Source: Trebouxia sp. TZW2008
Lineage: Eukaryota > Chlorophyta > Trebouxiophyceae > Trebouxiales > Trebouxiaceae
Assembly: GCA_002118135.1 (NCBI GenBank)
Contig: BDIU01000286.1
Span: 62,001 to 126,000, forward strand
Direction: 5' to 3'
DNA length: 64,000 bases
Positions within the stretch are counted from its first letter, which is position 1. The number at the start of each line of letters is the position of its first letter. Below the pieces are notes generated by a model. That model searched no databases, had not been told where the DNA came from, and saw only the letters and a program-made list of their open reading frames with translations. Position numbers and translations under genes: made by a program. Positions 1-64,000 of this stretch are shown in pieces.

Positions 1-1514
1 CAGACCACCTGTTACAGCTTTGTCAAACCACCACAGCAATGTAGCTGTACAGCCCCTATGTGCTGCTGAGGCATCTCAACAACCCTCTGCTGCCGATACA
101 TGCGCTGCGCAGTGGCAGACATAGCAGGCGGGCAATCAAGTCAAGCCAGCTCAAAGGGTGGAGCACGGTTGAGAATGAAGAAACCGCCCAAACGTTGCTG
201 AGTGTGTTGCAGAGCTGCAGTCAAAGCAGACTGTATCAGACCAAGCCAGTGGCGGGTGAGTCAGCATCAGTCATGCTTGCTGTTCACCCCAGCACTGCAG
301 ACAGGGGGGCAAGGACGCAAGTCACGGTGTCATATTTTGCTGGGCTCTGTTGCGTCTGGCACAGAGACAAAAGCATGAGAGTTGAAAGAGCAGACCGTAC
401 ATTGCTGAATGTTTTGCAGAGTCGCAGTCAGAGCAGGTTGTATCAGACCAAGACTGTGGCAGCTGAGTCAGCATCAGTCATTCCTGCTGTTCATCCCAGC
501 ACTGCAGACAAGGCGGCAAGGACGCAAGCCATGGCGTCACCTGTGGCTAGCCCATCAAGACCCAGTGCATGCAGTCAAAGTCCTGCCAGGCTAGCAACTG
601 CAAGGGCAGGGGCCAGTGGAGGTGATGTAGCCTGTGTCGCGCCACAGGTGAGACCCACCAATGCATCTCATTGTTGCAGACAGGGCAGCGAGGGCGTAAT
701 CCATGGCATCACCTGTGACTAGTCCATCAGGGCCTGATGCATGCAGTCAGAGTCCTGCTGGGCCAGCAACTGCGAGGGGAAAGGGCACTGAGTCTGATTA
801 TACAGCTGGAGTCTGAAGCAGCCTGTTGTATTAAGCTGTCACTGGATCTACAAAGTTAATGGAGTTGATCTAGCCGACTGTGCCGCAAATGAGACGCATG
901 ACTGCAGTGAGTCGTCCCAATTTGACTGAATTGTGGATGCATCAGCACAATTGAAACCATCCTAGATACGCTGGCATACGCTGTTCTGATGATTTTGAGT
1001 GTTCCCGTTGAAGCAGCAGAGTGCCACGCAGAAACTTGCTGAACACCACTCACACCTTGCATCTGCATGCACAGGTGCCGCCTGTTGACAGCCTTTTGTG
1101 TGTTTGGTGCAGTTTTGAAATTCTGCTTCGAAATCAGCGATCAAAGAAACTTGTGATGGACCTGCAGGCTCAAGCAACAAGCCATCCTGCCAGCCAGGTC
1201 CAGACAGAGCCAATGAGCGCACGCATGTCGGCATGGGGTGATGCAGGCGTCTTCTTTGGCAGTGACCCCTTTCCACAGCCACAGGCTGTGCAATTGCAAG
1301 CCAAGCCCAAGACCAAGGCAGTCCATGCATGACATTGCAAGAGCAGGGCAATGTGTACTCAAATCTTCTGCCATGTCTTATGCTGAAATTGTCACCGCAC
1401 GCTTTGAACGCTGAGTGTGAGCGCGATTGGCAACCACTGAATGCCTTGTATAGGACTGACCAACATACTGCCTGTTCGCCATCTAATATACCTCCTCTTC
1501 TTCTTTGACATTCA
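1..1514. repeat. Degenerate tandem exon-like repeats, no supported gene
   Basis: Two diverged copies of a unit of roughly 200 bp start near 194 and 402 and share a stretch translating around SRLYQTK on the + strand. Part of the second (from about 530, CCATGGCGTCACCTGTGGCT) recurs near 702. Each copy has a TTGCAG acceptor-like site just before the shared stretch, and the first also has a GGTGAGT donor-like site. A 220-residue reading frame (60-722) runs through them, but its composition is that of a repeat and no family is recognised. This resembles the decayed exon copies seen in recognised genes further along. From 760 to 1514 I see nothing supportable. Confidence 0.5.
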
Positions 1515-4500
1515 ATGCTGCGACGCAGCATTGATGCGCATGCTGCGCAAGGTACAGCGGCACCGATGCAGACGGCTGGCCCATGTCCTCACGCTGTGCT
1601 TTCGGTCCTACCAAAGCAGGTCTGCCCAGCTGCTCGCATAAATAGCGCCCACAACTCCGGGAGGCAGTTGCATCGGCATGTGTTTCGATCACTTCACGCC
1701 TTGCAACTCGGCTACACTAAGCAGCGGCGTTTGCAAGTCTTGATCAGGCAACAGCGCAACTGGACAGCGTATTCTTCTGCTGACAAGGAGCAAGCTCCCG
1801 CAGGCAACGGCAACGGCAATGGCAGCGTCCTTGCCGTCGCAGAGCTCAACAGCTCAAAAGACAATGGCTCTATCAACCCCTCCTTGGGGCGCGACGACGG
1901 CGCTGGCCGTGGCAATGGCAGTGGGGGCTCTGGGAACGGTGATGGTCGAGGCGGAGACGGCAGCTCAGACAGTGAGCCTGACGGTCAGAGCAAGCTGATG
2001 CTGACTTTCCTCAGCATTGTGGTAGGGGCAGCCACGGTATACGGCGGCTATCACCTCTGGACAGCCATTGAACAACGAATGTTCAAGCAAAAGCAGACAG
2101 CTCCTGCTACCTTGCAAATTAACAAGCCCACAGACAGCCTGTTGCAAGCTACAGACAGCCTACCGCAACGTACAGACAACCATCAGCAGAGGTAGCTGCA
2201 CATGTTGCTGCCCCCAGCTGCAATGTAGGTGCCAGATACTACAAGGTTGACTCATGCTTTGGGGTATTCACAGGCCGCATGATGACATTGCAGCCTTGAA
2301 GCGCTTGCTGCGGGAAATTTTCACCGCTCAGCTTTCATTTGACAAGCGCATTAAGGCGCTTGAACCCAAAGATGAGGCTTTACCAACTTCTGATGCAATG
2401 GACAAACTCCGCAGTTCCTGGACAGGCTCAGATGAAGCCAGCAAAACCAAAATTGAGCTGAAGTCAGGAAGTCTGGGCATCGGTTCTGCTCTATTGTATT
2501 CAAAGGTAGTGAAGACAATGCTTTCCGCTTGCACACAGGCTGCTCAACGACTTTGCAGCAAGTGTTTCAGCAGGCTTCATGCGTCTTGAGCTCTGATTTT
2601 GCTCAGATATTGCTACAGTGCGCTCCAAATTCCAGTCTGATTACGTACATGTGCTTGACCAGCATGCAAGCCTGCAAATAGTTGCATCGGCAGCCTCTTG
2701 CAAGGCTTGCAAGGCTTGCAAGGTTGTCAAGGATCACACAGGTCGAGCTTCAAGTTTGTGGGCAATGCTGTCTGGTCTTGTCACTGCTCACAAGCACTTC
2801 AATGGTTTCCTTCTCATTGCTGAGCAAAGCAGGAGGTGCAAGATGCTGCGCCTGCATCAGAGCCTCATGACTCTGATCTGCAGGCACAGCATTCCTCACC
2901 TTCTGCTTGGTGCAGCAGTGGGAAGGTAACTTCCAAGGGGTGTGGGGTAGCGAGAACGCATAACGATGTTGTGTACTTCATCATCCCTGTTGTAGAGAAG
3001 CCTGAAGACGCTTTGCCTGCATCATAGCCACAAAATGCTGATTCAGACACACCAGCATGCACCTGCTGCTTGGTCCTTGCATGCAGAGTTAAGTCAGTTC
3101 ATTACGCTAGCATCACACGCCCCCAGCAATTGTTCCTTGCCTGCGGAGTCAACTGATTCTCCACATGCCTGCGTTATCAATTCAGGCAGCCATGCCTTGC
3201 TTGCAAGCCACTGTTTGACAGATTTGCATCACAGACTCAAACAGTCATTACTTGCATGCAGAACTAATTTATGCTCAACATGCGTGCATCATAGACTCAA
3301 ACAGTCATGCTTTGCATGCAGGGTGAAGATCAAGACAGAGCAGTGCGGTCACTAGATCAAAGCGGGGTGTCCACAAGCGCCCAGATGCTGCTGAACATCA
3401 AGTCTGACCTTGGGAGCCCAGAGAAAGGCACCCTGCATGCCCAATGCTCGCTGGATGCTGCCAACAACCAAGCTGCTCTGCAGAAGGTTTGTTTCTGTCG
3501 GCCTTGCAACTTGAGTGCACTTGACTGACTGCATGCACAGCGCTCACTGGATGCTGCCAACAGCCAAGCTGCTCGGTAGAAGGTTTCTTTCCTGTCGGCC
3601 TTGCAGCTTGAAAGTGGCTCAAAGCTTCTAGTGCCTTGTTCTGGCAAGTTGACGTCGACAGCCAAATGCTCTGGTGATCCACCAGCAAACAATTTGCTTC
3701 TGAAACAAGAGCAAAGTTTCCTGCAGAAGATGGGCACGCTGGCAATGCCTGCTTGTCTTAGGTCTGCAGCGCCTTTGACGTGCCATCATCTGTTACCTTG
3801 CTTAGGCTGCCTGTTGTATTGTACCCCCAGTCAAAAATGCTCTTCTTGTCATGTTACACCAGACTCTGTCCTACATCATGGCAAATTTTGCCATGCTTGG
3901 CCTCTATCATGGCCAATTTTGCTGTTCTGTTGCTCGTCTTGCATTGCTTTGTTGAATGTGTGCTGGAAATGTGTCATGTCACCTGTTGTGTCGTACACAC
4001 TGAAAGCCTTGACTTGGACTGTACACAGTGGAGTCAGGAAAGCCATCGACAGTCATGATCTGAGCAGTAGTCAGGCAGGCACATGAGCAATGCCTGCAGA
4101 ACCAAAGGAGCATGTGACTGCTAACGCCGCTCGTTAGCGGCCTAGCTTCCTGAACTTGATGCCCTTGCACATTTCACCCCTCAACAGCAGATGATCAGCC
4201 TTTCATGTTAGCAGCCATGATCTGAACTGAACACTATAGACTCAGGCAACCAGCTAGGCAGGCACATAAGCAATGCTTGCAAGAACCAGAAGAGCACGTA
4301 AGTGTCAACATGGCTGGATGGCTTCGTGACTGTAACGGGGCTACTCAGCAATAAAACCAGCAACAGCAAGGGCTCAGCCTCATACATTAGCAGCCATGAT
4401 CTGAACTCGGCAGGCTCAGGCAACCAGCTAGGCATGCTCATGAGCCATGCCTGCAGTACTCAGAGAAGTGTGAATGCTGGCACGCTTGTTGAGCTCGCAT

Positions 4501-7160
4501 AGCTGGATCCTAAGACCGCTGTTCTAGTTCAGCTCAACGAGCAACAGCAAGAAGTCAGCTTCAAGGGTGACCACTTACTGTAGACTGTGACGTACACCTC
4601 TGCACGCTTGCTGGCAGCAATGCTCCTTACAGCAGCACAGTGCTGTTCAGCTCAACAGAGCAGGCAGATATGCTTGCACTGCTGAGCTACCCATTGATGC
4701 CACGTCTGCAATGGTGATCCTTCAGCAACCAGTATGACCACTGCCGTACCAACCCAGCCTGAGCTCAAGCAGATATGTTTTTGAAGCGCAGATGGGGTTT
4801 ATAAGGGTCACCCTTGTGATGGGTTGAGGCTGTGGGTTGCCCTTGTCAACAGGTGCTCAGTAGATGTGACCAAGTAAACTTCAGCAATGCAGCCAAGTAT
4901 GACTTGCGATGTAGGTCGTGTACGAGGCTCAGCCCCGTAATGGATTGAGCTTGTACGTGGCGCCTGTTGGAGGCAGGGCAGCAGACGCAGTCGCTACCCT
5001 CAATGCTCAAGCAGGTGAGGTCGCTACTGCATGGTCTAGCAATTTTGCCCAGCTTCCTCAAGCTGCCCAACAGCCTTATGCACATCTCCATGACATACAA
5101 GTGCTGCTTGCATGCCCCATTGGCAAGTGTTTGCTTGTTTGCTGAACTCACCTACTGACAGAATGCCCTTGTGACTGCAATTATAGAACCCCACGAGTCT
5201 GATGGACTGACAAATCCATTTCCTGAGTTACAATTCAATTGCTTGCTTGCTTGGGTGATTGGCTGGCTGATGAAGTGTTCAAAGACAACCTGTGTCAATG
5301 ACAGGTTTATTGACTGTCGTTTGTGGCTTTGTAGGGCAGGGTGTTTCAAAGCAGGTGCAGCATGGCTGTCCGCTGCACCAGCAGTGTCAAGGAGGCGGGG
5401 CAGCCGTTGGCTACACCCACCAGGACAGAACTTTCAGTGCAGCTCATTTCAGGCAAGGTGCACATACCCCTTCTTCTGTTACCTTGATGTATGCATGGTC
5501 ATCAATCACACATGTTATAGGCACTTGTGATGCATGGCATCAACCACACATGTTACCGGCAGTTGTGATGCATCGTCATCAATCACACAATCATGGCCAC
5601 TTGTGATGCATGGTCACCAAACACACATGTCACTGGCACTTGTGATGCATGGTTATCATCCACATATGTTACAGACAATGGTGATGCATAGTCATGACTC
5701 ACACATGTTACAGGCACTTGCATTGTGCAGTGAGTCAGTATGACAGATATTTGCTGTGCACAGTAAAGCACATTGTTCATGCAGTGTCAGGTCTGAATGC
5801 ACTTTGACAATGGGTGTTACATGGTCTGTCAATCTGATAGCATTGGCCTGCTGGACAGCGCACTGGAAAGCTTAAATGTGACATCTCAAATGTGCTCACC
5901 TCAGACCTGACGCAACCGCTCCTTGCTGTATTGTCATGTGCTGGCATTGTCTGAAGTCAGACAGCAGTTGCTCCAACCTCCCTGGTTCCTGAGCACTCAT
6001 CATATTTGACTCCTTATACTCTGCAGTCCCTCCAAAGACGCTCAGAACAAGTCTGCCTGGCAAGACTGGACTTAGGCCACTCACACCTAGCACATGTGCT
6101 GGCATGTGCAATCATTCTGTTTGTCTTTGTGCTCTGCAGGTGATGAGTTAGGTCGCAGCAACAGCCACACTCTGCTACAGGTTTCTTCCAACCCAGTGTC
6201 CAACCTCTGCTTTGCCCTGGTGGGGGCCAAGAGCAACTCTGCAACAGCTGGGCGTGACTGGAACGGCAATGTTACTGGCACCACAAGCAGTAACGGCAAT
6301 GGTGCTCACGGCAGTGCTCAAGCCAGTGATTCACTCAGTCAAGGTATCTCAACAAGCTGGATTTCATGTGTATGCACAAGCTAGGCATGCCTGGAATGGC
6401 AATGTCACCAGCACCACTAGCAGTAACGGCAATGGCGCTGACGGCAGCACTCAAGCCAGTGATTCAGTCAGGCAAGGTATGTGAATGAGCTGGATTGCAT
6501 GTGTTTGCATAAGCCAGGCCTACCTGGAATGGCAATATCACCAGTCGAGCTACCGGCAGTGATGGCAACGGTCATGACAGTAGCTGCTTCTCCAGCCGGG
6601 CAAGGTACATGCACGAGCTTTTCTGTGTTTGCAATTGAGGCCTGCCTGCAACATCACCTGTCCTTGCACCGGAAGATCACTACAGTAGTTGCGACCAATA
6701 CGCTGACGTTGATGCAGATGCTGTCAATGTGCTTATTTGAAGATCACATCGAGAATGTCCTTGCATCAGAAAATCACTGTAGCAGGGAGTAGTTGCAATC
6801 AATGTGCTCATGCTAATGCAGATGCTGCCGATGTGCTTGTTTGCAGATCATGTTGAGAATGTCTCTATATCAAAAGTCGTGACGACAGAAGGAAATTTGC
6901 AAGAGAGAGCACTTTCAGCCAGCATGCTGATGCTGAGTGTCTTCACATTGGAAGATCTGTTACAAAGCATAGTTGCAACCAATGTGCTATTGCAGATGGG
7001 CCCAATGTGTCAAGCGCAGGCAGGGGCTGGACGTCACATGGCATTAGGGGCCCTTGGCAAAGTCATCTGCCCCTCCATGCAGGCAGCCCCACTGCAGGCA
7101 GTCAGCCAGCAGGAGCCAACCCAACTTCTTCTTCATCACAGTACAGTTTGGGAGTCACAG
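1515..7160 (+). CDS. Unrecognised single-pass membrane protein with Gly/Asn/Ser-rich regions (multi-exon, 3' end unresolved)
   Basis: I do not recognise this family. Phase-consistent exons are 1515-2191, 2274-2505, 3322-3486, 4933-5014, 6140-6343 and 7083-7160. The last introns are phase 1, so at least one more exon should follow. The first ATG chosen (1515) opens a Ser/Arg/Gln-rich, acid-poor leader that could be an organelle transit peptide. A Gly/Asn-rich linker follows, then a hydrophobic segment around residues 157-178 (LMLTFLSIVVGAATVYGGY), then a charged helical stretch in exon 2 (DDIAALKRLLREIF) that could form a coiled coil. Exons 5-6 are rich in Asn, Gly, Ser and Thr (WNGNVTGTTSSNGNG). 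Decayed copies accompany exon 3 (3540-3620) and exon 5 (6390-6476 and 6515-6602). Splicing of exons 3-6 is inference from frame and splice sites only; the gene could be two genes. Confidence 0.45.
3230..3320. repeat. Two-copy tandem repeat (~60 bp) in intron
   Basis: A unit containing AGACTCAAACAGTCAT followed by TTGCATGCAG is repeated just upstream of exon 3 of the unrecognised membrane protein. The second copy supplies the acceptor used in that model. Confidence 0.6.
3540..3620 (+). pseudogene. Decayed downstream copy of exon 3
   Basis: The segment repeats the end of the exon at 3322-3486: both contain CACTGGATGCTGCCAACA or its near match, then CAAGCTGCTC and GAAGGTTT. A TAG interrupts the frame (CGGTAGAAGG). 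It keeps the 3' part of the exon plus its donor, the usual pattern for copies 3' of an intact exon in this window. Confidence 0.65.
4051..4480. repeat. Three-copy tandem repeat (~160-180 bp) in intron
   Basis: Copies begin near 4051, 4215 and 4395 at CATGATCTGA. They share a downstream block with CAGGCAACCAGCTAGGCA and ATGCCTGCAG-like ends. They lie between exons 3 and 4 of the unrecognised membrane protein. No coding potential is evident. Confidence 0.6.
4120..4141. other. Two overlapping perfect hairpins
   Basis: GCTAACG (4120-4126) can pair with CGTTAGC (4132-4138), or GCCGCT (4126-4131) with AGCGGC (4136-4141). The two stems are mutually exclusive. It is intronic in the unrecognised membrane-protein model. 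Function unknown. Confidence 0.5.
5486..5722. repeat. Minisatellite, ~39-bp unit, six copies
   Basis: Six diverged units of 38-39 bp in tandem, each starting around TGTGATGCATGGTCATCA and continuing through CACACATGTTACAGGCACT. It lies in the intron between the exons ending at 5014 and starting at 6140. Confidence 0.85.
6030..6100 (-). repeat. Dispersed repeat with palindromic AGCACATGTGCT end, copy 1 of 3
   Basis: In minus orientation this copy begins AGCACATGTGCTAGGTGT and reaches GCCAGGCAGACTTGTTCTGA then GCGTCTTTGG. It matches the copy at 23470-23544 closely at both ends. It lies just upstream of an exon acceptor at 6139. Confidence 0.65.
6390..6602 (+). pseudogene. Two decayed downstream copies of exon 5 (WNGN-rich)
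   Basis: The 3' part of the exon at 6140-6343, from TGGAATGGCAAT through its GT donor, recurs at 6390-6476 and 6515-6602. The first copy still reads WNGNVTSTTSSNGNG. The second has diverged. Both end in CAAG followed by GTATGT or GTACAT, so both keep plausible donors. Confidence 0.75.
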
Positions 7161-10100
7161 GTGAGCCAATCCTCTGACTTTTCTCGGTCAGAGGCATTAT
7201 ATGCAGGTTTTCAGGTGCGCACATGTTTGCCTTGATCTTTCGCCTTCTTTGAACATGTGTTGACACATGCATGCAAACCTTTTGGCTGCCAAGGCATGCA
7301 CTCATGTTGTGAGGATTTTGGCAGTTTCAGCATGCATGATCGATGTATATATGTATATCTGTCAATCCCGTTATTGTTGACTTAGATAGTGCCTAGCACA
7401 GTGTATGCTCTATGAAATCCAGTGTCCTGTTTGTTTGCAGAGAAGGGTCATCTACCCATCGCTTTAGCATCAGGCGAAATCTGCAATCCTGTTCTGATCA
7501 AGACCAAATCGACAGAATTTTGCTATTGCAGGCGTTTGGCAGTGGTGTCAGGAGCTGGCAGTCTCAGGTTGGGCAGTTACAGGGCAGGGCAAAAGGGCAG
7601 GGCAAGGCTCAAGGGCACTTCCAAGCGCAAACCCTAAGGACTTGCAATGGGGTGTCACTCTGTCCTCATACCCTGAGGTCTCAAAAGACTCATGGGCAGT
7701 CTCCCTTCGCAGGTAGCTTTCTTGCTTACCCTAGATGCCTTTGCAGACCAGCTTGAATATGTTGAGGTGAAGTATAGTCCTCAGCAGGAAGAAGGACAGG
7801 TCAAACATGTTCAGTGCGGTCTTACTCTCCCCTCATAAGCTGAATTGACAGACGACTCATGGGCAGTCTCCCTTCACAGGTGGTTGTCTACACCCTTTCT
7901 TGTGATCTGCATGATAACTTCACATGTTTGCTCACTGCCAATGTGCTTGTAAGGACGTCAGTTGGAAAACATTCTCAGAGCAAAAGTCTTGATGACACAC
8001 GCCACTGAATGTTTGTCTTCAAGTGTCCAGCAACAACGTAGGTACAAAGCTTTTTGACATCAGCATTTGTCTGGAAGTCCACACTCATGCTCGACTTTGC
8101 TTGGGCCGTGATGAGATGTCATTTCATTGAATTCACTGCAGATTGATGCAGTAAGCAAGGATTGCAGTGAGCAAGGACGTAACAGTACCTCCCCTATTCT
8201 TGTCTTTAATGCTTTCCATAAAAGTATTGTCATCCACAGGGATCAGGACAGGCCAAACCTTGAACTAGCTCCAGACAACTCACCAGCTGACTCCCACAAA
8301 GCGTATGCTTGAGAAGTTGATCAACCATGTTTGTATGCCATATGCCTAGACAAGCTTCAAGCTCATGCAATCAGCTTGAGCAATGCCCCATCTCAAGCTA
8401 TAAGATTAGCCGATTTGATCAGACTGCTGCACTTGTAGACAACTTGCAAAGCTTGTGTCAAATTCAGCAGGGCTCCTTTTCAGGATGTTTGCTTCCCATG
8501 CTTGCTGACAGAGTGATGACACTTGCATACTCAGTCACGGCTGGGATTTGCTTTGTATAACACTACCTGCTACCTGACACAGTCTGGTCGTGTGATTTCC
8601 ACAAAGCTGTGCAATTTCCACAAACGTCTGGGCGAGTGATTTCCACAAAGCTGTGTGTTTTCCGCAAATGCCTCTGCACTGATCACCAGTTGCCTGCAAC
8701 CAGGCGCACCACTGTGCTGCATACAGCAGGCATGATGTTGTGTAACCTGCAGGTGTCAAGGAGATGAAAGCACTGCGCATCTGGCCAATGACCCTCACTT
8801 CACAGCTGAACTTTCACTACAGAAAACTTTGGCAGATGGCTTAGTCCTAACCCCCGGCCTGGTCTATTCTCGCTCCTCTGGACATAGTGTTGCATCGCTC
8901 TGCTTACGTGCCGAGTGGCAATACTGACGTAACTGCATGTAGCGGTGTGATGCATTAGTACCTGACCATCTAGCCAGCCTTGCTTTTCATCCCATGCGTG
9001 CGCTGTAACATTGCAGTGTACTGTAACAGCTGAGTCTGGTTGCTTTTGGCATGCAGCTCTGCATTACACAATGGTCTCTGCAGTTTGATAGCCTGCTTAT
9101 TGAATGATTGTGTCTTCAATGTGTAACGTGCTCTGTAAGGAACATCTCTTGAACACAGCTGCCCGAAGAAGCACTGATGCAAAGGTGCAGAGGCTCCTGT
9201 TATGACGCCATACGGCGTAAAATTTTGTTTCTTGTGAAACTTGATTACTCAGGGCACGGCACGTAATAGTACTAGTCTTCTGCAAGCTGGCAGGCAACAT
9301 GTTATCGGCAAAACGCTGTTGTACAATATGTGTCATGACACAAATGGCTAAACGTCTTTTGTCAAGTTGTATGTGTCAACGCCACAGTGCAGCATAATCG
9401 TGGCACACTGATAAGTCAAGCTAGCTTGGAAACTAAACTGGGATGGCCGCGTGGTAGTCATTGAACTGACTTTAGGGGATGTGTTACCACCCAAAACACA
9501 TGTGAGGTATTTCAGAGGTCACACTGGAAAGACCCCAGCGCTGACTTGAGGAGTAGCAAGACGGCTGTCAACTTGCAAGTGAGTCCCGGAGAATTGCTGC
9601 TTGAGTGCATCTTGTCGGACCGTATTGGTGCGACTAGTGATGCTTTGTTGCCAGCTGCCCCAAGCAACAGTACGCCATCACACCACACGAGTTGAGCCAA
9701 AAGCAAAATCCTGTGGTGTCGTATCATGCTTCTCATAGTCCCACTCTACAGCTATTGAAGGATGGCGAGTGAAGGATGGCCTGCAAGAAGTTGCACTTGC
9801 AAGCAGCTTTGAGAGTAGGTTTAGTAGGCCTAAATCCTGCAAGAGACAGCGATGCTGGCTGTTGATCTGATGAAATGTTGAAGACATGGCTGTGCATGCA
9901 GCATCTTGCACGATTGCAGCTTGCGTGCATTGCTGGCTGAACGACCTTCAGCATGAGGCAAAATGTTTCCAAGCAAAGATTTATCATTTCCAGATTGAAC
10001 GCTTTGAAATAACATGATTTGTTGCAAAGAGTTGAGTATCCAGTAATGGGCGTGTTGAAATAACACACGGCCCCTTCGGGCTGTTTGGTGCACCTGCAAG

Positions 10101-12792
10101 TTGCTAGCAAGTAGCTGGCACCACCCATGTCAGAGTTGCCCACCAAGGTTTGTGACCGACGCAGCAAACAAGTTGGAACCTGCAGGCAGGCAAGCACAAA
10201 TGTGAAGGTGCATGGCTGTCTGCTGGCTGGCTGACTGCTGCCTTGGTTGTGTTGCTGACAGGTAAGTCTGCTTCTGTGCCCTGCAAACAGCAAAAGATCA
10301 AAAATGGTACAGCAACAGATACTTACCTCATGATAAAAGTCCTGACAGCGAGAGGGCCATAAGTGCTATTGGGACCTTGGCTGACAATGGCTGACAAAGC
10401 AAAGGCTGACAACAGCTGTCCAAGCAAAGCTGACAATGGCTGTCTAAATAAAGGCTGACAATGGCTGTACAAACAAAGGCTGACAATGGCTGTCCAAGCA
10501 AAGCTGACAATGGCTGTCCAAGCTGACACAATCTGACAAGAGCTGACAAAACTTTCACTGGCTAACAATAGCTGACCTGGATGAAATTATCTATGGGCTG
10601 TCTCTTGGACTGCTGACTGAGATGACACACTGCTCACACGCGCATCTGCTTCTGTTTGTAGATGGAAGCGCTCTGCAATCAGCAAACAAGATCTAGAAGG
10701 AAAACAGCGGCAGAATCTTACCTCAGAAGTCCTGGAATTTAGAGATTGACAAGTCTTGCTGAGCAAAGGCTGAGGATGGCTGGCCTGCTCTTGACGACGC
10801 TGTTTATGGGCTGAATGTGAAGCTCATGACTGAGTGACTTGCTGCTGATGGACAAACCTGCAGAAGAGAACGCTGTGTCGCAAGACAAGAGACAGAATAT
10901 GCAACGAAAACCGGAGATCAAGGAACATAGGGCAGCAGACACTTGCCTCGAGACAGAACTCGTCAAAGCGAGGGGGCGACGAGCGGTACTGCAGCAAAGG
11001 CTGATAGCGGCTGGCAACGGCTGGACTGTTGTTGACAAGGCTGTCCAAGAGCTGCCTCACTGACGGAAACTTGAGGTGCTTGTACTGCTGACGGGCCAGA
11101 GAACAGGAACGCCATCTTGCTGTCCAGCAGGAACTCCGGCCTTGCAAGGGTATACGACAAAGTTCTGCAGACATATAGCGCACATCCTCAGAGCATGAGT
11201 GCAGGGGACGAAGTCAGAGACAGGCAGTACAGGTAGCCATCAGCATCAACTTGGCAGGCCTTTGAAGATCGTTGAACACACAGGCTGAACACATAGGATA
11301 CTCAAAGCACGCTCACCTCCAGTGATTGATGTGTGGAAGCACATGAGCAAGGCTGGAAACCGGTCACTGCTCCAGGCTCAGACTGTTCTTTGATCTTACC
11401 ACAAAGCTCAGTAGTAAGATCAAAGGCTGTCAGCTCTAAACGGGTAACGCACAACACGAAGAAGCTATTCCAAACGTCCATGAGCGAGGCGTGAAAGGCT
11501 CAAATTGCGCGATGCTATGTGAGGACCCTAGGGAAGCTACCCCCCTTTTGAACATGCAGCTCAGGGCGGTTGGGTATCTCCTTCAAGGGCGTTACAAGGG
11601 CTGCTCGGTCAAGATCTAGCAAAGTGAAGCGTCATTTATAACAGCACCTGCAAGTCACTACCTGTGCATTATCACTCGTGACCAACAGCAGCACGGCAGA
11701 CAGCACACCCAAGTGGAGAGATCTCAGCTGCAGAGAGCCTCAGACTGGTTCGGCTCGACTCAACGAGGCGTGCAATCACTCTCAATTCACGTCATAGGAC
11801 ACAAGCAAGAGTCACGGAAAACAGCAGGCCCAACGATTGCAGTTGCAGACAAATGTAAATACTCTCACCACGCCACACCGGCAGTACATTCGCTGTCCGC
11901 ATCAACACCTTGCTGTCAACAAGCGTCACTTACAAGGACTGCTCGGCCAGTTGCTCTAAACTTTACCGAGCAGCCTTTGTCGTAGACGGTTCGTCAGACC
12001 TCGTTGCTAATTTGTTGACAGTCGTGCGACTTACAATGATACAATCACACAATTCAGTTGCTTGAAATAGAGTTTGCCACTTGTGGCACATGCGATTAGA
12101 CTTGTTGTCTAGCTGAAGCATATAAAATCACTCTCTCTCTGTCTCTCTCAGCAGACACCTTGTTGCTCTATCCCTCGTGGAGCTGCTGCAATCGGGCCTA
12201 TGCGCAGGGCCACATCCATACACCGCCAGTGGTGACATCGCAGCGATACTCTTTGTACAGGTTGCGGGGCGCCCTGCCAGGCTGTTTAAAGCTTGTTGCA
12301 GGGTGTCTAAGAGATCAGCTGCACTTTGTGCACCTCACAGTGTGTTCTCCACACTATCTTTCTGGAAAACGTTGACAATGGCAAAGCTGACTAATGTCTT
12401 TCTCAACAGTACATTGCACAATTTGTCGTCTGTGGCTTTGCTAGGCGATCTGCTTAGAGAGAGGACTGCATTATGTCGTTTGATGCTGCAGCCAGCCATC
12501 TGTCTTGACTGCATGATCTCTCAAAGGCAACGTGTCAATAGTCTGCTCTCAACTCACACGTGTTATTCTACACGTGTGTTGTGCACAGGCATAAACTGAA
12601 ACAAGCACAAGGCTGACTTGTGATTGTACGTGCATATAATTCTCACTCTTTCCATGCGTATACTGTATCAGAACATTAGCAAAAACACGAAAAATCTCCA
12701 TTGCCTGGTGTAGCCCGCAGGCACTGTCCCACTTGGTGATTGTGTTGTCTTCATGATCAGCACATCTGGCCAGCTCCAACGTTTCTGCCTTT
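7161..12792. other. Long stretch with no supported gene
   Basis: Nothing here could be tied to a gene or family. A two-copy tandem repeat lies at about 7640-7890, sharing GACTCATGGGCAGTCTCCCTT. A short minisatellite-like stretch with TGATTTCCACAAAGCTGTG occurs twice near 8600-8660. The segment 10370-10570 is a separate minisatellite. The 3' end of the upstream gene probably lies in the first few hundred bases; one candidate acceptor is near 7440. Confidence 0.5.
10370..10570. repeat. Minisatellite with GCTGACAATGGCTGTCC units
   Basis: About eight imperfect copies of a unit of 20-27 bp containing GCTGACAATGGCTGTC, several followed by AAGCAAA. A looser echo of the same words occurs at 10980-11060. 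Confidence 0.8.
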
Positions 12793-15700
12793 TTAGATAC
12801 CAATCAATGCAGCTACAGCTAGAGCAGCTGCTCCAAAAGTCCACACGGTCATGCCGGCAGTGATTGCTCCACTAGTGTTGCCATTGTCTGCAGAACGTCC
12901 CATGACATCAGCAACACATGTGTACACTCGTTGCACAGGTATGGAATAGTCCTGCCAAAAAGCAGCACTAACCCCTGCTGTAGCAGGACTGAGTTTTGCT
13001 TGTGGGTCTTACCGCAACATTGCTTGGTCTCCATCAGTACTTTGGTAGTTGTCAGGCCTTGCACCATCTGGACGGGGTGGTGGTGGCTCAACCCTGCCTT
13101 GCATCAATGCACGTACAACATGGTATCAAATGTATGCACTGCTTGTGTGCAATGCAAGCTACTTCAGACAGTTTATGCTTGAGCTGCTCTTTGCTTCCAC
13201 TGCATATGTGGTGAATATCACTTTTACCCCTGAACAGAAACAGCAGATGCAGAAGATGCAATGATCATGTTTCAAAAGAAGTTGGAGTTAGGTGCCCCGT
13301 GTCATGTTGCTCAGTTCTAGCAGGTGCAATGCTGATTTCTTACGGCAATTTCACTGTGGCGGGAGCAATGCTGTGTTCTTGAGACAGGCTCACTTGAACT
13401 GGTTGCTGCGGTCTGCGTCACATTGCTCACAGCAACACTGTCAAAGGTGGTTTTGATAGCCAAACTCAATTGCTCTGGACAATTTGCAGGCAGATGGCTG
13501 CTGTTGTGTACCCACAGCAGGGTCTTAGAACCTCACTAGCAAGCATGCAATCCATGATAGTGATGATTATGATGATGCAAAAGAAGAAGAACAAGCTTAC
13601 TTGGGTTGGTGGTAGTGGTCTGGGTCACATTGCTCACAGCAACAGTGCCGAAGGTAGTGCCGAACACGGACGTGTCCCCAGATGACAATGTCTGGAAAAG
13701 GGCTGTTCTACCAGCCTCTGCTGCACTGTTATCTGAGCTTGTGAATGCGACCGAGTTCTCCACTATAGCGGAGCCTGTCGTCACTTTGGTGATTGTGACG
13801 TTGACAAGCGCGTTGATCTTGGCATAGATGTTTGCTTGAACAACCCTGACAAACTGCAACAGTACAGCAGAGGCTGAGGCGGCAGTTGATAGATTCACTC
13901 TCACAGCCAGGGTGACAGCCTGGCACATCAGAGAGCAAGACCTTGTGATTCATGCTGCTTTCGTTGCATCAGTGTCATGTCTGTGTCATGCAGCAATCAA
14001 TTCCAGCATGCATCCAGAAATGCAAGAGTGCCTTAGGAGCACTCATACTTATTGGAAGTACTGTTGCAACCTTCACGAGAAGTTGCTTGGGATAAGCATT
14101 GTTTTCCAAACATGCACCAGCTGCATCAGCACCGACAGCGTGATTGCCACAGTGATGAATGCAGCAAAGTTTTTCCTGCCTCTTTAGACAGAGGCTCCTG
14201 TTGAGATGGCATAGATTGCTTCTTCTTCTTCTTCTTCTTTTGTTTTTCAATGCAGCAAATTAGGTGCAGTCGTTATACAGATATCAGGCAGAGAATTGGT
14301 TGGGTTGCCAAACTCACCCTGGAGCGCTCTGTGGTATTGAAGGCATCAGCGTTCTGATACATGCCGAGGGTTGCAACAGATGTGACCGCTGGAACCATGG
14401 TAGCGTTGGAGTATAACCCAACAGTATTGCCACTGGCCTTGGCCTGCAAACATGGAAGTTGAGTCATTGAAACCCTGCTGGAACCCTTGCAGCTCAGCAG
14501 ACACAACAGAAAAGGAGTCACTGCCTGGTCATGAAGGCAACAACATCACCAGCAGCATGGAAGCAAGAAAGCTGCAAGCAGACATGTGTAGGTCATTCAA
14601 GCCCTTGATTTCTCCTTGAGCTTGGCAGGCACAACGCACAAGGGATTCCGAATGGGTCATGCCTGAAAGCACCGTCATCTGATACAGCAGCCCTGCATGG
14701 ATCAGGTAGTCAAGTCTGCATACACATATATAGAGGCTTCTTGAATCACACAGTGATATAATGCTAGTTCAGAAGGCAATTGGTCAAGTCTATATGGGCT
14801 GCTGGCATGTTGCAGATGCGGGTTGAGGTCATCTAGTAATGCGATTACCCATCATTATCATAAGTTATAACAAATAATATAATTTGTGATAACTAACCAC
14901 AGTTGAAAGGTCATCCACAAGGCTTTGAGCACAATATTGAGCTGCACAAACAATGCCAGGCAGAGGAGTGCCAAAAGGAAAGTAGTACAGATAGACACAT
15001 GTGATGGTCGCCAAAGCTATAAAAGAACACATGGGCATATGAGCGGATGAAACTGCTTCGCAAAATGTACTTGCTGGTGATGGGCTATTGATGTCAAGCT
15101 AGGGTTACGCACACTACAAGCGCACAAGATGTGACGCAAGCTCACTGGCAGAACTTTGTATCGTCAGACTTCTGGTGTCGCTAAACCCCTTAACTGAGAC
15201 AGTCTCTTACAGGCAAAACATAAAGACGCTGCGTGGACAGTATGCTGTTATCACCACTTACTGGGTTGTTAATGACACTGGACTTGACTGGGACCATCTG
15301 TTACTGGCAAAAGGTTTGCATGCAAGCTGCTTTGGCATGTATCTTGGTTCCGCTTTGGGTTACCTGGCTGCTGCTGACGCTAGTCCCCTTGACAAACGGC
15401 GTGCAGATCCCAGAAGCTGTGCCATCATCCTTTGCACCAATGCAGTTGGCTCCAAACACACAGAAATCTGCATCATGAACAGCAGTTGTGATGATACTGT
15501 AGGACACAGCATGAGCAGAACTGATAGGCAAAGTTGCATACCAGGCTCTGCTGGCGCCTGGTTGTGCGTCAGTTAGGTGAGGCATTGCTCCCCTAAATGA
15601 CAGACAATTCTAATTTGAAACAACATAACATAAAAAACCAAACCATAAAGGTGACTTGATGCGAAAGCAACCAGGCAGCGCAACAGAGGGAACATGACAA

Positions 15701-18700
15701 TGCTGCTTCTTGGACCATCAATTTGCTACTTGCTGATGGCCAATTGCTGACCTAGCCAGAAAGTTGAGCAGTTCTTCTTGTCATCAATCTCATTGTCACT
15801 TACTAGCCAGCATGACTTGTCATGGAAATCAGCACAGGGTGCTTTGTTGCATGTTGCAACATTGCGCACAACAGCCCATGAATCCGGGACCACTGCAACG
15901 CTCACCCAGAGCTGTGAAAAGAAGGCGAATGGCACACAGCTGTGCAGCACAAAGCTGTGTCACTGCACCAACAGTGTCATATGATGGGAATGGGATCAAT
16001 TTTTACCAGTAGCGGTGCAGGCCAGACCAGTTGTCAGCTTTGGGCAGAAGCCATTGCAGGCAGATCCTTGGCTGGTGCCATCGCTGCACAAGTCTGCAGC
16101 AATACAAACCCATGTGAGACCACAAATAAATGCTTCACGGAATTAGAGTAGGGGGTCATGCACGCTGAAAGTCTCTGCCAAGACATTGAGTCATCAAGCA
16201 TCTGACCAGTTTGATCAAGCAATTGACTTGCACATACAGTGGCTGACTACTAGTGCTGGAATAATAGTGCTGGTATACCAATAAGTTCATTTGTAGTGTA
16301 CCCGGTAGTACCAGCACTCTTATTTGTACTGTACCAGCACTTGTTGGCCTCCAATATAGCAATCACACGAGGTGCTGTGCTGCACCAGTGCCATGCTATG
16401 CTGATGCGCAGGCTAGATTAGGATGATAACAGCACTTACTTACCTTTAATGAACCATTGCATTACGTGCCTGCATCTGCCAAGGGACGCTTGCCGGATAG
16501 TCCAGCGCACTCATACACAACGATACGCTTTGCTACGCTGTGCTATGCTACGCTGTGCTATGCTACGCTATGCTACGCTGTTCTACGCTATGCTGTACTG
16601 TGCCATGCATTGCCAGTGCTGCGCTGCTGTGCAGGCTAGAACATGATGATAATAGCATTCACCCATACTGGTAACCACAAGAATTGCACACCTCCAATTA
16701 AGCCATCACATGAAGTGCCTGCATCTGCCAAGGGACACTTGCCAGAAACTGGGCAAACTTCTGCCGATGGGGAGCACACATCTGCACAGACAGACATCTC
16801 TGGGTACAGTAAATTCTGTTTGTAACAATTGCTGTGCTGGGAGCAGAGTACTGTGCTCATCTCAGATTATCCGTACTTAGAGGTACCATTGCAGTCGATC
16901 TGCAATAATTGGTCCCCAGTTGCATTCTACTTACATGCAGTGCGCATTTGGCAGCTCATTAGAGACACATGAACACGTGAGTCATAATTTACTCATGGTG
17001 AGTACTGTAGCCGCGAGCGCAGGAAGCTACAGCAGCACTCGGTCCAACACATTTGCCCATGATTGTGCCAGCCACACATCAGACATGATCAGTCACGAAT
17101 GGCTCATGGTGACTACCGTAGCCGCGAGTGCAGGAAGCTCCAGCAGCGGTTGGTCCAACACACTTGCCCATGATTGTGCCTACTGCGCTACAGGTCCTGG
17201 CTTGGGTAAATGGGTTTGTCTCATCCTCACATATGTCTGCAAGCATCAAGGCATGTCAGCACTTGTGTCGTGTACATAGCATGGGAAGTGTCTGCAAGCA
17301 CCAAGGGACATCAGCAAAGCCTTGCGCCATGCATGCATCTAGTGCATTTCTGATGTTGGTGTGGCAACTGTCTGCATGCAGAACAGGATGTCAGCACAGC
17401 ATTGTGTCATGCATGCATCATCCCATTCCAGACATGGCATCAAAAGTGTCTGCAAGCATCAAGGGACGTCAGCAAAGCCTTCTGTCATGCATGCATCTAA
17501 TACACGTGATGATGCATGGCAATTGTCCGCAAGCATCAAGACATATCAGCACTACATTGTGTCATGCGTGCGTACAGTACATGATAGATGGTGGCCTGGC
17601 AATTGTCTGTGCATCAACAGATGTCAGTACTGCATCATGTCATGCATACATCAGTGCATTACGGGAAACACATAGAACAAAAATACTGAGCTCAGCAAAG
17701 ACCAAAGTAACTTGGGTCGTGGTTCTCAGGGAGCATGCACAGAAATGTCGCCTGCAGCTGCACAACATCAAGTTCAGTCCTCCTTCAGTGCTTGCTGCTT
17801 GATCCAGGCTGTAACATTCTCTGTTGCGATGCTGCATCCATACCACATCGCCATTCAAGTCTTGAGATGCTTGATGCTCATGCACAGCAATGTCTATTTG
17901 CACCTGTCCAACAAGGCAAATTTCTGGGTTTGATAGTCAACAGCAGCAGTCTGAGTTTGTGGTGCCTGAGGGCAAATCAAGCTATAGATAAAGTTGGCAG
18001 CGCGCTGGGCATGACTGCAGCTGCACCATGTCTTGCTACAATAGCTACCTTTCCAACAGGCTGACAAATGGAGGTGCCGACCAGTTGTGGGACAGTTTTG
18101 TGATGCACGGGCACTTGATAAGGACATTCTTGTTGCAAGGACAACGCAATCATGAAGAACTGCTTTTCAGCTGCAGCGTACTTCTGAAAACGACAAGTCA
18201 ATGCGAGGAAAAGTTTGTTGGTCATCAGCGCAAGTAGTGTGAAGTGAAACGAGTGTACCTCCAGCATAGCATGATGAGTCTGGTGGCAGCTGAGGGCATG
18301 TGGCAGAAGTGGCACCAGCTGCAACTGGACAAGCCGTGCCTTTTGTTGTGCCGTCACTGCACAAATCTGCAGACCACACTAAAGTGTCAATGCATACCAC
18401 TGCATGCAATGCTGTTTGCACTTGATATGTATTGCAGCTGAGGGCATGAGGCAGAAGTGGCACCAGGTGCAACTGGACATGCTGTGCCCTTTGTTGTGTC
18501 GTCACTGCACATGACTGCAGACCACGTCAAAATGTCAATGCATACCACTGCACGCAAAGAACTTTGCACTTGATGCGTATTGCAGCTCACAGCATGAGGC
18601 AGAAGTGGCACCAGGTGCAACTGGACAAGCCGTGCCCTTTGTTGTGCCGTCACTGCACAAATCTGCAGTCAAAAGCCAGCACCTTGATTGATTCAGCAAG

Positions 18701-21700
18701 CCGTATCTGCAAGATGCACTGAAAGTATGCATTTGCACACAAATGCAGATGAAATAGAAAGTCATATACAGTAAAGTCTCTTTGTAAGGACACTCGATGT
18801 AAGGACAACGCCATTGGTTACCAATCACTGCATTCCAACTGCGATAGTCCTTCTGAGCAAGGACAATTCGATGTAAGGACAAGTTTGTTGGTTACCAAAG
18901 CAGTCGTTACAACGAGACTTTACTGTATCAAGCCATCACGTCCAGACAAGCAATAAGAGCCAGCATTTTGACATTGATGTTGCCAGACAATTTATGAAGA
19001 TGCTCTGACAACAAGCATCAGCATGCAGAGCAACAGGCAGTGTTTTGACATCCGATCAGCAAGTGAGGTTATCAAGATGCTGTAAATTCATGCATCTGCG
19101 CACCAAAGCAGATATAAAAGGAGTCAGTACATCAAGAGATCTTACCTCCAGACAGACAGTCAGAGCCTGCGCTGGCCAAGGGACATGTCGCTGCTGAGCA
19201 CAGCTCGCCCATATTGCCATACTCGCCGCCAGACACCTGGCACAGATCTGCAAAAAAGAAAGTTGTATCTAGGCATAAGACACATTGATCAATCTTGCTG
19301 GAACTATCCTTGCTGCCAAATTTTTTAGCAAAGGTCTGCAAGGCAAAAACTTGTTCAGGACTTGTCCTTGCCGAGCACAGCTCGCCAGCATTGCCATACT
19401 CGCCGCCAGATACTTGGCACAGATCTGCAAAACAGCATTATATCTTGCAGTAGCACATAGTGCATTTTCGTGACGCTCAGAGGCAAAGCTTGCCGACGCT
19501 ATTGCTAGGTACATGTTTGCAAGGCAGGCTTTTGGTGTTAGGGCATGTTGCTGCTGAGCAAAGCTCTCCAAGATTGCCATACTCGCCGCCAGACACCTGG
19601 CACAAATCTGCAAGGCAGGAATTTGCGTCATGGCATAGGATCATTCATCAGTACTACTGGGTCTTGCCTTGCTGCCATATTTTGGGCAAACGTCTGCAAG
19701 GCAAAATTTGTGTCAGGGCATGTTGCTGCTGAGCACAGCTTGCCTTACTTGGCACCAGACACCTGGCACAAATCTGTAAGACAGCTTCACATGTTGCGTC
19801 AGCAAATGTTGCGACGCTAAATATTGCCGCCATTACCGGGACTATATTTGCCACCAGATATCTGGCCTAAATCTGTAAGACAGCACTGTGTTTTGTAGTA
19901 GAACATGGTGCATGTTCATGACGCTCAGAGGCAAAGCTTGGTGACACTGTTGCCTGGTACATGTTTGCAAGGCATGTTTTTGGTGTTAGGGCATGTCGCT
20001 GCTGAGCACAGCTTGCCAAAATTGCCATACCCGCCACCAGACACCTGGCACAAATCTGCAAGGCAGGAATTTGTGTCAGCAAATTGGAAACATTCATCAA
20101 TATGGCCGGAACTTTCCTTTCGACCAGACTTTTGGCAAAAGTCTGCAAGGCAAAATGTTGTGTCAGGGCATGTTGCTGCTGAGCACAGCTCGCCCATATT
20201 GCCATACTCGCCGCCATAAACCTGGCACAACTCTGCAAGACAGCATCACATGTTGCAAAAGGGCAGAGCATTCTCTTTGTCAGCGCACAAGTTGCCTGAT
20301 GCTACATGCAATGATGTTTAGACATTGCCGGCTGCAAGCTGAGTGTGAAGCAGAGCCCATCAAGCTTTAGCATGCTCGCATGGTCAATTGCCAATGGCTG
20401 ATGACTAACAGCTGATGAGCAGCCTGTCAGAATGGTATGCCTACAAATGCATGCATGGCAGTCAAGGTCTTAGGACAGTTCAAGAGCAACAGCACGAAAG
20501 GCTCAAAAAATCATCACTAAGAAGCACTGACCGCTGACTGCAGAGCAAGCAGCACAAACAGTAATGACTGGTAAGGGTTAAGCATTAACAACTGTTTGTT
20601 TCAGGTTGGGTTGCTTACATGCATGTGCATGGCAGTCAAGGCTTTTGACACAGGGTGCAAAATTTGGAGATGCTGCCAGCGCTTTGATGGACTAGAGCAT
20701 GATAAAAGCATGACGCAGTTTGCATGCGAGCCATGCTTTGGAGCAAAAGCATGGCACAGCGGGACAGCATCTGCTGTGGATGCAACGCCGATGCCAGCCA
20801 TGCTCTGAAGCAACAGCATGACAGATGCTTAATCGGTTGTATGTGCATGACAGTTAGAAGTATGAGCACTGACCATTGCGTGCTGCACAGCAAGCGCCAC
20901 CAGCTCTGAAGAGGTATCTGCTGTGTATGGAATGCAGATGCCAGCTTCAGTCTGCAGCAAAAGGACAACAGACACAAAACACAGAAAGCGGCATTGCATG
21001 TGCCATGCTTTAGAGCAGCAGCATGACAGATGCAAAAAGCAAGCAGCAGTTACCGGTGCCTGCAGAGCAAGCAGCACCAGCTCTGACTGTATCCACACAT
21101 TTCCCTGAAGCTGTGCCGAATGCATTGCAGACTTGTGGGCTTGTACACAGATCTGCAAACCATACCACTGTGAATGCGTTTTCCTGAGGCTACGCCAAAT
21201 GCGCTGCAGACCTGTGAACCTGATCAACAAAACTGTAAAACAGCACCAGCTCTGAATGTGTCCCAACATTTTCCTGAGGCTGTGCCGAATGCATTGCAGA
21301 CTTAGTGGGCTTGTACACAGATCTGCAAGTTGACACAACTGTGAACGTTGCAAAGAACTCAGCATATCCTCTAGAGACCTCTCAGCACGCTCAGTCTGGA
21401 AATGGGATGCAGCGGACATTTGTTGCAGTGAAGGTTATGTTACGCTGTGCAGAATGCTGAAACATGACGCTGTGTGATCGTGCTTTTTGCTACACAAACA
21501 GCCAATCACCAATCACTGACATAACAGGCATGTTCAGCCCATGTGACTTGGTGAAGAGGCAGCATAAACGCGGTTTCGGGTCCAAGCCTGACACAGCTTA
21601 CACAGCTACAAACATCTTGGCAGACACACAGTATGTTACATACTCTGCAAAGAGGCAGCGTAAGCATGGCCCAAGTTCAAGTCTGGCACAAGAAAACATG

Positions 21701-24700
21701 ACTCACCTCCTGCCAGGCATGACTCATTCAATGCAACTGCTGGGCAACTGCCCACGTCCCCACATGCAACCCTGCCGCTGCCTCCAGTGCTACACATGTC
21801 TGCACAGACACAACATACGTCAGCCGCGCAACCAGAAAAGTTACACGTGAACACAGTCATGACACTTGTCGGCCATGCAATCAAGGCGATACACATCTGC
21901 ACAGACATGACACATACCTATTGTGCATTGAGAATGAGTCACCCTGGTTTTCATCACTTAGGTGATGACTGGCCGACATGACAACAAGCGCAGCCAATGT
22001 TGGTTACATCGTGTGACTCAAGTCAAGTATGAAGTCGTGCTGCTTTCTTTGCAAAAGCGATAGCAAGCTAGCTGCTGGGTCACACAGACTGGCTGGCCTG
22101 GCATCAGGGCAGTGACTTGAACTGCAGTGTATGAGCCACAGCCACAACCCACATCGATCACAGCTATGATGGTACTGTATGCAAGGGTGATGCAGAGCGT
22201 CATGCTAAATGATTTGTCAGCTGACCTGCTGGGTCACATTGAGAGCCTGGTCTGGCATCAGGGCAGTGGCTTGAACTGCAGAAGCTTGCATCCAAGGACC
22301 CCTGATTGTTACACACATCTGCACAGCAATGCAAAGCATCAGCAACTTGGTCAATTGTCCAAGCAAGACTTGATTGCACACACGTAACATCAGCTTGCTT
22401 GATGTGTTTGAAGGTGCAAATGTGTCCAGTCGAAATGGCCAACATCTACTTCACAAGTCCTTTCATGCAGGATACTGAATCAAATATAACTCTTTACCTG
22501 CTGGCGGATGTCCAGGAGGAACAGGCTGTATGCAACTCAACACTTCTCAAGCCATATGCACTCAAGTACAAACTGTCACATGAATGCATGAAAGCTGGGT
22601 AGCTCAAAGAGTTTGCAGGCTCACCATATCCAGCAGTACAAGTTGCTCCAGCAGCCTTTGGAGTCACGCACACACCCACAGCTGTGGTCAGGAAGTTCTC
22701 AGCCTCAAATCCATCTGTGATGCGGGCATTGCAGACTTGCGATGTGATGCAGTCCCCTGAAGCCACCAGACTACTTTTGCTGGAAGATCGGGAGCACAGT
22801 CACCATGTTCCATGTGTGTCGATGTGAGTGCTGTGAGTGAGTGAGTGATGTGAGTGCTCACGTCACGACCCAACAAAGCATGAACGTACGATAACTTATA
22901 AAAATTGATGCAAACATTTGTCTGTAAGCTGTTCAATGCAAGGCATGCAAGATGCTGGAAAGAACCGGGAAAAGAACATGCATGTGTCTTCTGCAGCTCA
23001 CAGAATGTGACGGCGATACTGATAGTTGTAAATACACAGCAGAGCGAAGGGCTTAGACACACAAGATCTTTGTGACGTCTCAATTTGGCTGCATGTAAGA
23101 GCAAAGTTGCAGTGCAGTGCAGCTAGCATATGATAACATGCAGTCTTTGTTTCAGTAAGAAAACAGTGTAGATTGAACATATGCATTTTACATTCCACAG
23201 CATGCATTGCTGCAAATGCCAAAAGAGCATATGTTTGTGAAAAGTTGAATACCTGTGAATTGCGAACATGAACTTCCTGCAGCAAATGCTGGGCAACCAT
23301 AACCATCATTGCTGACGCTTTCTTGATCATCTTGAGGCGTGTGTTTCCCACAGGGTGCTGAGGTTGTTGCGCTACTAGCACACAAATCTGCATCACACAA
23401 AGAAGTAGCTTTTGCATGCTTTAGCCAGCCAGCACCAATGTGATAATGATAATTATCATCACACCTCTCAGCACATGTGCTAGGTGTTTGCAGGGCACGT
23501 CCTGTCTCGCCAGGCAGGCTTGTTCTGAGCGTCTTTGCCAGCACTACTCTCTGAATGTGCCACAAAGTGGCTACAATATCATATCTAGTAAGTTCAGGCA
23601 ATCTGTCACATGCGGTCCGTTCAAAAGCAAGGATGCCAACATTCACTGTGTGAACTAATCACTGCACCAAGCCATCAATTTCACTTACAACGCTTCAATG
23701 TCTGAGCAGCGTCGCAGCAGTGGCATGACACGCAATTGCATTGGTGACTACAATTGCAATAGATGACTCACATCATGTTGGTCACCTAGTGACCATATGG
23801 TAGTGACTCATATGACAGTAGCATCTGAAGCCAATGCTGTGCATACATAAGGCAGGCTTCAGTCATTATCATCCACATGCTTGCTAGTGAGACCCCAGTG
23901 GTGGTTCATCAAATCCTTCAGAAGTTTTGGGGTGGACAACGCATCCCGTCAATTGATAGAATGACCAGCTTCACAACACGTGACTTATTGAACTGCACTG
24001 CAAACTGAGGCGTGCGCACATCCACCAATGGGAGCTTGTGAACCTCCATTAACCAACTGATCAACAGATTGATAAGCTGGGGACTTATCAATCTTGCCCA
24101 GTAGGACCCAAAGGCGGACCCCAGTCCTGCTACAGCAGGGCTTGGTGCTGCTTTTTGGCAGGGCTCTTCCATCCTTGTGGTACTAACACTGCATGTCCCT
24201 GCTAGATGCACAGGCTTTGCAACAGCTTACCACCAGGGTTGCAAGCATCGCCTGCTGTAGCATCTGGACACACTCCTACATGTGTGTGGATGTCCACAGG
24301 GCACAGATCGCCAATGTCGGCGTCTGAGTTTGGAGCTGTGGGAGTGCAGGTATCTGCGACAGACAGCACACAATACAATCAGTCCATCAATGGATTGGTA
24401 CCATCATGGGGGTCACACAAACATTTCAGGTGTCACTCATTGGATGACGTTTGATTGCTGTTTGATGTGCAACAGTTTACATGTGATTCTGTGTGGTCTA
24501 TACCAAACACAGGCTGAGCTTTCCTGACCAACCAACAGTGCTGACGCTGCAGTTGCACATGGACTGACATGTCACAGTAAGAGACACTGTGAATGCAACT
24601 CAGAGCTGAATCAAACTTTGAAGCATTAGAGAGTGTCCACACCATTGAGTTTGCAAGCAGCGCCTGCTGGAACAAAGTCAGGCGATGTGCTTGCCTCTTG

Positions 24701-25019
24701 CAACAGGGACCGCTTGTGAGCAAATTTACTGGCGTCTAGCCCTGCACCAGACCGCCACAAAAGGTTTGCGACTCGCCCTGAGTCTAGTAAGGCAGCAACC
24801 TCAGGCCGCATACCTGCTGTTCTGCCTGCTGCGTGGATACATGCAATCTGCGCAGCCTGCAAAGCACGCAAGTTCTTTGACTTTGGAAAGTCGCTCTTGC
24901 AGACATGGCTACCGTGAACGGTGCGCAGGTACGCCGAGATCAAGCTCGTCTTTTGCAAAGGTGATGTCCGCTGTAGTCAAAGTATTCACCAGAATAGCCA
25001 GGAGGCATTTCATAGACAT
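12793..25019 (-). CDS. Large Cys-rich modular surface protein built from phase 1-1 exons, hydrophobic C-terminal tail
   Basis: Not a family I can name. In transcript order the confident exons are: one ending at 24643, then 24353-24231, 23387-23253, 22756-22625, 22318-22226, 21799-21707, 21152-21054, 19247-19146, 18366-18259, 16781-16692, 16093-16007, 15467-15364, 14443-14318, 13853-13601, 12887-12793. Ten internal exons (24353 to 16007) are multiples of three and phase 1-1. Most code one module: Asp-x-Cys, two or three more Cys, then a pattern like AGxxCxxxG. The last four exons change phase (1 to 0, then 0, then 0 to 1, then the end) and encode a Ser/Thr/Asn-rich region resembling SEA-type extracellular domains (VNVTITKVTTGSAIVENSVA). 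The tail is ITAGMTVWTFGAAALAVAAL then stop, consistent with a GPI-anchor signal or membrane anchor. An ATG at 25019 opening a signal-like MSMKCLLAILVNTLTTA is a tentative start, but no phase-consistent join to the next exon was found. Further modules may have been missed around 17-18 and 20-21 kb. Confidence 0.65.
13400..13480 (-). pseudogene. Partial copy of the SEA-like exon 3' end
   Basis: The string GTCACATTGCTCACAGCAACA followed by a GTCnAAGGT-like continuation near 13418-13450 repeats 13620-13660, inside the exon 13601-13853. The copy lies 3' of the intact exon in transcript order and carries its 3' part. Confidence 0.55.
16252..16341. mobile_element. 90-bp inverted-repeat element (MITE-like)
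   Basis: The left end reads AGTGCTGGAATAATAGTGCTGG. The right end reads CCAGCACTCTTATTTGT and then a second CCAGCACT, so each arm holds two AGTGCTGG words in inverse orientation around a short centre. The structure would fold as an imperfect hairpin. No target-site duplication could be fixed. It could also be a simple local inverted duplication. Confidence 0.55.
16508..16605. repeat. Short tandem repeat of TGCTACGCTA-type decamers
   Basis: About nine imperfect units alternating TGCTACGCTG and TGCTATGCTA. It lies in an intron of the Cys-rich protein gene. Confidence 0.85.
16960..17170 (-). pseudogene. Two decayed Cys-module copies
   Basis: On the minus strand the two copies near 17100-17200 and 16985-17085 read GKCVGPTAAGASC and a close variant GKCVGPSAAVASC, each followed by a donor-like GT. 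In the first, the expected Asp-Leu-Cys start reads GACCTGTAG, a stop, so I take them as relics. A functional module with another start is possible. Confidence 0.5.
17225..17665. repeat. Tandem repeat, ~79-bp unit, about six copies
   Basis: GTCTGCAAGCATCAAGGGA-like starts recur near 17234, 17290, 17370, 17448, 17527 and 17605. Each is followed by ATGTCAGCA and a GTCATGCATGCATC block. It lies between modules of the Cys-rich gene. No coding frame is conserved. Confidence 0.75.
18440..18664 (-). pseudogene. Two upstream 5'-partial copies of the DLCSDGTTKGTAC module exon
   Basis: Minus-strand copies at 18583-18664 and 18440-18520 repeat the acceptor and first two thirds of the exon 18366-18259 (CSDGTTKGTACP). 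They diverge before the last Cys and the donor. This is the expected form for copies 5' of an intact exon. Confidence 0.75.
18769..18925. mobile_element. pogo/Tigger-like non-autonomous DNA transposon (MITE) flanked by TA
   Basis: A 157-bp element begins CAGTAAAGTCTCTTTGTAA and ends with the inverse, TTACAACGAGACTTTACTG. It is flanked on both sides by TA (18767-18768 and 18926-18927), the target duplicated by Tc1/mariner-superfamily elements. The ends resemble pogo/Tigger termini (CAGTAnAnnCTCGTTATAA) as I know that family. Inside, CGATGTAAGGACAA occurs twice. It has no coding capacity. A decayed relative may lie at 18110-18230, sharing AAGGACAACGC and AAGTTTGTTGGT. Confidence 0.85.
19372..20240 (-). 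repeat. Array of about six 5'-partial copies of the DLCQVSGGEYGN module exon
   Basis: Upstream in transcript order of the intact exon 19247-19146, copies near 20237-20163, 20062-19985, an eroded one near 19860, 19777-19722, 19612-19540 and 19431-19372 repeat its acceptor and first half. Three read DLCQVSGG and CSAATCP almost perfectly. Spacers are also related, sharing AAGGCATGTTTTTGGTGTTAG-like and CTGCAAGGCA words, so the duplicated unit includes intron. Copies lack the module's last Cys and donor. Confidence 0.8.
20724..21035. repeat. Two-copy repeat in the Cys-rich gene
   Basis: Blocks around 20724-20830 and 20905-21035 share CCATGCTnTnGAGCA, ATCTGCTGTGnATG and CAGCATGACAGATGC. On the minus strand they relate to the end of the module exon 21152-21054, so they look like downstream 3'-type copies. 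Frames are not kept. Confidence 0.55.
21160..21330 (-). pseudogene. Decayed copies of the DLCTSPQVC module exon
   Basis: A minus-strand copy near 21325-21240 repeats exon 21152-21054, but an extra base after CAAGCCCAC shifts the frame: CCCACAAGTCTGC in the intact exon, CCCACTAAGTCTGC here. A second shorter copy lies near 21230-21170. Both are upstream of the intact exon. Confidence 0.7.
22075..22135 (-). pseudogene. Downstream 3' copy of the DVCNNQG module exon
   Basis: The minus strand repeats CTGCCCTGATGCCAGGCCAG and GTGACCCAGCAG of the exon 22318-22226. It is 3' of that exon and holds its 3' part, with the donor region altered to CAGCTAGC. Confidence 0.65.
23470..23544 (+). repeat. Dispersed repeat with palindromic AGCACATGTGCT end, copy 2 of 3
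   Basis: AGCACATGTGCTAGGTGT then a middle block and GCCAGGCAGGCTTGTTCTGAGCGTCTTTG, about 75 bp. The same block lies inverted at 6030-6100, and its first half at 49511-49545. See the finding on this repeat. Confidence 0.65.
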
Positions 25020-26150
25020 GGTCCTCTGCGCGGGCGACTTGCAGGGTTTCCTTTCTGAAGATGGTGCAGCCCTGGCGTGGACACAGATGCCGTCGCGCAG
25101 AGGCTCCGCAGTGCACTCAGAGGCAACGCAGACGCTTCAACACAAGTACCGCTGAAGAAGCAATGCAACTGACTGCCGTGTCAGATAGTACCTGGCGCTT
25201 CACATTCGAAAAGGCCAACTTGTAGGACAACTCTTTCATTTCAGATTACGGCTGAGCGACGCGTCAGCGTTCCATTTGATTTCGGATCGGATGAAAGGCC
25301 CTGTCCACACGAGTGAGTTGCATTTAAGAGTTGCATTTTGAGGCCTGCACTTTGCATTTGGCCAGTTGAATTGAGCAAAACAGCTGGAAATTTCTTAGTG
25401 TGAACTGCTGGTCCCTCATTGCCGTTGCTAGTGTTTACTGTGAAGGTTTTTCGCATTGGCTGCCAGGGGTGTATGTTCTGTACAACGTCTGGGGCCGTGT
25501 TTTTCCTTCAACGCAATTTATGTTGACCAAGCGATGATGGTATTATTGTTTCCAAAGGGGCATTCAAATGGACATTGAATTGAGAAAGTTGTTGGGAATT
25601 TTACCCCAACACATCCGATCAGACTTGTTGGCTGGCTAAAGGATGCAAAACCTCTCTCTCTCTCTCTTTACACCATCGAGTCAGAGTCACTTCACTGAAA
25701 CCGGATTCAAGCCTAGCGTTGTCCGCACGACGCAGGCCCTCGACTGAGCATTGAGCAATGGGCGAATAAACCCATTTCAAACCCTGAAAGCGTCTCAATT
25801 GCAGTCTGAGCTGGAGTCAAATCCGCATCTCCAGACGCTTTGGTTATGCATGCATGCAGCTGCAGCCGCCGCATCGCATCGTGTGGGGGTCATGCTTAGG
25901 CGCGCACTGTGGCCAACAATTCCAGTATGTTGTTGCTCAATGGCAGCTATGCAACAATGCTAGTGCAACATGTAAACCCACGACATCACTGCACAGCTGC
26001 GGTTGTACTTAGGCAAACAAAACGAGGAAACGCCTACGCCTATAGGCGTGTTCAGGAGTCTTCAGATAGACCAAAGCGTCCTGGCACTGCTCTGAACGAG
26101 CAGAAAGCCTCCTAGGTGGCCCTAGGGACAATCGGGTTGGTAAACCAAGG
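25020..26150. other. Intergenic, no supported gene
   Basis: I see no convincing exon chain. A short CT-rich run lies at 25645-25670. A 71-residue minus-strand frame at 25456-25241 is Asn/Ser-rich, but has no support beyond its openness. It could belong to an upstream exon of the Cys-rich gene. Confidence 0.45.
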
Positions 26151-26159
26151 CGACTATAA

Positions 26160-27100
26160 TTATATACCTGTCTGAGTTTAGCGAGGTAAAGTACACATAC
26201 CGAAAATTTGTACTTTGTTGAGCAACTCAGGGTCAACCTGAGCAGCCTTGCAATGAAGTCATAATATTATGTGTATGTTGATCAAAGTGCAATGCAGTTT
26301 CAAAAGCACGATGTTCTTAAGAGCTGCGCCCCAGTGTTTGCAGCTGGGTGTGATCATGACTAAGATGCCACAGCAAAGTTTGCACAAGACATGCAAGACA
26401 AACTGATTGTAAATGTTTGCATGAATGTACGTCAGAGCACTTGCTGCATTTGTGAGCTCCAGCTTACCTCAGGGCCACCCACATAGCCTCAATGATCACG
26501 CCGAAGCCGCCACACAATCTTGCCGGCTCGGTCTGCGAATTGCGGCGTGAGCGACTTCACGAGCATGCATAGCGTCCGAGTAGGCCAAAAGGCCGTGGCG
26601 TTGTGAATGAAGCTCTTGTGCTCAGCACATCCATTACCACCCGCTTCAAGTGCGACAAATCAATGATGGTGTAGGTAATGCCATGGACCTTGGTTGCTCA
26701 ATGACAGTGACATTGAAAAGGTCACGTGACAGTCACGACTTGTCCATTGTTTTAGGGTATGGGCACAGCAAGCTTGGCTGTCACATGCATTAGATTAGTT
26801 TTGACTGACATTGTCTGTATGGCCCCCTGCTGGGTCCCCATGATATTAAAAAAATGTATATTGATTGGTACAACATTCGGAGCACCCACCACCCCGCTCA
26901 TGTCCAGAAACTATGGACATTGGAGGAATATGATGGAATATGTCTTCGCATGTTGAAGATGCCTTGCGCAAGGCACCTTACATCCACAGGCGTTTTGCGG
27001 TCAGTATAGACAGATTCCGAACAGTCATACAGGTGGCCATGCTTGGCCATAGTTTTGCGCACGAAGTTGGCTTGCAGGAGCGGCTTCATGCTAATCGTTG
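26160..27100 (-). pseudogene. Decayed CRAL-TRIO (Sec14-like) gene
   Basis: Minus-strand pieces in the right order resemble a CRAL-TRIO lipid-binding domain. Around 27075-26965 is MKPLLQANFVRKTMAKHG followed by TDRKTPVD and a GTAAGG donor. Around 26692-26620 is VHGITYTIIDLSHLKR, matching the domain's central strand. Around 26612-26485 is FIHNATAFWPTRTLCMLVK then LTPQFADRAGKIVW, matching the usual INxPxxFxxxWxLVKPFL block. Around 26255-26205 is VDPELLNKVQIFG then GTATGT, matching the KIxVLG end. The second and third pieces are in different frames, with only 17 bases between usable splice sites, so an intron cannot explain the shift. It could still be a functional gene with exons I mis-assigned. 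Confidence 0.45.
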
Positions 27101-27149
27101 CCATGCATCTTTGCTCACCTTCAGACCAGAGTCCACATCACGTTGTTCC

Positions 27150-28900
27150 ATGTACAGAACGTATGCGCTCTGACAAGTGACTGTTCTCTAACAAGTGACT
27201 GTTCATCATTCCTTCATGCCCTTTGGACAACCATGAGCACTTTTGTGAGCACCCTGCTTGTTGTGCCCTGCAATTTGGCGTTGCTGAGGCTGCCTGTTGC
27301 AAAACCCACTCTCAGCACCGACAGAATCCACTCCAGGGAGCCCAAAAGGAGCGCTTGGGAGAGTGCGCGGTGTCTTTCGTCATGCAGTGTTTGGCGAACA
27401 CGCCATGTCGGCACACCAGTCGTCTTTGGTCAGCACGTCAGCCATCTTCCCTTGCAAGTTGCAACCCAACTCATGCAGAGAAATTCTCAGGAGCCTTTTC
27501 GGTGAACACGCCTTGTTGCTAGATCTGCCTTGTTTGGTCAACAGGTCAACCTTCATTTCCTGCAACCCCACTGTTGCAGTGTGTCTTCAAGGAGCGCTTT
27601 TGGTGCACGAGCAACGTCTTTTTCAGGACGCAGTGTTTGGTGAACACGCCTTGTTGGTAGATCTGTCGTGTTTGGCCAACACGGCAGCCATCATTCCTTG
27701 CAACTTCTTGGGAGACACTGCTGGTCCGGGTCCTCGTCGCGTGTCCTGGAAACGCTCTGCTCAATGCTGACAGCAGCTTGACTGGGTGGCTAAGGGACCA
27801 GCATATCACACCAGTGTGTTTTCCACACTACCAACACAAAGCCACTCCTGCATCACTATGATAATTCCAGTCAAGAAGTTGCTGCGTATCTTAGCCTTGC
27901 ATCTCTGAATTGCTGGCATGTGCATGTCCAAAAGGTTTGCACTAAGGCATGAAGCATCAGGCTGCTCCAATCACAACACCTTTGCTAGCATGCTGCGCAG
28001 CTTTTGCTATGGCTTGTGCTTATTCTTCACAATTAGACATTGTGCTGACGTTGACATGTCACGTTTTGTCTCATGGCAGTGTCAAATGCAATCAGATCTC
28101 AATGCCTTGTTTGTGACAGCAAGGCTCAGCAACGTTTGCGAACAAAGGCATTATGCACTTTGTCATTGCAATTTGCAAAAGCCTGTTGTAGTTGTCCAAG
28201 ATTTCAGCAATACTAGACTTTGTTGTGTCTCATCCAAATTTAGTGTCTGCTTCTGCGCTAGCAACACTCTTCATCTGTAACATGGGTCAATGTGCTAGAT
28301 CCACTTGCCTTTGCTGATGTGCACTCAGGCGCATGTCACTCTCCTGCAGTGTTTACAGCAAATTTTGTCAACACTGCGGGCCATCATAAACTTTGCATGC
28401 AGCCTACTGTTCCTGACAGTCATCATCAAGATGAGCAATGCTGATCACGATTCGCAAGCTCTGCCAGGACTTAGGCTTAATGCGTGATTGTCCTATGCAC
28501 CTGCACTCACACCTGTCAAACAATCTGCATGCACAGCAACACTCACGGAAGATTGAACGGCAACTTCATTTCTGGCTGGTCATCACTGCGGTGCTTCACG
28601 CATGAATTTCGTTCAAGGCACCTCAGCATAGAGACCTCTCCGGCTTCCGACGTGATCTGACACAAGGGCATTTTCCGACAACAAGAGTGCAATACTTCGA
28701 CAGTTCGCAAAATCCAACTGATCTTGCCCGATGTCGGACGCCCTTGATGCCCTGCTTCGCCCGAAACTGATGCTTGAGAGCACAGTGCTGCTGTTTGAGC
28801 GATCTTCTCAATCTAACCAGCTTCAAGCCCGTTGCGGAGTGTCAAGTTAAGCATATAGGTCAAGCGTCAAAGTGAAGTAGCAGGCCCAGCCGGTGGCGTG
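27150..28900. other. Intergenic with a ~110-140-bp tandem repeat
   Basis: Between 27380 and 27710 a unit containing TTGGTGAACACGCCTTGTTG and then TTTGGTCAACAnGncAnCCATC recurs about three times (near 27386, 27498 and 27642). GGAGCGCTT occurs before two of them. It looks like further decayed exon-like duplication, but no parent exon is recognisable. From 27800 to 28900 I see nothing to support a gene, apart from the expected promoter of the transporter. Confidence 0.5.
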
Positions 28901-28927
28901 TCGTTATCTCATTGGGCTCGGCAAGCT

Positions 28928-31900
28928 ATGGCAAGACCACAGAGTCCCAGGCATCGGCGGCCGCGGCAATTCCAAGACGACAGCGAGCAGCCTTCTGCCA
29001 TGCTTTTGCCAGACTCTCTCCCTCAGCCCTCTGCCCGCCTGTCAGATGCTGTGTCAGAATCATCTTCAAGCCGTCTGTCAGACCTGAACAGGGCAGCCAG
29101 CTTGCAGCAGAAAGCAAGCACCTCTGTCTTGTCCAGAAGGTGAGTGTACCTCCCTTCTAAGCGCTCCGTTTGAAGTACAAAACAAGGCAGTCAATCATTA
29201 TGGCGCAGCAGTCAAGTGATGCATTGATTGTGCCTTGCAAGCGTAATGATCCTGTTTGCAGTAGCCTCGACAATCAACTAGACCTGGAATCAGTTGCACA
29301 AAAACAGTGGTGGCTGCGCACACGCTTTGTGACCACCATACTAGTCAACCTGGGAAACATCATGGAAAGGGCAGATGAGCAAATACTGCCAGCCCTGTAT
29401 GGCTTTGTGGCTGCTTCCTTTCACATTGGCCCCACCCAGCTTGGGTACTTGACGCTCAGCAGGGCGCTTGTTCAGGCAGTTGCATCACCTTTGGGAGGCA
29501 TTTTAGGTGAGCTGAGTGTACTGTAAACCCTCGATGCAAACAAAATTGATATAGAAATACAGTGGCCTTCCACAGTGTATTTTGGAACAGTTTGCGGCCT
29601 TTGGACTGCAGTTGCAATCTGGAAGAAGGAGTCCAAATACAGTAACGCTTGGGAAAGACTGTATTTCCTTGGGAGCAAATGCAATCATTGCATCAGCAAG
29701 TTTACTTTACTGACTGCATTGAGCTATCTTTTGATATGCAAACCTTGGCCTTTGGCAGCATTGACCTGGCTCATAGCTCAGCAGCATCTGTTGTCACATT
29801 CATTTCAAGTAACCTTTGTCGAGCTCACAACACCACGCTTGCTATATGCATTTGCACATAGCAACAATGTTGCCGTGAACTCATAAGGCACTTGCCTGGC
29901 AACCCTCATGGGTCATTGCAGACCTTGGCACCCTAGCATAACCACCTTGACCAATACACAGCAATGCAAATGTGCCTCTCAACAAGCATGCCTCACCTCA
30001 TGCATGGACTGGCTGTCAGTGCACGTGTTTGAGCCCTCAACACGCTGGTAGGCAGTTGTACATGGTTCTGAAGGTGGAGCAGTCATTGGCCAGGGCAGAA
30101 AAGCATGTCGTATACTGCTGCACTCAATCAGGGCGCAGGTTCCGGCAATCCAGCCTGAGTGTCTGTGCAGGGCACAACTTCAACAGGGTGTGGGTCATCA
30201 CGGGGGGTTGTCTGCTGTGGGGAGTCATGACAGGGGGGTTCAGCCTATGCACAGTCCTCTGGCAGGTAAACAATCCTTCAAGCCTCACTCTTCAGTTGTG
30301 CTTGAATGATGGCAGTTGTCAAATCGTATTGCAGCGATGGACATGTCTTGCTCTGCAGCAGACCAGTACAAAGCAAAGATCTCCACTGTGCTGAGGCCAT
30401 GCTCAACAACCTCACAGCTGGTGATTCTCAAGTGCAATAAGTGACGTGCTTGCTCTGACATGATCTGCCACACCTTCCAACAGCCATGTTTCTGCCTTGC
30501 AATGACTTCATTGCACACAAACTGCAACAGCATGTGTAATACCTGGTGTAGCAGAATGCAATGTTCATTCATGCATGTGCATATGTTGGTGCAGACATGA
30601 ATATGCCAAGAAAGACTTTGCGTTGACAGCAACCCACACTCTGCCTACCTATGCTCAAGTCTCAGACACGATTTGCAGTGTACTTCAGAACTCAGAGAAA
30701 GTGCAAACAACCTGTCATTTGTAGCCATACACCCAACTACTGAAAGCCAGGTGGTTGCAGGGAATGGTGCTGTCAGCCGTCAACAACTTGGGTCTATCCC
30801 ATGTGATCCCCCATGCTTAGAGCATCACTGCTGACCACTGTGGCAAACCAGACAGGGACAAGACCTTTGCGGCTTTACACAAGGTCAACGCTCTTGATGA
30901 TTGTAGGGAATGGTGCTGTCAGCCATCAATGGTGTGGGTCTGTCACTTGTGATCCCCAATGCCCAGAGCATCACAGCTGACTACTACGATGAGCTGGACA
31001 GGGGCAAGGCCTTTGGGGCGCTGTACATGACAAGTGCCCTTGGAGGTGCTTTTGGCTCCTTGTATGCCACCAATCAAGGTGAGACCTGTGTCACGTGGTG
31101 TTATAGTGACAAGCATTGACAAGCATTGCTAGTATGATGTAACAGCATCCTTCTGCAGCGAAGACCAGACAAAGGTTCTGCTGCACTTTGGCAGTTTCAG
31201 TTTTGGCACCATGTCAGCGCTTGACTGCTGTCTGAATAATGTCTCAGTTTTTCGAGTATCCAGAAGCACAATCCTTAGTTGGCCTTGCCTGAGCATGAAA
31301 TGTGTGATTCATGTTGTGCGTTGTCAACCGCGTGCATCAGCAATGTGAAAGTAGCTGCATACTGACCAGGCACACGCTAGCAGTGTGACTGGCATGCTAG
31401 TGTATATTGTCTGTTGCATGTGAAGCAAACTTTTGTTGGGATAGCATTCAAGCCCACACAGTGCTTTGCTAGCACAAGAGCATCTATAAACTGCCATCAT
31501 CAAGTACTGCTTACTGTGTTTTACTGGCGGCATCACAGCAAAAGCATTTGTCTGTTGAAGGACAAGTCAGCTGTGTCTAAGACTTGTCATTGCGCCCTTT
31601 GCTTGGTGAGGTTGAGTTGTGTGATTAGTGAGTTTGAGTTGTGTGCCTAACTCAGTTGGGTATGACTCCTTTGGCATTGAGTGGTGGAGAGTGGCCTTCC
31701 TACCCATAGGCGTCATCAGTGTTGCACAAGGCATCAGCAATTTCTTTGCCTATGCCCCATTTGTAATATCAAAGGACAATGTTGGCTGATGAGAACAATG
31801 TGTGATTGAGTATGTGTGCGTGACTCAGGTGGGTACACCCCCTTCGGCATTGAGGGGTGGAGGGTGGTGTTTCTGACCATAGGCATCATCAGCTTTGCAT

Positions 31901-34900
31901 TGGGCATTCTCAACTATTTCTTTGCCCATGACCCTCGCTACGGTCAGGACAACAAGACAAGGTTGAAGGAGCACCAGCATGGCACCAGCTTTTTGAGCTC
32001 GGTTGCTGAGATGAAGCGAGTCATTGTCATCCCTTCTTTTGCCATTATCATATTGCAGGTGTGCACTAGACCCTGATGACTGCCTTTCCTGACCTCATTA
32101 GTCATTACTTGTATTCATTTGTTATCCATTTTGCAACTCAAGATGGCATTGCTTTTGGACAATCTCTGCATGCCCATGAGTGCAATTCAGCCCTCAGTAC
32201 ATGCTCTATGATGCACTCTGCATGCAATAAGGTCTTCAAAGAACATGAATTTGCATATCAACTCAGCGCAACCAAGCACAGTCTCAAAGCGAAACCAGCT
32301 TCCTCACAGAGTGATGGGTGCTGGGTCCATCCCTGTTGAGGTTCCGGTCTTCTCCACCCTCTACTTCCAGCTGCTGACATCAGTGTGATATATCCTTTGA
32401 CCTGTTGTAATGTCTTGTATGAGCAGCTTCTTTGCAGGGTGTTGCTGGGTCCATACCTTTCCAGGCTCTCGTCTTCTTCACCCTTTACTTCCAGCTGCTG
32501 GGTTTCTCGAACTTTGCTGCCAGCGCTCTCATGTCAGGCTTCTTGTTTGCAACCGCGTTTGGGGGCTTGCTTGGCGGCTGGATAGGCGACAAGTGAGTGA
32601 GGATTCTCTTAAATAATTAATGTGTACAGTACCACTTGCATGTACCGTGATTATAATTGATCGAAAATGACATGGATACTCACATGGACGCTCAGTTGAA
32701 TCTCTGCTGCCTGTGTACTGTGATCTTTCGGGGGTTGAGTCTTATGACAGTGAGCTGTGACAGCTTTGTCTGTGCAATATGCATGATAAACCATTTCAGC
32801 TGCCTAGGTGCTGAAGGAGTTCACCTGCCATAGGTTGTGATGGCCTGCTTGGCAGGTCAAAACAGTGCAAGCATTTTGCAAACACTGCAGAATTGCCCTG
32901 CTGCACTGTAGATCCATGCATGCAGAAGCGACCACAATCAGTGACAGGAAGATCTCCATGCACCAAAACAGCCCTGTTGTCTGCATAGAGGCTATCCTGT
33001 TGCTGTTTGTGAAGGCTTTGCAAGCTTGCAAGGCGGTACAGCTTGAGCAGCGAGGGCAGCAGCAACTCTCAAAGCAAGCCCAAAACAAGCTGACGCAGCT
33101 TTCAGTATGACTCTCGTGCTCAAGCGAGGAAAAGTACTTGCGGTGTTGCCAATGTGTTTTACTTCAGCAATTGTACCAGGAGTCGACGTTGAGTAGGATG
33201 CCAAGATCCAACAAAGAGTATGGTGCCATACGGTCTTGTAATGATGTTGAGTAAGTTCAACATGTGTTCACTGCAGGGCAGCAGCGCGCTACCCCAACCA
33301 TGGTCGCATCGTGGTGACTCAGCTCAGCATTGGAGTGGGCATACCTATGACAATTCTGCTGCTGAAGGTGAATGCTGTCCACCTGCACTAGCTGGAAACA
33401 TTGCTTTGTTGTTCAACATAGCCACCCTGCCATGAACTGCATGGCTGCCTGATTACACAGCCCTGTTTGTGCTCAGTGTGGCCTCTATACATTCTCTGCT
33501 TTGAAGCGTGCTACGCTCTTGTCTGGTCGTGCTGCTCATGGTGCTTTATGACCTGTACATTGTGTGTGTTCTGTCCTGCTCATGCTTAAGGCGGCTGCAC
33601 AGCAATATCAGTGTCAATGCATGCCAACTAGCCCCAACTACCTTGTTTGATTGCTAAATATCAAAGTAACAATGGTAGAATCAAGCTTTGGATGCTTGAA
33701 TTAAAGTTGTGGGTCACTGCTGCCAGGGTGAATGTCTTCCTGCCAAAGCAATTGCAATTGCTCACAGGGTTTGTTCATTGAGTCAACTGATGCAACGGCA
33801 GGCTTTGACTTTGCTGCCGCAGAGTTATTTGTGTCTGTCTGCAGGGGCTGTCCTATGCGTCAACTAATGCAATGACTTGGGTGTACGCCTTGATGGGGTT
33901 ACTCATCAGTTGGGCAGCTCCTGCCTGCAGAATCTCAATCTTTGCCTAGATACTGCAAACTCACTTGTCCCATGAGACGGCAGCAGACAGTTCAACCTGC
34001 TTGCATGGGTTGTCGTATGCTTCAACAAATGCAATGGCTTGGGTGTACGGCAGCCTGCCGGCCCTGATGGGGTTGATTATCAGTTGGGACGCCCCTGCCT
34101 GGAATGATTCCATTTTTGCTGAAAATGTGCCACATCATTGGCACCTGCTCATGTTGTATCAGTCCCCTGCAATGGCTTGGGTGTATGGCAGCCTGCTGGC
34201 CTTTGGGGTGCTCAGCAGCTGGGCGGCCCCTTCCTGCAACGACCCCATCATTGCTGAAGCAATCCACATCGTTGTCACCTGCTCATACAGCTTGTTGTCT
34301 AAGTCCCCTGATGCAATGGCTTGATTGCACCTGCTTGCAGGGTTTGTCGTATGCGTCAACTAATGCAATGGCTTGGGTGTATGGCAGCCTGCTGGCCCTG
34401 ATGGGGGTGCTTATAAGTTGGGCAGCCCCTGCTTGCAACAACCCAATCTTTGCTGAGATTGTGCCACCGCACCTGCGCAACATGATCTACTCCTTTGACA
34501 GGCAAGCACTGTACATCCCTATTGCTTGTTTTTCAGCCTTCATACAACATGCTGCCTTATTTGGGCAGTATGATCTGTAAACATGCAAGCATCCCTTGTT
34601 CATTTGACAGGCAAGCATTTGTTGCTGTCCAGTGTTTTTGTTATTGCCAACCCAAATTTTGCTGAGGCTGTGCGGCCTTACCTGCGCAACATGATGATTC
34701 ACTCTTTTGACCTGAAAGTGCATGTGCATGTGCACCATGTGCGACTACAGGTCAGTTGAGATGGCGTCAGCAGTTGCTGCTCCTCCTCTTGTGGGTTTTT
34801 TCGGCAAAGAGAGAGTTGTTCTCTGCAATTGGCTACTCCCTCATGTCAAAGTAACAGTGTTACGATCAGCTTTCTGGCATCACAGGTCATTTGAGATAGC

Positions 34901-36156
34901 GCTAGCAGCATGTGCTTCCCCCCTTGCGTGCTTCCTGCCATCAACACTTGAAGAACCTCTTTGGCTGCAAACAAGGGTGTCACAAAAATCATAGCCCAAA
35001 TAACCATGTTTCAATACAGGTCTTTTGAGATGGCATTGGCAGCATGTGCTTCCCCCCTTGTGGGCTTCCTAGCGGAGAGGGTGTTTGGGTTCAAGGGGGC
35101 AGCAGCAGCAGGGGAGGGGGGTGGCACCAGCCCAGATCAGGGGGAAGACTTGGTCAAAGCCAAGGCACTTGGAAACGCCCTGCTGGTGTGTCTGGTTGTG
35201 CCCTGGACCATCTGCTTGATAGTCTACACAGGTGACGCTTCAATGCCAGCACACTGTAAGACGACAACAACAAGTTGACCACAAGGAAACCATAGTGCTC
35301 AACCACATACACGGAGGCTTCCTTCCACATGATCTTGTTGTTTCCCAATGATGAAACCTCAAAGGCAATACGCATATTCAACAATAAACCACACGGCCTT
35401 GCCATAGGTGAACAAGCTTGTATCCCATCAGTACAACGGCTGCTATACTTTGGTCCCCAGGAAAATGTCCCCGTATCAAATTGTCCTGACTGAGAGGTGC
35501 CATCACGCTCAGATCTACAGAACACAGTGATTGCTTCTTAACTGCATTGTCCTTACATCAAGAACAATCTAGTGTTGAGTGTCACCGTAAGAATACATAA
35601 CTGTAATAGCAACATATGACACTGATGGTGCAGGGCTGCACTTTACATATCCCAAAGACAAGCAGAAAGCCCAAGATGTCAAAGAGAAGCTGATTGCAGC
35701 ACATGATGTGGAGTCTCATGGTGGCACAAGTCAACAGCATCAGGTGCTTGCATGCCTGCATTTGTTGTGGGCTTGTTGTCTTTGCATATCTGCTTGTCCC
35801 AGGCAATGCAGGCAATGTATGTTATCGCTTGACTGCTTGTCTAAGGCGATGTATGCTGTTATATCTATGATATATGTTATCATACATATGATCTTAGGTT
35901 CAATCCGGACAGTTTTGGAATGTGAAAAGCCGCTTGTGTGGCTTCATTGCACACTACCCACAGCTTTGCCTTGCATATTGTGCATATGCACAAGTGTTGG
36001 ATGACGGTTTTGATGTGTGCCCATGACTTGCAATTGCCCTGGCAGGTTCACATTTTGGCTAAATCTTGAGCAGCCCTGTGTTTGTTGCAGGCAATTGTGC
36101 AACAACCCATAGACGAGTCAAGACCACTGATCGCGGGCAACTCCCAGAGATCATGA
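28928..36156 (+). CDS. Spinster-like major facilitator superfamily transporter (582 aa, 11 exons)
   Basis: Exons: 28928-29139, 29262-29506, 30171-30265, 30907-31078, 31829-32058, 32438-32592, 33277-33367, 34341-34501, 35020-35231, 35634-35743, 36091-36156. All phases join, giving 582 residues. A soluble Ser-rich N-terminus of about 70 residues precedes a twelve-helix MFS fold. Visible MFS hallmarks are GNIMERADEQILPALYGFVA (helix 1), FNRVWVITGGCLLWGVMTGG, AQSITADYYDELDRGKAFGA, GIEGWRVVFLTIGIISF and GGWIGDK (intracellular loop). The C-terminal region contains SFEMALAACASPLVGFLAER and LHFTYPKDKQKA. These match plant/algal Spinster-type carriers, in animals a lipid or sphingosine-phosphate exporter group; the substrate here is unknown. 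The intron after 34501 starts with GC instead of GT. At least six exons are flanked by decayed copies. It converges with the O-methyltransferase 281 bp away. Confidence 0.85.
30757..30890 (+). pseudogene. Decayed upstream copy of MFS exon 4
   Basis: It repeats exon 30907-31078 from its acceptor: GCAGGGAATGGTGCTGTCAG, then GTGATCCCCCATGC and GACAGGGACAAGACCTTTG. A TAG replaces the CAG of the intact exon (GCTTAGAGC against GCCCAGAGC). Confidence 0.85.
31640..31780 (+). pseudogene. Decayed upstream copy of MFS exon 5
   Basis: Starting AACTCAGTTGGGTATGACTC it repeats the first half of exon 31829-32058 (GGCATTGAGTGGTGGAGAGT, CCCATAGGCGTCATCAGTGT) and ends before the donor. One base is missing relative to the intact exon near GTATGACTCC. 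Confidence 0.85.
32310..32385 (+). pseudogene. Decayed upstream copy of MFS exon 6
   Basis: GGGTGCTGGGTCCATCCCTG then GTCTTCTCCACCCTCTACTT and CCAGCTGCTG repeat the first 80 bases of exon 32438-32592, including the helix coding for FFTLYFQLL. The copy ends abruptly at GACATCAG. Confidence 0.8.
33840..34320 (+). repeat. Three 5'-partial copies of MFS exon 8
   Basis: Copies begin at about 33845, 34008 and 34165 and repeat exon 34341-34501. The first keeps the acceptor (CTGCAGGGGCTGTCCTATGC) but lacks the GGCAGCCTGCTGGCC segment. The second reads GLSYASTNAMAWVYG-like through ISWDAP. The third starts within the exon. None has a donor at the homologous place. They fill most of the intron between exons 7 and 8. 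Confidence 0.85.
34600..34940 (+). repeat. 3' copies of MFS exon 8 and 5' copies of exon 9
   Basis: At 34603-34720 a copy keeps the 3' half of exon 8 (TTTGCTGAGGCTGTGCGGCC, CTGCGCAACATGATGATTCA). At 34748-34820 and 34882-34940 two copies keep the acceptor and 5' part of exon 9 (CAGGTCAGTTGAGATGGCG and CAGGTCATTTGAGATAGCG against CAGGTCTTTTGAGATGGCA). Downstream copies of one exon and upstream copies of the next thus share the same intron. Confidence 0.8.
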
Positions 36157-36437
36157 CCTACTGAAGTAGATACAGTATCATTACAAGACTCGAGTCACTG
36201 CATCTATTTCATGTTGGGTGGGGTGACTTTTGCTTGTTTGGTAGTTTATGTCAACAGCATTGAGCAGGGTCTGGTCCGACATATAAAATCTTCGCTGTTT
36301 GTACTTCGGAACGGTCATTTGATTGCTGTGAATTGACTGTTGTTCTGCTTTGTTTTCTGTATTATTTCAAAAGTGCATTAGTAGAGAGCTCATGCTTCTG
36401 CAAGAAGCTGCAAAGTGAGTGCACCAGTACTGCTTGT

Positions 36438-37691
36438 CTACACAGTGCTGTCAGGGACAGCTTCAATGACTTTATACAAGCCTCTTGTTGCATGAACAGC
36501 TTTCAACACAAAACCTGTCTGCTGGAGCAAATGACGAAACTCTTGCTTTGTGCGCTCTTTGCCATCAACAGACACCAGCATGGTGATGTCAAGCAAATGC
36601 TTCATGGAAGGCTCAGTGCCCGCCAAAGCACCAGGCAATAAAGTCTCTACAAGCAATACAACAGCAGACCTGTTGTCACCAATCGCTTGCCTCAGGTTCC
36701 GCAAAATGATCAACGCTTTGTCGTCTGACCAATCATGCAAAATATCTCTCAGCACATACGCTTCTTTGTCTTGTGTAGCCTTTGGTAGCATGCCTGATTG
36801 CAGAAAGTTGCACCCTACAAAAGATGTCCTGCTCATCATTCCGTCAGAATACAGAGAGCGCCACTGCTTCTCTGCTCTTTGCGCCACTTGTGGAAGGTCA
36901 CACAATGTTCCCTTCTGTTTTGAATTACGCTGCAGTATGGCGACAAGAAAGGTGCCATATGCTGCACCTACATCAATGACTCTACTGTGCTGTGCCCAGT
37001 CATAATCTGTGAGGACTGCATGAATGCCCAACTTGTCTTGAGATGCCATGGCAAGAGAAAACTCATGCTCCAAATCTGGCTTCCTTTTAAGGTGTTCCCA
37101 TAGGCTTTCACCATGGGCAAGCTCAAAGGGCACAGTATCTTGCTGTAGGCCCTCTGCAATGTAGCTGAAAGGCAAAATCAGCGCCTCCATGCCACCTCTG
37201 ATGGTGTGCGTCACAGTGTTTGGGTGATCTTGTCTCAGGACTGCTGACAATGCATTGTTGTAGAATGTCAGGACGCCAGTCTGACGATCCTGTCGTGCGG
37301 CAAACACCCCAAACGCTGCTGCTGCACTGAGCAGTCTCGCAAGCTTGTCAGCGTTGTGGATGTCAAGGGGTTGGGCTAGCTGTTGTGCAGTCTGGCCTGA
37401 GTCACCTAGTGCATCTGCAATGCCAAGCTTGTTGAGTGCAATGATGATCTGCGCCTTTGTTGGCCCGCTGACTGCTAGATCAATCATCCTGACAGGGGGA
37501 GGCAGCACCCAATTTGGGAAGACCTCCAGTAGCTTGAAGGCCTTGAATCCAAAGGTGAAAGCAAACCAGGGCGGCAGGTTGGTGCTGTCACGCATGAGGT
37601 CTGACTGCAGTGGTTGGTAGGCTACTGGGGCTATGAGCGCTAAGCTGACCCCAAGTATGCCCAGGCAGATGAGCAGGACGGGTCTGGCCAT
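36438..37691 (-). CDS. Intronless O-methyltransferase of the plant/caffeate type (Methyltransf_2) with N-terminal hydrophobic segment
   Basis: SAM-dependent transfer of methyl to a hydroxyl group. Order: hydrophobic segment at residues 2-25 (ARPVLLICLGILGVSLALIA); a winged-helix dimerisation-like part (KAQIIIALNKLGIADALG); SAM motif VIDVGAAYGTFLVAI, with Ala where the family usually has Gly; LCDLPQVAQRAE; then DILHDWSDDKALIILRNLR, whose His is the expected general base; then LLDITMLVSVDGKERTKQEF. I chose the ATG at 37691 (417 residues). An in-frame ATG at 37766 would add 25 residues resembling a targeting leader. Substrate unknown; similarity is to the hydroxyindole/caffeate O-methyltransferase group. 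It is the only long single-exon gene in an intron-dense window and has no decayed copies. It is divergent from the glutathione synthetase, so the two may share about 330-460 bp of promoter. Confidence 0.85.
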   Translation of the reverse strand: MARPVLLICLGILGVSLALIAPVAYQPLQSDLMRDSTNLPPWFAFTFGFKAFKLLEVFPNWVLPPPVRMIDLAVSGPTKAQIIIALNKLGIADALGDSGQTAQQLAQPLDIHNADKLARLLSAAAAFGVFAARQDRQTGVLTFYNNALSAVLRQDHPNTVTHTIRGGMEALILPFSYIAEGLQQDTVPFELAHGESLWEHLKRKPDLEHEFSLAMASQDKLGIHAVLTDYDWAQHSRVIDVGAAYGTFLVAILQRNSKQKGTLCDLPQVAQRAEKQWRSLYSDGMMSRTSFVGCNFLQSGMLPKATQDKEAYVLRDILHDWSDDKALIILRNLRQAIGDNRSAVVLLVETLLPGALAGTEPSMKHLLDITMLVSVDGKERTKQEFRHLLQQTGFVLKAVHATRGLYKVIEAVPDSTV

Positions 37692-37766
37692 GCTTCCCTG
37701 TGGAGCCAAAGCTGGCGAGGCAAGCTGCCTGTGGAACGCAGGAGCCCCATGAGTCGAGGCTTGCAT

Positions 37767-38098
37767 GCATCGAGTCAAACGACAGCAGCCGCATACTGAC
37801 CTGTCAAACAAGTAAGTTCCAAGCTGCTGATGAGCAGCGTCTAGAAGTGACGCTGCAGCTGTTCACAGCCTTTGTCTCTGGTGTCGTTCACAGAATGTCA
37901 AGTCAGACATGCCGGATCCGAGGGGTGATCGGCTGAAACTGACCAGACCTCTCTGTAACACGTTTGGTTTTTGGTTTACTTAGATGCCTGCTTGCAGCCC
38001 ATTTGCTCCGCAGCAACGTATGTGTTTTGTGTCAGCACGCACTCTGTATCGCCGAGCATGCATGCATGAGATGTTTGGCGATGTTTCATCTCCTTCAT
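37767..38098. promoter_or_regulatory. Shared divergent promoter region, O-methyltransferase / glutathione synthetase
   Basis: Start codons of the two genes lie 332-465 bp apart, depending on the starts chosen, and point away from each other. The interval must hold both promoters and 5' leaders. I see no TATA box or recognisable operator I would defend. Confidence 0.4.
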
Positions 38099-38155
38099 AT
38101 GGCATCGCAAATTTGCAGCGCTAGCGACGTGCGCGCGGGCAACTCTTCCATTGCA

Positions 38156-41100
38156 ATGCTGCAAAGTGCGGCGCCAGCCCAGCAGCAGCGCCTATTCCCA
38201 AGACTTGCCTTGAGAACGCAATCAACACTGCCATCACGCACCATCTACAGGAGCGTTAGCGTCTTGCAAACGTCCTGCAAACGCAGCAGGGCATTTCAAT
38301 CAGCACAGACATCTTCTCCAAAGCATTTGCTGGGCGCCCGCGCGGCTGCGGCTGCCGAGCAACAGACTGCTTCGATGGCAGCTGGGGTCGATGCCAAGTC
38401 AGATGTCCCCATGCAGGAACTGGTAGACCTGGCTGTTGTCTGGGCATGCCAGCATGGCCTGGTAACCATCTCATTCCAAACTGATTGCAACACGCTTGAC
38501 CATCCTGCAACAAAGGGGAAACCAATGCCAACTGAGTTTTGGCGTGGGCGCTGATGTGATCAATAGTCATAGCAAGCAACGAGCTTTGCTGCCCACCTGA
38601 TGCTCCAAAAAGAGCTAAAGCTGCTTATCACAATAGCTAGCAAGCGTTACTGCTGATTATCAAGGCGCTTTTGGCAAAACAAGTTCCTGCATTTTGCAAG
38701 TCTTTCCATTGCTTCTGTACATACCCAGCTGCGGCAGAGACTCTCACTAGAAAGCATGCGAAGAATGACAAAGCTGACGATAATATTGCAGATTGTTGGC
38801 GCAGGGCTGTCAGAGAAGCCCCTGGCATTTATGCATGGGCTGATCAACAACCAGGTTTTACAAATTTTTGCTTCTTGCAGATTGTTGGGGCAGGGCTATC
38901 AGAAAAGCCCCTGGCAACCATGCATGCACCATTGACAGTCCTACCAGCTCCCTTTCCCAGAAAAAGCTTTGACAAAGCAAAGGCTGCCATGCAAGTCTTC
39001 AACACTCTGATTGACCGGGTGTCCCAAGATGACGAATACCTACAGACCACACTGCAGCCTGCTGCAGAGTATGACGACTTCACTGTAAGTCTTGTTGCTT
39101 GCATTAGGTCTGCGGTGTCACGCAAGTTCAGCATGTCAGACATGCAGGAAGTACAAATCTGTGCTTGTGCACTCAAACCTTACCTGGCTGCAATTCACTG
39201 ATCTAACGCCCATTTGTCTAGGCCATTTCTATGTGGGTTTGATTGATTCTGCCAGACCTCAACATGCAATGCATCTAATCCTTGTTGCGGTTCAGAAGAT
39301 TGCAAGTGTGCTCAAAAGTCACGTTCACACGGCAGCCAAGCTACTTGCATTTCACCAATGTGCTCAATAGCTGTATACACATGCAGGCCAAGCTGCTAGG
39401 AATCCACCACAAAACAAAACATGTGAGGCATCAGCGGCAGTCCAATGACCTGGTGCTGGCCCTGAACAGGTCTGACTACATGTTGGATGAGCCCAGCAGC
39501 ACACTCATGCAGGTGAGCTTCCTGACAAACATACTGAATCTCGTCTTGTCTGGCCCACTTTGAAGAGGAAGCCACCTGAACATGCTGAAATGCTGTCTGG
39601 TGTTGTCAGCCAATACTTGCAACTTGACAGATCTGCTGCTCTCAACATGGGAGTTCATGCGGTCATGCTTCATCAGTGCCTTAGCCTTCTGAAACCTGCA
39701 AGGCCAAGGGGTTCTGCATAGCTATGGCCATGCACAACATGCTGAAGCCATTCTGTACTTCTGCTTCCCTGCACTGACACGGCATGCTGCATGCATACAC
39801 GCTTCAAGATTCAAGTTCGTCTGCCAGTTTGGTGATATGTGTTACCACGCAGGTAGAGCTCAACACCATCTCCTCCTCTTTTGGCTGCTTATGCACGTTG
39901 GTGGGCCGCATGCACCGCTATATCATGGAGCATCAGGGCGCTAGTCAGCAGGTCAGCCAACAAACTGCTTCTGCTCGTTTGCCTCAAAGTCACACAGACT
40001 GCAAAGCTATTGTTGTTGGATAGACACTGTGCGCTTCAGTTGCTATTGGCCAAAGCAGCTGAGCATTTTGTTGTTGAACAATCTGCCCGACACACAACAA
40101 GACAGCTAGGCATGTTGGTTCCTATGCTGACATTCTGTCTGTCAGCTGCGTCGGGTTCTTACAATCAAAGCTTTCTGCCCTATTCATGCTAGCCCACGAG
40201 ACAAGCATCAGCACAGCTGATGATGTAACACTGCTGTCACGTGAGATCCTGTGAGGTATCACAACCAAACAGATCTTTGCCAAACGTTCTGTCCAAAGTG
40301 GCAGAAGCAGCTCACCTGATTGCTCCAAAGCTTAGACTGTGCATGTCAGCTGCTGTCTGCATGTCACAACCAAGCTCCTCTCTGCCACTGAGTCTGCCCA
40401 TTTGACAGGAACTAGCACAGCCATGCATTACCGCTTGAACTGTGCATGTCAGCTGCTGTCTGGATATCACCGCTAAGCCTTTCTTAGCCAAGTGTGGCCA
40501 GCCCATTCAGCCTAGAAAGGGTTAGACGTAATATCTTAGGCAGCAAGATATGCTCAAGCGGGCTGCACCTGTGCATACTTAGTGCGCAACATTGACATTG
40601 GGACGGAATCCTTGAACACATCAACTCAAGTTTTAACACCAGCATGCCTGCAGTGATTGCATTGGGCTCATCAACATTGCCCTTGGGCACAAGTCAAGTA
40701 CAGTGCAGTTGAGATGGTCCAACGCAGCATGTGACAGACTTGCATGGAGGCAACTGATTACGTTTGTCTGTACCTAGCATGTGAGTTTCAAAGCTTACCC
40801 AGCAAGCGTTTGTATTGAGTGCGTGAATGAAGTGCAATACAGTGCAGTTTGGGACAGGATTTATGTCTGGTTGCAATTCTTTAGGCGCAGTAATGAGCTG
40901 TACGATGCCGGGAATGAAGTCAACACGCAGCCTGCATGTGACTTGCCACCAGTCAGTCCGTCCCCCGAATCATGCACATTTCTGTGGAGCATGGGCCATA
41001 AACACACCTTACATCCTATGTCAATCTGTGATGTTGTGGTGCATATATGGCTCTTGCACATCAGAACTGTGCACAATAAAGGGGCAAAATGCAACGGTGG

Positions 41101-44100
41101 CAAGGCATTGGCATAGTGCGTGTCAACTTCATGCCTTGATCTCCCACTTTGATGATCCTGTTGCACTGAAGAGCAACAGTCCCTCAACCATGTTCTTGGG
41201 CTTGACTTTCCTCAAGCGAGTGGTCTCACAGGATCTTCCTGTGCAAGCAGACATGGCATGCCTCTTGTCAATAGGCATTGCGCATTGCAAGTGACTTGCT
41301 ATCAAGACATCCACCCGCCGCATCGCACAGAAGTCAGTGATGCATGGTGTGATAGCTACACATGCATCACAGAATCCTGTGGCATGCGGGGTTCATGTGC
41401 TGGCAAGTCACTTGCCTGCTGCATGAAGGTCTCATGCTCCATGTTATCATGCTCATGTAAAGTCTGCACTCCAGGTAAGGTCACAGCGCCTCAGATGCAG
41501 TCTTGATCTGCAGTCATTTAAGCAAGTAGGTTCACAATATCTCTCACGCAAGCCAGATATGCCATGCTTATTATCAACATGCAGTGCTGCAAGCAACTTG
41601 CCATCAAAGCATTCACCCTCCGCATCACGCAGGATGTGTGATGTACGTCGTGATAGCTACACATGCATCAGAGAATCCTGTGGCATGCGGGGTTCATGTG
41701 CTGGCAAGTCACTTGCCTGCTGCATGAAGGTCTCATGCTCAATGTTATCATGCTAAACTCTGCACTCCAGGTAAGGTCACAGCGCCTCAGCTGCAGTCTT
41801 GATCTGCAGTTTCTTTGAGCAAGTAGGTTCACAATATCTCTCACGCAAGCCAGATATGCCGTGCTTGTTGTCAACATGCAGTGTTGCAAATGGCTTGCCA
41901 TTCAAGCATGCACCCGCCACATCACGCAGAAGCCTGTGATACATGGTGTGATAGCTACACATGCATCACACGCTTGGGTGGCATGCGGGGCGCCATGTGC
42001 TGGCAAGTCACTTGCATGCTGCATGATGGCGTCATGTCACAATTCATCATGCTCATGCCAACTCTGCACTGGAAGTTCAAAGCCTTTCCCTTATACCTTT
42101 GATTGGGCCTCTCTTCAAGCAAGCAGGTTCACACAGTATATTTTGATGCAAGCCAGATATGGCATGCTTCTTGTCAAAATTCAGTGTTGCAAGTGACTGG
42201 CCATCAAAGCATGCATCCGCCGCATTGCTCAGAAATCTGTGATGTACGTCGTGATAGCTACACATGCATCACAGGCTTGTGTGGCATGCGGGGCAAACAC
42301 GCAGTGCTGACAAGTCACTTGCATGCTGCATCATGGCATCATGTCCCAATTCATCGAGCTCATGCCGACTCTGCACTGGAAGGTCAAAGCCATTCACCGA
42401 TACTTTTGATCTGGCCTCTCTTCAAGCAAGCAGGTTCACAGTATGTTTTAATGTAAGCCAGATATGGCATGCTTCTTGTCAAAATTCAGTGTTGCAAGGG
42501 ACTGGCCATCAAAGCATGCACCCGCCGCATTGCTCAGAACTCTGTGATGTACGTCATGATAGCTACACATGCATCACAGAGCTATGTGGCATGCGGGGGC
42601 ATGTGCTGGCAAGTCCCTTGCATGATGCATGTTGCCCTCATGCCCCAATATCTCAAGCCCATGCTCGTTTTGCACAAAAGGCTTGAACAGTCAAAGTCTT
42701 GATCTTGACTCCCTTCAGGCATCTTATTTCATATCATGTTGTCATGCAAAGCCAAAAGTGTCACGCTTGCCATGCTGTGTCTGTGTAGCAGCATGATAGC
42801 CACATGATAGCAACACAGCATGGCTTAGACACAGGCATGGGCCCTGTGGGACTGCAGCAAGTGCCACAACTGCCTGACAATGCCATTGCAGCTCCGTAGG
42901 TGGTGTGATGGCGGCATCTATGCAGGACAGCTACCAACACAGCATAGCCATGGACACAGATTATGCAGTACATGTTATGGCGTGAAAACAGGCTGCAAGA
43001 AGCGATGCCTTGTGCAGGAGTTGTCGCGACTGCCTGACAATGATGTCACAGCGGAGTATGTAGATGTCATGGCGGCAGCTGTCCAAGAGTGTGGCAAGCC
43101 ACAGGTCATAGACACAGATTGTGAATTAACATGTCATGAAATGAACACAATTTGTGACACTGAGTTTGTGAGTGTGCAGGGATTGCCGCAACTGCCTGAC
43201 AACAATGTTACGGCCGAGTATGTAGATGCCATGGCACCAGCTGTTTGGATCAGCCACCACAACACAGCATGAAGACAGGTTATTGCACTAAGTGTGTTCA
43301 GGTGTGAAGGCAGCAAGCACATTCTCATGCACTTGCAGCAGCTGTCGCAACTGCCTGACAATGATGTCACAGCCGAGTACGTAGATGCCATCGCTGCAGC
43401 TAATCAAGACAGCTACCAATACAGCATGGGCCTGGACACAGGTTCTGAGAGTGACTGAGAGTACTTGTGGGACTGCAGGAGTTGTCTCGACTGCCTGACA
43501 ATGATGTCACAGCAGAGTATGTAGATGCCGTGGTGGCAGCTGTCCAGGAACGTGGCAAGCCACAGGCCGTCGTGCTGTTTGTGAACTTACATGTTATGAT
43601 ACAAACCCAGCTTGTGACACGTATCATGCTTTTGCAGGAGCTGTCGCGACTGCCTGACAATGATGTCACAGCTGAGTATGTAGATGCTATGGCAGCAGCT
43701 GTTCAGGAGTATGGCAACCCACAGGCCATTGTGCTATTTGTGGTGCAACCTGGCGAGAAGAACTCCTATGATCAACAGGTGGGCAGCGCACATCAGCTGC
43801 ACTGTGCTTGCAATGGTCAGGGATTAATGACAACTATTGTATGATAAGCAAATGTGCATTGCCCATGACTGTGCTTGCAATGTTCAGCCACCGGTAGGAC
43901 TTCCTATGCTCAACAGATGGACCCTGCACGTGTTCAGCACTTTGCATGCGTCGTTTCAAGGGCTGGTAAGCACATCATCCATGCTGTGTAGATGTGGCTT
44001 TCATGTCTCCAAGTCATTGCATATATTGCTCAAGTGGTGAGAAGAGCTCCTATGATCAAGAGGTGGGCATTGCACACCTTTTTGCATGCAGCTGGTGAGG

Positions 44101-47100
44101 ACAGCAGATACTGTATGGTCATTAGGTGTGTCTTGAACATAGTATGTGCCTTGCATTGTAAGAAGCAACCAGTATGATCAACAAGTGTGTGACTTGCACA
44201 TTATTGGCCTTTACATGGTCACGAACTGGTGAGCACAGTTACTGTGACCAACATTTCAGAACTACAGATTGTCTGCATCTTGCATGCACTGCTCAAGGAC
44301 CCTTGGAAGTTCTTCTGCAACTGGATGGTGTGGCTTTGTGGCGTGTCACCCTCATGCATTCATTCATTGTAAACGTGGGCTAGGCAGGCTCAGCAGGCCC
44401 AACTAGGTATGTACAGAGGCAATCAACTGTCTCCACCCAGTTCAATAACCCTGCACCTTGCATGCATCAGTCAGCATTAGTCAGAAACAGCTTGCCGTTA
44501 GCAGAGCAGACCTGTTGTAGTCAACAGCAAGAAGCTCGGCAGCAGGTCAATGGACACACAACTTTTGATCTGCAGCTGGAGCTCTTGCTCTTGAGTGCAA
44601 TATGGTTGCTTTGTCGAAGCAGCACTGCAAAGATGCCGATTGCTAGCAAACCCATCACTACAGCCCTACCGAACTGCTGTGGCATCCAAAAATGCCAGTT
44701 GTAGCTGAAAAGAGAGAATCCAGCGCACTTCACCTTTGTGTAGATCACTGCAGAGTTGTCGATATTCCACACATCTTGCATGGAACCTGTGACGCATGCA
44801 GCCAAGGCTGGGAAGAACCCGGGCCACAGGGCCTGTAGCACAGGCAGTTGGTGTTGATGGATTGCTGCTTTGAGAGCAGCAATCCTGGGCTGCCTCTATA
44901 TACAGAGGCTCCGGACATGACGCCTAATGGCGCAGACTTTTCCATCTGTGTTTGTGTCACAGCCTGGCGCCCTCTAGACCATCATCTTGACGTGGGCATG
45001 ACACACATGAATGCGCATCCCATATACTGTATGGCATTTGCTGCATGCATGTTGGTGCTATATGTTGCATATATTGTGACCCCAAATGCTTCATGTGTGC
45101 ACTTTGACCTTCACATGGGTCCCTTTTTCTGCTCATGTGATACCGACAATGCAAGCTATGGTTTTCACAACTATGACAGCTTCACAATATCTGTCAGAGT
45201 AAGAGTACCAGGTGACAGCTTGTGTTTTCTGCAGTGGCTACAAACTGCCCTCTGGGAGAGGCACAAAATATGCACAATGCGGCGGACCTTGGCGCAGTTA
45301 CATGACCAAGCACATATCAGCTCCTCTGGTCAGCTTAGCATTGAGGGCAAGCCTGTGGCATTGGTGTACTTTCGCGCTGGTTATGCTCCCACTGACTACC
45401 CCACAGAAGCCGAATGGACCATCAGGTAAGCACTGAGACATCATGGACCATGAGATGACAGCCAAGATGTCTGTAATGTAACATACTGGAGGCCTATGAT
45501 ATTGAATGGTGTACTTCTGTGCTGGCTACGGTCCCACTGATTACCCCACACACGCTGAATGGGCCATAAGGTACACGTTCATTTCAGTGAACTTCAAGGG
45601 GCTCACCGCGTAAAGGACAGTTGACTGTGCCCGGTTGTCAGGGCCCAGGATGCATGCATCAGAACTTTTGACATGCATATTTTGGCGTCAGGGAGCGTCC
45701 ACAGCATACCAATGCAGCCTTGTATCTGTCGATAGTAGCCAAAGTATCAGCTGTCAAGGCCTTTAACAAGTCTATCATTGAACCATCAGCTGTAAATCTC
45801 CACAAAGCTGCAGCAACTTTGAATAGTTTGTGATGGTTGCAGTGAGCATCTAGAGCACACTGATGCAGCCTTGTGTCTGTCAGGAGCATATCAGCTGTCA
45901 GGAGCCAAGAAGGTTCAGCAGGAGCCCCAAAAGCTGCCAAAGGATTGGACAACATGGCTTTTGGAGACGTGGCTTGACAAACATATGCTGACTGCAGGGA
46001 GCGTCTAGAGCATACTGATGCAGAGTTTGTTTGTCAGTGGCGTATTAGCTGTCAGCAGCCAAGAAGGTGAACAGCTCAGACGTGGCAATGTGTATGATCT
46101 CTGTCGTTGGACGTCATCAAACAGAGTGTAGCAGGACTTCTGACAGTGTGCAGTTGCAGGGAGCGTCTTGATCATATTGATGCAGCCTTATGTCGGTCAG
46201 TGGCACACAAGCTGTCAAGAGCCAAGAGGTGCAGCAGCTGGACATTGCATCGTTTGTGATCTTTGTCACGTGACATTGTGAAACAGAGTGCAGCAGGACT
46301 TTTGACAAGTAAGCATTTGTTTCAGGGAACGCCTACAGCATGCTGATGTAACTTTGTGTATCAGATGTCAGGACCCAAGATGCAGCAAGAAATTGACAAG
46401 CCCATCAGTGCAGTATCAGCTATCAGCCATCAGGCCCCACAAAGTGCAGCAGAATTGTTCATACATGTTCAATCATTGCTGGGAACGTCTTGAACATACT
46501 GACACAGCCTTGTGTCCGTCAGTGGCGTATCAGCTGGCGGCAGCCAAGCAGGTTCAGCAGGACTGCTGGCAAGTGTACCAGTAACGTATCAGGTGGCGTG
46601 GCAAGTTGGCAGGCCTATTAGTAGCGTATTTGATGTCAGGGTGTTTTGACCAAGGTGTGCTGACTGCAGGGAACGTCTAGAGCACACAGATGCAGCCTTG
46701 TGTCCGTCAGTGGCATACCAGTTATCAGGAGCCAAAAAGGTGCAACAAGATTTAGCGCGGCCTGAAGTGCTTGAGCGCTTTTTAGATGATGACAGCCAGG
46801 TCCAGCTCATCAGAGCCTGCTTTGCAGGTGACGATCTTTTGTGTAAATCATAGTTGTAACAGGGAAATGAAGGAAAACACAAACACAGGAACCAAGATTG
46901 AGGAACAGAAACAACGTTGGTATAGGGACAGGCTCAGCAGGACCCTTAGACAGCCAAAGTGCTTCAGTAGTCCAAAATGTTTGTGCTATGTTCAATGCTG
47001 ATTGAAATTCCATCTTTCTCTTCCTCTTCTTGAGTACTGGTGTCTTCTCTCCTTCTTTGCAAACGTAAGTCTGTGAAAACTAGCTGATCCGGATGATCCC

Positions 47101-50075
47101 AAATCCGCCAAAGTGCTTCGACAGGCTGAGCAGCAGCCTGACCTGTCTGTGCTGACTCTTATTCCTTTCTCCCTTTTTCTGTGCTTCCCTGCTGCTGCGC
47201 TGACTTCTTCTCTTCTTCTTCTGTGCTGCTACGCTGACTGCTTCTCTTCTTCATGCTAGCGGGCCTGTGGGGCTTAGATGATCTGGATGATCCTGAGACA
47301 GCTAAAGCGCTCAACAGGCGGAGCAACAGCCGGACCTGTTTGTGCTGACTCTCATTTTTCCCTTCCTCCTCTTCTCTGCTTCTCTGCTGCTGCACTGACT
47401 TCTCTTCTTCTTGATGCCTGCAGGTTTGTGGGGTCTAGATGATCTGGATGATCCTGAGACTGCAAAGGTGCTTCAACAAGCCGAGCAACAGCCAGACTTG
47501 TTTGTGCTGAAACCACAGCGCGAGGGCGGTGGTAACAATCTGTATGGTGAAGCAGCACAGCAGAAGCTCAAGACAAGGAAAGGCCTGTCTGCTTACATCC
47601 TGATGCAGCGAATACGGCCTCCCATCAACAGGTAATGAACAGTCGCCACTGTTTGCAATCTCCGTTGTGCAACGTGTGTGTCCCTTAGAGACACAATTTG
47701 TCCAAGACAACAATCTGTATGGTGAAGCAGAAAAGCTCAAGACCAGGAAAGGCCTGTCTGCTTACATCCTGGTGCAGCGAATACGGCCTCCCATCAACAG
47801 GTGAGGCACAACAGCCATTGTATGCAACTACTGGTGTGCCACATGTACAACAACTCACCAATCACACCGGAAGGAAAGGCCTGTCTGCTGGCATCCTCAT
47901 GCAGCAGATTTGACCCCCCATGAACAGGTAATGCACAAGGGTCACTGTATGTAATCACTGGTACACATGTTGGCCCTCAGCGCAAGAGTTGTAAGGGCAG
48001 GCCTGTCTGTTTACATCCTGATGCAGCGGATACAGTTTTCAATCAACAGGTCATGCCCACTGGCTCACCGCTTGCAGTCACAATTGTGCAATGTGCATGC
48101 TCCTTGGATACATGAACTGCCCCTGCACAGACTGTGTATGGTGAAGCAGCACAGCAAAAGCTGAGAAATAGAAAGCTGAAATCTGAAAACAAAAGAAGGA
48201 AAGGCCTGTCTGCCTGCATCCTCTTGCAGCAGATGCAGCCATCAATCCACAGGTGAGCGGACAGTTGCCATTGTATGCAATCACTGGCGTGCAATGCATG
48301 AGGTCCCTCAGTGTGAAAATTGCAAGGACAGGCCTGTCTGCTGACAATTTCATGCAGCGGATACGGCCTCCAACTCACAGGTGACACGCTCTGGCCTTTC
48401 TATGCAGTTCACTGTTTGCAATGTTCATGCTGTCCAGACATGCAAGGTGCCTCTCATCAATGAGGAATGCACCATAGCCAATTCATGCAATTTTGACTTG
48501 ATGCAATGTACATGCTTCCTCAGTGTTAAGCATGCATGACAGCACATCTGTTGCTACTTCAGCATATCTGGAAGTCCATGAAGGAGTGGACGTTGCTGAG
48601 CTGCACCATTGCCGGGTGACGGTTCACACGACAACACATTCAGAATTGCTTGCCTGCCTGCAGGTCACTAACGGTCCGAGAAAGACAGCTGCTTGAGACA
48701 GAGACCTTGTCTTGAGCTTGGCAGATTTGGTGCTTTCACACGTTTGGCAGAGGTGCTGAATGTGTGTGGCCAATGTTTTGCCAAGCAGTAACGCTTGCTT
48801 GCCCGCAGGTCGCCGACAGTGATGCAAAACACTTTTGCAGATGCTGTGATGATCCACGCAGTGATGCTTGCTTGCTTACAGGTCGCTGATGGTACGAGAA
48901 GCACAGCTGCTTCAGACAGACACCTTGTCTTGAGCTTGGCAGATTTGGTGCTTTCACACGTTTGGCAGAGGTGCTGAATGTGTGTGGCCAATACTTTGCC
49001 AAGCAGTAATGCTTGCTTGCCTGCAGGTCGCCGACAGCGATGCGAGACTCTTTTGCAGATGCTGTGATGATCTGCGCAGTGATGCTTGCTTGCTCACAGG
49101 TCCCTGATGGTACGAGAAGGGCAGCTGCTTGAGACAGACACCTTGTCTGAGCTTGGTGTATTCGGCGCTTTCCTCAGGAGAGGAGACAGAATTCTTCTGA
49201 ACAAGGAGTCTGGGCACCTTATCAGAACGAAGGTACAGCGGCACTGCACAGCATCTCCAACCCCATGTGAATGTGCCGAGCTGGTGTTGTAGCTGCTGAA
49301 CTGCAAATGTGCTGCACCTCCCGTGACAGGGCTTGCTTGGGTTGACTGTAGTCAGAACGAAGGTACAGCGGCACTGCACAGCATCTCCAAACCCATGTGA
49401 ATGTGCCGCGCTGGTGTTGTAGCTGCTGAACCGCAAATGTGCTGCACCTCCAGTGACAGGGGTTGGTTGGAATAGGTGTAATGATAGTATGATGAAAGGT
49501 CACACTTTCCAGCACATATGCTAGGTGTGTGTGGCCCAAATCCTCGGGTTAGGCGTAGTCAGAAAAAAGGCATGGCTGCATTGCAGAACATATCCAACTT
49601 GATGAGAACTTGAATAGCTGAGGTGGATCATCAATTGTAATTTGCGTCACAAAATGTTGTTGAACTTACGAGAATTTGCAAAGCTTGTGGTCGACTGATG
49701 CTGTCGATGAATAAAGCATGTGCCATATCACTTTGCAGTACTTGAGTCCAGTATAGTCAGAGCAACAAGCTAATTTGCTCTGATTAAAACTGACTCAGCC
49801 ATTGCCACAAAAGATGCAGCGCATGGGCAATTTCAGCAATCACACCAACAGCGTGGCATTGGTTCACACCATGTTGTGTTTGGTGCAATTTTGCTGTCTC
49901 ATATTTCTGTCTGCTCACAGGTCCAGAATGTATCCCTCTGAGTGAAGTCTGTATCAGCAAGCTTGCCTGAAATACTGGCAGCAAGTGGTGTTCTGCTGTG
50001 CAGGCTGCAACATCAGATGAAGGCGGGGTAGCTGCTGGATTTGCAGTGCTGGACAGCCCCTTGCTCACTGATTGA
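38156..50075 (+). CDS. GSH2: Glutathione synthetase, eukaryotic type (545 aa, 10 exons)
   Basis: Joins gamma-glutamylcysteine and glycine using ATP, the second step of glutathione synthesis. Exons: 38156-38461, 38881-39084, 39387-39512, 39853-39951, 43638-43778, 45235-45425, 46670-46827, 47424-47631, 49100-49232, 50004-50075. All phases agree and the end is a clean stop. Conserved family segments in order are LPAPFPRKSFDKA, LNRSDYMLDE, VELNTISSSFG, AIVLFVVQPGEKNSYDQQ, VYFRAGYAPTDYPTEAEW, CPSVAYQLSGAKKVQQDLA, KPQREGGGNN (the glycine-rich ATP loop), ILMQRI, LSELGVFGAFLR and EGGVAAGFAVLDSPLLTD. The roughly 75 residues before MAAGVDAKSD are Ser/Arg/Gln-rich and acid-poor, a likely plastid or mitochondrial transit peptide. 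An in-frame ATG at 38099 is an alternative start. Introns are filled with decayed exon copies, and intron 4 (3.7 kb) holds a satellite. Confidence 0.95.
38789..38840 (+). pseudogene. Upstream partial copy of GSH2 exon 2
   Basis: GATTGTTGGCGCAGGGCTGT then CAGAGAAGCCCCTGGCA repeats the first 40 bases of the exon at 38881, about 90 bp upstream, and then diverges. Confidence 0.85.
40325..40510. repeat. Two-copy tandem repeat (~115 bp) in GSH2 intron 4
   Basis: Both copies carry TGTGCATGTCAGCTGCTGTC (near 40338 and 40440), followed by CACnnCnAAGC and then GCCnAnTGTGnCCAGCCCATT-like ends. No coding sense. Confidence 0.7.
41270..42700. repeat. Satellite-like tandem repeat, ~300-bp unit, five copies, in GSH2 intron 4
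   Basis: Units start near 41274, 41580, 41875, 42178 and 42482. Each contains CATCAAAGCATGCACCCGCC or a variant, GTGATAGCTACACATGCATCACA, TGTGGCATGCGGGG, and CAAGTCACTTGC. The last two copies are the most alike. The unit does not match any GSH2 exon, so this array is a different phenomenon from the exon copies around it. Some frames remain open through a copy but their sequence is not conserved between units. Confidence 0.85.
42851..43592 (+). repeat. Five 5'-partial copies of GSH2 exon 5, ~160-bp period
   Basis: Copies at about 42858, 43018, 43180, 43338 and 43479 precede the intact exon at 43638, spaced 141-162 bp. Each keeps a TGCAG-type acceptor and the stretch coding CTGCCTGACAATGATGTCAC (LPDNDVTAEYVDA) and then fades. 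The most 3' copy is the longest, reaching GTCGTGCTGTTTGTG. All lack the QPGEKNSYDQQ part and the donor. The frame is open through several of them. Confidence 0.9.
44376..44451 (+). repeat. tRNA-related SINE-like repeat, copy 1 of 3
   Basis: GTGGGCTAGGCAGGCTCAGC then AGGCCCAACTAGGTATGTAC and AGAGGCAATCAACTGTCTCC, ending CAGTTCAATAACCC. GGCTCAGCAGG resembles an RNA polymerase III A box. The B-box-like part is shortened here. Other copies are at 52711 and 53963. Confidence 0.65.
44521..44885 (-). CDS. Possible small antisense gene inside GSH2 intron 5 (exon-like fragments, one transmembrane segment)
   Basis: On the minus strand, after an acceptor-like CAGCCCAG near 44885, a frame reads IAALKAAIHQHQLPVLQALW, PGFFPALAACVTG and SMQDVWNID. 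After a TTTTCAG it continues YNWHFWMPQQFGRAVVMGLL and AIGIFAVLLRQS. The Phe/Trp-rich helical composition and the hydrophobic run look like a real membrane protein, not like neighbouring intron. I recognise no family. The boundaries, the number of introns and even coding status are unproven. Confidence 0.35.
45505..45575 (+). pseudogene. Downstream 3' copy of GSH2 exon 6
   Basis: GGTGTACTTCTGTGCTGGCT, then ACTGATTACCCCACACACGC and TGAATGGGCCATAAG followed by GTACAC, repeats the last 65 bases of exon 45235-45425 together with a donor. Confidence 0.9.
45685..46575 (+). repeat. Six 5'-partial copies of GSH2 exon 7, ~155-190-bp period
   Basis: Copies at about 45691, 45841, 45998, 46160, 46326 and 46481 precede the intact exon at 46670. 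Each carries GGGAnCGTCTnGAnCAnACTGA and GCAGCCTTGTGTCnGTCAGT, and most run on to GCCAAGAnGGTnCAGCAG. Several keep a CTGCAGGG acceptor. None contains the LARPEVLERFLDD part or a donor. Age differs: the one at 46481 is nearly intact, those at 45691 and 46326 have gaps. Confidence 0.9.
47080..47350 (+). repeat. Two 5'-partial copies of GSH2 exon 8
   Basis: Copies at about 47085-47160 and 47261-47345 repeat GATGATCTGGATGATCCTGA, the AAAGTGCTTCaaCAgGC block and CCTGTCTGTGCTGA of exon 47424-47631. Both stop at the same point, GTGCTGACTCTTATT/GTGCTGACTCTCATT, and are followed by related CT-rich intron. A weaker third echo lies near 46930-46980. Confidence 0.85.
47700..48385 (+). repeat. Five 3'-partial copies of GSH2 exon 8, each with a donor
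   Basis: Copies end in CAG/GTGAGG (47801), CAG/GTAATG (47929), CAG/GTCATG (48051), CAG/GTGAGC (48254) and CAG/GTGACA (48381). Each holds AGGCCTGTCTGC and a variant of ATCCTGATGCAGCGGATACG and CCTCCCATCAACAG. The first and fourth also hold CTGTATGGTGAAGCAG. One contains TGA. Sequence after each donor is also related, so the duplicated unit is exon end plus intron start. Confidence 0.9.
48655..49060 (+). repeat. 5'-partial copies of GSH2 exon 9 in a ~220-bp composite repeat
   Basis: Copies at about 48663 and 48881 carry CAGGTCnCTnAnGGTnCGAGAA then GnCAGCTGCTTnAGACAGA and ACCTTGTCTTGAGCTTGGCA. Short acceptor-side fragments lie at 48808 and 49027 (GCAGGTCGCCGACAG). The intact exon is at 49100. 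The intervening GGTGCTTTCACACGTTTGGC block is also duplicated, so roughly 48660-48880 and 48880-49100 are one tandem pair. Confidence 0.85.
49219..49480 (+). repeat. 130-bp tandem duplication at the exon 9 donor
   Basis: The block from ATCAGAACGAAGGTACAGCG across GCACTGCACAGCATCTCCAA to TGCACCTCC is repeated from about 49349 with few differences. The copy thus carries the last bases of exon 9 and its donor. It is one of the youngest duplications in the window. Confidence 0.9.
49511..49545 (+). repeat. Dispersed repeat with palindromic end, copy 3 of 3 (partial)
   Basis: AGCACATATGCTAGGTGTGT then GTGGCCCAAATCCT corresponds to the first half of the copy at 6030-6100 (minus strand: AGCACATGTGCTAGGTGTGA then GTGGCCTAAGTCC). 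Confidence 0.5.
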
Positions 50076-51675
50076 GAGAGTACCTGATGCTTTCTCAAGA
50101 TTTGTGTTTAATGAAAAGCTGTGAAAACAAAAGTACCTGCAATCGAGCATCACAATGGCAGGTCTTTAAGGGAAGACAGCCCAGCTGTGCACACAAGACA
50201 GTAGGCATCACTTGACACCCATACAGGCATAGGACAGCATGCGGAGGCAACACAGAAGAGCAGAAACATTGCAGCCATATGGCAACCATGAAAGCAAAGC
50301 TGAGGACTCTAGATATTCAGCATGGATGGTGTCATCATCAGAGCTTGCAAGGGTCCATCATGTCATGTAGCATCTGCAGCTGCAGAGGCAGTGTGGTGTA
50401 CGTTTGTGCATAGCTCTTTGCATCTGACATAGCTTGCACTCGCGCATTAGACAAGAGACAGTGGGATGCATTGCCTGCAGCCAAGCACCAAGCTCAGCGC
50501 AGCATGCATCAATTTTCTTGTGGTCCTGACAGACCACTTTTGCATGTTCAACGCTGACAGCGCTCCATGGACAGCATGTTTGTATGACGGAAAGCATGCG
50601 GCAAAGCATATAGTTTGACAAATAGCATGGATATGCGCTTCAGCATTCAGGGTGCAACAACAGCTGACAACGTGATTGCCTAGATCAAGGAGGTTGAGCC
50701 GTTCTAGCAAGAAAACGCATGTTTGTTTGCAACCCAAGGGATCAGCAGCATGTCATGTGGACAAGGTTGAAGCTCCGATTATAGTGCGTGACGCAGTTTC
50801 TTCTTGGGGCAGGTAATGTCAGTGCTGGAGTCAAAGTTGATGCAGCACCCATTGACCAACAGGGTGTGGTGCCGGCACAATGAAGCAGGTGATGTCAACT
50901 ATGATGTTCAGTCTGCACAGACATTGTGACAAACCTGAAGCGAAAAGGTTGACCCCGTTGTGGCAGGGTGAGCGTGATGTCATGAGATTAGGCCCATAGA
51001 TCGTACGTACTGAATGCCAAGTAACGGCCACTAAGTTACAGACATGTTGTTCCCTGATGTGGTAATTTCTGCGGCATAGCACTGACGCCAGGGTTATGCA
51101 AATGCCGACAACAGGCCAGGGCTCATGCAATCACCTGCTTTTGCACGGGTCCATTTAGTGCACACAAAGATCTTGGTATAGTCATTGAAGGTGCAGCCAC
51201 AAATCATGCATATGTCATTGACTTGAGTGCTTGTGCTAAATCAGAGCGCGCCTTGTTTGCAGCAGCAGATTGAGGGCTGTGCATGCCACAAAAAGTCATA
51301 GTGAATAGTGGGCACTAAAATACTTTGTAGCAGTTGCAATTTCAAATCAGTTGTGTCACCACACTGCAGCTGCCAGTGCTTGCGCTGCACCACAGCCCAA
51401 GAGCCCGTTGCCTTGGCCATCAAAGGCCTGATGAGATGAAACATGTCGCTGGATGAAATGAAGCCCCATATATATGTTCGTGACTGGAACATATAAGAGA
51501 AACACATCAGAGATCATCCGGAAAAGACCTGAGAATCAGCTCTGCAAAAGCTAAACACCCTGCTGACCTGAACACAAAGCAGGACGTTTCATGAATGACA
51601 AGCAGAAAACAACATTGAAACAAGACAGCTCAAACCCGCTGTAATCACGTATCACACACCACACATCACACATTC
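50076..51675. other. Intergenic between convergent GSH2 and P450, no gene seen
   Basis: Both neighbours end toward this interval, so it should hold two 3' untranslated regions. Open frames on either strand are short and without recognisable content. No repeat stands out. Confidence 0.5.
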
Positions 51676-54600
51676 TTATGCCTTTTCAGCACGCTTGAGA
51701 ACTGTGACTGGCATTCCTCCCTTAGGAGAGATGGTGATGCCCTGTTTGAGCTCCAAGGGATGTGTCCTCAGCTTCTCTGACAGCTGGAAAGTGTGACGCT
51801 GATGTAGCCGTACGAGAGCAATGACTGCCTCCTCAACTGCATTGGCACAAAGCAAGAATCAGATGTCAATGCAAAGTTCACTGGAACCAAATCATGGTCA
51901 TAAGAATGTTTGCAGACTTCAAGAGAGGCCGTGACCATGAAGAGTGCACTGTACAACTCCGCCCAAAGTTCCCATTTCAACGGGGGCAATGCCAAAAAGA
52001 TCAGGCGAAGCATTTGTGACAGATACATGGGATGGAACAAGAATGCAACCTTTTGTCGACGTCGATGAACTTTCCCTCCAGCAACACGGGTACGCGGGCG
52101 GTGAGAGGTGCTAGAACTTGAACATTCTCTTTTCTGCCAGTACTTATGACCTCAAAGCTGCTGGGTGTATTCAACTCTTGGTCAACAACAGCTAAAGCCA
52201 CCTACCAGCTAGCTTGACGCCAATGCACATTCGGGGTCCCAGGCCAAAAGGCATGTAGGCCATGCCATCGCTCATGTCCCCGCCAGTCTTGCTGCCTATC
52301 CACCTCTCGGGCTTGAAGGCTTCCGGGTCTTTCCAATAGCGGGGGTCATGCTGCATGGTCCAAAGGTTGATGTGCACTCCAGTGCCTTTGGGCAAGAAGT
52401 ACGGCCCCAGCTGCAGCACACAAGGGTTGACTCAGCAGTCTGATACCATTGCGTCTGCTACTGATCCGCAACCAAACAACACTGCGAACACAAGCTTTTG
52501 GAGCAGTACATGCCCTGCCCTGCTACCAGGTTAGCTCAACAACCAGCGCAGACGCTACCTAGCTTTCAAGCCAGGAAGACCGATGAGTCACATTTGGCTC
52601 CCTACCCCAGACTGTACATTCTGTTGATTGATACTGCCATATGAGTTTGTTGCTGGTGCTAGGATGTCTCCTCACACATTGCCGTCATTTCATTAATTTA
52701 TTATAAACGTGGGCTAGGCAGGCTCAGCAGGCCCAACTAGGTACGTACAGAGGCAATCAACTGTCTCCAACCAGTTCAATCATGTGCTAACCAAAAGCAG
52801 CAATGTTGGACATGAAGGGCGTAGAGGTCCTTGTACTCAGTTAACTGCCAAGTATCTCTGGGTTCCCCTTGGCCTAAGTGCCTGATAAGTGCCCAAACAT
52901 TGCTGTGCCTGACATAATGTACCTAAATGGTGGTGCAAACGAACAGTTCGCCTTTTGGTGCACACAAACAGCAGATATGTGTTGCTGTCTAAGACCACGT
53001 ACTCCTGGATTCGCACTAACACAAGATACCTATTGACAAAGCTGATAGTCTAAGTGAACAACAATGCTGCTGTTCTTGTGGTGTGATAAGCATGCATGTA
53101 TAATTACAAATCTGATGAGATCTTTGGGTATTTTAAAAGCATGTCAATGGTGATAAAAGGTTCATTTCATGCCCCGAAATTGTAATTCATCGGGTTTCGG
53201 GCAGTAGGGTTTCAAAAACCCTAAGAAAGATTTAAATTTTATTTTTGTTAGGGGAATTGATTAGGTTGTAGGCTTTACGCTTTTAAGCATTTGTTGCGCT
53301 TTCTATGGTGGGGATCAAAACCCGATGAGATATAATGCAGACGTGTTTTATGAGCATTGAAATCTTCCAAACCTGCACCTTTTCTATGGCAACCCCAGTG
53401 AGCATGGTGTTGTCAATGCTTATGACGATTTGATGCCTGTGTATGACAGAGTTACGTTCAAGGTCACAAAGAATAGCATGTCGGAAACTAGATTCAGACT
53501 GTTGGCCACTTGAAGTAGTTGAACAAGCAAGGGTTCGTCTCCTTCCACAAGAATAGTTGTGGGTTTGAATCCGGTATGTTACACTGTGCATCAACAGCCA
53601 TCATGATGATGGTGACATCAATGTATAACCAATGGGGAAGGCTACAGACCTGCACATCCTCTGTGGCAACTCTAGTAAGTATAGTGGCCGGCGGGTACAG
53701 CCTGAGCGCCTCATTGATCACCGCAGCAGCATAAGGAAACTGCTGCAGGTCATCATAGCCTGGCTGGCCTGCAAACTGGTCCACTTCCTGGAGCAAACGC
53801 TGTTGGGCGTTGGGGTTTCTGCCCAACAGGTAGATGCTGAACGCCAGTGTGTTGGCTGTGGTTTCATAGCCTGCCAAGATCATTGTGTTGGTCTGGGCTG
53901 CAATCTGCCTGCAAGTTGTGACAGCAGAGTCGCTTCTCATTTCATTCATTCGTTGCAAACGTGGGCTAGGCAGGCTCAGCAGGCCCATCTAGGTACATAC
54001 AGAAGCAATCAAGTGTCTCCAACCAGTTCGATCATGTGCTAACCCAAACCATTTATATTGCTGCTTGAGTTGCTTCTGATGAGCTGGAGCACAGGCAAGC
54101 AAGAGCAATGTTATGCTTGGGGCTCTAATCTTGCGTCAAGTCAGAAAATCGAAGCTGCTGCTGATGCTGTCGAGCATAACAGTAGCGCAGACATGGTCAA
54201 ATCAGGCACTTGGAAATGCAAAAGTGTAGTATGGATCAAGAGTACACTGTTGCTGTGAAGGGCACTCTGCCTGACACCAGTACCTCCTGTAGGGAGAGTT
54301 CAAGATGACAGGAGCACACTCAGCTGCAAACGCTTTATGCAGAGAACATTACAAATGCCATCAAAGGCAGTGGGGTGGCAAGAGATGGCCCAGGGTGGGG
54401 GTGTGGATGAGAGATGGGACACTCACATGTGATTGAAGGGAGTGCCTGTGGCCTTATTGTTAGCCTTCATCAGCATGGAGATGACACTGTTCTCTGCTGG
54501 CACTGTGTCCTGCAAAACAAGAAACAGTAACTTTGTCATGCATGCCCAGAACTGCAGATTTCAGTGAACATGCTTGTGATTTGACCAAATGAGTAGTTGT

Positions 54601-55371
54601 TGGCCTTCATCAGCATGGAAACCACACTGTTCTCTGCTGGCACTGTGTCCTGCAGAACAAGTAACAGCTAACTTAGCCTCACACGCCGAAAACATGCGGA
54701 TTGCAGTGGACATGCCAATGGAGAAAATTTGATCACATGAATGTCTGCAACTGCTACCACTGTTGCTACCAGATAGGTTGTTGTGCCTAGCAGACAATGC
54801 ACGTACACAGCTTGACACATTTAACATGCAGAAATCTGCTACAGACTAAGGGTATCGGGGTTCACATAGAGTGCTGAGCAACAAGGGATCAGCATTGATG
54901 CATTGCTACACCGCAGATGATACTATAAATGGTTGTTCAATCATTTCTGCTGCAACTTTGCCTTGCAGCTGGCACAGAGTAGCAGAATACCTTGTAAGGA
55001 TTATTGGGGTTGCCCTTGAACCACTTCCATGGCGCTGGAGCTTCACTGTTGCTGTTAAACCTCTTCCTGCTGTTCTGCACACCATGCAAATAACACTGAG
55101 CATAACACGAGAAATGTGGAGATGCAGCGGATGCAAGTCTGCCAAATTTGCCACAGACAAGGATTGCAAATCTGTTCATTCCCTGAACACTCTGAATGCA
55201 GTCAAAAGCCTGATGGGAAAAGTTATGAGCCATTTGCATGCTGACCACTGACAGCAAAACTCCTTTGCTAATGGTATGTACTGCCACAGCATCACCCACT
55301 GCAGTGATGCAAGGGTTCATGTCATGCTTACAAGACTATGGAAAACCACTAGCATTACCATCTCAGCTCTG

Positions 55372-55405
<34 letters not shown>

Positions 55406-58400
55406 CATCATGCAGATGTTGCGTAGCCAACCTCTATCAAGGCATCTGATGCATCATACAGTGTCTCAAAGGCTTCCCTAGACTCAGTCATGCTTTGCCC
55501 AGGAAACCAGCTTGCAAGCTGTCTGATGACAGGCAGTAGCACTCCTGGTGCCACCATGGCTAGCAAGCTCCAAAAGGACGGGTTGGAGTTGTCAAAAACT
55601 GTCTTTGCTGCCTTGACAAGCTCAATCTCCTGGCCCTGGCCAGCACTTTGGGTGTCAAAATTGACCCTGCAGGCACCCAAGTCAAAGGTGACAACATCAA
55701 CTGTGTCTTGAGCAGCAGCAATACTTTGCTGCAATTAGGGCTAGCAAGCTCCAGAATGATGGGTTTGAGTTGTCAAAGACTGTCTTGGCTGCCGCGACAA
55801 GTGCAATTACTGTCCCTGACGAGCATTTTGGGTGTCAAAGTTGACCCTGCAGGCACCGCCAAAAAGTTTGTAAAACACATTGTGTGGTAAAACAGGCTGC
55901 AACAGGGAGCTGTGTTATGTTGCCTGATGACACGAGCTTCCCTTTTCTTCCTGTTTCTTCCCTGGTGCCCAGATGTTGTTTATATTTGTGTCAAGTGCTT
56001 CATGGTCACTAGATTGTGAGTCATGAGGCACAGAAGCAGGTAGGTGCATTTTGTGCAATCCTGACTAGCCAGGCAGGCGTGCTAGAGAAGCAAGGCACTG
56101 CGAATCTGCAGTATCACAGACTGTTGCACAAAGTCAAGTCACTGGCTGACTACATATGCTGACAATCGTGCACCCACCCACAGCAACAACAATACCCACA
56201 TGGTGTGGTCGGTGATGTGGCTAAATGTACAATTGTCAGCACAGATCACAGCTTGGAATTTGAGAGTGTCACCATCGTGTACTATGAGCCTAACGCTTTG
56301 CCCTGAGCAGTGCCACTGGGTACTTGCTAGTGTGACCAAGTGCAAAGCCATACGCTTGCCTTATATGACAACAAAAGGGCTCAAGTATCAAAAAAGGTGC
56401 AGCAGCCTTTTTGCAGTCTGCAGCCTGACCCTGCACAGCTGTTTTTTTGCATGCAACTCAAGTGGCATGCAACAAGAGAGATCCATTGATCCCATTTTCA
56501 CAGGTGAAGTGTCGACTTTGATAATGTTGTTGATGGAAATGCTTTCTGCAAACACTTGTGGCAATTGATATCTGCTCACTCAATTCAGTCAGCCTCCATG
56601 TTGCAAAACTGCGCAGCACAAGTGCAGCTTACCCAAAGGCTGCAGCTCCAATGACTTGCATGATCAAGTTCCCAGCTAGCGGACTAGTGTTCCAGGAATT
56701 ATAGACCTCAAGGATGCAAAGGCTAAAACAATACAGAACAGGTTGTGTAGCAATTTGGAGCAGCTTCAGCGTCTTGAGAGCAGCTCACCCAAAGGCTGCA
56801 GCCCCAATGACTTGCATGGTCATGCATCCATGTAGCTGAAATGAGCCGTATCCACAACTTCAAGCAGCTCAGACAAAGGCTGCAGCTTCATCGAAATAAC
56901 ACACTTCAGCCATGAAGGAGATAGGCTGTGTGCAGAGCTTACCTAAAGGCTGCAGCTCCATTGACTTGCATGGTCATGCGCCCCAGCTGGCAAAAGACGT
57001 CCACCTGCTCGCCAGACTGTGCAGCAGTGGCGAAGTGGACACAGCTCAAAGGGAGCCATGCAAACGAAGAGCTGGATCAGCTGCTGTGACAGGAGCATGT
57101 GCAGCTTACCCAAAGGCTGCAGCTCCAATGACTTGCATGGTCATGCGTCCAAGCTGGCGGAACACGTCCACCTGCTCCCCAGACTGCGCAGCTGCACTGA
57201 GATTAACTTCAAGGGCGTCCACAGCCTGGTTGATGGTCTCAGCGTATGTGCTGAGGTTGGTGCTGTGAAACATTGGGTTGACACCAGCCCTCAAACTGCC
57301 CCAGTATGAGCCCCTGCAGGTGCATCAAGGAGCACAGTCACAGTGAGATAATGCCTTGGGTGCTGTGAAACCTGAGGTTTACGCCGGCCCTCAGACCGCC
57401 CCAGTACAAGCCCTTCATGAGAATTGACCAAGAATTGACCATGCTGTTTTGCAATGCTGCGAATGATGGTGAAGAAGACAAGGGCAGATCAGAGCTGTTG
57501 ATACAGTGATGTGATGCAATGATCTTCATGAGCCCTCAGGCAGATGCAGAATACATCATTGGCTGTGCCAAAATACAGCCAGCAGCAACCTGCTGGGCAA
57601 GATTCAGGCTTTGAGCATGAGCAATTTTGGGCCAGACATCCATGTAGTATGGACCCATGCAGGCAATTCAGTGTGCAGCAGTTGTGCAGCCTAATCCTTC
57701 CACACCGACATTGGTTTCGTTTTGCCTTGACCTGGTTTGCTTGTGTCTATTGCACAGCGCGGGCATGGTGTCTTGTACTATTGCATGCGGACCACGTGAG
57801 AGACGGCAGGCAATGACGTGTGTGGCAGTTGAGCAGCGTAAGCACTGGACAATGCTGGAGTAGAAGGGGGTTGTGAATGTGGCTGTAGATCAAGGACAGG
57901 CTACTGGCGTCTGAACCAAGCAGGAGATTGAAATTTGACTCACGTTGCTATGAGCATGCCTGATCTGACAGCCTCCATGCGCTTGCCAGAAAACAGCGAC
58001 CTGTTGAGTCCAGGAGCAACCCTGTCGTGAAACTTGTTAAAGTCCCGGATTGTGATCTGCCGCACCAAGTTGGGGTCTGCATTGTATGCAGAATGTGAGT
58101 TCAGGCCCGCGGTCCAAGCAACTATCTGTAGGATTTGGTGCAGCATGTCATGCCGACGCAACTGCACACCAAGATATACACGATGCACTTGCCTGCCTTG
58201 CCTGATGTAAAGACAACACAAGCAACAAAATGATGGTGGGGCAGAGTTGTATGTAAACAGCACAAGCAGTCAAAGGTGCAAAGCCCATGTGGGTATGTGC
58301 CAATGATGCTGTGCATTGGCTTGGAGATTGACAGCATGGATCTAACCTGTGGTGACCAATATGGGCTGGCGCACAAAGAACACCTTGAATGTGTCGCCAA

Positions 58401-58790
58401 ATTTGGCTTGCCAATCAGTGTATGCTCTGAACACCTGCTTCTTGCGTATGGTGGCAAGGTTGCCCAGTGGGAAACTTGGAGCTGGTCCAGGAATCTTCCT
58501 GAACTTGAGTCTGGTCTGCCAGTTTGTGCAATAGCTGACCACCTGGAAGGACATGCAACACACATGAGCTCCAGCAAACAGCAGCAATGGAGCGTGAAGA
58601 GCACAGCAGCATGTATGCAAGTGTCGTCTGGCATGTCCTGGGCCATTGCGTGAGGTGTCGTGTCGCTCTGACACTTTGCACAACACGTCACACGTCACAC
58701 AAGACTGTGTCTGCTCACCGCAAGCACCACAAGCGCGAGCACGCATCCGATGCTAGAGGCGTTGTCCGCCAGCATCGCAAAAGACGCCAT
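51676..58790 (-). CDS. Cytochrome P450 (543 aa, 10 exons), membrane-anchored
   Basis: Haem-thiolate monooxygenase. Exons in transcript order: 58790-58719, 58542-58347, 58076-57944, 57313-57110, 55666-55432, 55074-54991, 54509-54427, 53908-53650, 52410-52206, 51836-51676. All phases join. Exon 1 encodes an N-terminal anchor (IGCVLALVVLAVV across the first splice). Hallmarks are IPGPAPSFPLG (proline-rich hinge), AGYETTAN (I-helix oxygen-binding motif), EALR in NEALRLYPP (ExxR), PERW, and FGLGPRMCIG (haem loop with the Cys ligand). GRMTMQVIGAAAFG and the general layout resemble the CYP3-clan/CYP711 side of the superfamily, which is only a guess; the substrate is unknown. Exons 4, 5, 7 and 8 are flanked by decayed copies. 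The gene is head-to-head with the Urb2-like gene, 496 bp between start codons. Confidence 0.93.
52711..52792 (+). repeat. tRNA-related SINE-like repeat, copy 2 of 3
   Basis: GGGCTAGGCAGGCTCAGCAG then GCCCAACTAGGTACGTACAG, AGGCAATCAACTGTCTCCAA and CCAGTTCAATCATGTGCTAA. It lies in P450 intron 8, inverse to the gene. A-box-like GGCTCAGCAGG and B-box-like CAGTTCAATC are about 45 bp apart. Confidence 0.7.
53205..53223. other. Inverted telomere-box palindrome
   Basis: TAGGGTTT, three bases, AAACCCTA: a perfect 8-bp stem made of the plant-type telomere word in both orientations, in an AT-rich part of P450 intron 8. It may be chance, a replication/repair scar, or a telo-box-like protein site. Confidence 0.5.
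53366..53412 (-). pseudogene. Downstream 3' copy of P450 exon 8 donor end
   Basis: On the + strand CCTGCACCTTTTCTATGGCA then ACCCCAGTGAGCAT matches CCTGCACATCCTCTGTGGCA then ACTCTAGTAAGTAT at the end of exon 53908-53650. It is 3' of the exon in transcript order. Confidence 0.7.
53963..54045 (+). repeat. tRNA-related SINE-like repeat, copy 3 of 3
   Basis: 83 bp from GGGCTAG to CTAACCC; these ends could pair 6 of 7 as an acceptor stem. Inside are AGGCTCAGCAGG (A-box-like, with GGC/GCC able to form a D stem) and CCAGTTCGATCAT (B-box-like), about 45 bp apart as in a tRNA. I could not form a sound anticodon or T arm, so it is not called a tRNA gene. It lies 54 bp from the acceptor side of P450 exon 8. 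Confidence 0.7.
54595..54662 (-). pseudogene. Upstream 5' copy of P450 exon 7
   Basis: On the + strand TTGGCCTTCATCAGCATGGA and ACTGTTCTCTGCTGGCACTG, then TGTCCTGCA, repeats 54470-54515. It holds the acceptor and the 5' two thirds of exon 54509-54427 and lies upstream of it in the transcript. Confidence 0.9.
55375..55402. repeat. (CA)n microsatellite
   Basis: An uninterrupted CA run of about 28 bases, just downstream of P450 exon 5. Confidence 0.95.
55735..55860 (-). pseudogene. Upstream 5' copy of P450 exon 5
   Basis: GCTAGCAAGCTCCAnAAnGA, then GAGTTGTCAAAnACTGTCTT and GGTGTCAAAnTTGACCCTGCAGG, matches 55557-55674. It keeps the acceptor and the 5' half of exon 55666-55432. Confidence 0.9.
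56620..57040 (-). repeat. Three to four 3' copies of P450 exon 4
   Basis: Copies near 56936-57035, 56782-56826 and 56624-56690, with a fragment at 56868, repeat CCAAAGGCTGCAGCTCCAAT and GACTTGCATGGTCATGC with the preceding donor (GCTTAC or GCTCAC on the + strand). The longest also carries the CGTCCACCTGCTCnCCAGAC block. All are 3' of the intact exon 57313-57110 in transcript order and hold its 3' end. Confidence 0.9.
57355..57445 (-). pseudogene. Upstream 5' copy of P450 exon 4
   Basis: GGTGCTGTGAAACCTGAGGT then CGCCGGCCCTCAGACCGCCC and CAGTACAAGCCC matches 57255-57313 (GGTGCTGTGAAACATTGGGT, CCAGCCCTCAAACTGCCCCA). It keeps the 5' part of the exon, upstream in the transcript, so exon 4 is stuttered on both sides. 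Confidence 0.85.
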
Positions 58791-59286
58791 GAAGATGCTA
58801 TGCAGCTGCAAGCCTCTGTCACGAGAACACCTCGTCAAAGTCTCACACGCGATCACTTCTTACGCAGGATGTATGCTCCGAAAAGCATCACAACACGTCA
58901 AGATAAGCAAGGGAGGACTTTCGACGAAGCAACGTGGTAGCAGTGTGTGCTCGAAGACGCGCTCGATGTTCGCGATGCTCTGTCTCGGACAAGGTTTACC
59001 TGAACACTGCAACTTCAGGTCTACAGTGAACGGAGCACACGTGGACCGCCATGTGACATTGGGTTCTTAGTAAAGCAGCAATTAGTCGCATAGGGCGTTT
59101 GCGATTGACGCCGCCCTTGCTGACTTCGACAGAAGCACCTGCGCTTTTCTCAGCGCAAAGCGCAGCGAGGCGCTCAGGCAGTAGCCTGATTGTGAATTTG
59201 ACGTCATAGAGACGCTTATCAGGGTCCGATGTCATTTTGACTGACGCGGGTAGACGGGACGAGGTTGAGAGTTGACACTTTAGGGC
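58791..59286. promoter_or_regulatory. Divergent promoter between P450 and Urb2-like gene
   Basis: Start codons at 58790 (-) and 59287 (+) are 496 bp apart. On the minus side a GTAAAC donor at 59000 and a TTGCAG acceptor just before the P450 ATG suggest an intron in its 5' leader. The interval is more GC-rich than its surroundings and contains GCGCAAAGCGCAGCGAGGCGC. A minus-strand frame of 79 codons from 59236 ends at that donor and is out of frame with the P450; it might be an upstream ORF. Confidence 0.45.
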
Positions 59287-62200
59287 ATGGCGTCCATCAG
59301 CGAGCTTTTTCGACGCTTCTTTGCGGCTGATCCATCCGATGCCGAGTAAGTTGTTTTGTTCTGCACAGAAGTACAGCAGGACGGCAGCATTGCTCGAACG
59401 ATGAGACAACTATGTCTGCCGCAGGAGACTGGGGCTTGCCCAAACATTGACTCAGGGCTTCGTGAGCGTGTCCGAAAAGCACCACATCACGGCGCAGTCC
59501 TCCGCATCGCAGCCGCATGAAGAACAGAGTGTCCATGCGCCGTTCACGGCTGCAGACGTGTATGCGATGCCAGCCAGGGTCCGGGCACACTATGTTGGCC
59601 TGCTGCGAGACTGGTGCATCTCGTCGCTCACCAAAGCGAAGGCGACAGCCGCAGCTGGGCCAGACAGCGTAGACTTCCTGAGTCAGCTGCACAGCAAGTG
59701 GCAGCTGCTCTTCGTGCTGCTGACCTCGGTCGACACTCCTGCAGAGTTTGTGATCAACACCACTCTGGTGGCAGCAGCAGCTGCTGCATGCAAAAGCTGC
59801 AGCCAGGAGCAGGCTGTAGCAACAGATGGCAGCCAGCTTGCATCAGCATTGCATGAGACGCTGTTGGCGCTCAATACCAAATTCAAGCACAGCTTCAGGC
59901 CAAGCCTTGAACACAGGTCAGCAATGTCAGATTTGCATGCAATTGCAATCCAGCTGCTAAAAACTGAAGGATATGCTGATTCAGTTTTAAAACTTTACAG
60001 TGCTGATGTCCTGCCATATGCATGCAGCATGAATGCAAACAGCAGTAAGCTGACAACACCATCGCCTGGCACCTCATCATTGCGAGCAGGCCATCATGCT
60101 GACATCATTCTTTGCCTGTGACAGTATAGCCCTACTGGCAAGCGCTCTGACCCATGTGAGCGCCTTGCATCACATGGACCCACCACCAGCAAGCCTTCCA
60201 GCATGGCAGGCTCTTGCGACACAAGGCTGCATCCAACTGATCCAAGTCTGCACCTCTCACCCCAATCAGAAGAAAGTCTTCACAGCTGTCATTACCAAGT
60301 CCTTGCTGCTACTCCTCTCTGAAGCAACCTGGTTTGGGAGCCATACACATGTGGCAGCATCAGCCGCTCCAAGAATGGAGTCACTAGACAGGGCTGAAGC
60401 AACAGTTCCGTCATCATATCAGCACGCGCACAGTGACATCAGGCTGATTGGGTCCGCAAACAGCGGAAATGGGTCTGCGACCAGTGCAAACAGCAGAGAT
60501 CAGTTGACAATTGTGGCACTGCATCTGCTGCATGGGGTCATCTTTCACAGCAGCAGCATGGAGGGACTGATTGAGCTCAGCAAGGGCTTTAAGGCTGAGG
60601 CCGACGCTGAGGCCAAAAAGGGGGAAGCTAAGTTCAATAGCTATCATACACAGCTGCTGCAGGTGGCGTGCCTTTCCCTAATAGCACAACAAATGCTACC
60701 CCTTGCATGCTTTTTAAGAAACTTTTGGAGATTCATTTAACGTAAGAATGGTCAACTGTTTGATCCTGCCGTCCTTTTCACGTTAATGCATTCCAGAGCC
60801 TGGACCTGTTCCACCACCTGCCAAGTTGCACAAAGCGCTGATCCTGAATGCATTGCTGCCCCAGTCGGTCACAGCCTGTGACATCTGTTCAACGGTTGTA
60901 GACTCATGAAAATTTGAGCTGCGGGCTGCTGCATTTGAATGCACGTATGCATGCCTTATTGTTGTCTCACCTCCATGTCTAGCGCAGTCTAAGGTAGTGC
61001 TGCAACTGTTGATCTTGTTGATCTATTGAGCCAGACCATTGTCATCACTGACCATTGCAATCAGTCTGAGGCCTGCAGCAGCTATTGAGGCAAGACTTTT
61101 GCTACAGGTGGTTCACGATGTCACAGCTGATGCCCCTGCTGCAGCAGCTGCCTCAAGCTTCATGCATTTCACAGCTTGGCTAGCCAGCCAGTTCGCTCAG
61201 GAAATCAAGCATAGCCGCAAGGCTACAGACAGCACACAACACAGTCAGCATCACATAACGCACCAGGCTCCCTCAGTCCCTCTCTCAGCAGACTTTCACT
61301 TTGCTGCACTCCTGCTTCAGTCGTTGCTGAATGTCATGCAAGCCGGTGACGCCATCACAGCTGCAGCAAGCCAGGCTTCTGATGTAGAGAGACAACATCC
61401 CCAGTCAGATGCAGCACAGCCCAGTATAGATCGCAGGCGCTGTAGCAAAGCTCAGAAGCGTGGCAAGAGAGGCAACGCTCAGTCACAAGTGACAAGCACA
61501 GTGCCATTGCAGTGGTCTACAGCTGCTCACGGAGCAGCTATACTGGTGGGTGGACGCCTTTGTCTTGATTGGGCTTTGCTATACTGCTTGAGCAGCTGTA
61601 TCCTGTGCCTGACTTGTAACATTGGGCTGGACATAGTGTAGGTGTCATATGTTCTCTATGTCCCTGATGGCTCTGAATGATGCAGAAATGCAGCCAAACC
61701 AGAAAATTCATACCAAGCAACCTGTTGCATGCAGGTTTCAGCCATGCAAAGTGGCAACATTTACAGACCTACAGAGGATGCTGATGGATGCCACAGACAA
61801 CTGCTGACTGATTTGGGCAATGTTGTGCTGAAGCGTGCCAAGAGTATCATGCAGGAGGGCCTGTCAGCAGGCAGGACTTTTCAGCCCAAGTGTTGTGCTG
61901 TGCTATGGGTCATGCATGACTATGCAGAGATCATGAGCAGCATGCGACGCAATTTTGTGCAGATTTGCACTCTGTGATGACATGTCAAGCTGCATGTAAA
62001 CGGCGGCTCTAGTGACATGATATAATAATGCAGACACAACAAGCAGCAGGCAATTCAAAGTCATGTAGCTTTGCAGTGTCCAAATGCATGCATGCCGCAT
62101 GCAAAGACTGAGTGTGGGACCTGATGCAGAAATCACAAGCAACAGGCATGATGAGTTGGTGGAATCGTGCAAGGTGCTGTCAGCGCTATTGTCAGTGGAG

Positions 62201-63794
62201 CACCGGGCAGTGCAAACACACATGGCTGACATCTGGCAACTATTGTGGCTTGCTGCTCAAGGTTAGCTGCTGATTTGACTAAGGCAACAGCAGATGGCTT
62301 CACGCATTTTGGTCCAGTTGTGGGGAAAATCTCAAGTCTGTTTTGGGGTGATTGCACTTGTGTAGCTGCAATGGAGCATCAAGATGGTCTGCAGGGGCTG
62401 CAGTGAACGTTTGGTGCCTGCAATTGCGGCTTATGAATTCTTTTTTCTCTTGCAACCAAGATGCATTTGTATGCACGCCTGCCTTTCATGCAGACAGAGG
62501 CAGCCTTTCACACAGCAAACTTCTGCTGCTGGTGAACTGACATCTCACCCACAGTGAGGTCAGTAAGCTTCGGCTGTTGGACGTGCATGGTCATTGCACC
62601 ACAGGCTTGCGATGCAGTGTGAGCACATTTGCATCAATGCAGGTCATGGCGGGACAGCAGTGGCCACAGCTGTGGCAGCAGGACTCTTGACTGCTTATGC
62701 TGAACTGCGGCAGCTGCAGTTCCTGCTGCAGTCACTTCTGGATGCCCTGATCACACAGCAGCCCAGGAATGCTGCTGACATCATCTGTACACCTGAGTTT
62801 GTGGGGAGCCTAAAGAAGGTAACACCATGTCAGCAATTGAGCTGCAATTTTCAATGCAGTCCCTGCTGGACGCCTTGATTGTACAGCAACCTGGGAATGC
62901 TGCTGACATCATCTGTACACCTGAGTCTATGGGAGGCCTGCAGAAGGTAGAACCAGTTTGACTGGTCGTTTTGCAACAACCAATAATCTTGCAGTGGCAT
63001 TGAAGAGACTTTGACACACTCTGTGCTGCTCATCAACAGTATGATTGCCAACTGACACCCACAACAGCACGCTACGTGATCCATGCCATACATGCCTTGC
63101 AATGTTGTGCATGAGTTTGATGTTGCAGAGCAATAACGCACGCCTGACACATGCACTTTGCTTGTACAGCCTACAGGGTATCATCTGGGGATGGCTGATA
63201 CCAGAATGCTGTATTTCTCCTTTTTGTAGGCTGTGCGTGAGATGCCTTCTGGTCAAGCTGTTCCAATGGTCAGCTTCCTGGCTCAACACATACCATCACT
63301 ACCCCTCCTTTCCACTAGCTCCTCGGCTCAAGCAACTTTTGGCGAAGTCCTTTCGACGTGCATTGCATCCATCAGAACAGAAGTGGTTTCAGCTCCCAGT
63401 CTTGCCAAAACTGTGTCTGATTTGGTCACCGTTAGGCTCAGTCCACTGCTGGTGCCGCCGATGTCATCGCTGAGTCAGACAGCTGGCAGCTCAGCACAGC
63501 ACAGCATGCCTGTGGTTGCATTCAAAGCTCAGCATGCACAGCATGCACAGCATGCACAGCACGCTGAGTCCTTTTGGAATTTCAAGGCTCAGCATGCTCA
63601 GATGGCAGCTGCTGCTGGCAGCCTGAACCAAGGTGATGCAGCTTCTGAGCAGCTGCTGGCCTGTCTGCTAAGGTTGTACTGCGGGGCGATTGACTTGTAC
63701 GGGCAATGCGCAGCGAGTCAAATGCAGATTGAGCCCCTGCCAGGTCAAGGCACAGGCCTGTCATCTGCTAAGCCTTCTGGAACCCATCACACAG
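59287..63794 (+). CDS. Urb2/Npa2-like nucleolar ribosome-biogenesis protein (multi-exon, continues past the exons seen)
   Basis: Urb2/Npa2 acts in early 60S pre-ribosome assembly in the nucleolus. Confident exons: 59287-59345, 59425-59916, 60125-60662, one ending at 61545, one starting at 61735, 62130-62261, 62643-62818, 63230-63794. The stretch between 60663 and about 61040 probably contains another exon (KLHKALILNALLPQS near 60825) that I could not phase, and the end of the exon begun at 61735 is open. Family evidence is best at AELRQLQFLLQSLLDAL and at EFVGSLKKAVREMPSGQ, split across the intron at 62818/63230, which match plant Urb2 blocks (SELRQ and the PEGQ motif) as I remember them. The rest is helical, as expected of this alpha-solenoid family. 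The last exon ends in phase 1, so the gene runs on, possibly off the window. Start chosen at the first ATG of a short exon with a GTAAGT donor. Confidence 0.65.
62855..62950 (+). pseudogene. Downstream 3' copy of the Urb2-like exon ending at 62818
   Basis: GCAGTCCCTGCTGGACGCCT, GGGAATGCTGCTGACATCAT and CTGTACACCTGAGTCTATGG then AAGGTAGAA repeats 62730-62822. It keeps the exon's 3' half and a donor. The frame is still open, so use as an alternative donor cannot be excluded. Confidence 0.9.
63520..63575 (+). repeat. AGCATGCAC coding microrepeat
   Basis: Four tandem copies of a 9-bp unit inside the last visible Urb2-like exon encode a QHA tripeptide run (AQHAQHAQHAQHAES). The unit is a multiple of three, so length changes are tolerated. 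It suggests an unstructured linker. Confidence 0.8.
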
Positions 63795-64000
63795 GTAGGC
63801 TTCCAGCCTGCTCTCATAAGTCATGGTGAAGTCATACGCCACCAACGGTCTGCACAGTTGTCTCTTTGTCTTGAGCCAAAATGCTAATTAAAGCTTGAGT
63901 GCGTTGTTTAGCCATCGCATCCCTTGACTTGTCTTACTGTCTTTGCTATACAGTGTATCCTTGGCTAAATTGTGTTGGCGTGGTGATGCAGTCACACGAA

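Follow-up and report, generated by a model that had tools for sequence, protein, structure and literature searches.

Oriented partial exon copies in the introns of Trebouxia sp. TZW2008

Introns of the green alga Trebouxia sp. TZW2008 contain stretches that resemble parts of the neighbouring exons, which raises the question of how such copies arise and why they are arranged as they are. A first-pass annotation of one 64,000-nucleotide stretch (the window, from contig BDIU01000286.1) had described them in four genes. Copies 5' of an intact exon were said to keep the acceptor and the front of the exon, and copies 3' of it the end of the exon and the donor.

Partial exon copies in the window

Gene models were obtained by spliced alignment to proteins of Trebouxia-like relatives, giving 11 exons for an MFS carrier gene, 10 for a glutathione synthetase gene (GSH2) and 10 for a cytochrome P450 gene. 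In Pfam searches P0114 matched MFS_1, P0005 matched GSH_synth_ATP and P0014 matched p450. The last P450 bases up to the stop were read off the sequence directly. Copies of the 31 modelled exons were sought with exon-only queries (search A: +/-4 kb, E<=1e-2) and with exons plus 150-nt flanks on both strands (search B: E<=1e-3).

MFS carrier gene
29000..36156, +: gene, 11 coding exons, spliced alignment to P0114 and P0115
29000-29139, 29262-29506, 30171-30265, 30907-31078, 31829-32058, 32438-32592, +: exons 1-6
33277-33367, 34341-34501, 35020-35231, 35634-35743, 36091-36156, +: exons 7-11
30752..30873, +: exon 4, 5' copy (exon 1-113 of 172, 78%; searches A and B)
31628..31758, +: exon 5, 5' copy (exon 1-106 of 230, 76-77%; A and B)
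32319..32376, +: exon 6, 5' copy (exon 6-63 of 155; A and B)
33751..34257, +: exon 8, 5' copy array (33751-33799, 33840-33967, 33995-34133, 34168-34257; B, three of four in A)
34648..34695, +: exon 8, 3' copy (exon 99-146 of 161, stops short of the donor; A and B)
34734..34936, +: exon 9, two 5' copies (34734-34798, 34882-34936; A and B)

Glutathione synthetase gene
38330..50075, +: gene, spliced alignment to P0005, P0004 and P0007
38330-38461, 38881-39084, 39387-39512, 39853-39951, 43638-43778, +: coding exons 1-5
45235-45425, 46670-46827, 47424-47631, 49100-49232, 50004-50075, +: coding exons 6-10
38786..38837, +: exon 2, 5' copy (exon 1-46 of 204, 87%; A and B)
42853..43583, +: exon 5, array of five 5' copies (A and B)
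44035..44076, +: exon 5, 3' copy (exon 114-141 of 141 plus donor; A and B)
45507..45573, +: exon 6, 3' copy (exon 128-191 of 191 plus donor; A and B)
45689..46562, +: exon 7, array of six 5' copies (B, five of six in A)
47041..47348, +: exon 8, two 5' copies (A and B)
47709..48382, +: exon 8, array of 3' copies (six matches, two being parts of one interrupted copy; A and B)
48647..48955, +: exon 9, two 5' copies (period 218, spacers 92% alike; A and B)
49222..49470, +: 130-bp tandem duplication, 95%, including the last 11 nt of exon 9 (end 49232) and the donor

Cytochrome P450 gene
51676..58775, -: gene, 10 coding exons, spliced alignment to P0014 and P0016
58775-58719, 58542-58347, 58076-57944, 57313-57110, 55666-55432, -: exons 1-5
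55074-54991, 54509-54427, 53908-53650, 52410-52206, 51836-51676, -: exons 6-10
57359..57413, -: exon 4, 5' copy (exon 1-55 of 204; A and B)
56619..57025, -: exon 4, 3' copy array (56929-57025, 56864-56890, 56780-56830, 56619-56683; B, three of four in A)
55712..55857, -: exon 5, 5' copy (exon 1-134 of 235, 80%; A and B)
54597..54715, -: exon 7, 5' copy (exon 1-53 of 83, 92%, plus 64 nt of intron; A and B)

Fourth gene
62643..62828, +: exon predicted by the gene finder
62855..62955, +: 3' copy of this exon (exon 85-185 of 186, 82%; keeps the exon end)

If P0115 is followed, MFS exon 1 starts at 28937. The GSH2 start exon is probably longer than 38330-38461.

The partial copies are real in the MFS, GSH2 and P450 genes, where search A found 38 of them beside 14 of the 31 modelled exons, and the fourth gene has one exon with a single 3' copy. 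Its earlier name, Urb2-like, is not borne out, as none of six ORFs from it matched a Pfam family above the cut-off. P450 exon 4 and GSH2 exon 8 carry copies on both sides, as had been reported, and so does GSH2 exon 5. The side rule holds fully for the 5' copies of the three genes, all 26 of which begin somewhere in exon positions 1-24 and end before the exon does. It holds less strictly for the 3' copies: 10 of 12 extend to no more than 9 nt from the exon end, and the exceptions cover exon positions 118-145 of 208 (one piece of an interrupted copy) and 99-146 of 161. Search B detected no inverted copies of modelled exons. In agreement with the proposed explanation of the long introns, those with copies have a median length of 696 nt (n=14) and those without 363 nt (n=14; p 0.004, three modelled genes).

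Side, spacing and geometry in a wider sample

The count was extended to 260,661 bases of the same genome with 182 exons of at least 60 nt, 31 known and 151 predicted (leaving out shorter predictions reduced these from 170 to 151). The predictions came from our own gene finder, for which leave-one-gene-out trials gave 10 of 32 predictions that missed every true exon, all ten scoring below 5, the cut-off used afterwards. Copies lie beside 60 of the 182 exons, about a third. Local pairs were direct in 262 cases and inverted in one, and an order-1 Markov control produced none of either kind. The 152 exon matches comprise 125 that conform to the side rule, 3 that violate it, 22 internal fragments, one full copy and one inside an exon. 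The rule therefore holds for 125 of 128 one-ended copies, against 51 of 81 (51:30) for 400 random masked non-exonic intervals (Fisher p 1.7e-11 at the level of hits, which are not independent within one array).

Neighbouring copies are evenly spaced, at 154 +/- 34 bp (100 of 112 spacings, those <=240; the 12 over 240 were left out). Random duplications of this size that overlap an exon by at least 25 nt would have one end inside it in 77% of cases, both ends inside in 15% and span it in 8%; the observed numbers are 125, 1 and 1. The single full copy among the 182 exons (C178 1415-1522) sits where the 3' copy of the preceding exon lies and is therefore probably a false exon call. The deficit suggests that internal and whole-exon duplications were probably removed by purifying selection. 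Survival of one full exon, made a condition in the first-pass annotation, follows without it, because a duplication with one end in the exon leaves a full exon by its geometry. Only the lack of internal and whole-exon duplications calls for selection. Local duplication is not confined to exons, and 15% and 21% of 90-nt intron-flank segments also have local copies (177 of the 182 exons, those near record ends being left out).

Proximal capture in break repair, in which a nearby break is patched with copies of short exon-end pieces and with unrelated filler, is an unlikely source of this pattern. Published duplications of this type have a median length of 147 bp and a mean of 162 bp, carry 1-68 nt of filler and include some inserts that are chimeric (PMC2671141), and the copied blocks in the alga are often shorter than the spacing, with spacers mostly devoid of detectable homology. 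However, free capture predicts either exon end on either side, whereas nearly all one-ended copies keep to the expected one, and inverted copies are nearly absent.

In exons with copies on both sides the 5' and 3' parts do not overlap in 11 of 12 cases, where 8.4 would be expected, a difference too slight to rely on (p 0.04). Exon breakpoints have a slight tetramer excess (CCTG, 20 against 8.1 expected, uncorrected for multiple testing or shared arrays). There was no signal of a new donor turning copies into mini-exons: the inner end of 5' blocks has a GT nearby in 22 of 69 copies, and the exons have one there in 21 of 69 cases.

Decay of the copies and constraint on the exon

Copies in the three genes differ from their own exons by 4-27%, which makes assembly error unlikely. 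Many similar units within introns might also suggest a mobile intron-like element (introner). This pair of explanations is highly improbable. The GSH2 exon 7 array had no other match listed in 68.5 Mb (in a search that skips very common words), and P450 exon 4 matched nothing but P450 exons of paralogues and the copies next to one such exon. Moreover, 49 spacers matched the 260-kb sample no more than random segments did (11/49 against 58/245).

Changes unique to the copies are spread roughly evenly over the codon positions (43:35:46) and those unique to the exon fall mostly on the third (3:2:15), which indicates that the copies decay while the exon is constrained. Independent arrays gave 80:77:106 and 7:2:31. 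The copy-unique counts of these arrays lean to third positions. Differences between copies are rich in third positions (0.183, 0.153 and 0.283 by codon position) while copy-unique changes are nearly even, which supports the earlier suggestion of recurrence, with copies of one exon captured at different times. A P450 paralogue carries copies of its own.

The decoy splice sites noted earlier do exist, since 58 of 69 acceptor-side copies retain the AG and 27 of 37 donor-side copies the GT. Neither is significantly more frequent at the junction than inside the copies (AG 535/688, p 0.28; GT 314/444, p 0.85), so there is no sign of splice-site upkeep. That the copies function as alternative, poison or decoy exons under selection is very unlikely, even though their exon-like parts and splice-site region are better preserved than the spacers. 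Besides the junction counts, their unique changes are largely blind to codon position and 12 of 15 indels are not multiples of three, which breaks the frame. The MFS and P450 proteins of relatives align to the intact exons with no extra segments. In GSH2 the best path of one relative took a piece of one copy instead of part of exon 5.

Intron-side homology and a proposed mechanism

Contiguous tandem duplication with neutral decay was simulated at author-set rates. With an indel ratio of 0.1, homology extended a median of 41-74 nt into the intron (z 5.8-12.8 across identity classes), and with 0.25 it extended 21.5-66.5 nt (z 5.3-11.4); 89-100% of simulated copies had z>2. For the nearest observed copies the extension was 5, 12.5, 20 and 42.5 nt by rising identity class, the last being the median for copies of at least 90% identity (n=14). 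Over the first 40 nt, z exceeded 2 in 35 of 56 (62%), with a median of 3.7 and class values of 1.5-6.2. All copies taken together gave 5-22 nt (z 0.8-3.8), and among all 112 intron homology (z>2) became commoner with identity, at 27% in the lowest class and 86% in the highest. The gap between observation and plain decay narrows when the comparison is made fairly, with nearest copies only. At 16-30 nt the ungapped identity of these is 0.36-0.45 in every class against 0.51-0.78 (ratio 0.1) and 0.40-0.62 (ratio 0.25) in the simulation. Among pairs of at least 80% identity, spacers had z>2 in 9 of 59 scored (60 pairs, one unscored). Of 70 exonic pairs, 54 had homology over less than 0.9 of their offset, as did 32 of 72 other pairs.

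Plain contiguous tandem duplication of about 155 bp with neutral decay, in which exon-side similarity lasts because the exon barely changes and nothing is re-copied, is possible but the less probable reading. This reading, the one first proposed, accounts for copies that are oriented, predominantly one-ended and similarly spaced. It also agrees with the nearest copies that keep intron homology near the junction, a share that climbs with identity, and with the intron part visible in some young cases (P450 exon 7, 64 nt; GSH2 exon 9, 150 nt). Nevertheless, intron-side homology is shorter and weaker than in its own simulation, so that the fit is only partial, and the spacers of the more similar pairs show little residual homology overall.

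We give about even credence to an account in which recurrent repair-type direct duplications of about 155 bp, selection and patchy re-copying from the exon together explain the relics. Such duplications would arise repeatedly during DNA repair. One that ends inside an exon leaves the full exon and a one-ended relic on the side away from the break, and purifying selection probably clears those lying wholly inside the exon or spanning it. By their codon positions the relics evolve free of visible coding constraint, unlike the exon, and new copies appear to have been drawn from the exon on separate occasions. The exon may also patchily overwrite older relics, as short-tract gene conversion would do where repeats lie 155 bp apart. 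This last step is suggested by exon-side similarity that outlasts intron-side similarity more than simulated decay permits; no conversion event was directly seen. Evidence against the account includes array L017 (predicted exon 2814-3086), where the spacers are 90-96% and the exon parts 78-89% alike, the reverse of the usual, and the lack of any trend of identity with distance from the junction, a gradient that repeated junction-anchored copying might leave. Differences are clustered within exonic copies (variance in 15-nt bins above shuffles, p 0.001 and 0.003), for which other causes are possible. At one third-position site the three window copies from search A match the window exon, while of two paralogue copies one agrees with its own exon and the other differs; copying after the paralogue split explains this equally well.

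A more speculative and rather improbable variant treats exon ends as the copying unit: a piece that begins in the intron about 15-20 bases from the 3' splice site, or about 10 from the 5' splice site, and extends to mid-exon would be relaid about 155 bp (a nucleosome-length step) away, repeatedly. Exon-centred chromatin or RNA at splice sites could guide such copying, and if it were true, splicing anatomy itself would shape where the genome duplicates.

Comparison with known systems

Patch-mediated repair and paired nicks in plants are fill-in routes to small tandem duplication, further to fill-in at staggered breaks. As described for the latter (CST-Pol alpha, PMC8355091; Pol theta joining, PMC5730883), the algal units are direct, local and tandem with one intact copy. 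Unlike in those systems, detectable homology in the alga often falls short of the spacing and is lost close to splice sites, and breaks are only presumed.

Repair-mediated duplication by proximal DNA capture was described from 824 human events in primates (Pace et al. 2009, PMC2671141), with four partial-exon and 2+2 full-exon donors in Table 2 and one inverted exon copy. Like those in the alga, these duplications are short, local and recurrent and copy exon and splice-site pieces; two full exon copies examined there lacked coding constraint, as do the copies here. The novelty first claimed is therefore limited, since the kind of duplication is known. However, the density (copies at about a third of the exons examined), strong orientation and even spacing look new.

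Tandem exon duplication and mutually exclusive exons (PMC9013439, PMC9741552) likewise place extra exon-like sequence in introns, but as described there the exons are used or partly expressed, whereas the algal copies are one-ended, decayed and known from sequence alone. Duplication of a whole exon with both splice sites, as expected of such exons, was limited to the one probable false call. A published tool classes partial and degenerate exon copies and, across 20 genomes, found that such copies affect more genes than full-exon duplications do; its account, in the part available, has no side rule, unit spacing or codon-position test, all of which are present here. In intron gain by tandem genomic duplication (PMC4974935) within-gene duplication is tolerated through splicing, as here, but in the alga no new intron was seen and existing introns are longer at copies.

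The relics make intron growth readable event by event, each recording a break position, the exon end copied and a rough age. Selection on exon duplications becomes visible, with half copies persisting and internal and whole copies rare. The copies also supply many decayed splice sites next to real ones, a natural collection suited to testing spliceosome choice. Given the even spacing and the early fading of homology beyond splice sites, a mechanism can be tested in a culturable alga. Gene prediction in Trebouxia should proceed with caution, as decayed half-exons may be called exons.

Protein families elsewhere in the genome

Three families were surveyed genome-wide by eye, looking for same-strand neighbouring matches to the same part of the model among the best-scored candidates only. 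No fitting neighbour pairs were present among the 24 PF00005 matches listed. Among 95 listed for PF00067, four fit (C88, C332, C31 and C21; three are weak matches) and C25, C244 and C117 are ambiguous. Two neighbouring same-strand pairs fit among the 134 matches listed for PF00069 (C73 and C130), with C273 ambiguous. The spliced aligner picked decayed half-exons twice, either with the true exon outside its range or with the copy scoring better.

Genes and gene models

Trebouxia is the commonest green alga in lichens. The assembly containing the window totals 68.5 Mb in 527 contigs, and the window has a G+C content of 49.3%. The published genome of Trebouxia sp. A48 is given as 69.1 Mb with 49.7% G+C (PMC12712428). 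The closest named matches of the three window genes were Trebouxia sp. C0009 (GSH2, glutathione synthetase), C0010 and C0009 (P450), and C0005 (MFS carrier).

Gene models were built with a purpose-written protein-to-genome spliced aligner from full-length relatives (P0114 and P0115 for MFS; P0005, P0004 and P0007 for GSH2; P0014 and P0016 for P450). Several relatives, of 472-554 aa, sit on contigs of just 1.7-2.5 kb, which suggests that these are transcripts. Apart from outer ends, exons were identical between relatives of a given gene, with a single exception in GSH2 (43018-43090). The following features bear on the models or lie beside them:

34502 (+): apparent GC donor (CAG|gcaagc) of MFS exon 8, which carries the biggest array of copies in that gene
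36438-37862 (-): intron-less ORF (474 codons) situated between MFS and GSH2, putatively O-methyltransferase-like on inspection by eye
43018-43090 (+): copy piece taken by the P0007 path instead of the first part of GSH2 exon 5
48882-48930 (+): decayed copy that both relatives took as GSH2 exon 9 when the alignment range ended at 49000
49100-49232 (+): GSH2 exon 9 as picked by P0005 and P0004 alike with the range extended

Partial exon copies in the window

The first-pass annotation had described intact exons flanked by decayed partial copies, and such copies were recovered for 14 of the 31 modelled exons (38 copies; individual exons searched against the surrounding ±4 kb, E≤1e-2). Their arrangement follows a side rule: copies 5' of an exon keep its front part and copies 3' keep its end. 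All 26 5' copies start at exon position 1-24 and stop before the exon end, and 10 of the 12 3' copies come within 9 nt of it. The exceptions are a 28-nt fragment of GSH2 exon 8, which belongs to an interrupted copy, and one MFS exon 8 copy ending 15 nt short. When exons were searched together with their flanks on both strands, no inverted copy turned up in the window. The pattern had been claimed for four named genes; one predicted exon of the fourth (62643-62828, +) also has one 3' copy, but a Pfam search did not confirm the name Urb2-like.

Neighbouring junctions in exon arrays lie 154 ± 34 bp apart (100/112 spacings), or 166 ± 22 bp for blocks >80 nt (n=35), and spacing is weakly tied to block length (r 0.33). 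The 154-bp step bears a resemblance to the nucleosome repeat.

The side rule beyond the window

A wider sample of 260,661 bases combined the window with 20 further stretches of this genome. It yielded 262 direct local pairs against 1 inverted (E≤1e-6), and a first-order Markov control gave none of either. Detectable local direct repeats cover about 15% of this 260-kb sample. Duplication seems unevenly spread over the genome: of 17 stretches sampled, five (L004, L008, L014, L016, L020) had no local duplicate at E≤1e-6, and others had up to 27 pairs.

Further exons came from a basic gene finder that had been trained on the modelled genes of the window. In leave-one-gene-out runs it overlapped 22 of 31 exons (15 exactly); 10 of 32 predictions were false, every one scoring <5, and all 17 predictions scoring at least 5 overlapped a true exon. 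A cut of 5 yielded 151 further internal exons of at least 60 nt, and 46 of these had copies at E≤1e-4 within ±1.5 kb (60/182 with the known exons). Matches to the 182 exons comprised 125 that obey the side rule, 3 that break it, 22 internal fragments, 1 full-length copy and 1 inside the exon. The corresponding counts for 400 intervals drawn at random, after masking of exons and copies, were 51, 30, 28, 20 and 51. Counted by interval, a conforming copy was found at 54/182 exons vs 27/400 random intervals, and a violating copy at 3/182 vs 22/400. An earlier set of 170 predicted exons that included short ones gave 92 obeying, 4 breaking, 12 full, 19 internal and 1 inside; 11 of the 12 full copies come from predicted exons <60 nt. 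In this sample the retained exon end depends on side, as had been proposed, and the observation is real and extends past the window.

Geometry and selection

The rule had been expected "if one full exon must survive". This premise is unnecessary: where a tandem duplication ends within an exon at one of its two breakpoints, geometry alone leaves one full exon, and the fragment lies on whichever side holds the duplicated exon end. When random 154 ± 34-bp duplications were placed on these exons (overlap of at least 25 nt counted), 77% had one end inside the exon, 15% had both and 8% spanned it. Both-inside and spanning duplications were observed as 1 match each against about 19 and 11 expected (array-level p 0.0004 and 0.02), yet both classes do occur in random intervals. 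Selection therefore likely removes both kinds: those internal to an exon add coding bases, and those of the whole exon keep both splice sites. The side rule is mostly geometry plus selection. Local duplications occur on both junction sides (15-26% of 90-nt segments), so duplication as such is not restricted to exons, even if the surviving copies are.

Decay and recurrent capture

The copies look dead, in agreement with their earlier description as decayed. In arrays with at least two copies, copy-unique changes are distributed over codon positions 1:2:3 as 43:35:46, and sites where the exon alone differs as 3:2:15. Twenty independent predicted arrays gave 80:77:106 and 7:2:31; the third-position lean of the former may be due to capture of the exon in different states over time. 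In exon-copy alignments 12 of 15 indels are not multiples of three, and AG and GT at copy junctions are retained no better than elsewhere in copies. At sampled loci L001-L023 CpG stands at about 0.3-0.5 of expectation and TGCA/GCATGC words are common, which suggests a methylated genome. Given this depletion, CG retention in copies (43%, 99/230) is what would be expected for freely mutating, probably methylated DNA.

The claim that the process is recurrent is supported. Copies differ from each other more at third positions (0.283) than at the other two (0.183 and 0.153), and if copies decay evenly, this excess should stem from synonymous exon change between captures of the same exon. A P450 exon 4 paralogue on another contig, C21 (73% identical), is followed by a pair of 3' copies derived from its own end; for the paralogue on contig C88, no adjoining copy was among the matches listed at E≤1e-3. 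The last codons of this exon include one third-position site at which the three window copies match the window exon; of the two C21 paralogue copies, one matches the paralogue exon there and the other differs.

Intron-side homology

Plain tandem duplication, as originally proposed, fits the intron side of the copies only in part. For the 69 acceptor-side copies, ungapped identity is 0.82-0.85 within the exon and declines in the intron to 0.58-0.59 over nt 7-15, 0.41-0.42 over nt 16-30 and 0.33 over nt 31-50 (chance 0.25-0.30). The 43 donor-side copies show 0.65 over nt 4-6, 0.52 over nt 7-10 and 0.31 over nt 21-30. Sorted by identity class, the 121 exon copies reach a median of 5-22 nt into the intron, and the 56 nearest ones reach 5, 12.5, 20 and 42.5 nt; random intervals gave 66-88 nt in the three classes <90% identity and 0.5 nt in the six pairs above. 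Tandem duplication with constrained exon and splice site was simulated from the nearest copies, with rates assumed by the author. At an indel ratio of 0.1 (measured, 0.06 in 20 non-exonic pairs), extension was 41-74 nt with z>2 in 94-100%, against 35/56 nearest copies scored likewise. Intron homology is therefore present in most nearest copies, but is shorter and weaker than the model predicts.

By this comparison exon blocks look younger than their spacers. Codon-position and splice-site tests argue against constraint on copies. Overwriting of older relics by fresh copying from the exon would fit, and identity is patchy within copies; against this reading, tests found no gradient of identity, and one array runs contrary to the general pattern. 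In that array, at locus L017 (about 2045-3086), a predicted exon has five 5' copies in 147-157-bp steps, with spacers 90-96% alike and exon parts just 78-89% alike. Because the simulation rates were assumed, a hypermutable intron could also explain part of the misfit.

Copies had also been held to explain the long introns. Median length is 696 nt for the 14 introns that contain exon copies vs 363 nt for the remaining 14 of the 28 (p 0.004), and length correlates with copy number (rho 0.64). This supports growth by copying but falls short of proof, since longer introns also give more room for copies.

Relation to described duplications

In primates, small local duplications via break repair include exon and splice-site pieces (PMC2671141), fill-in is known as a route to tandem duplication (PMC8355091), and Exonize counts partial and intronic exon matches (PMC12343006). 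In the accessible text of the Trebouxia A48 genome paper (PMC12712428) "tandem" and "exon" are absent, "intron" occurs once and "duplication" three times; in that of a second Trebouxia genome paper (PMC11523091) "intron", "tandem" and "exon" are absent. Among the titles and abstract openings listed by literature searches, which mostly covered papers outside subscription, none described the side rule or such an intron landscape. Still surprising are how dense the copies are, how regularly they are spaced and how soon homology is lost beyond the splice sites.

Other repeats in the window

GSH2 intron 4 contains an array of 305-bp units (41243-42664; about 4.6 copies, 76-82% alike over whole units), which no exon search run here matched. 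Among the few non-local repeats is a 90-115-bp segment in three copies (44357-44446, 52685-52799, 53937-54051), about 90-94% alike and up to 9.6 kb apart.
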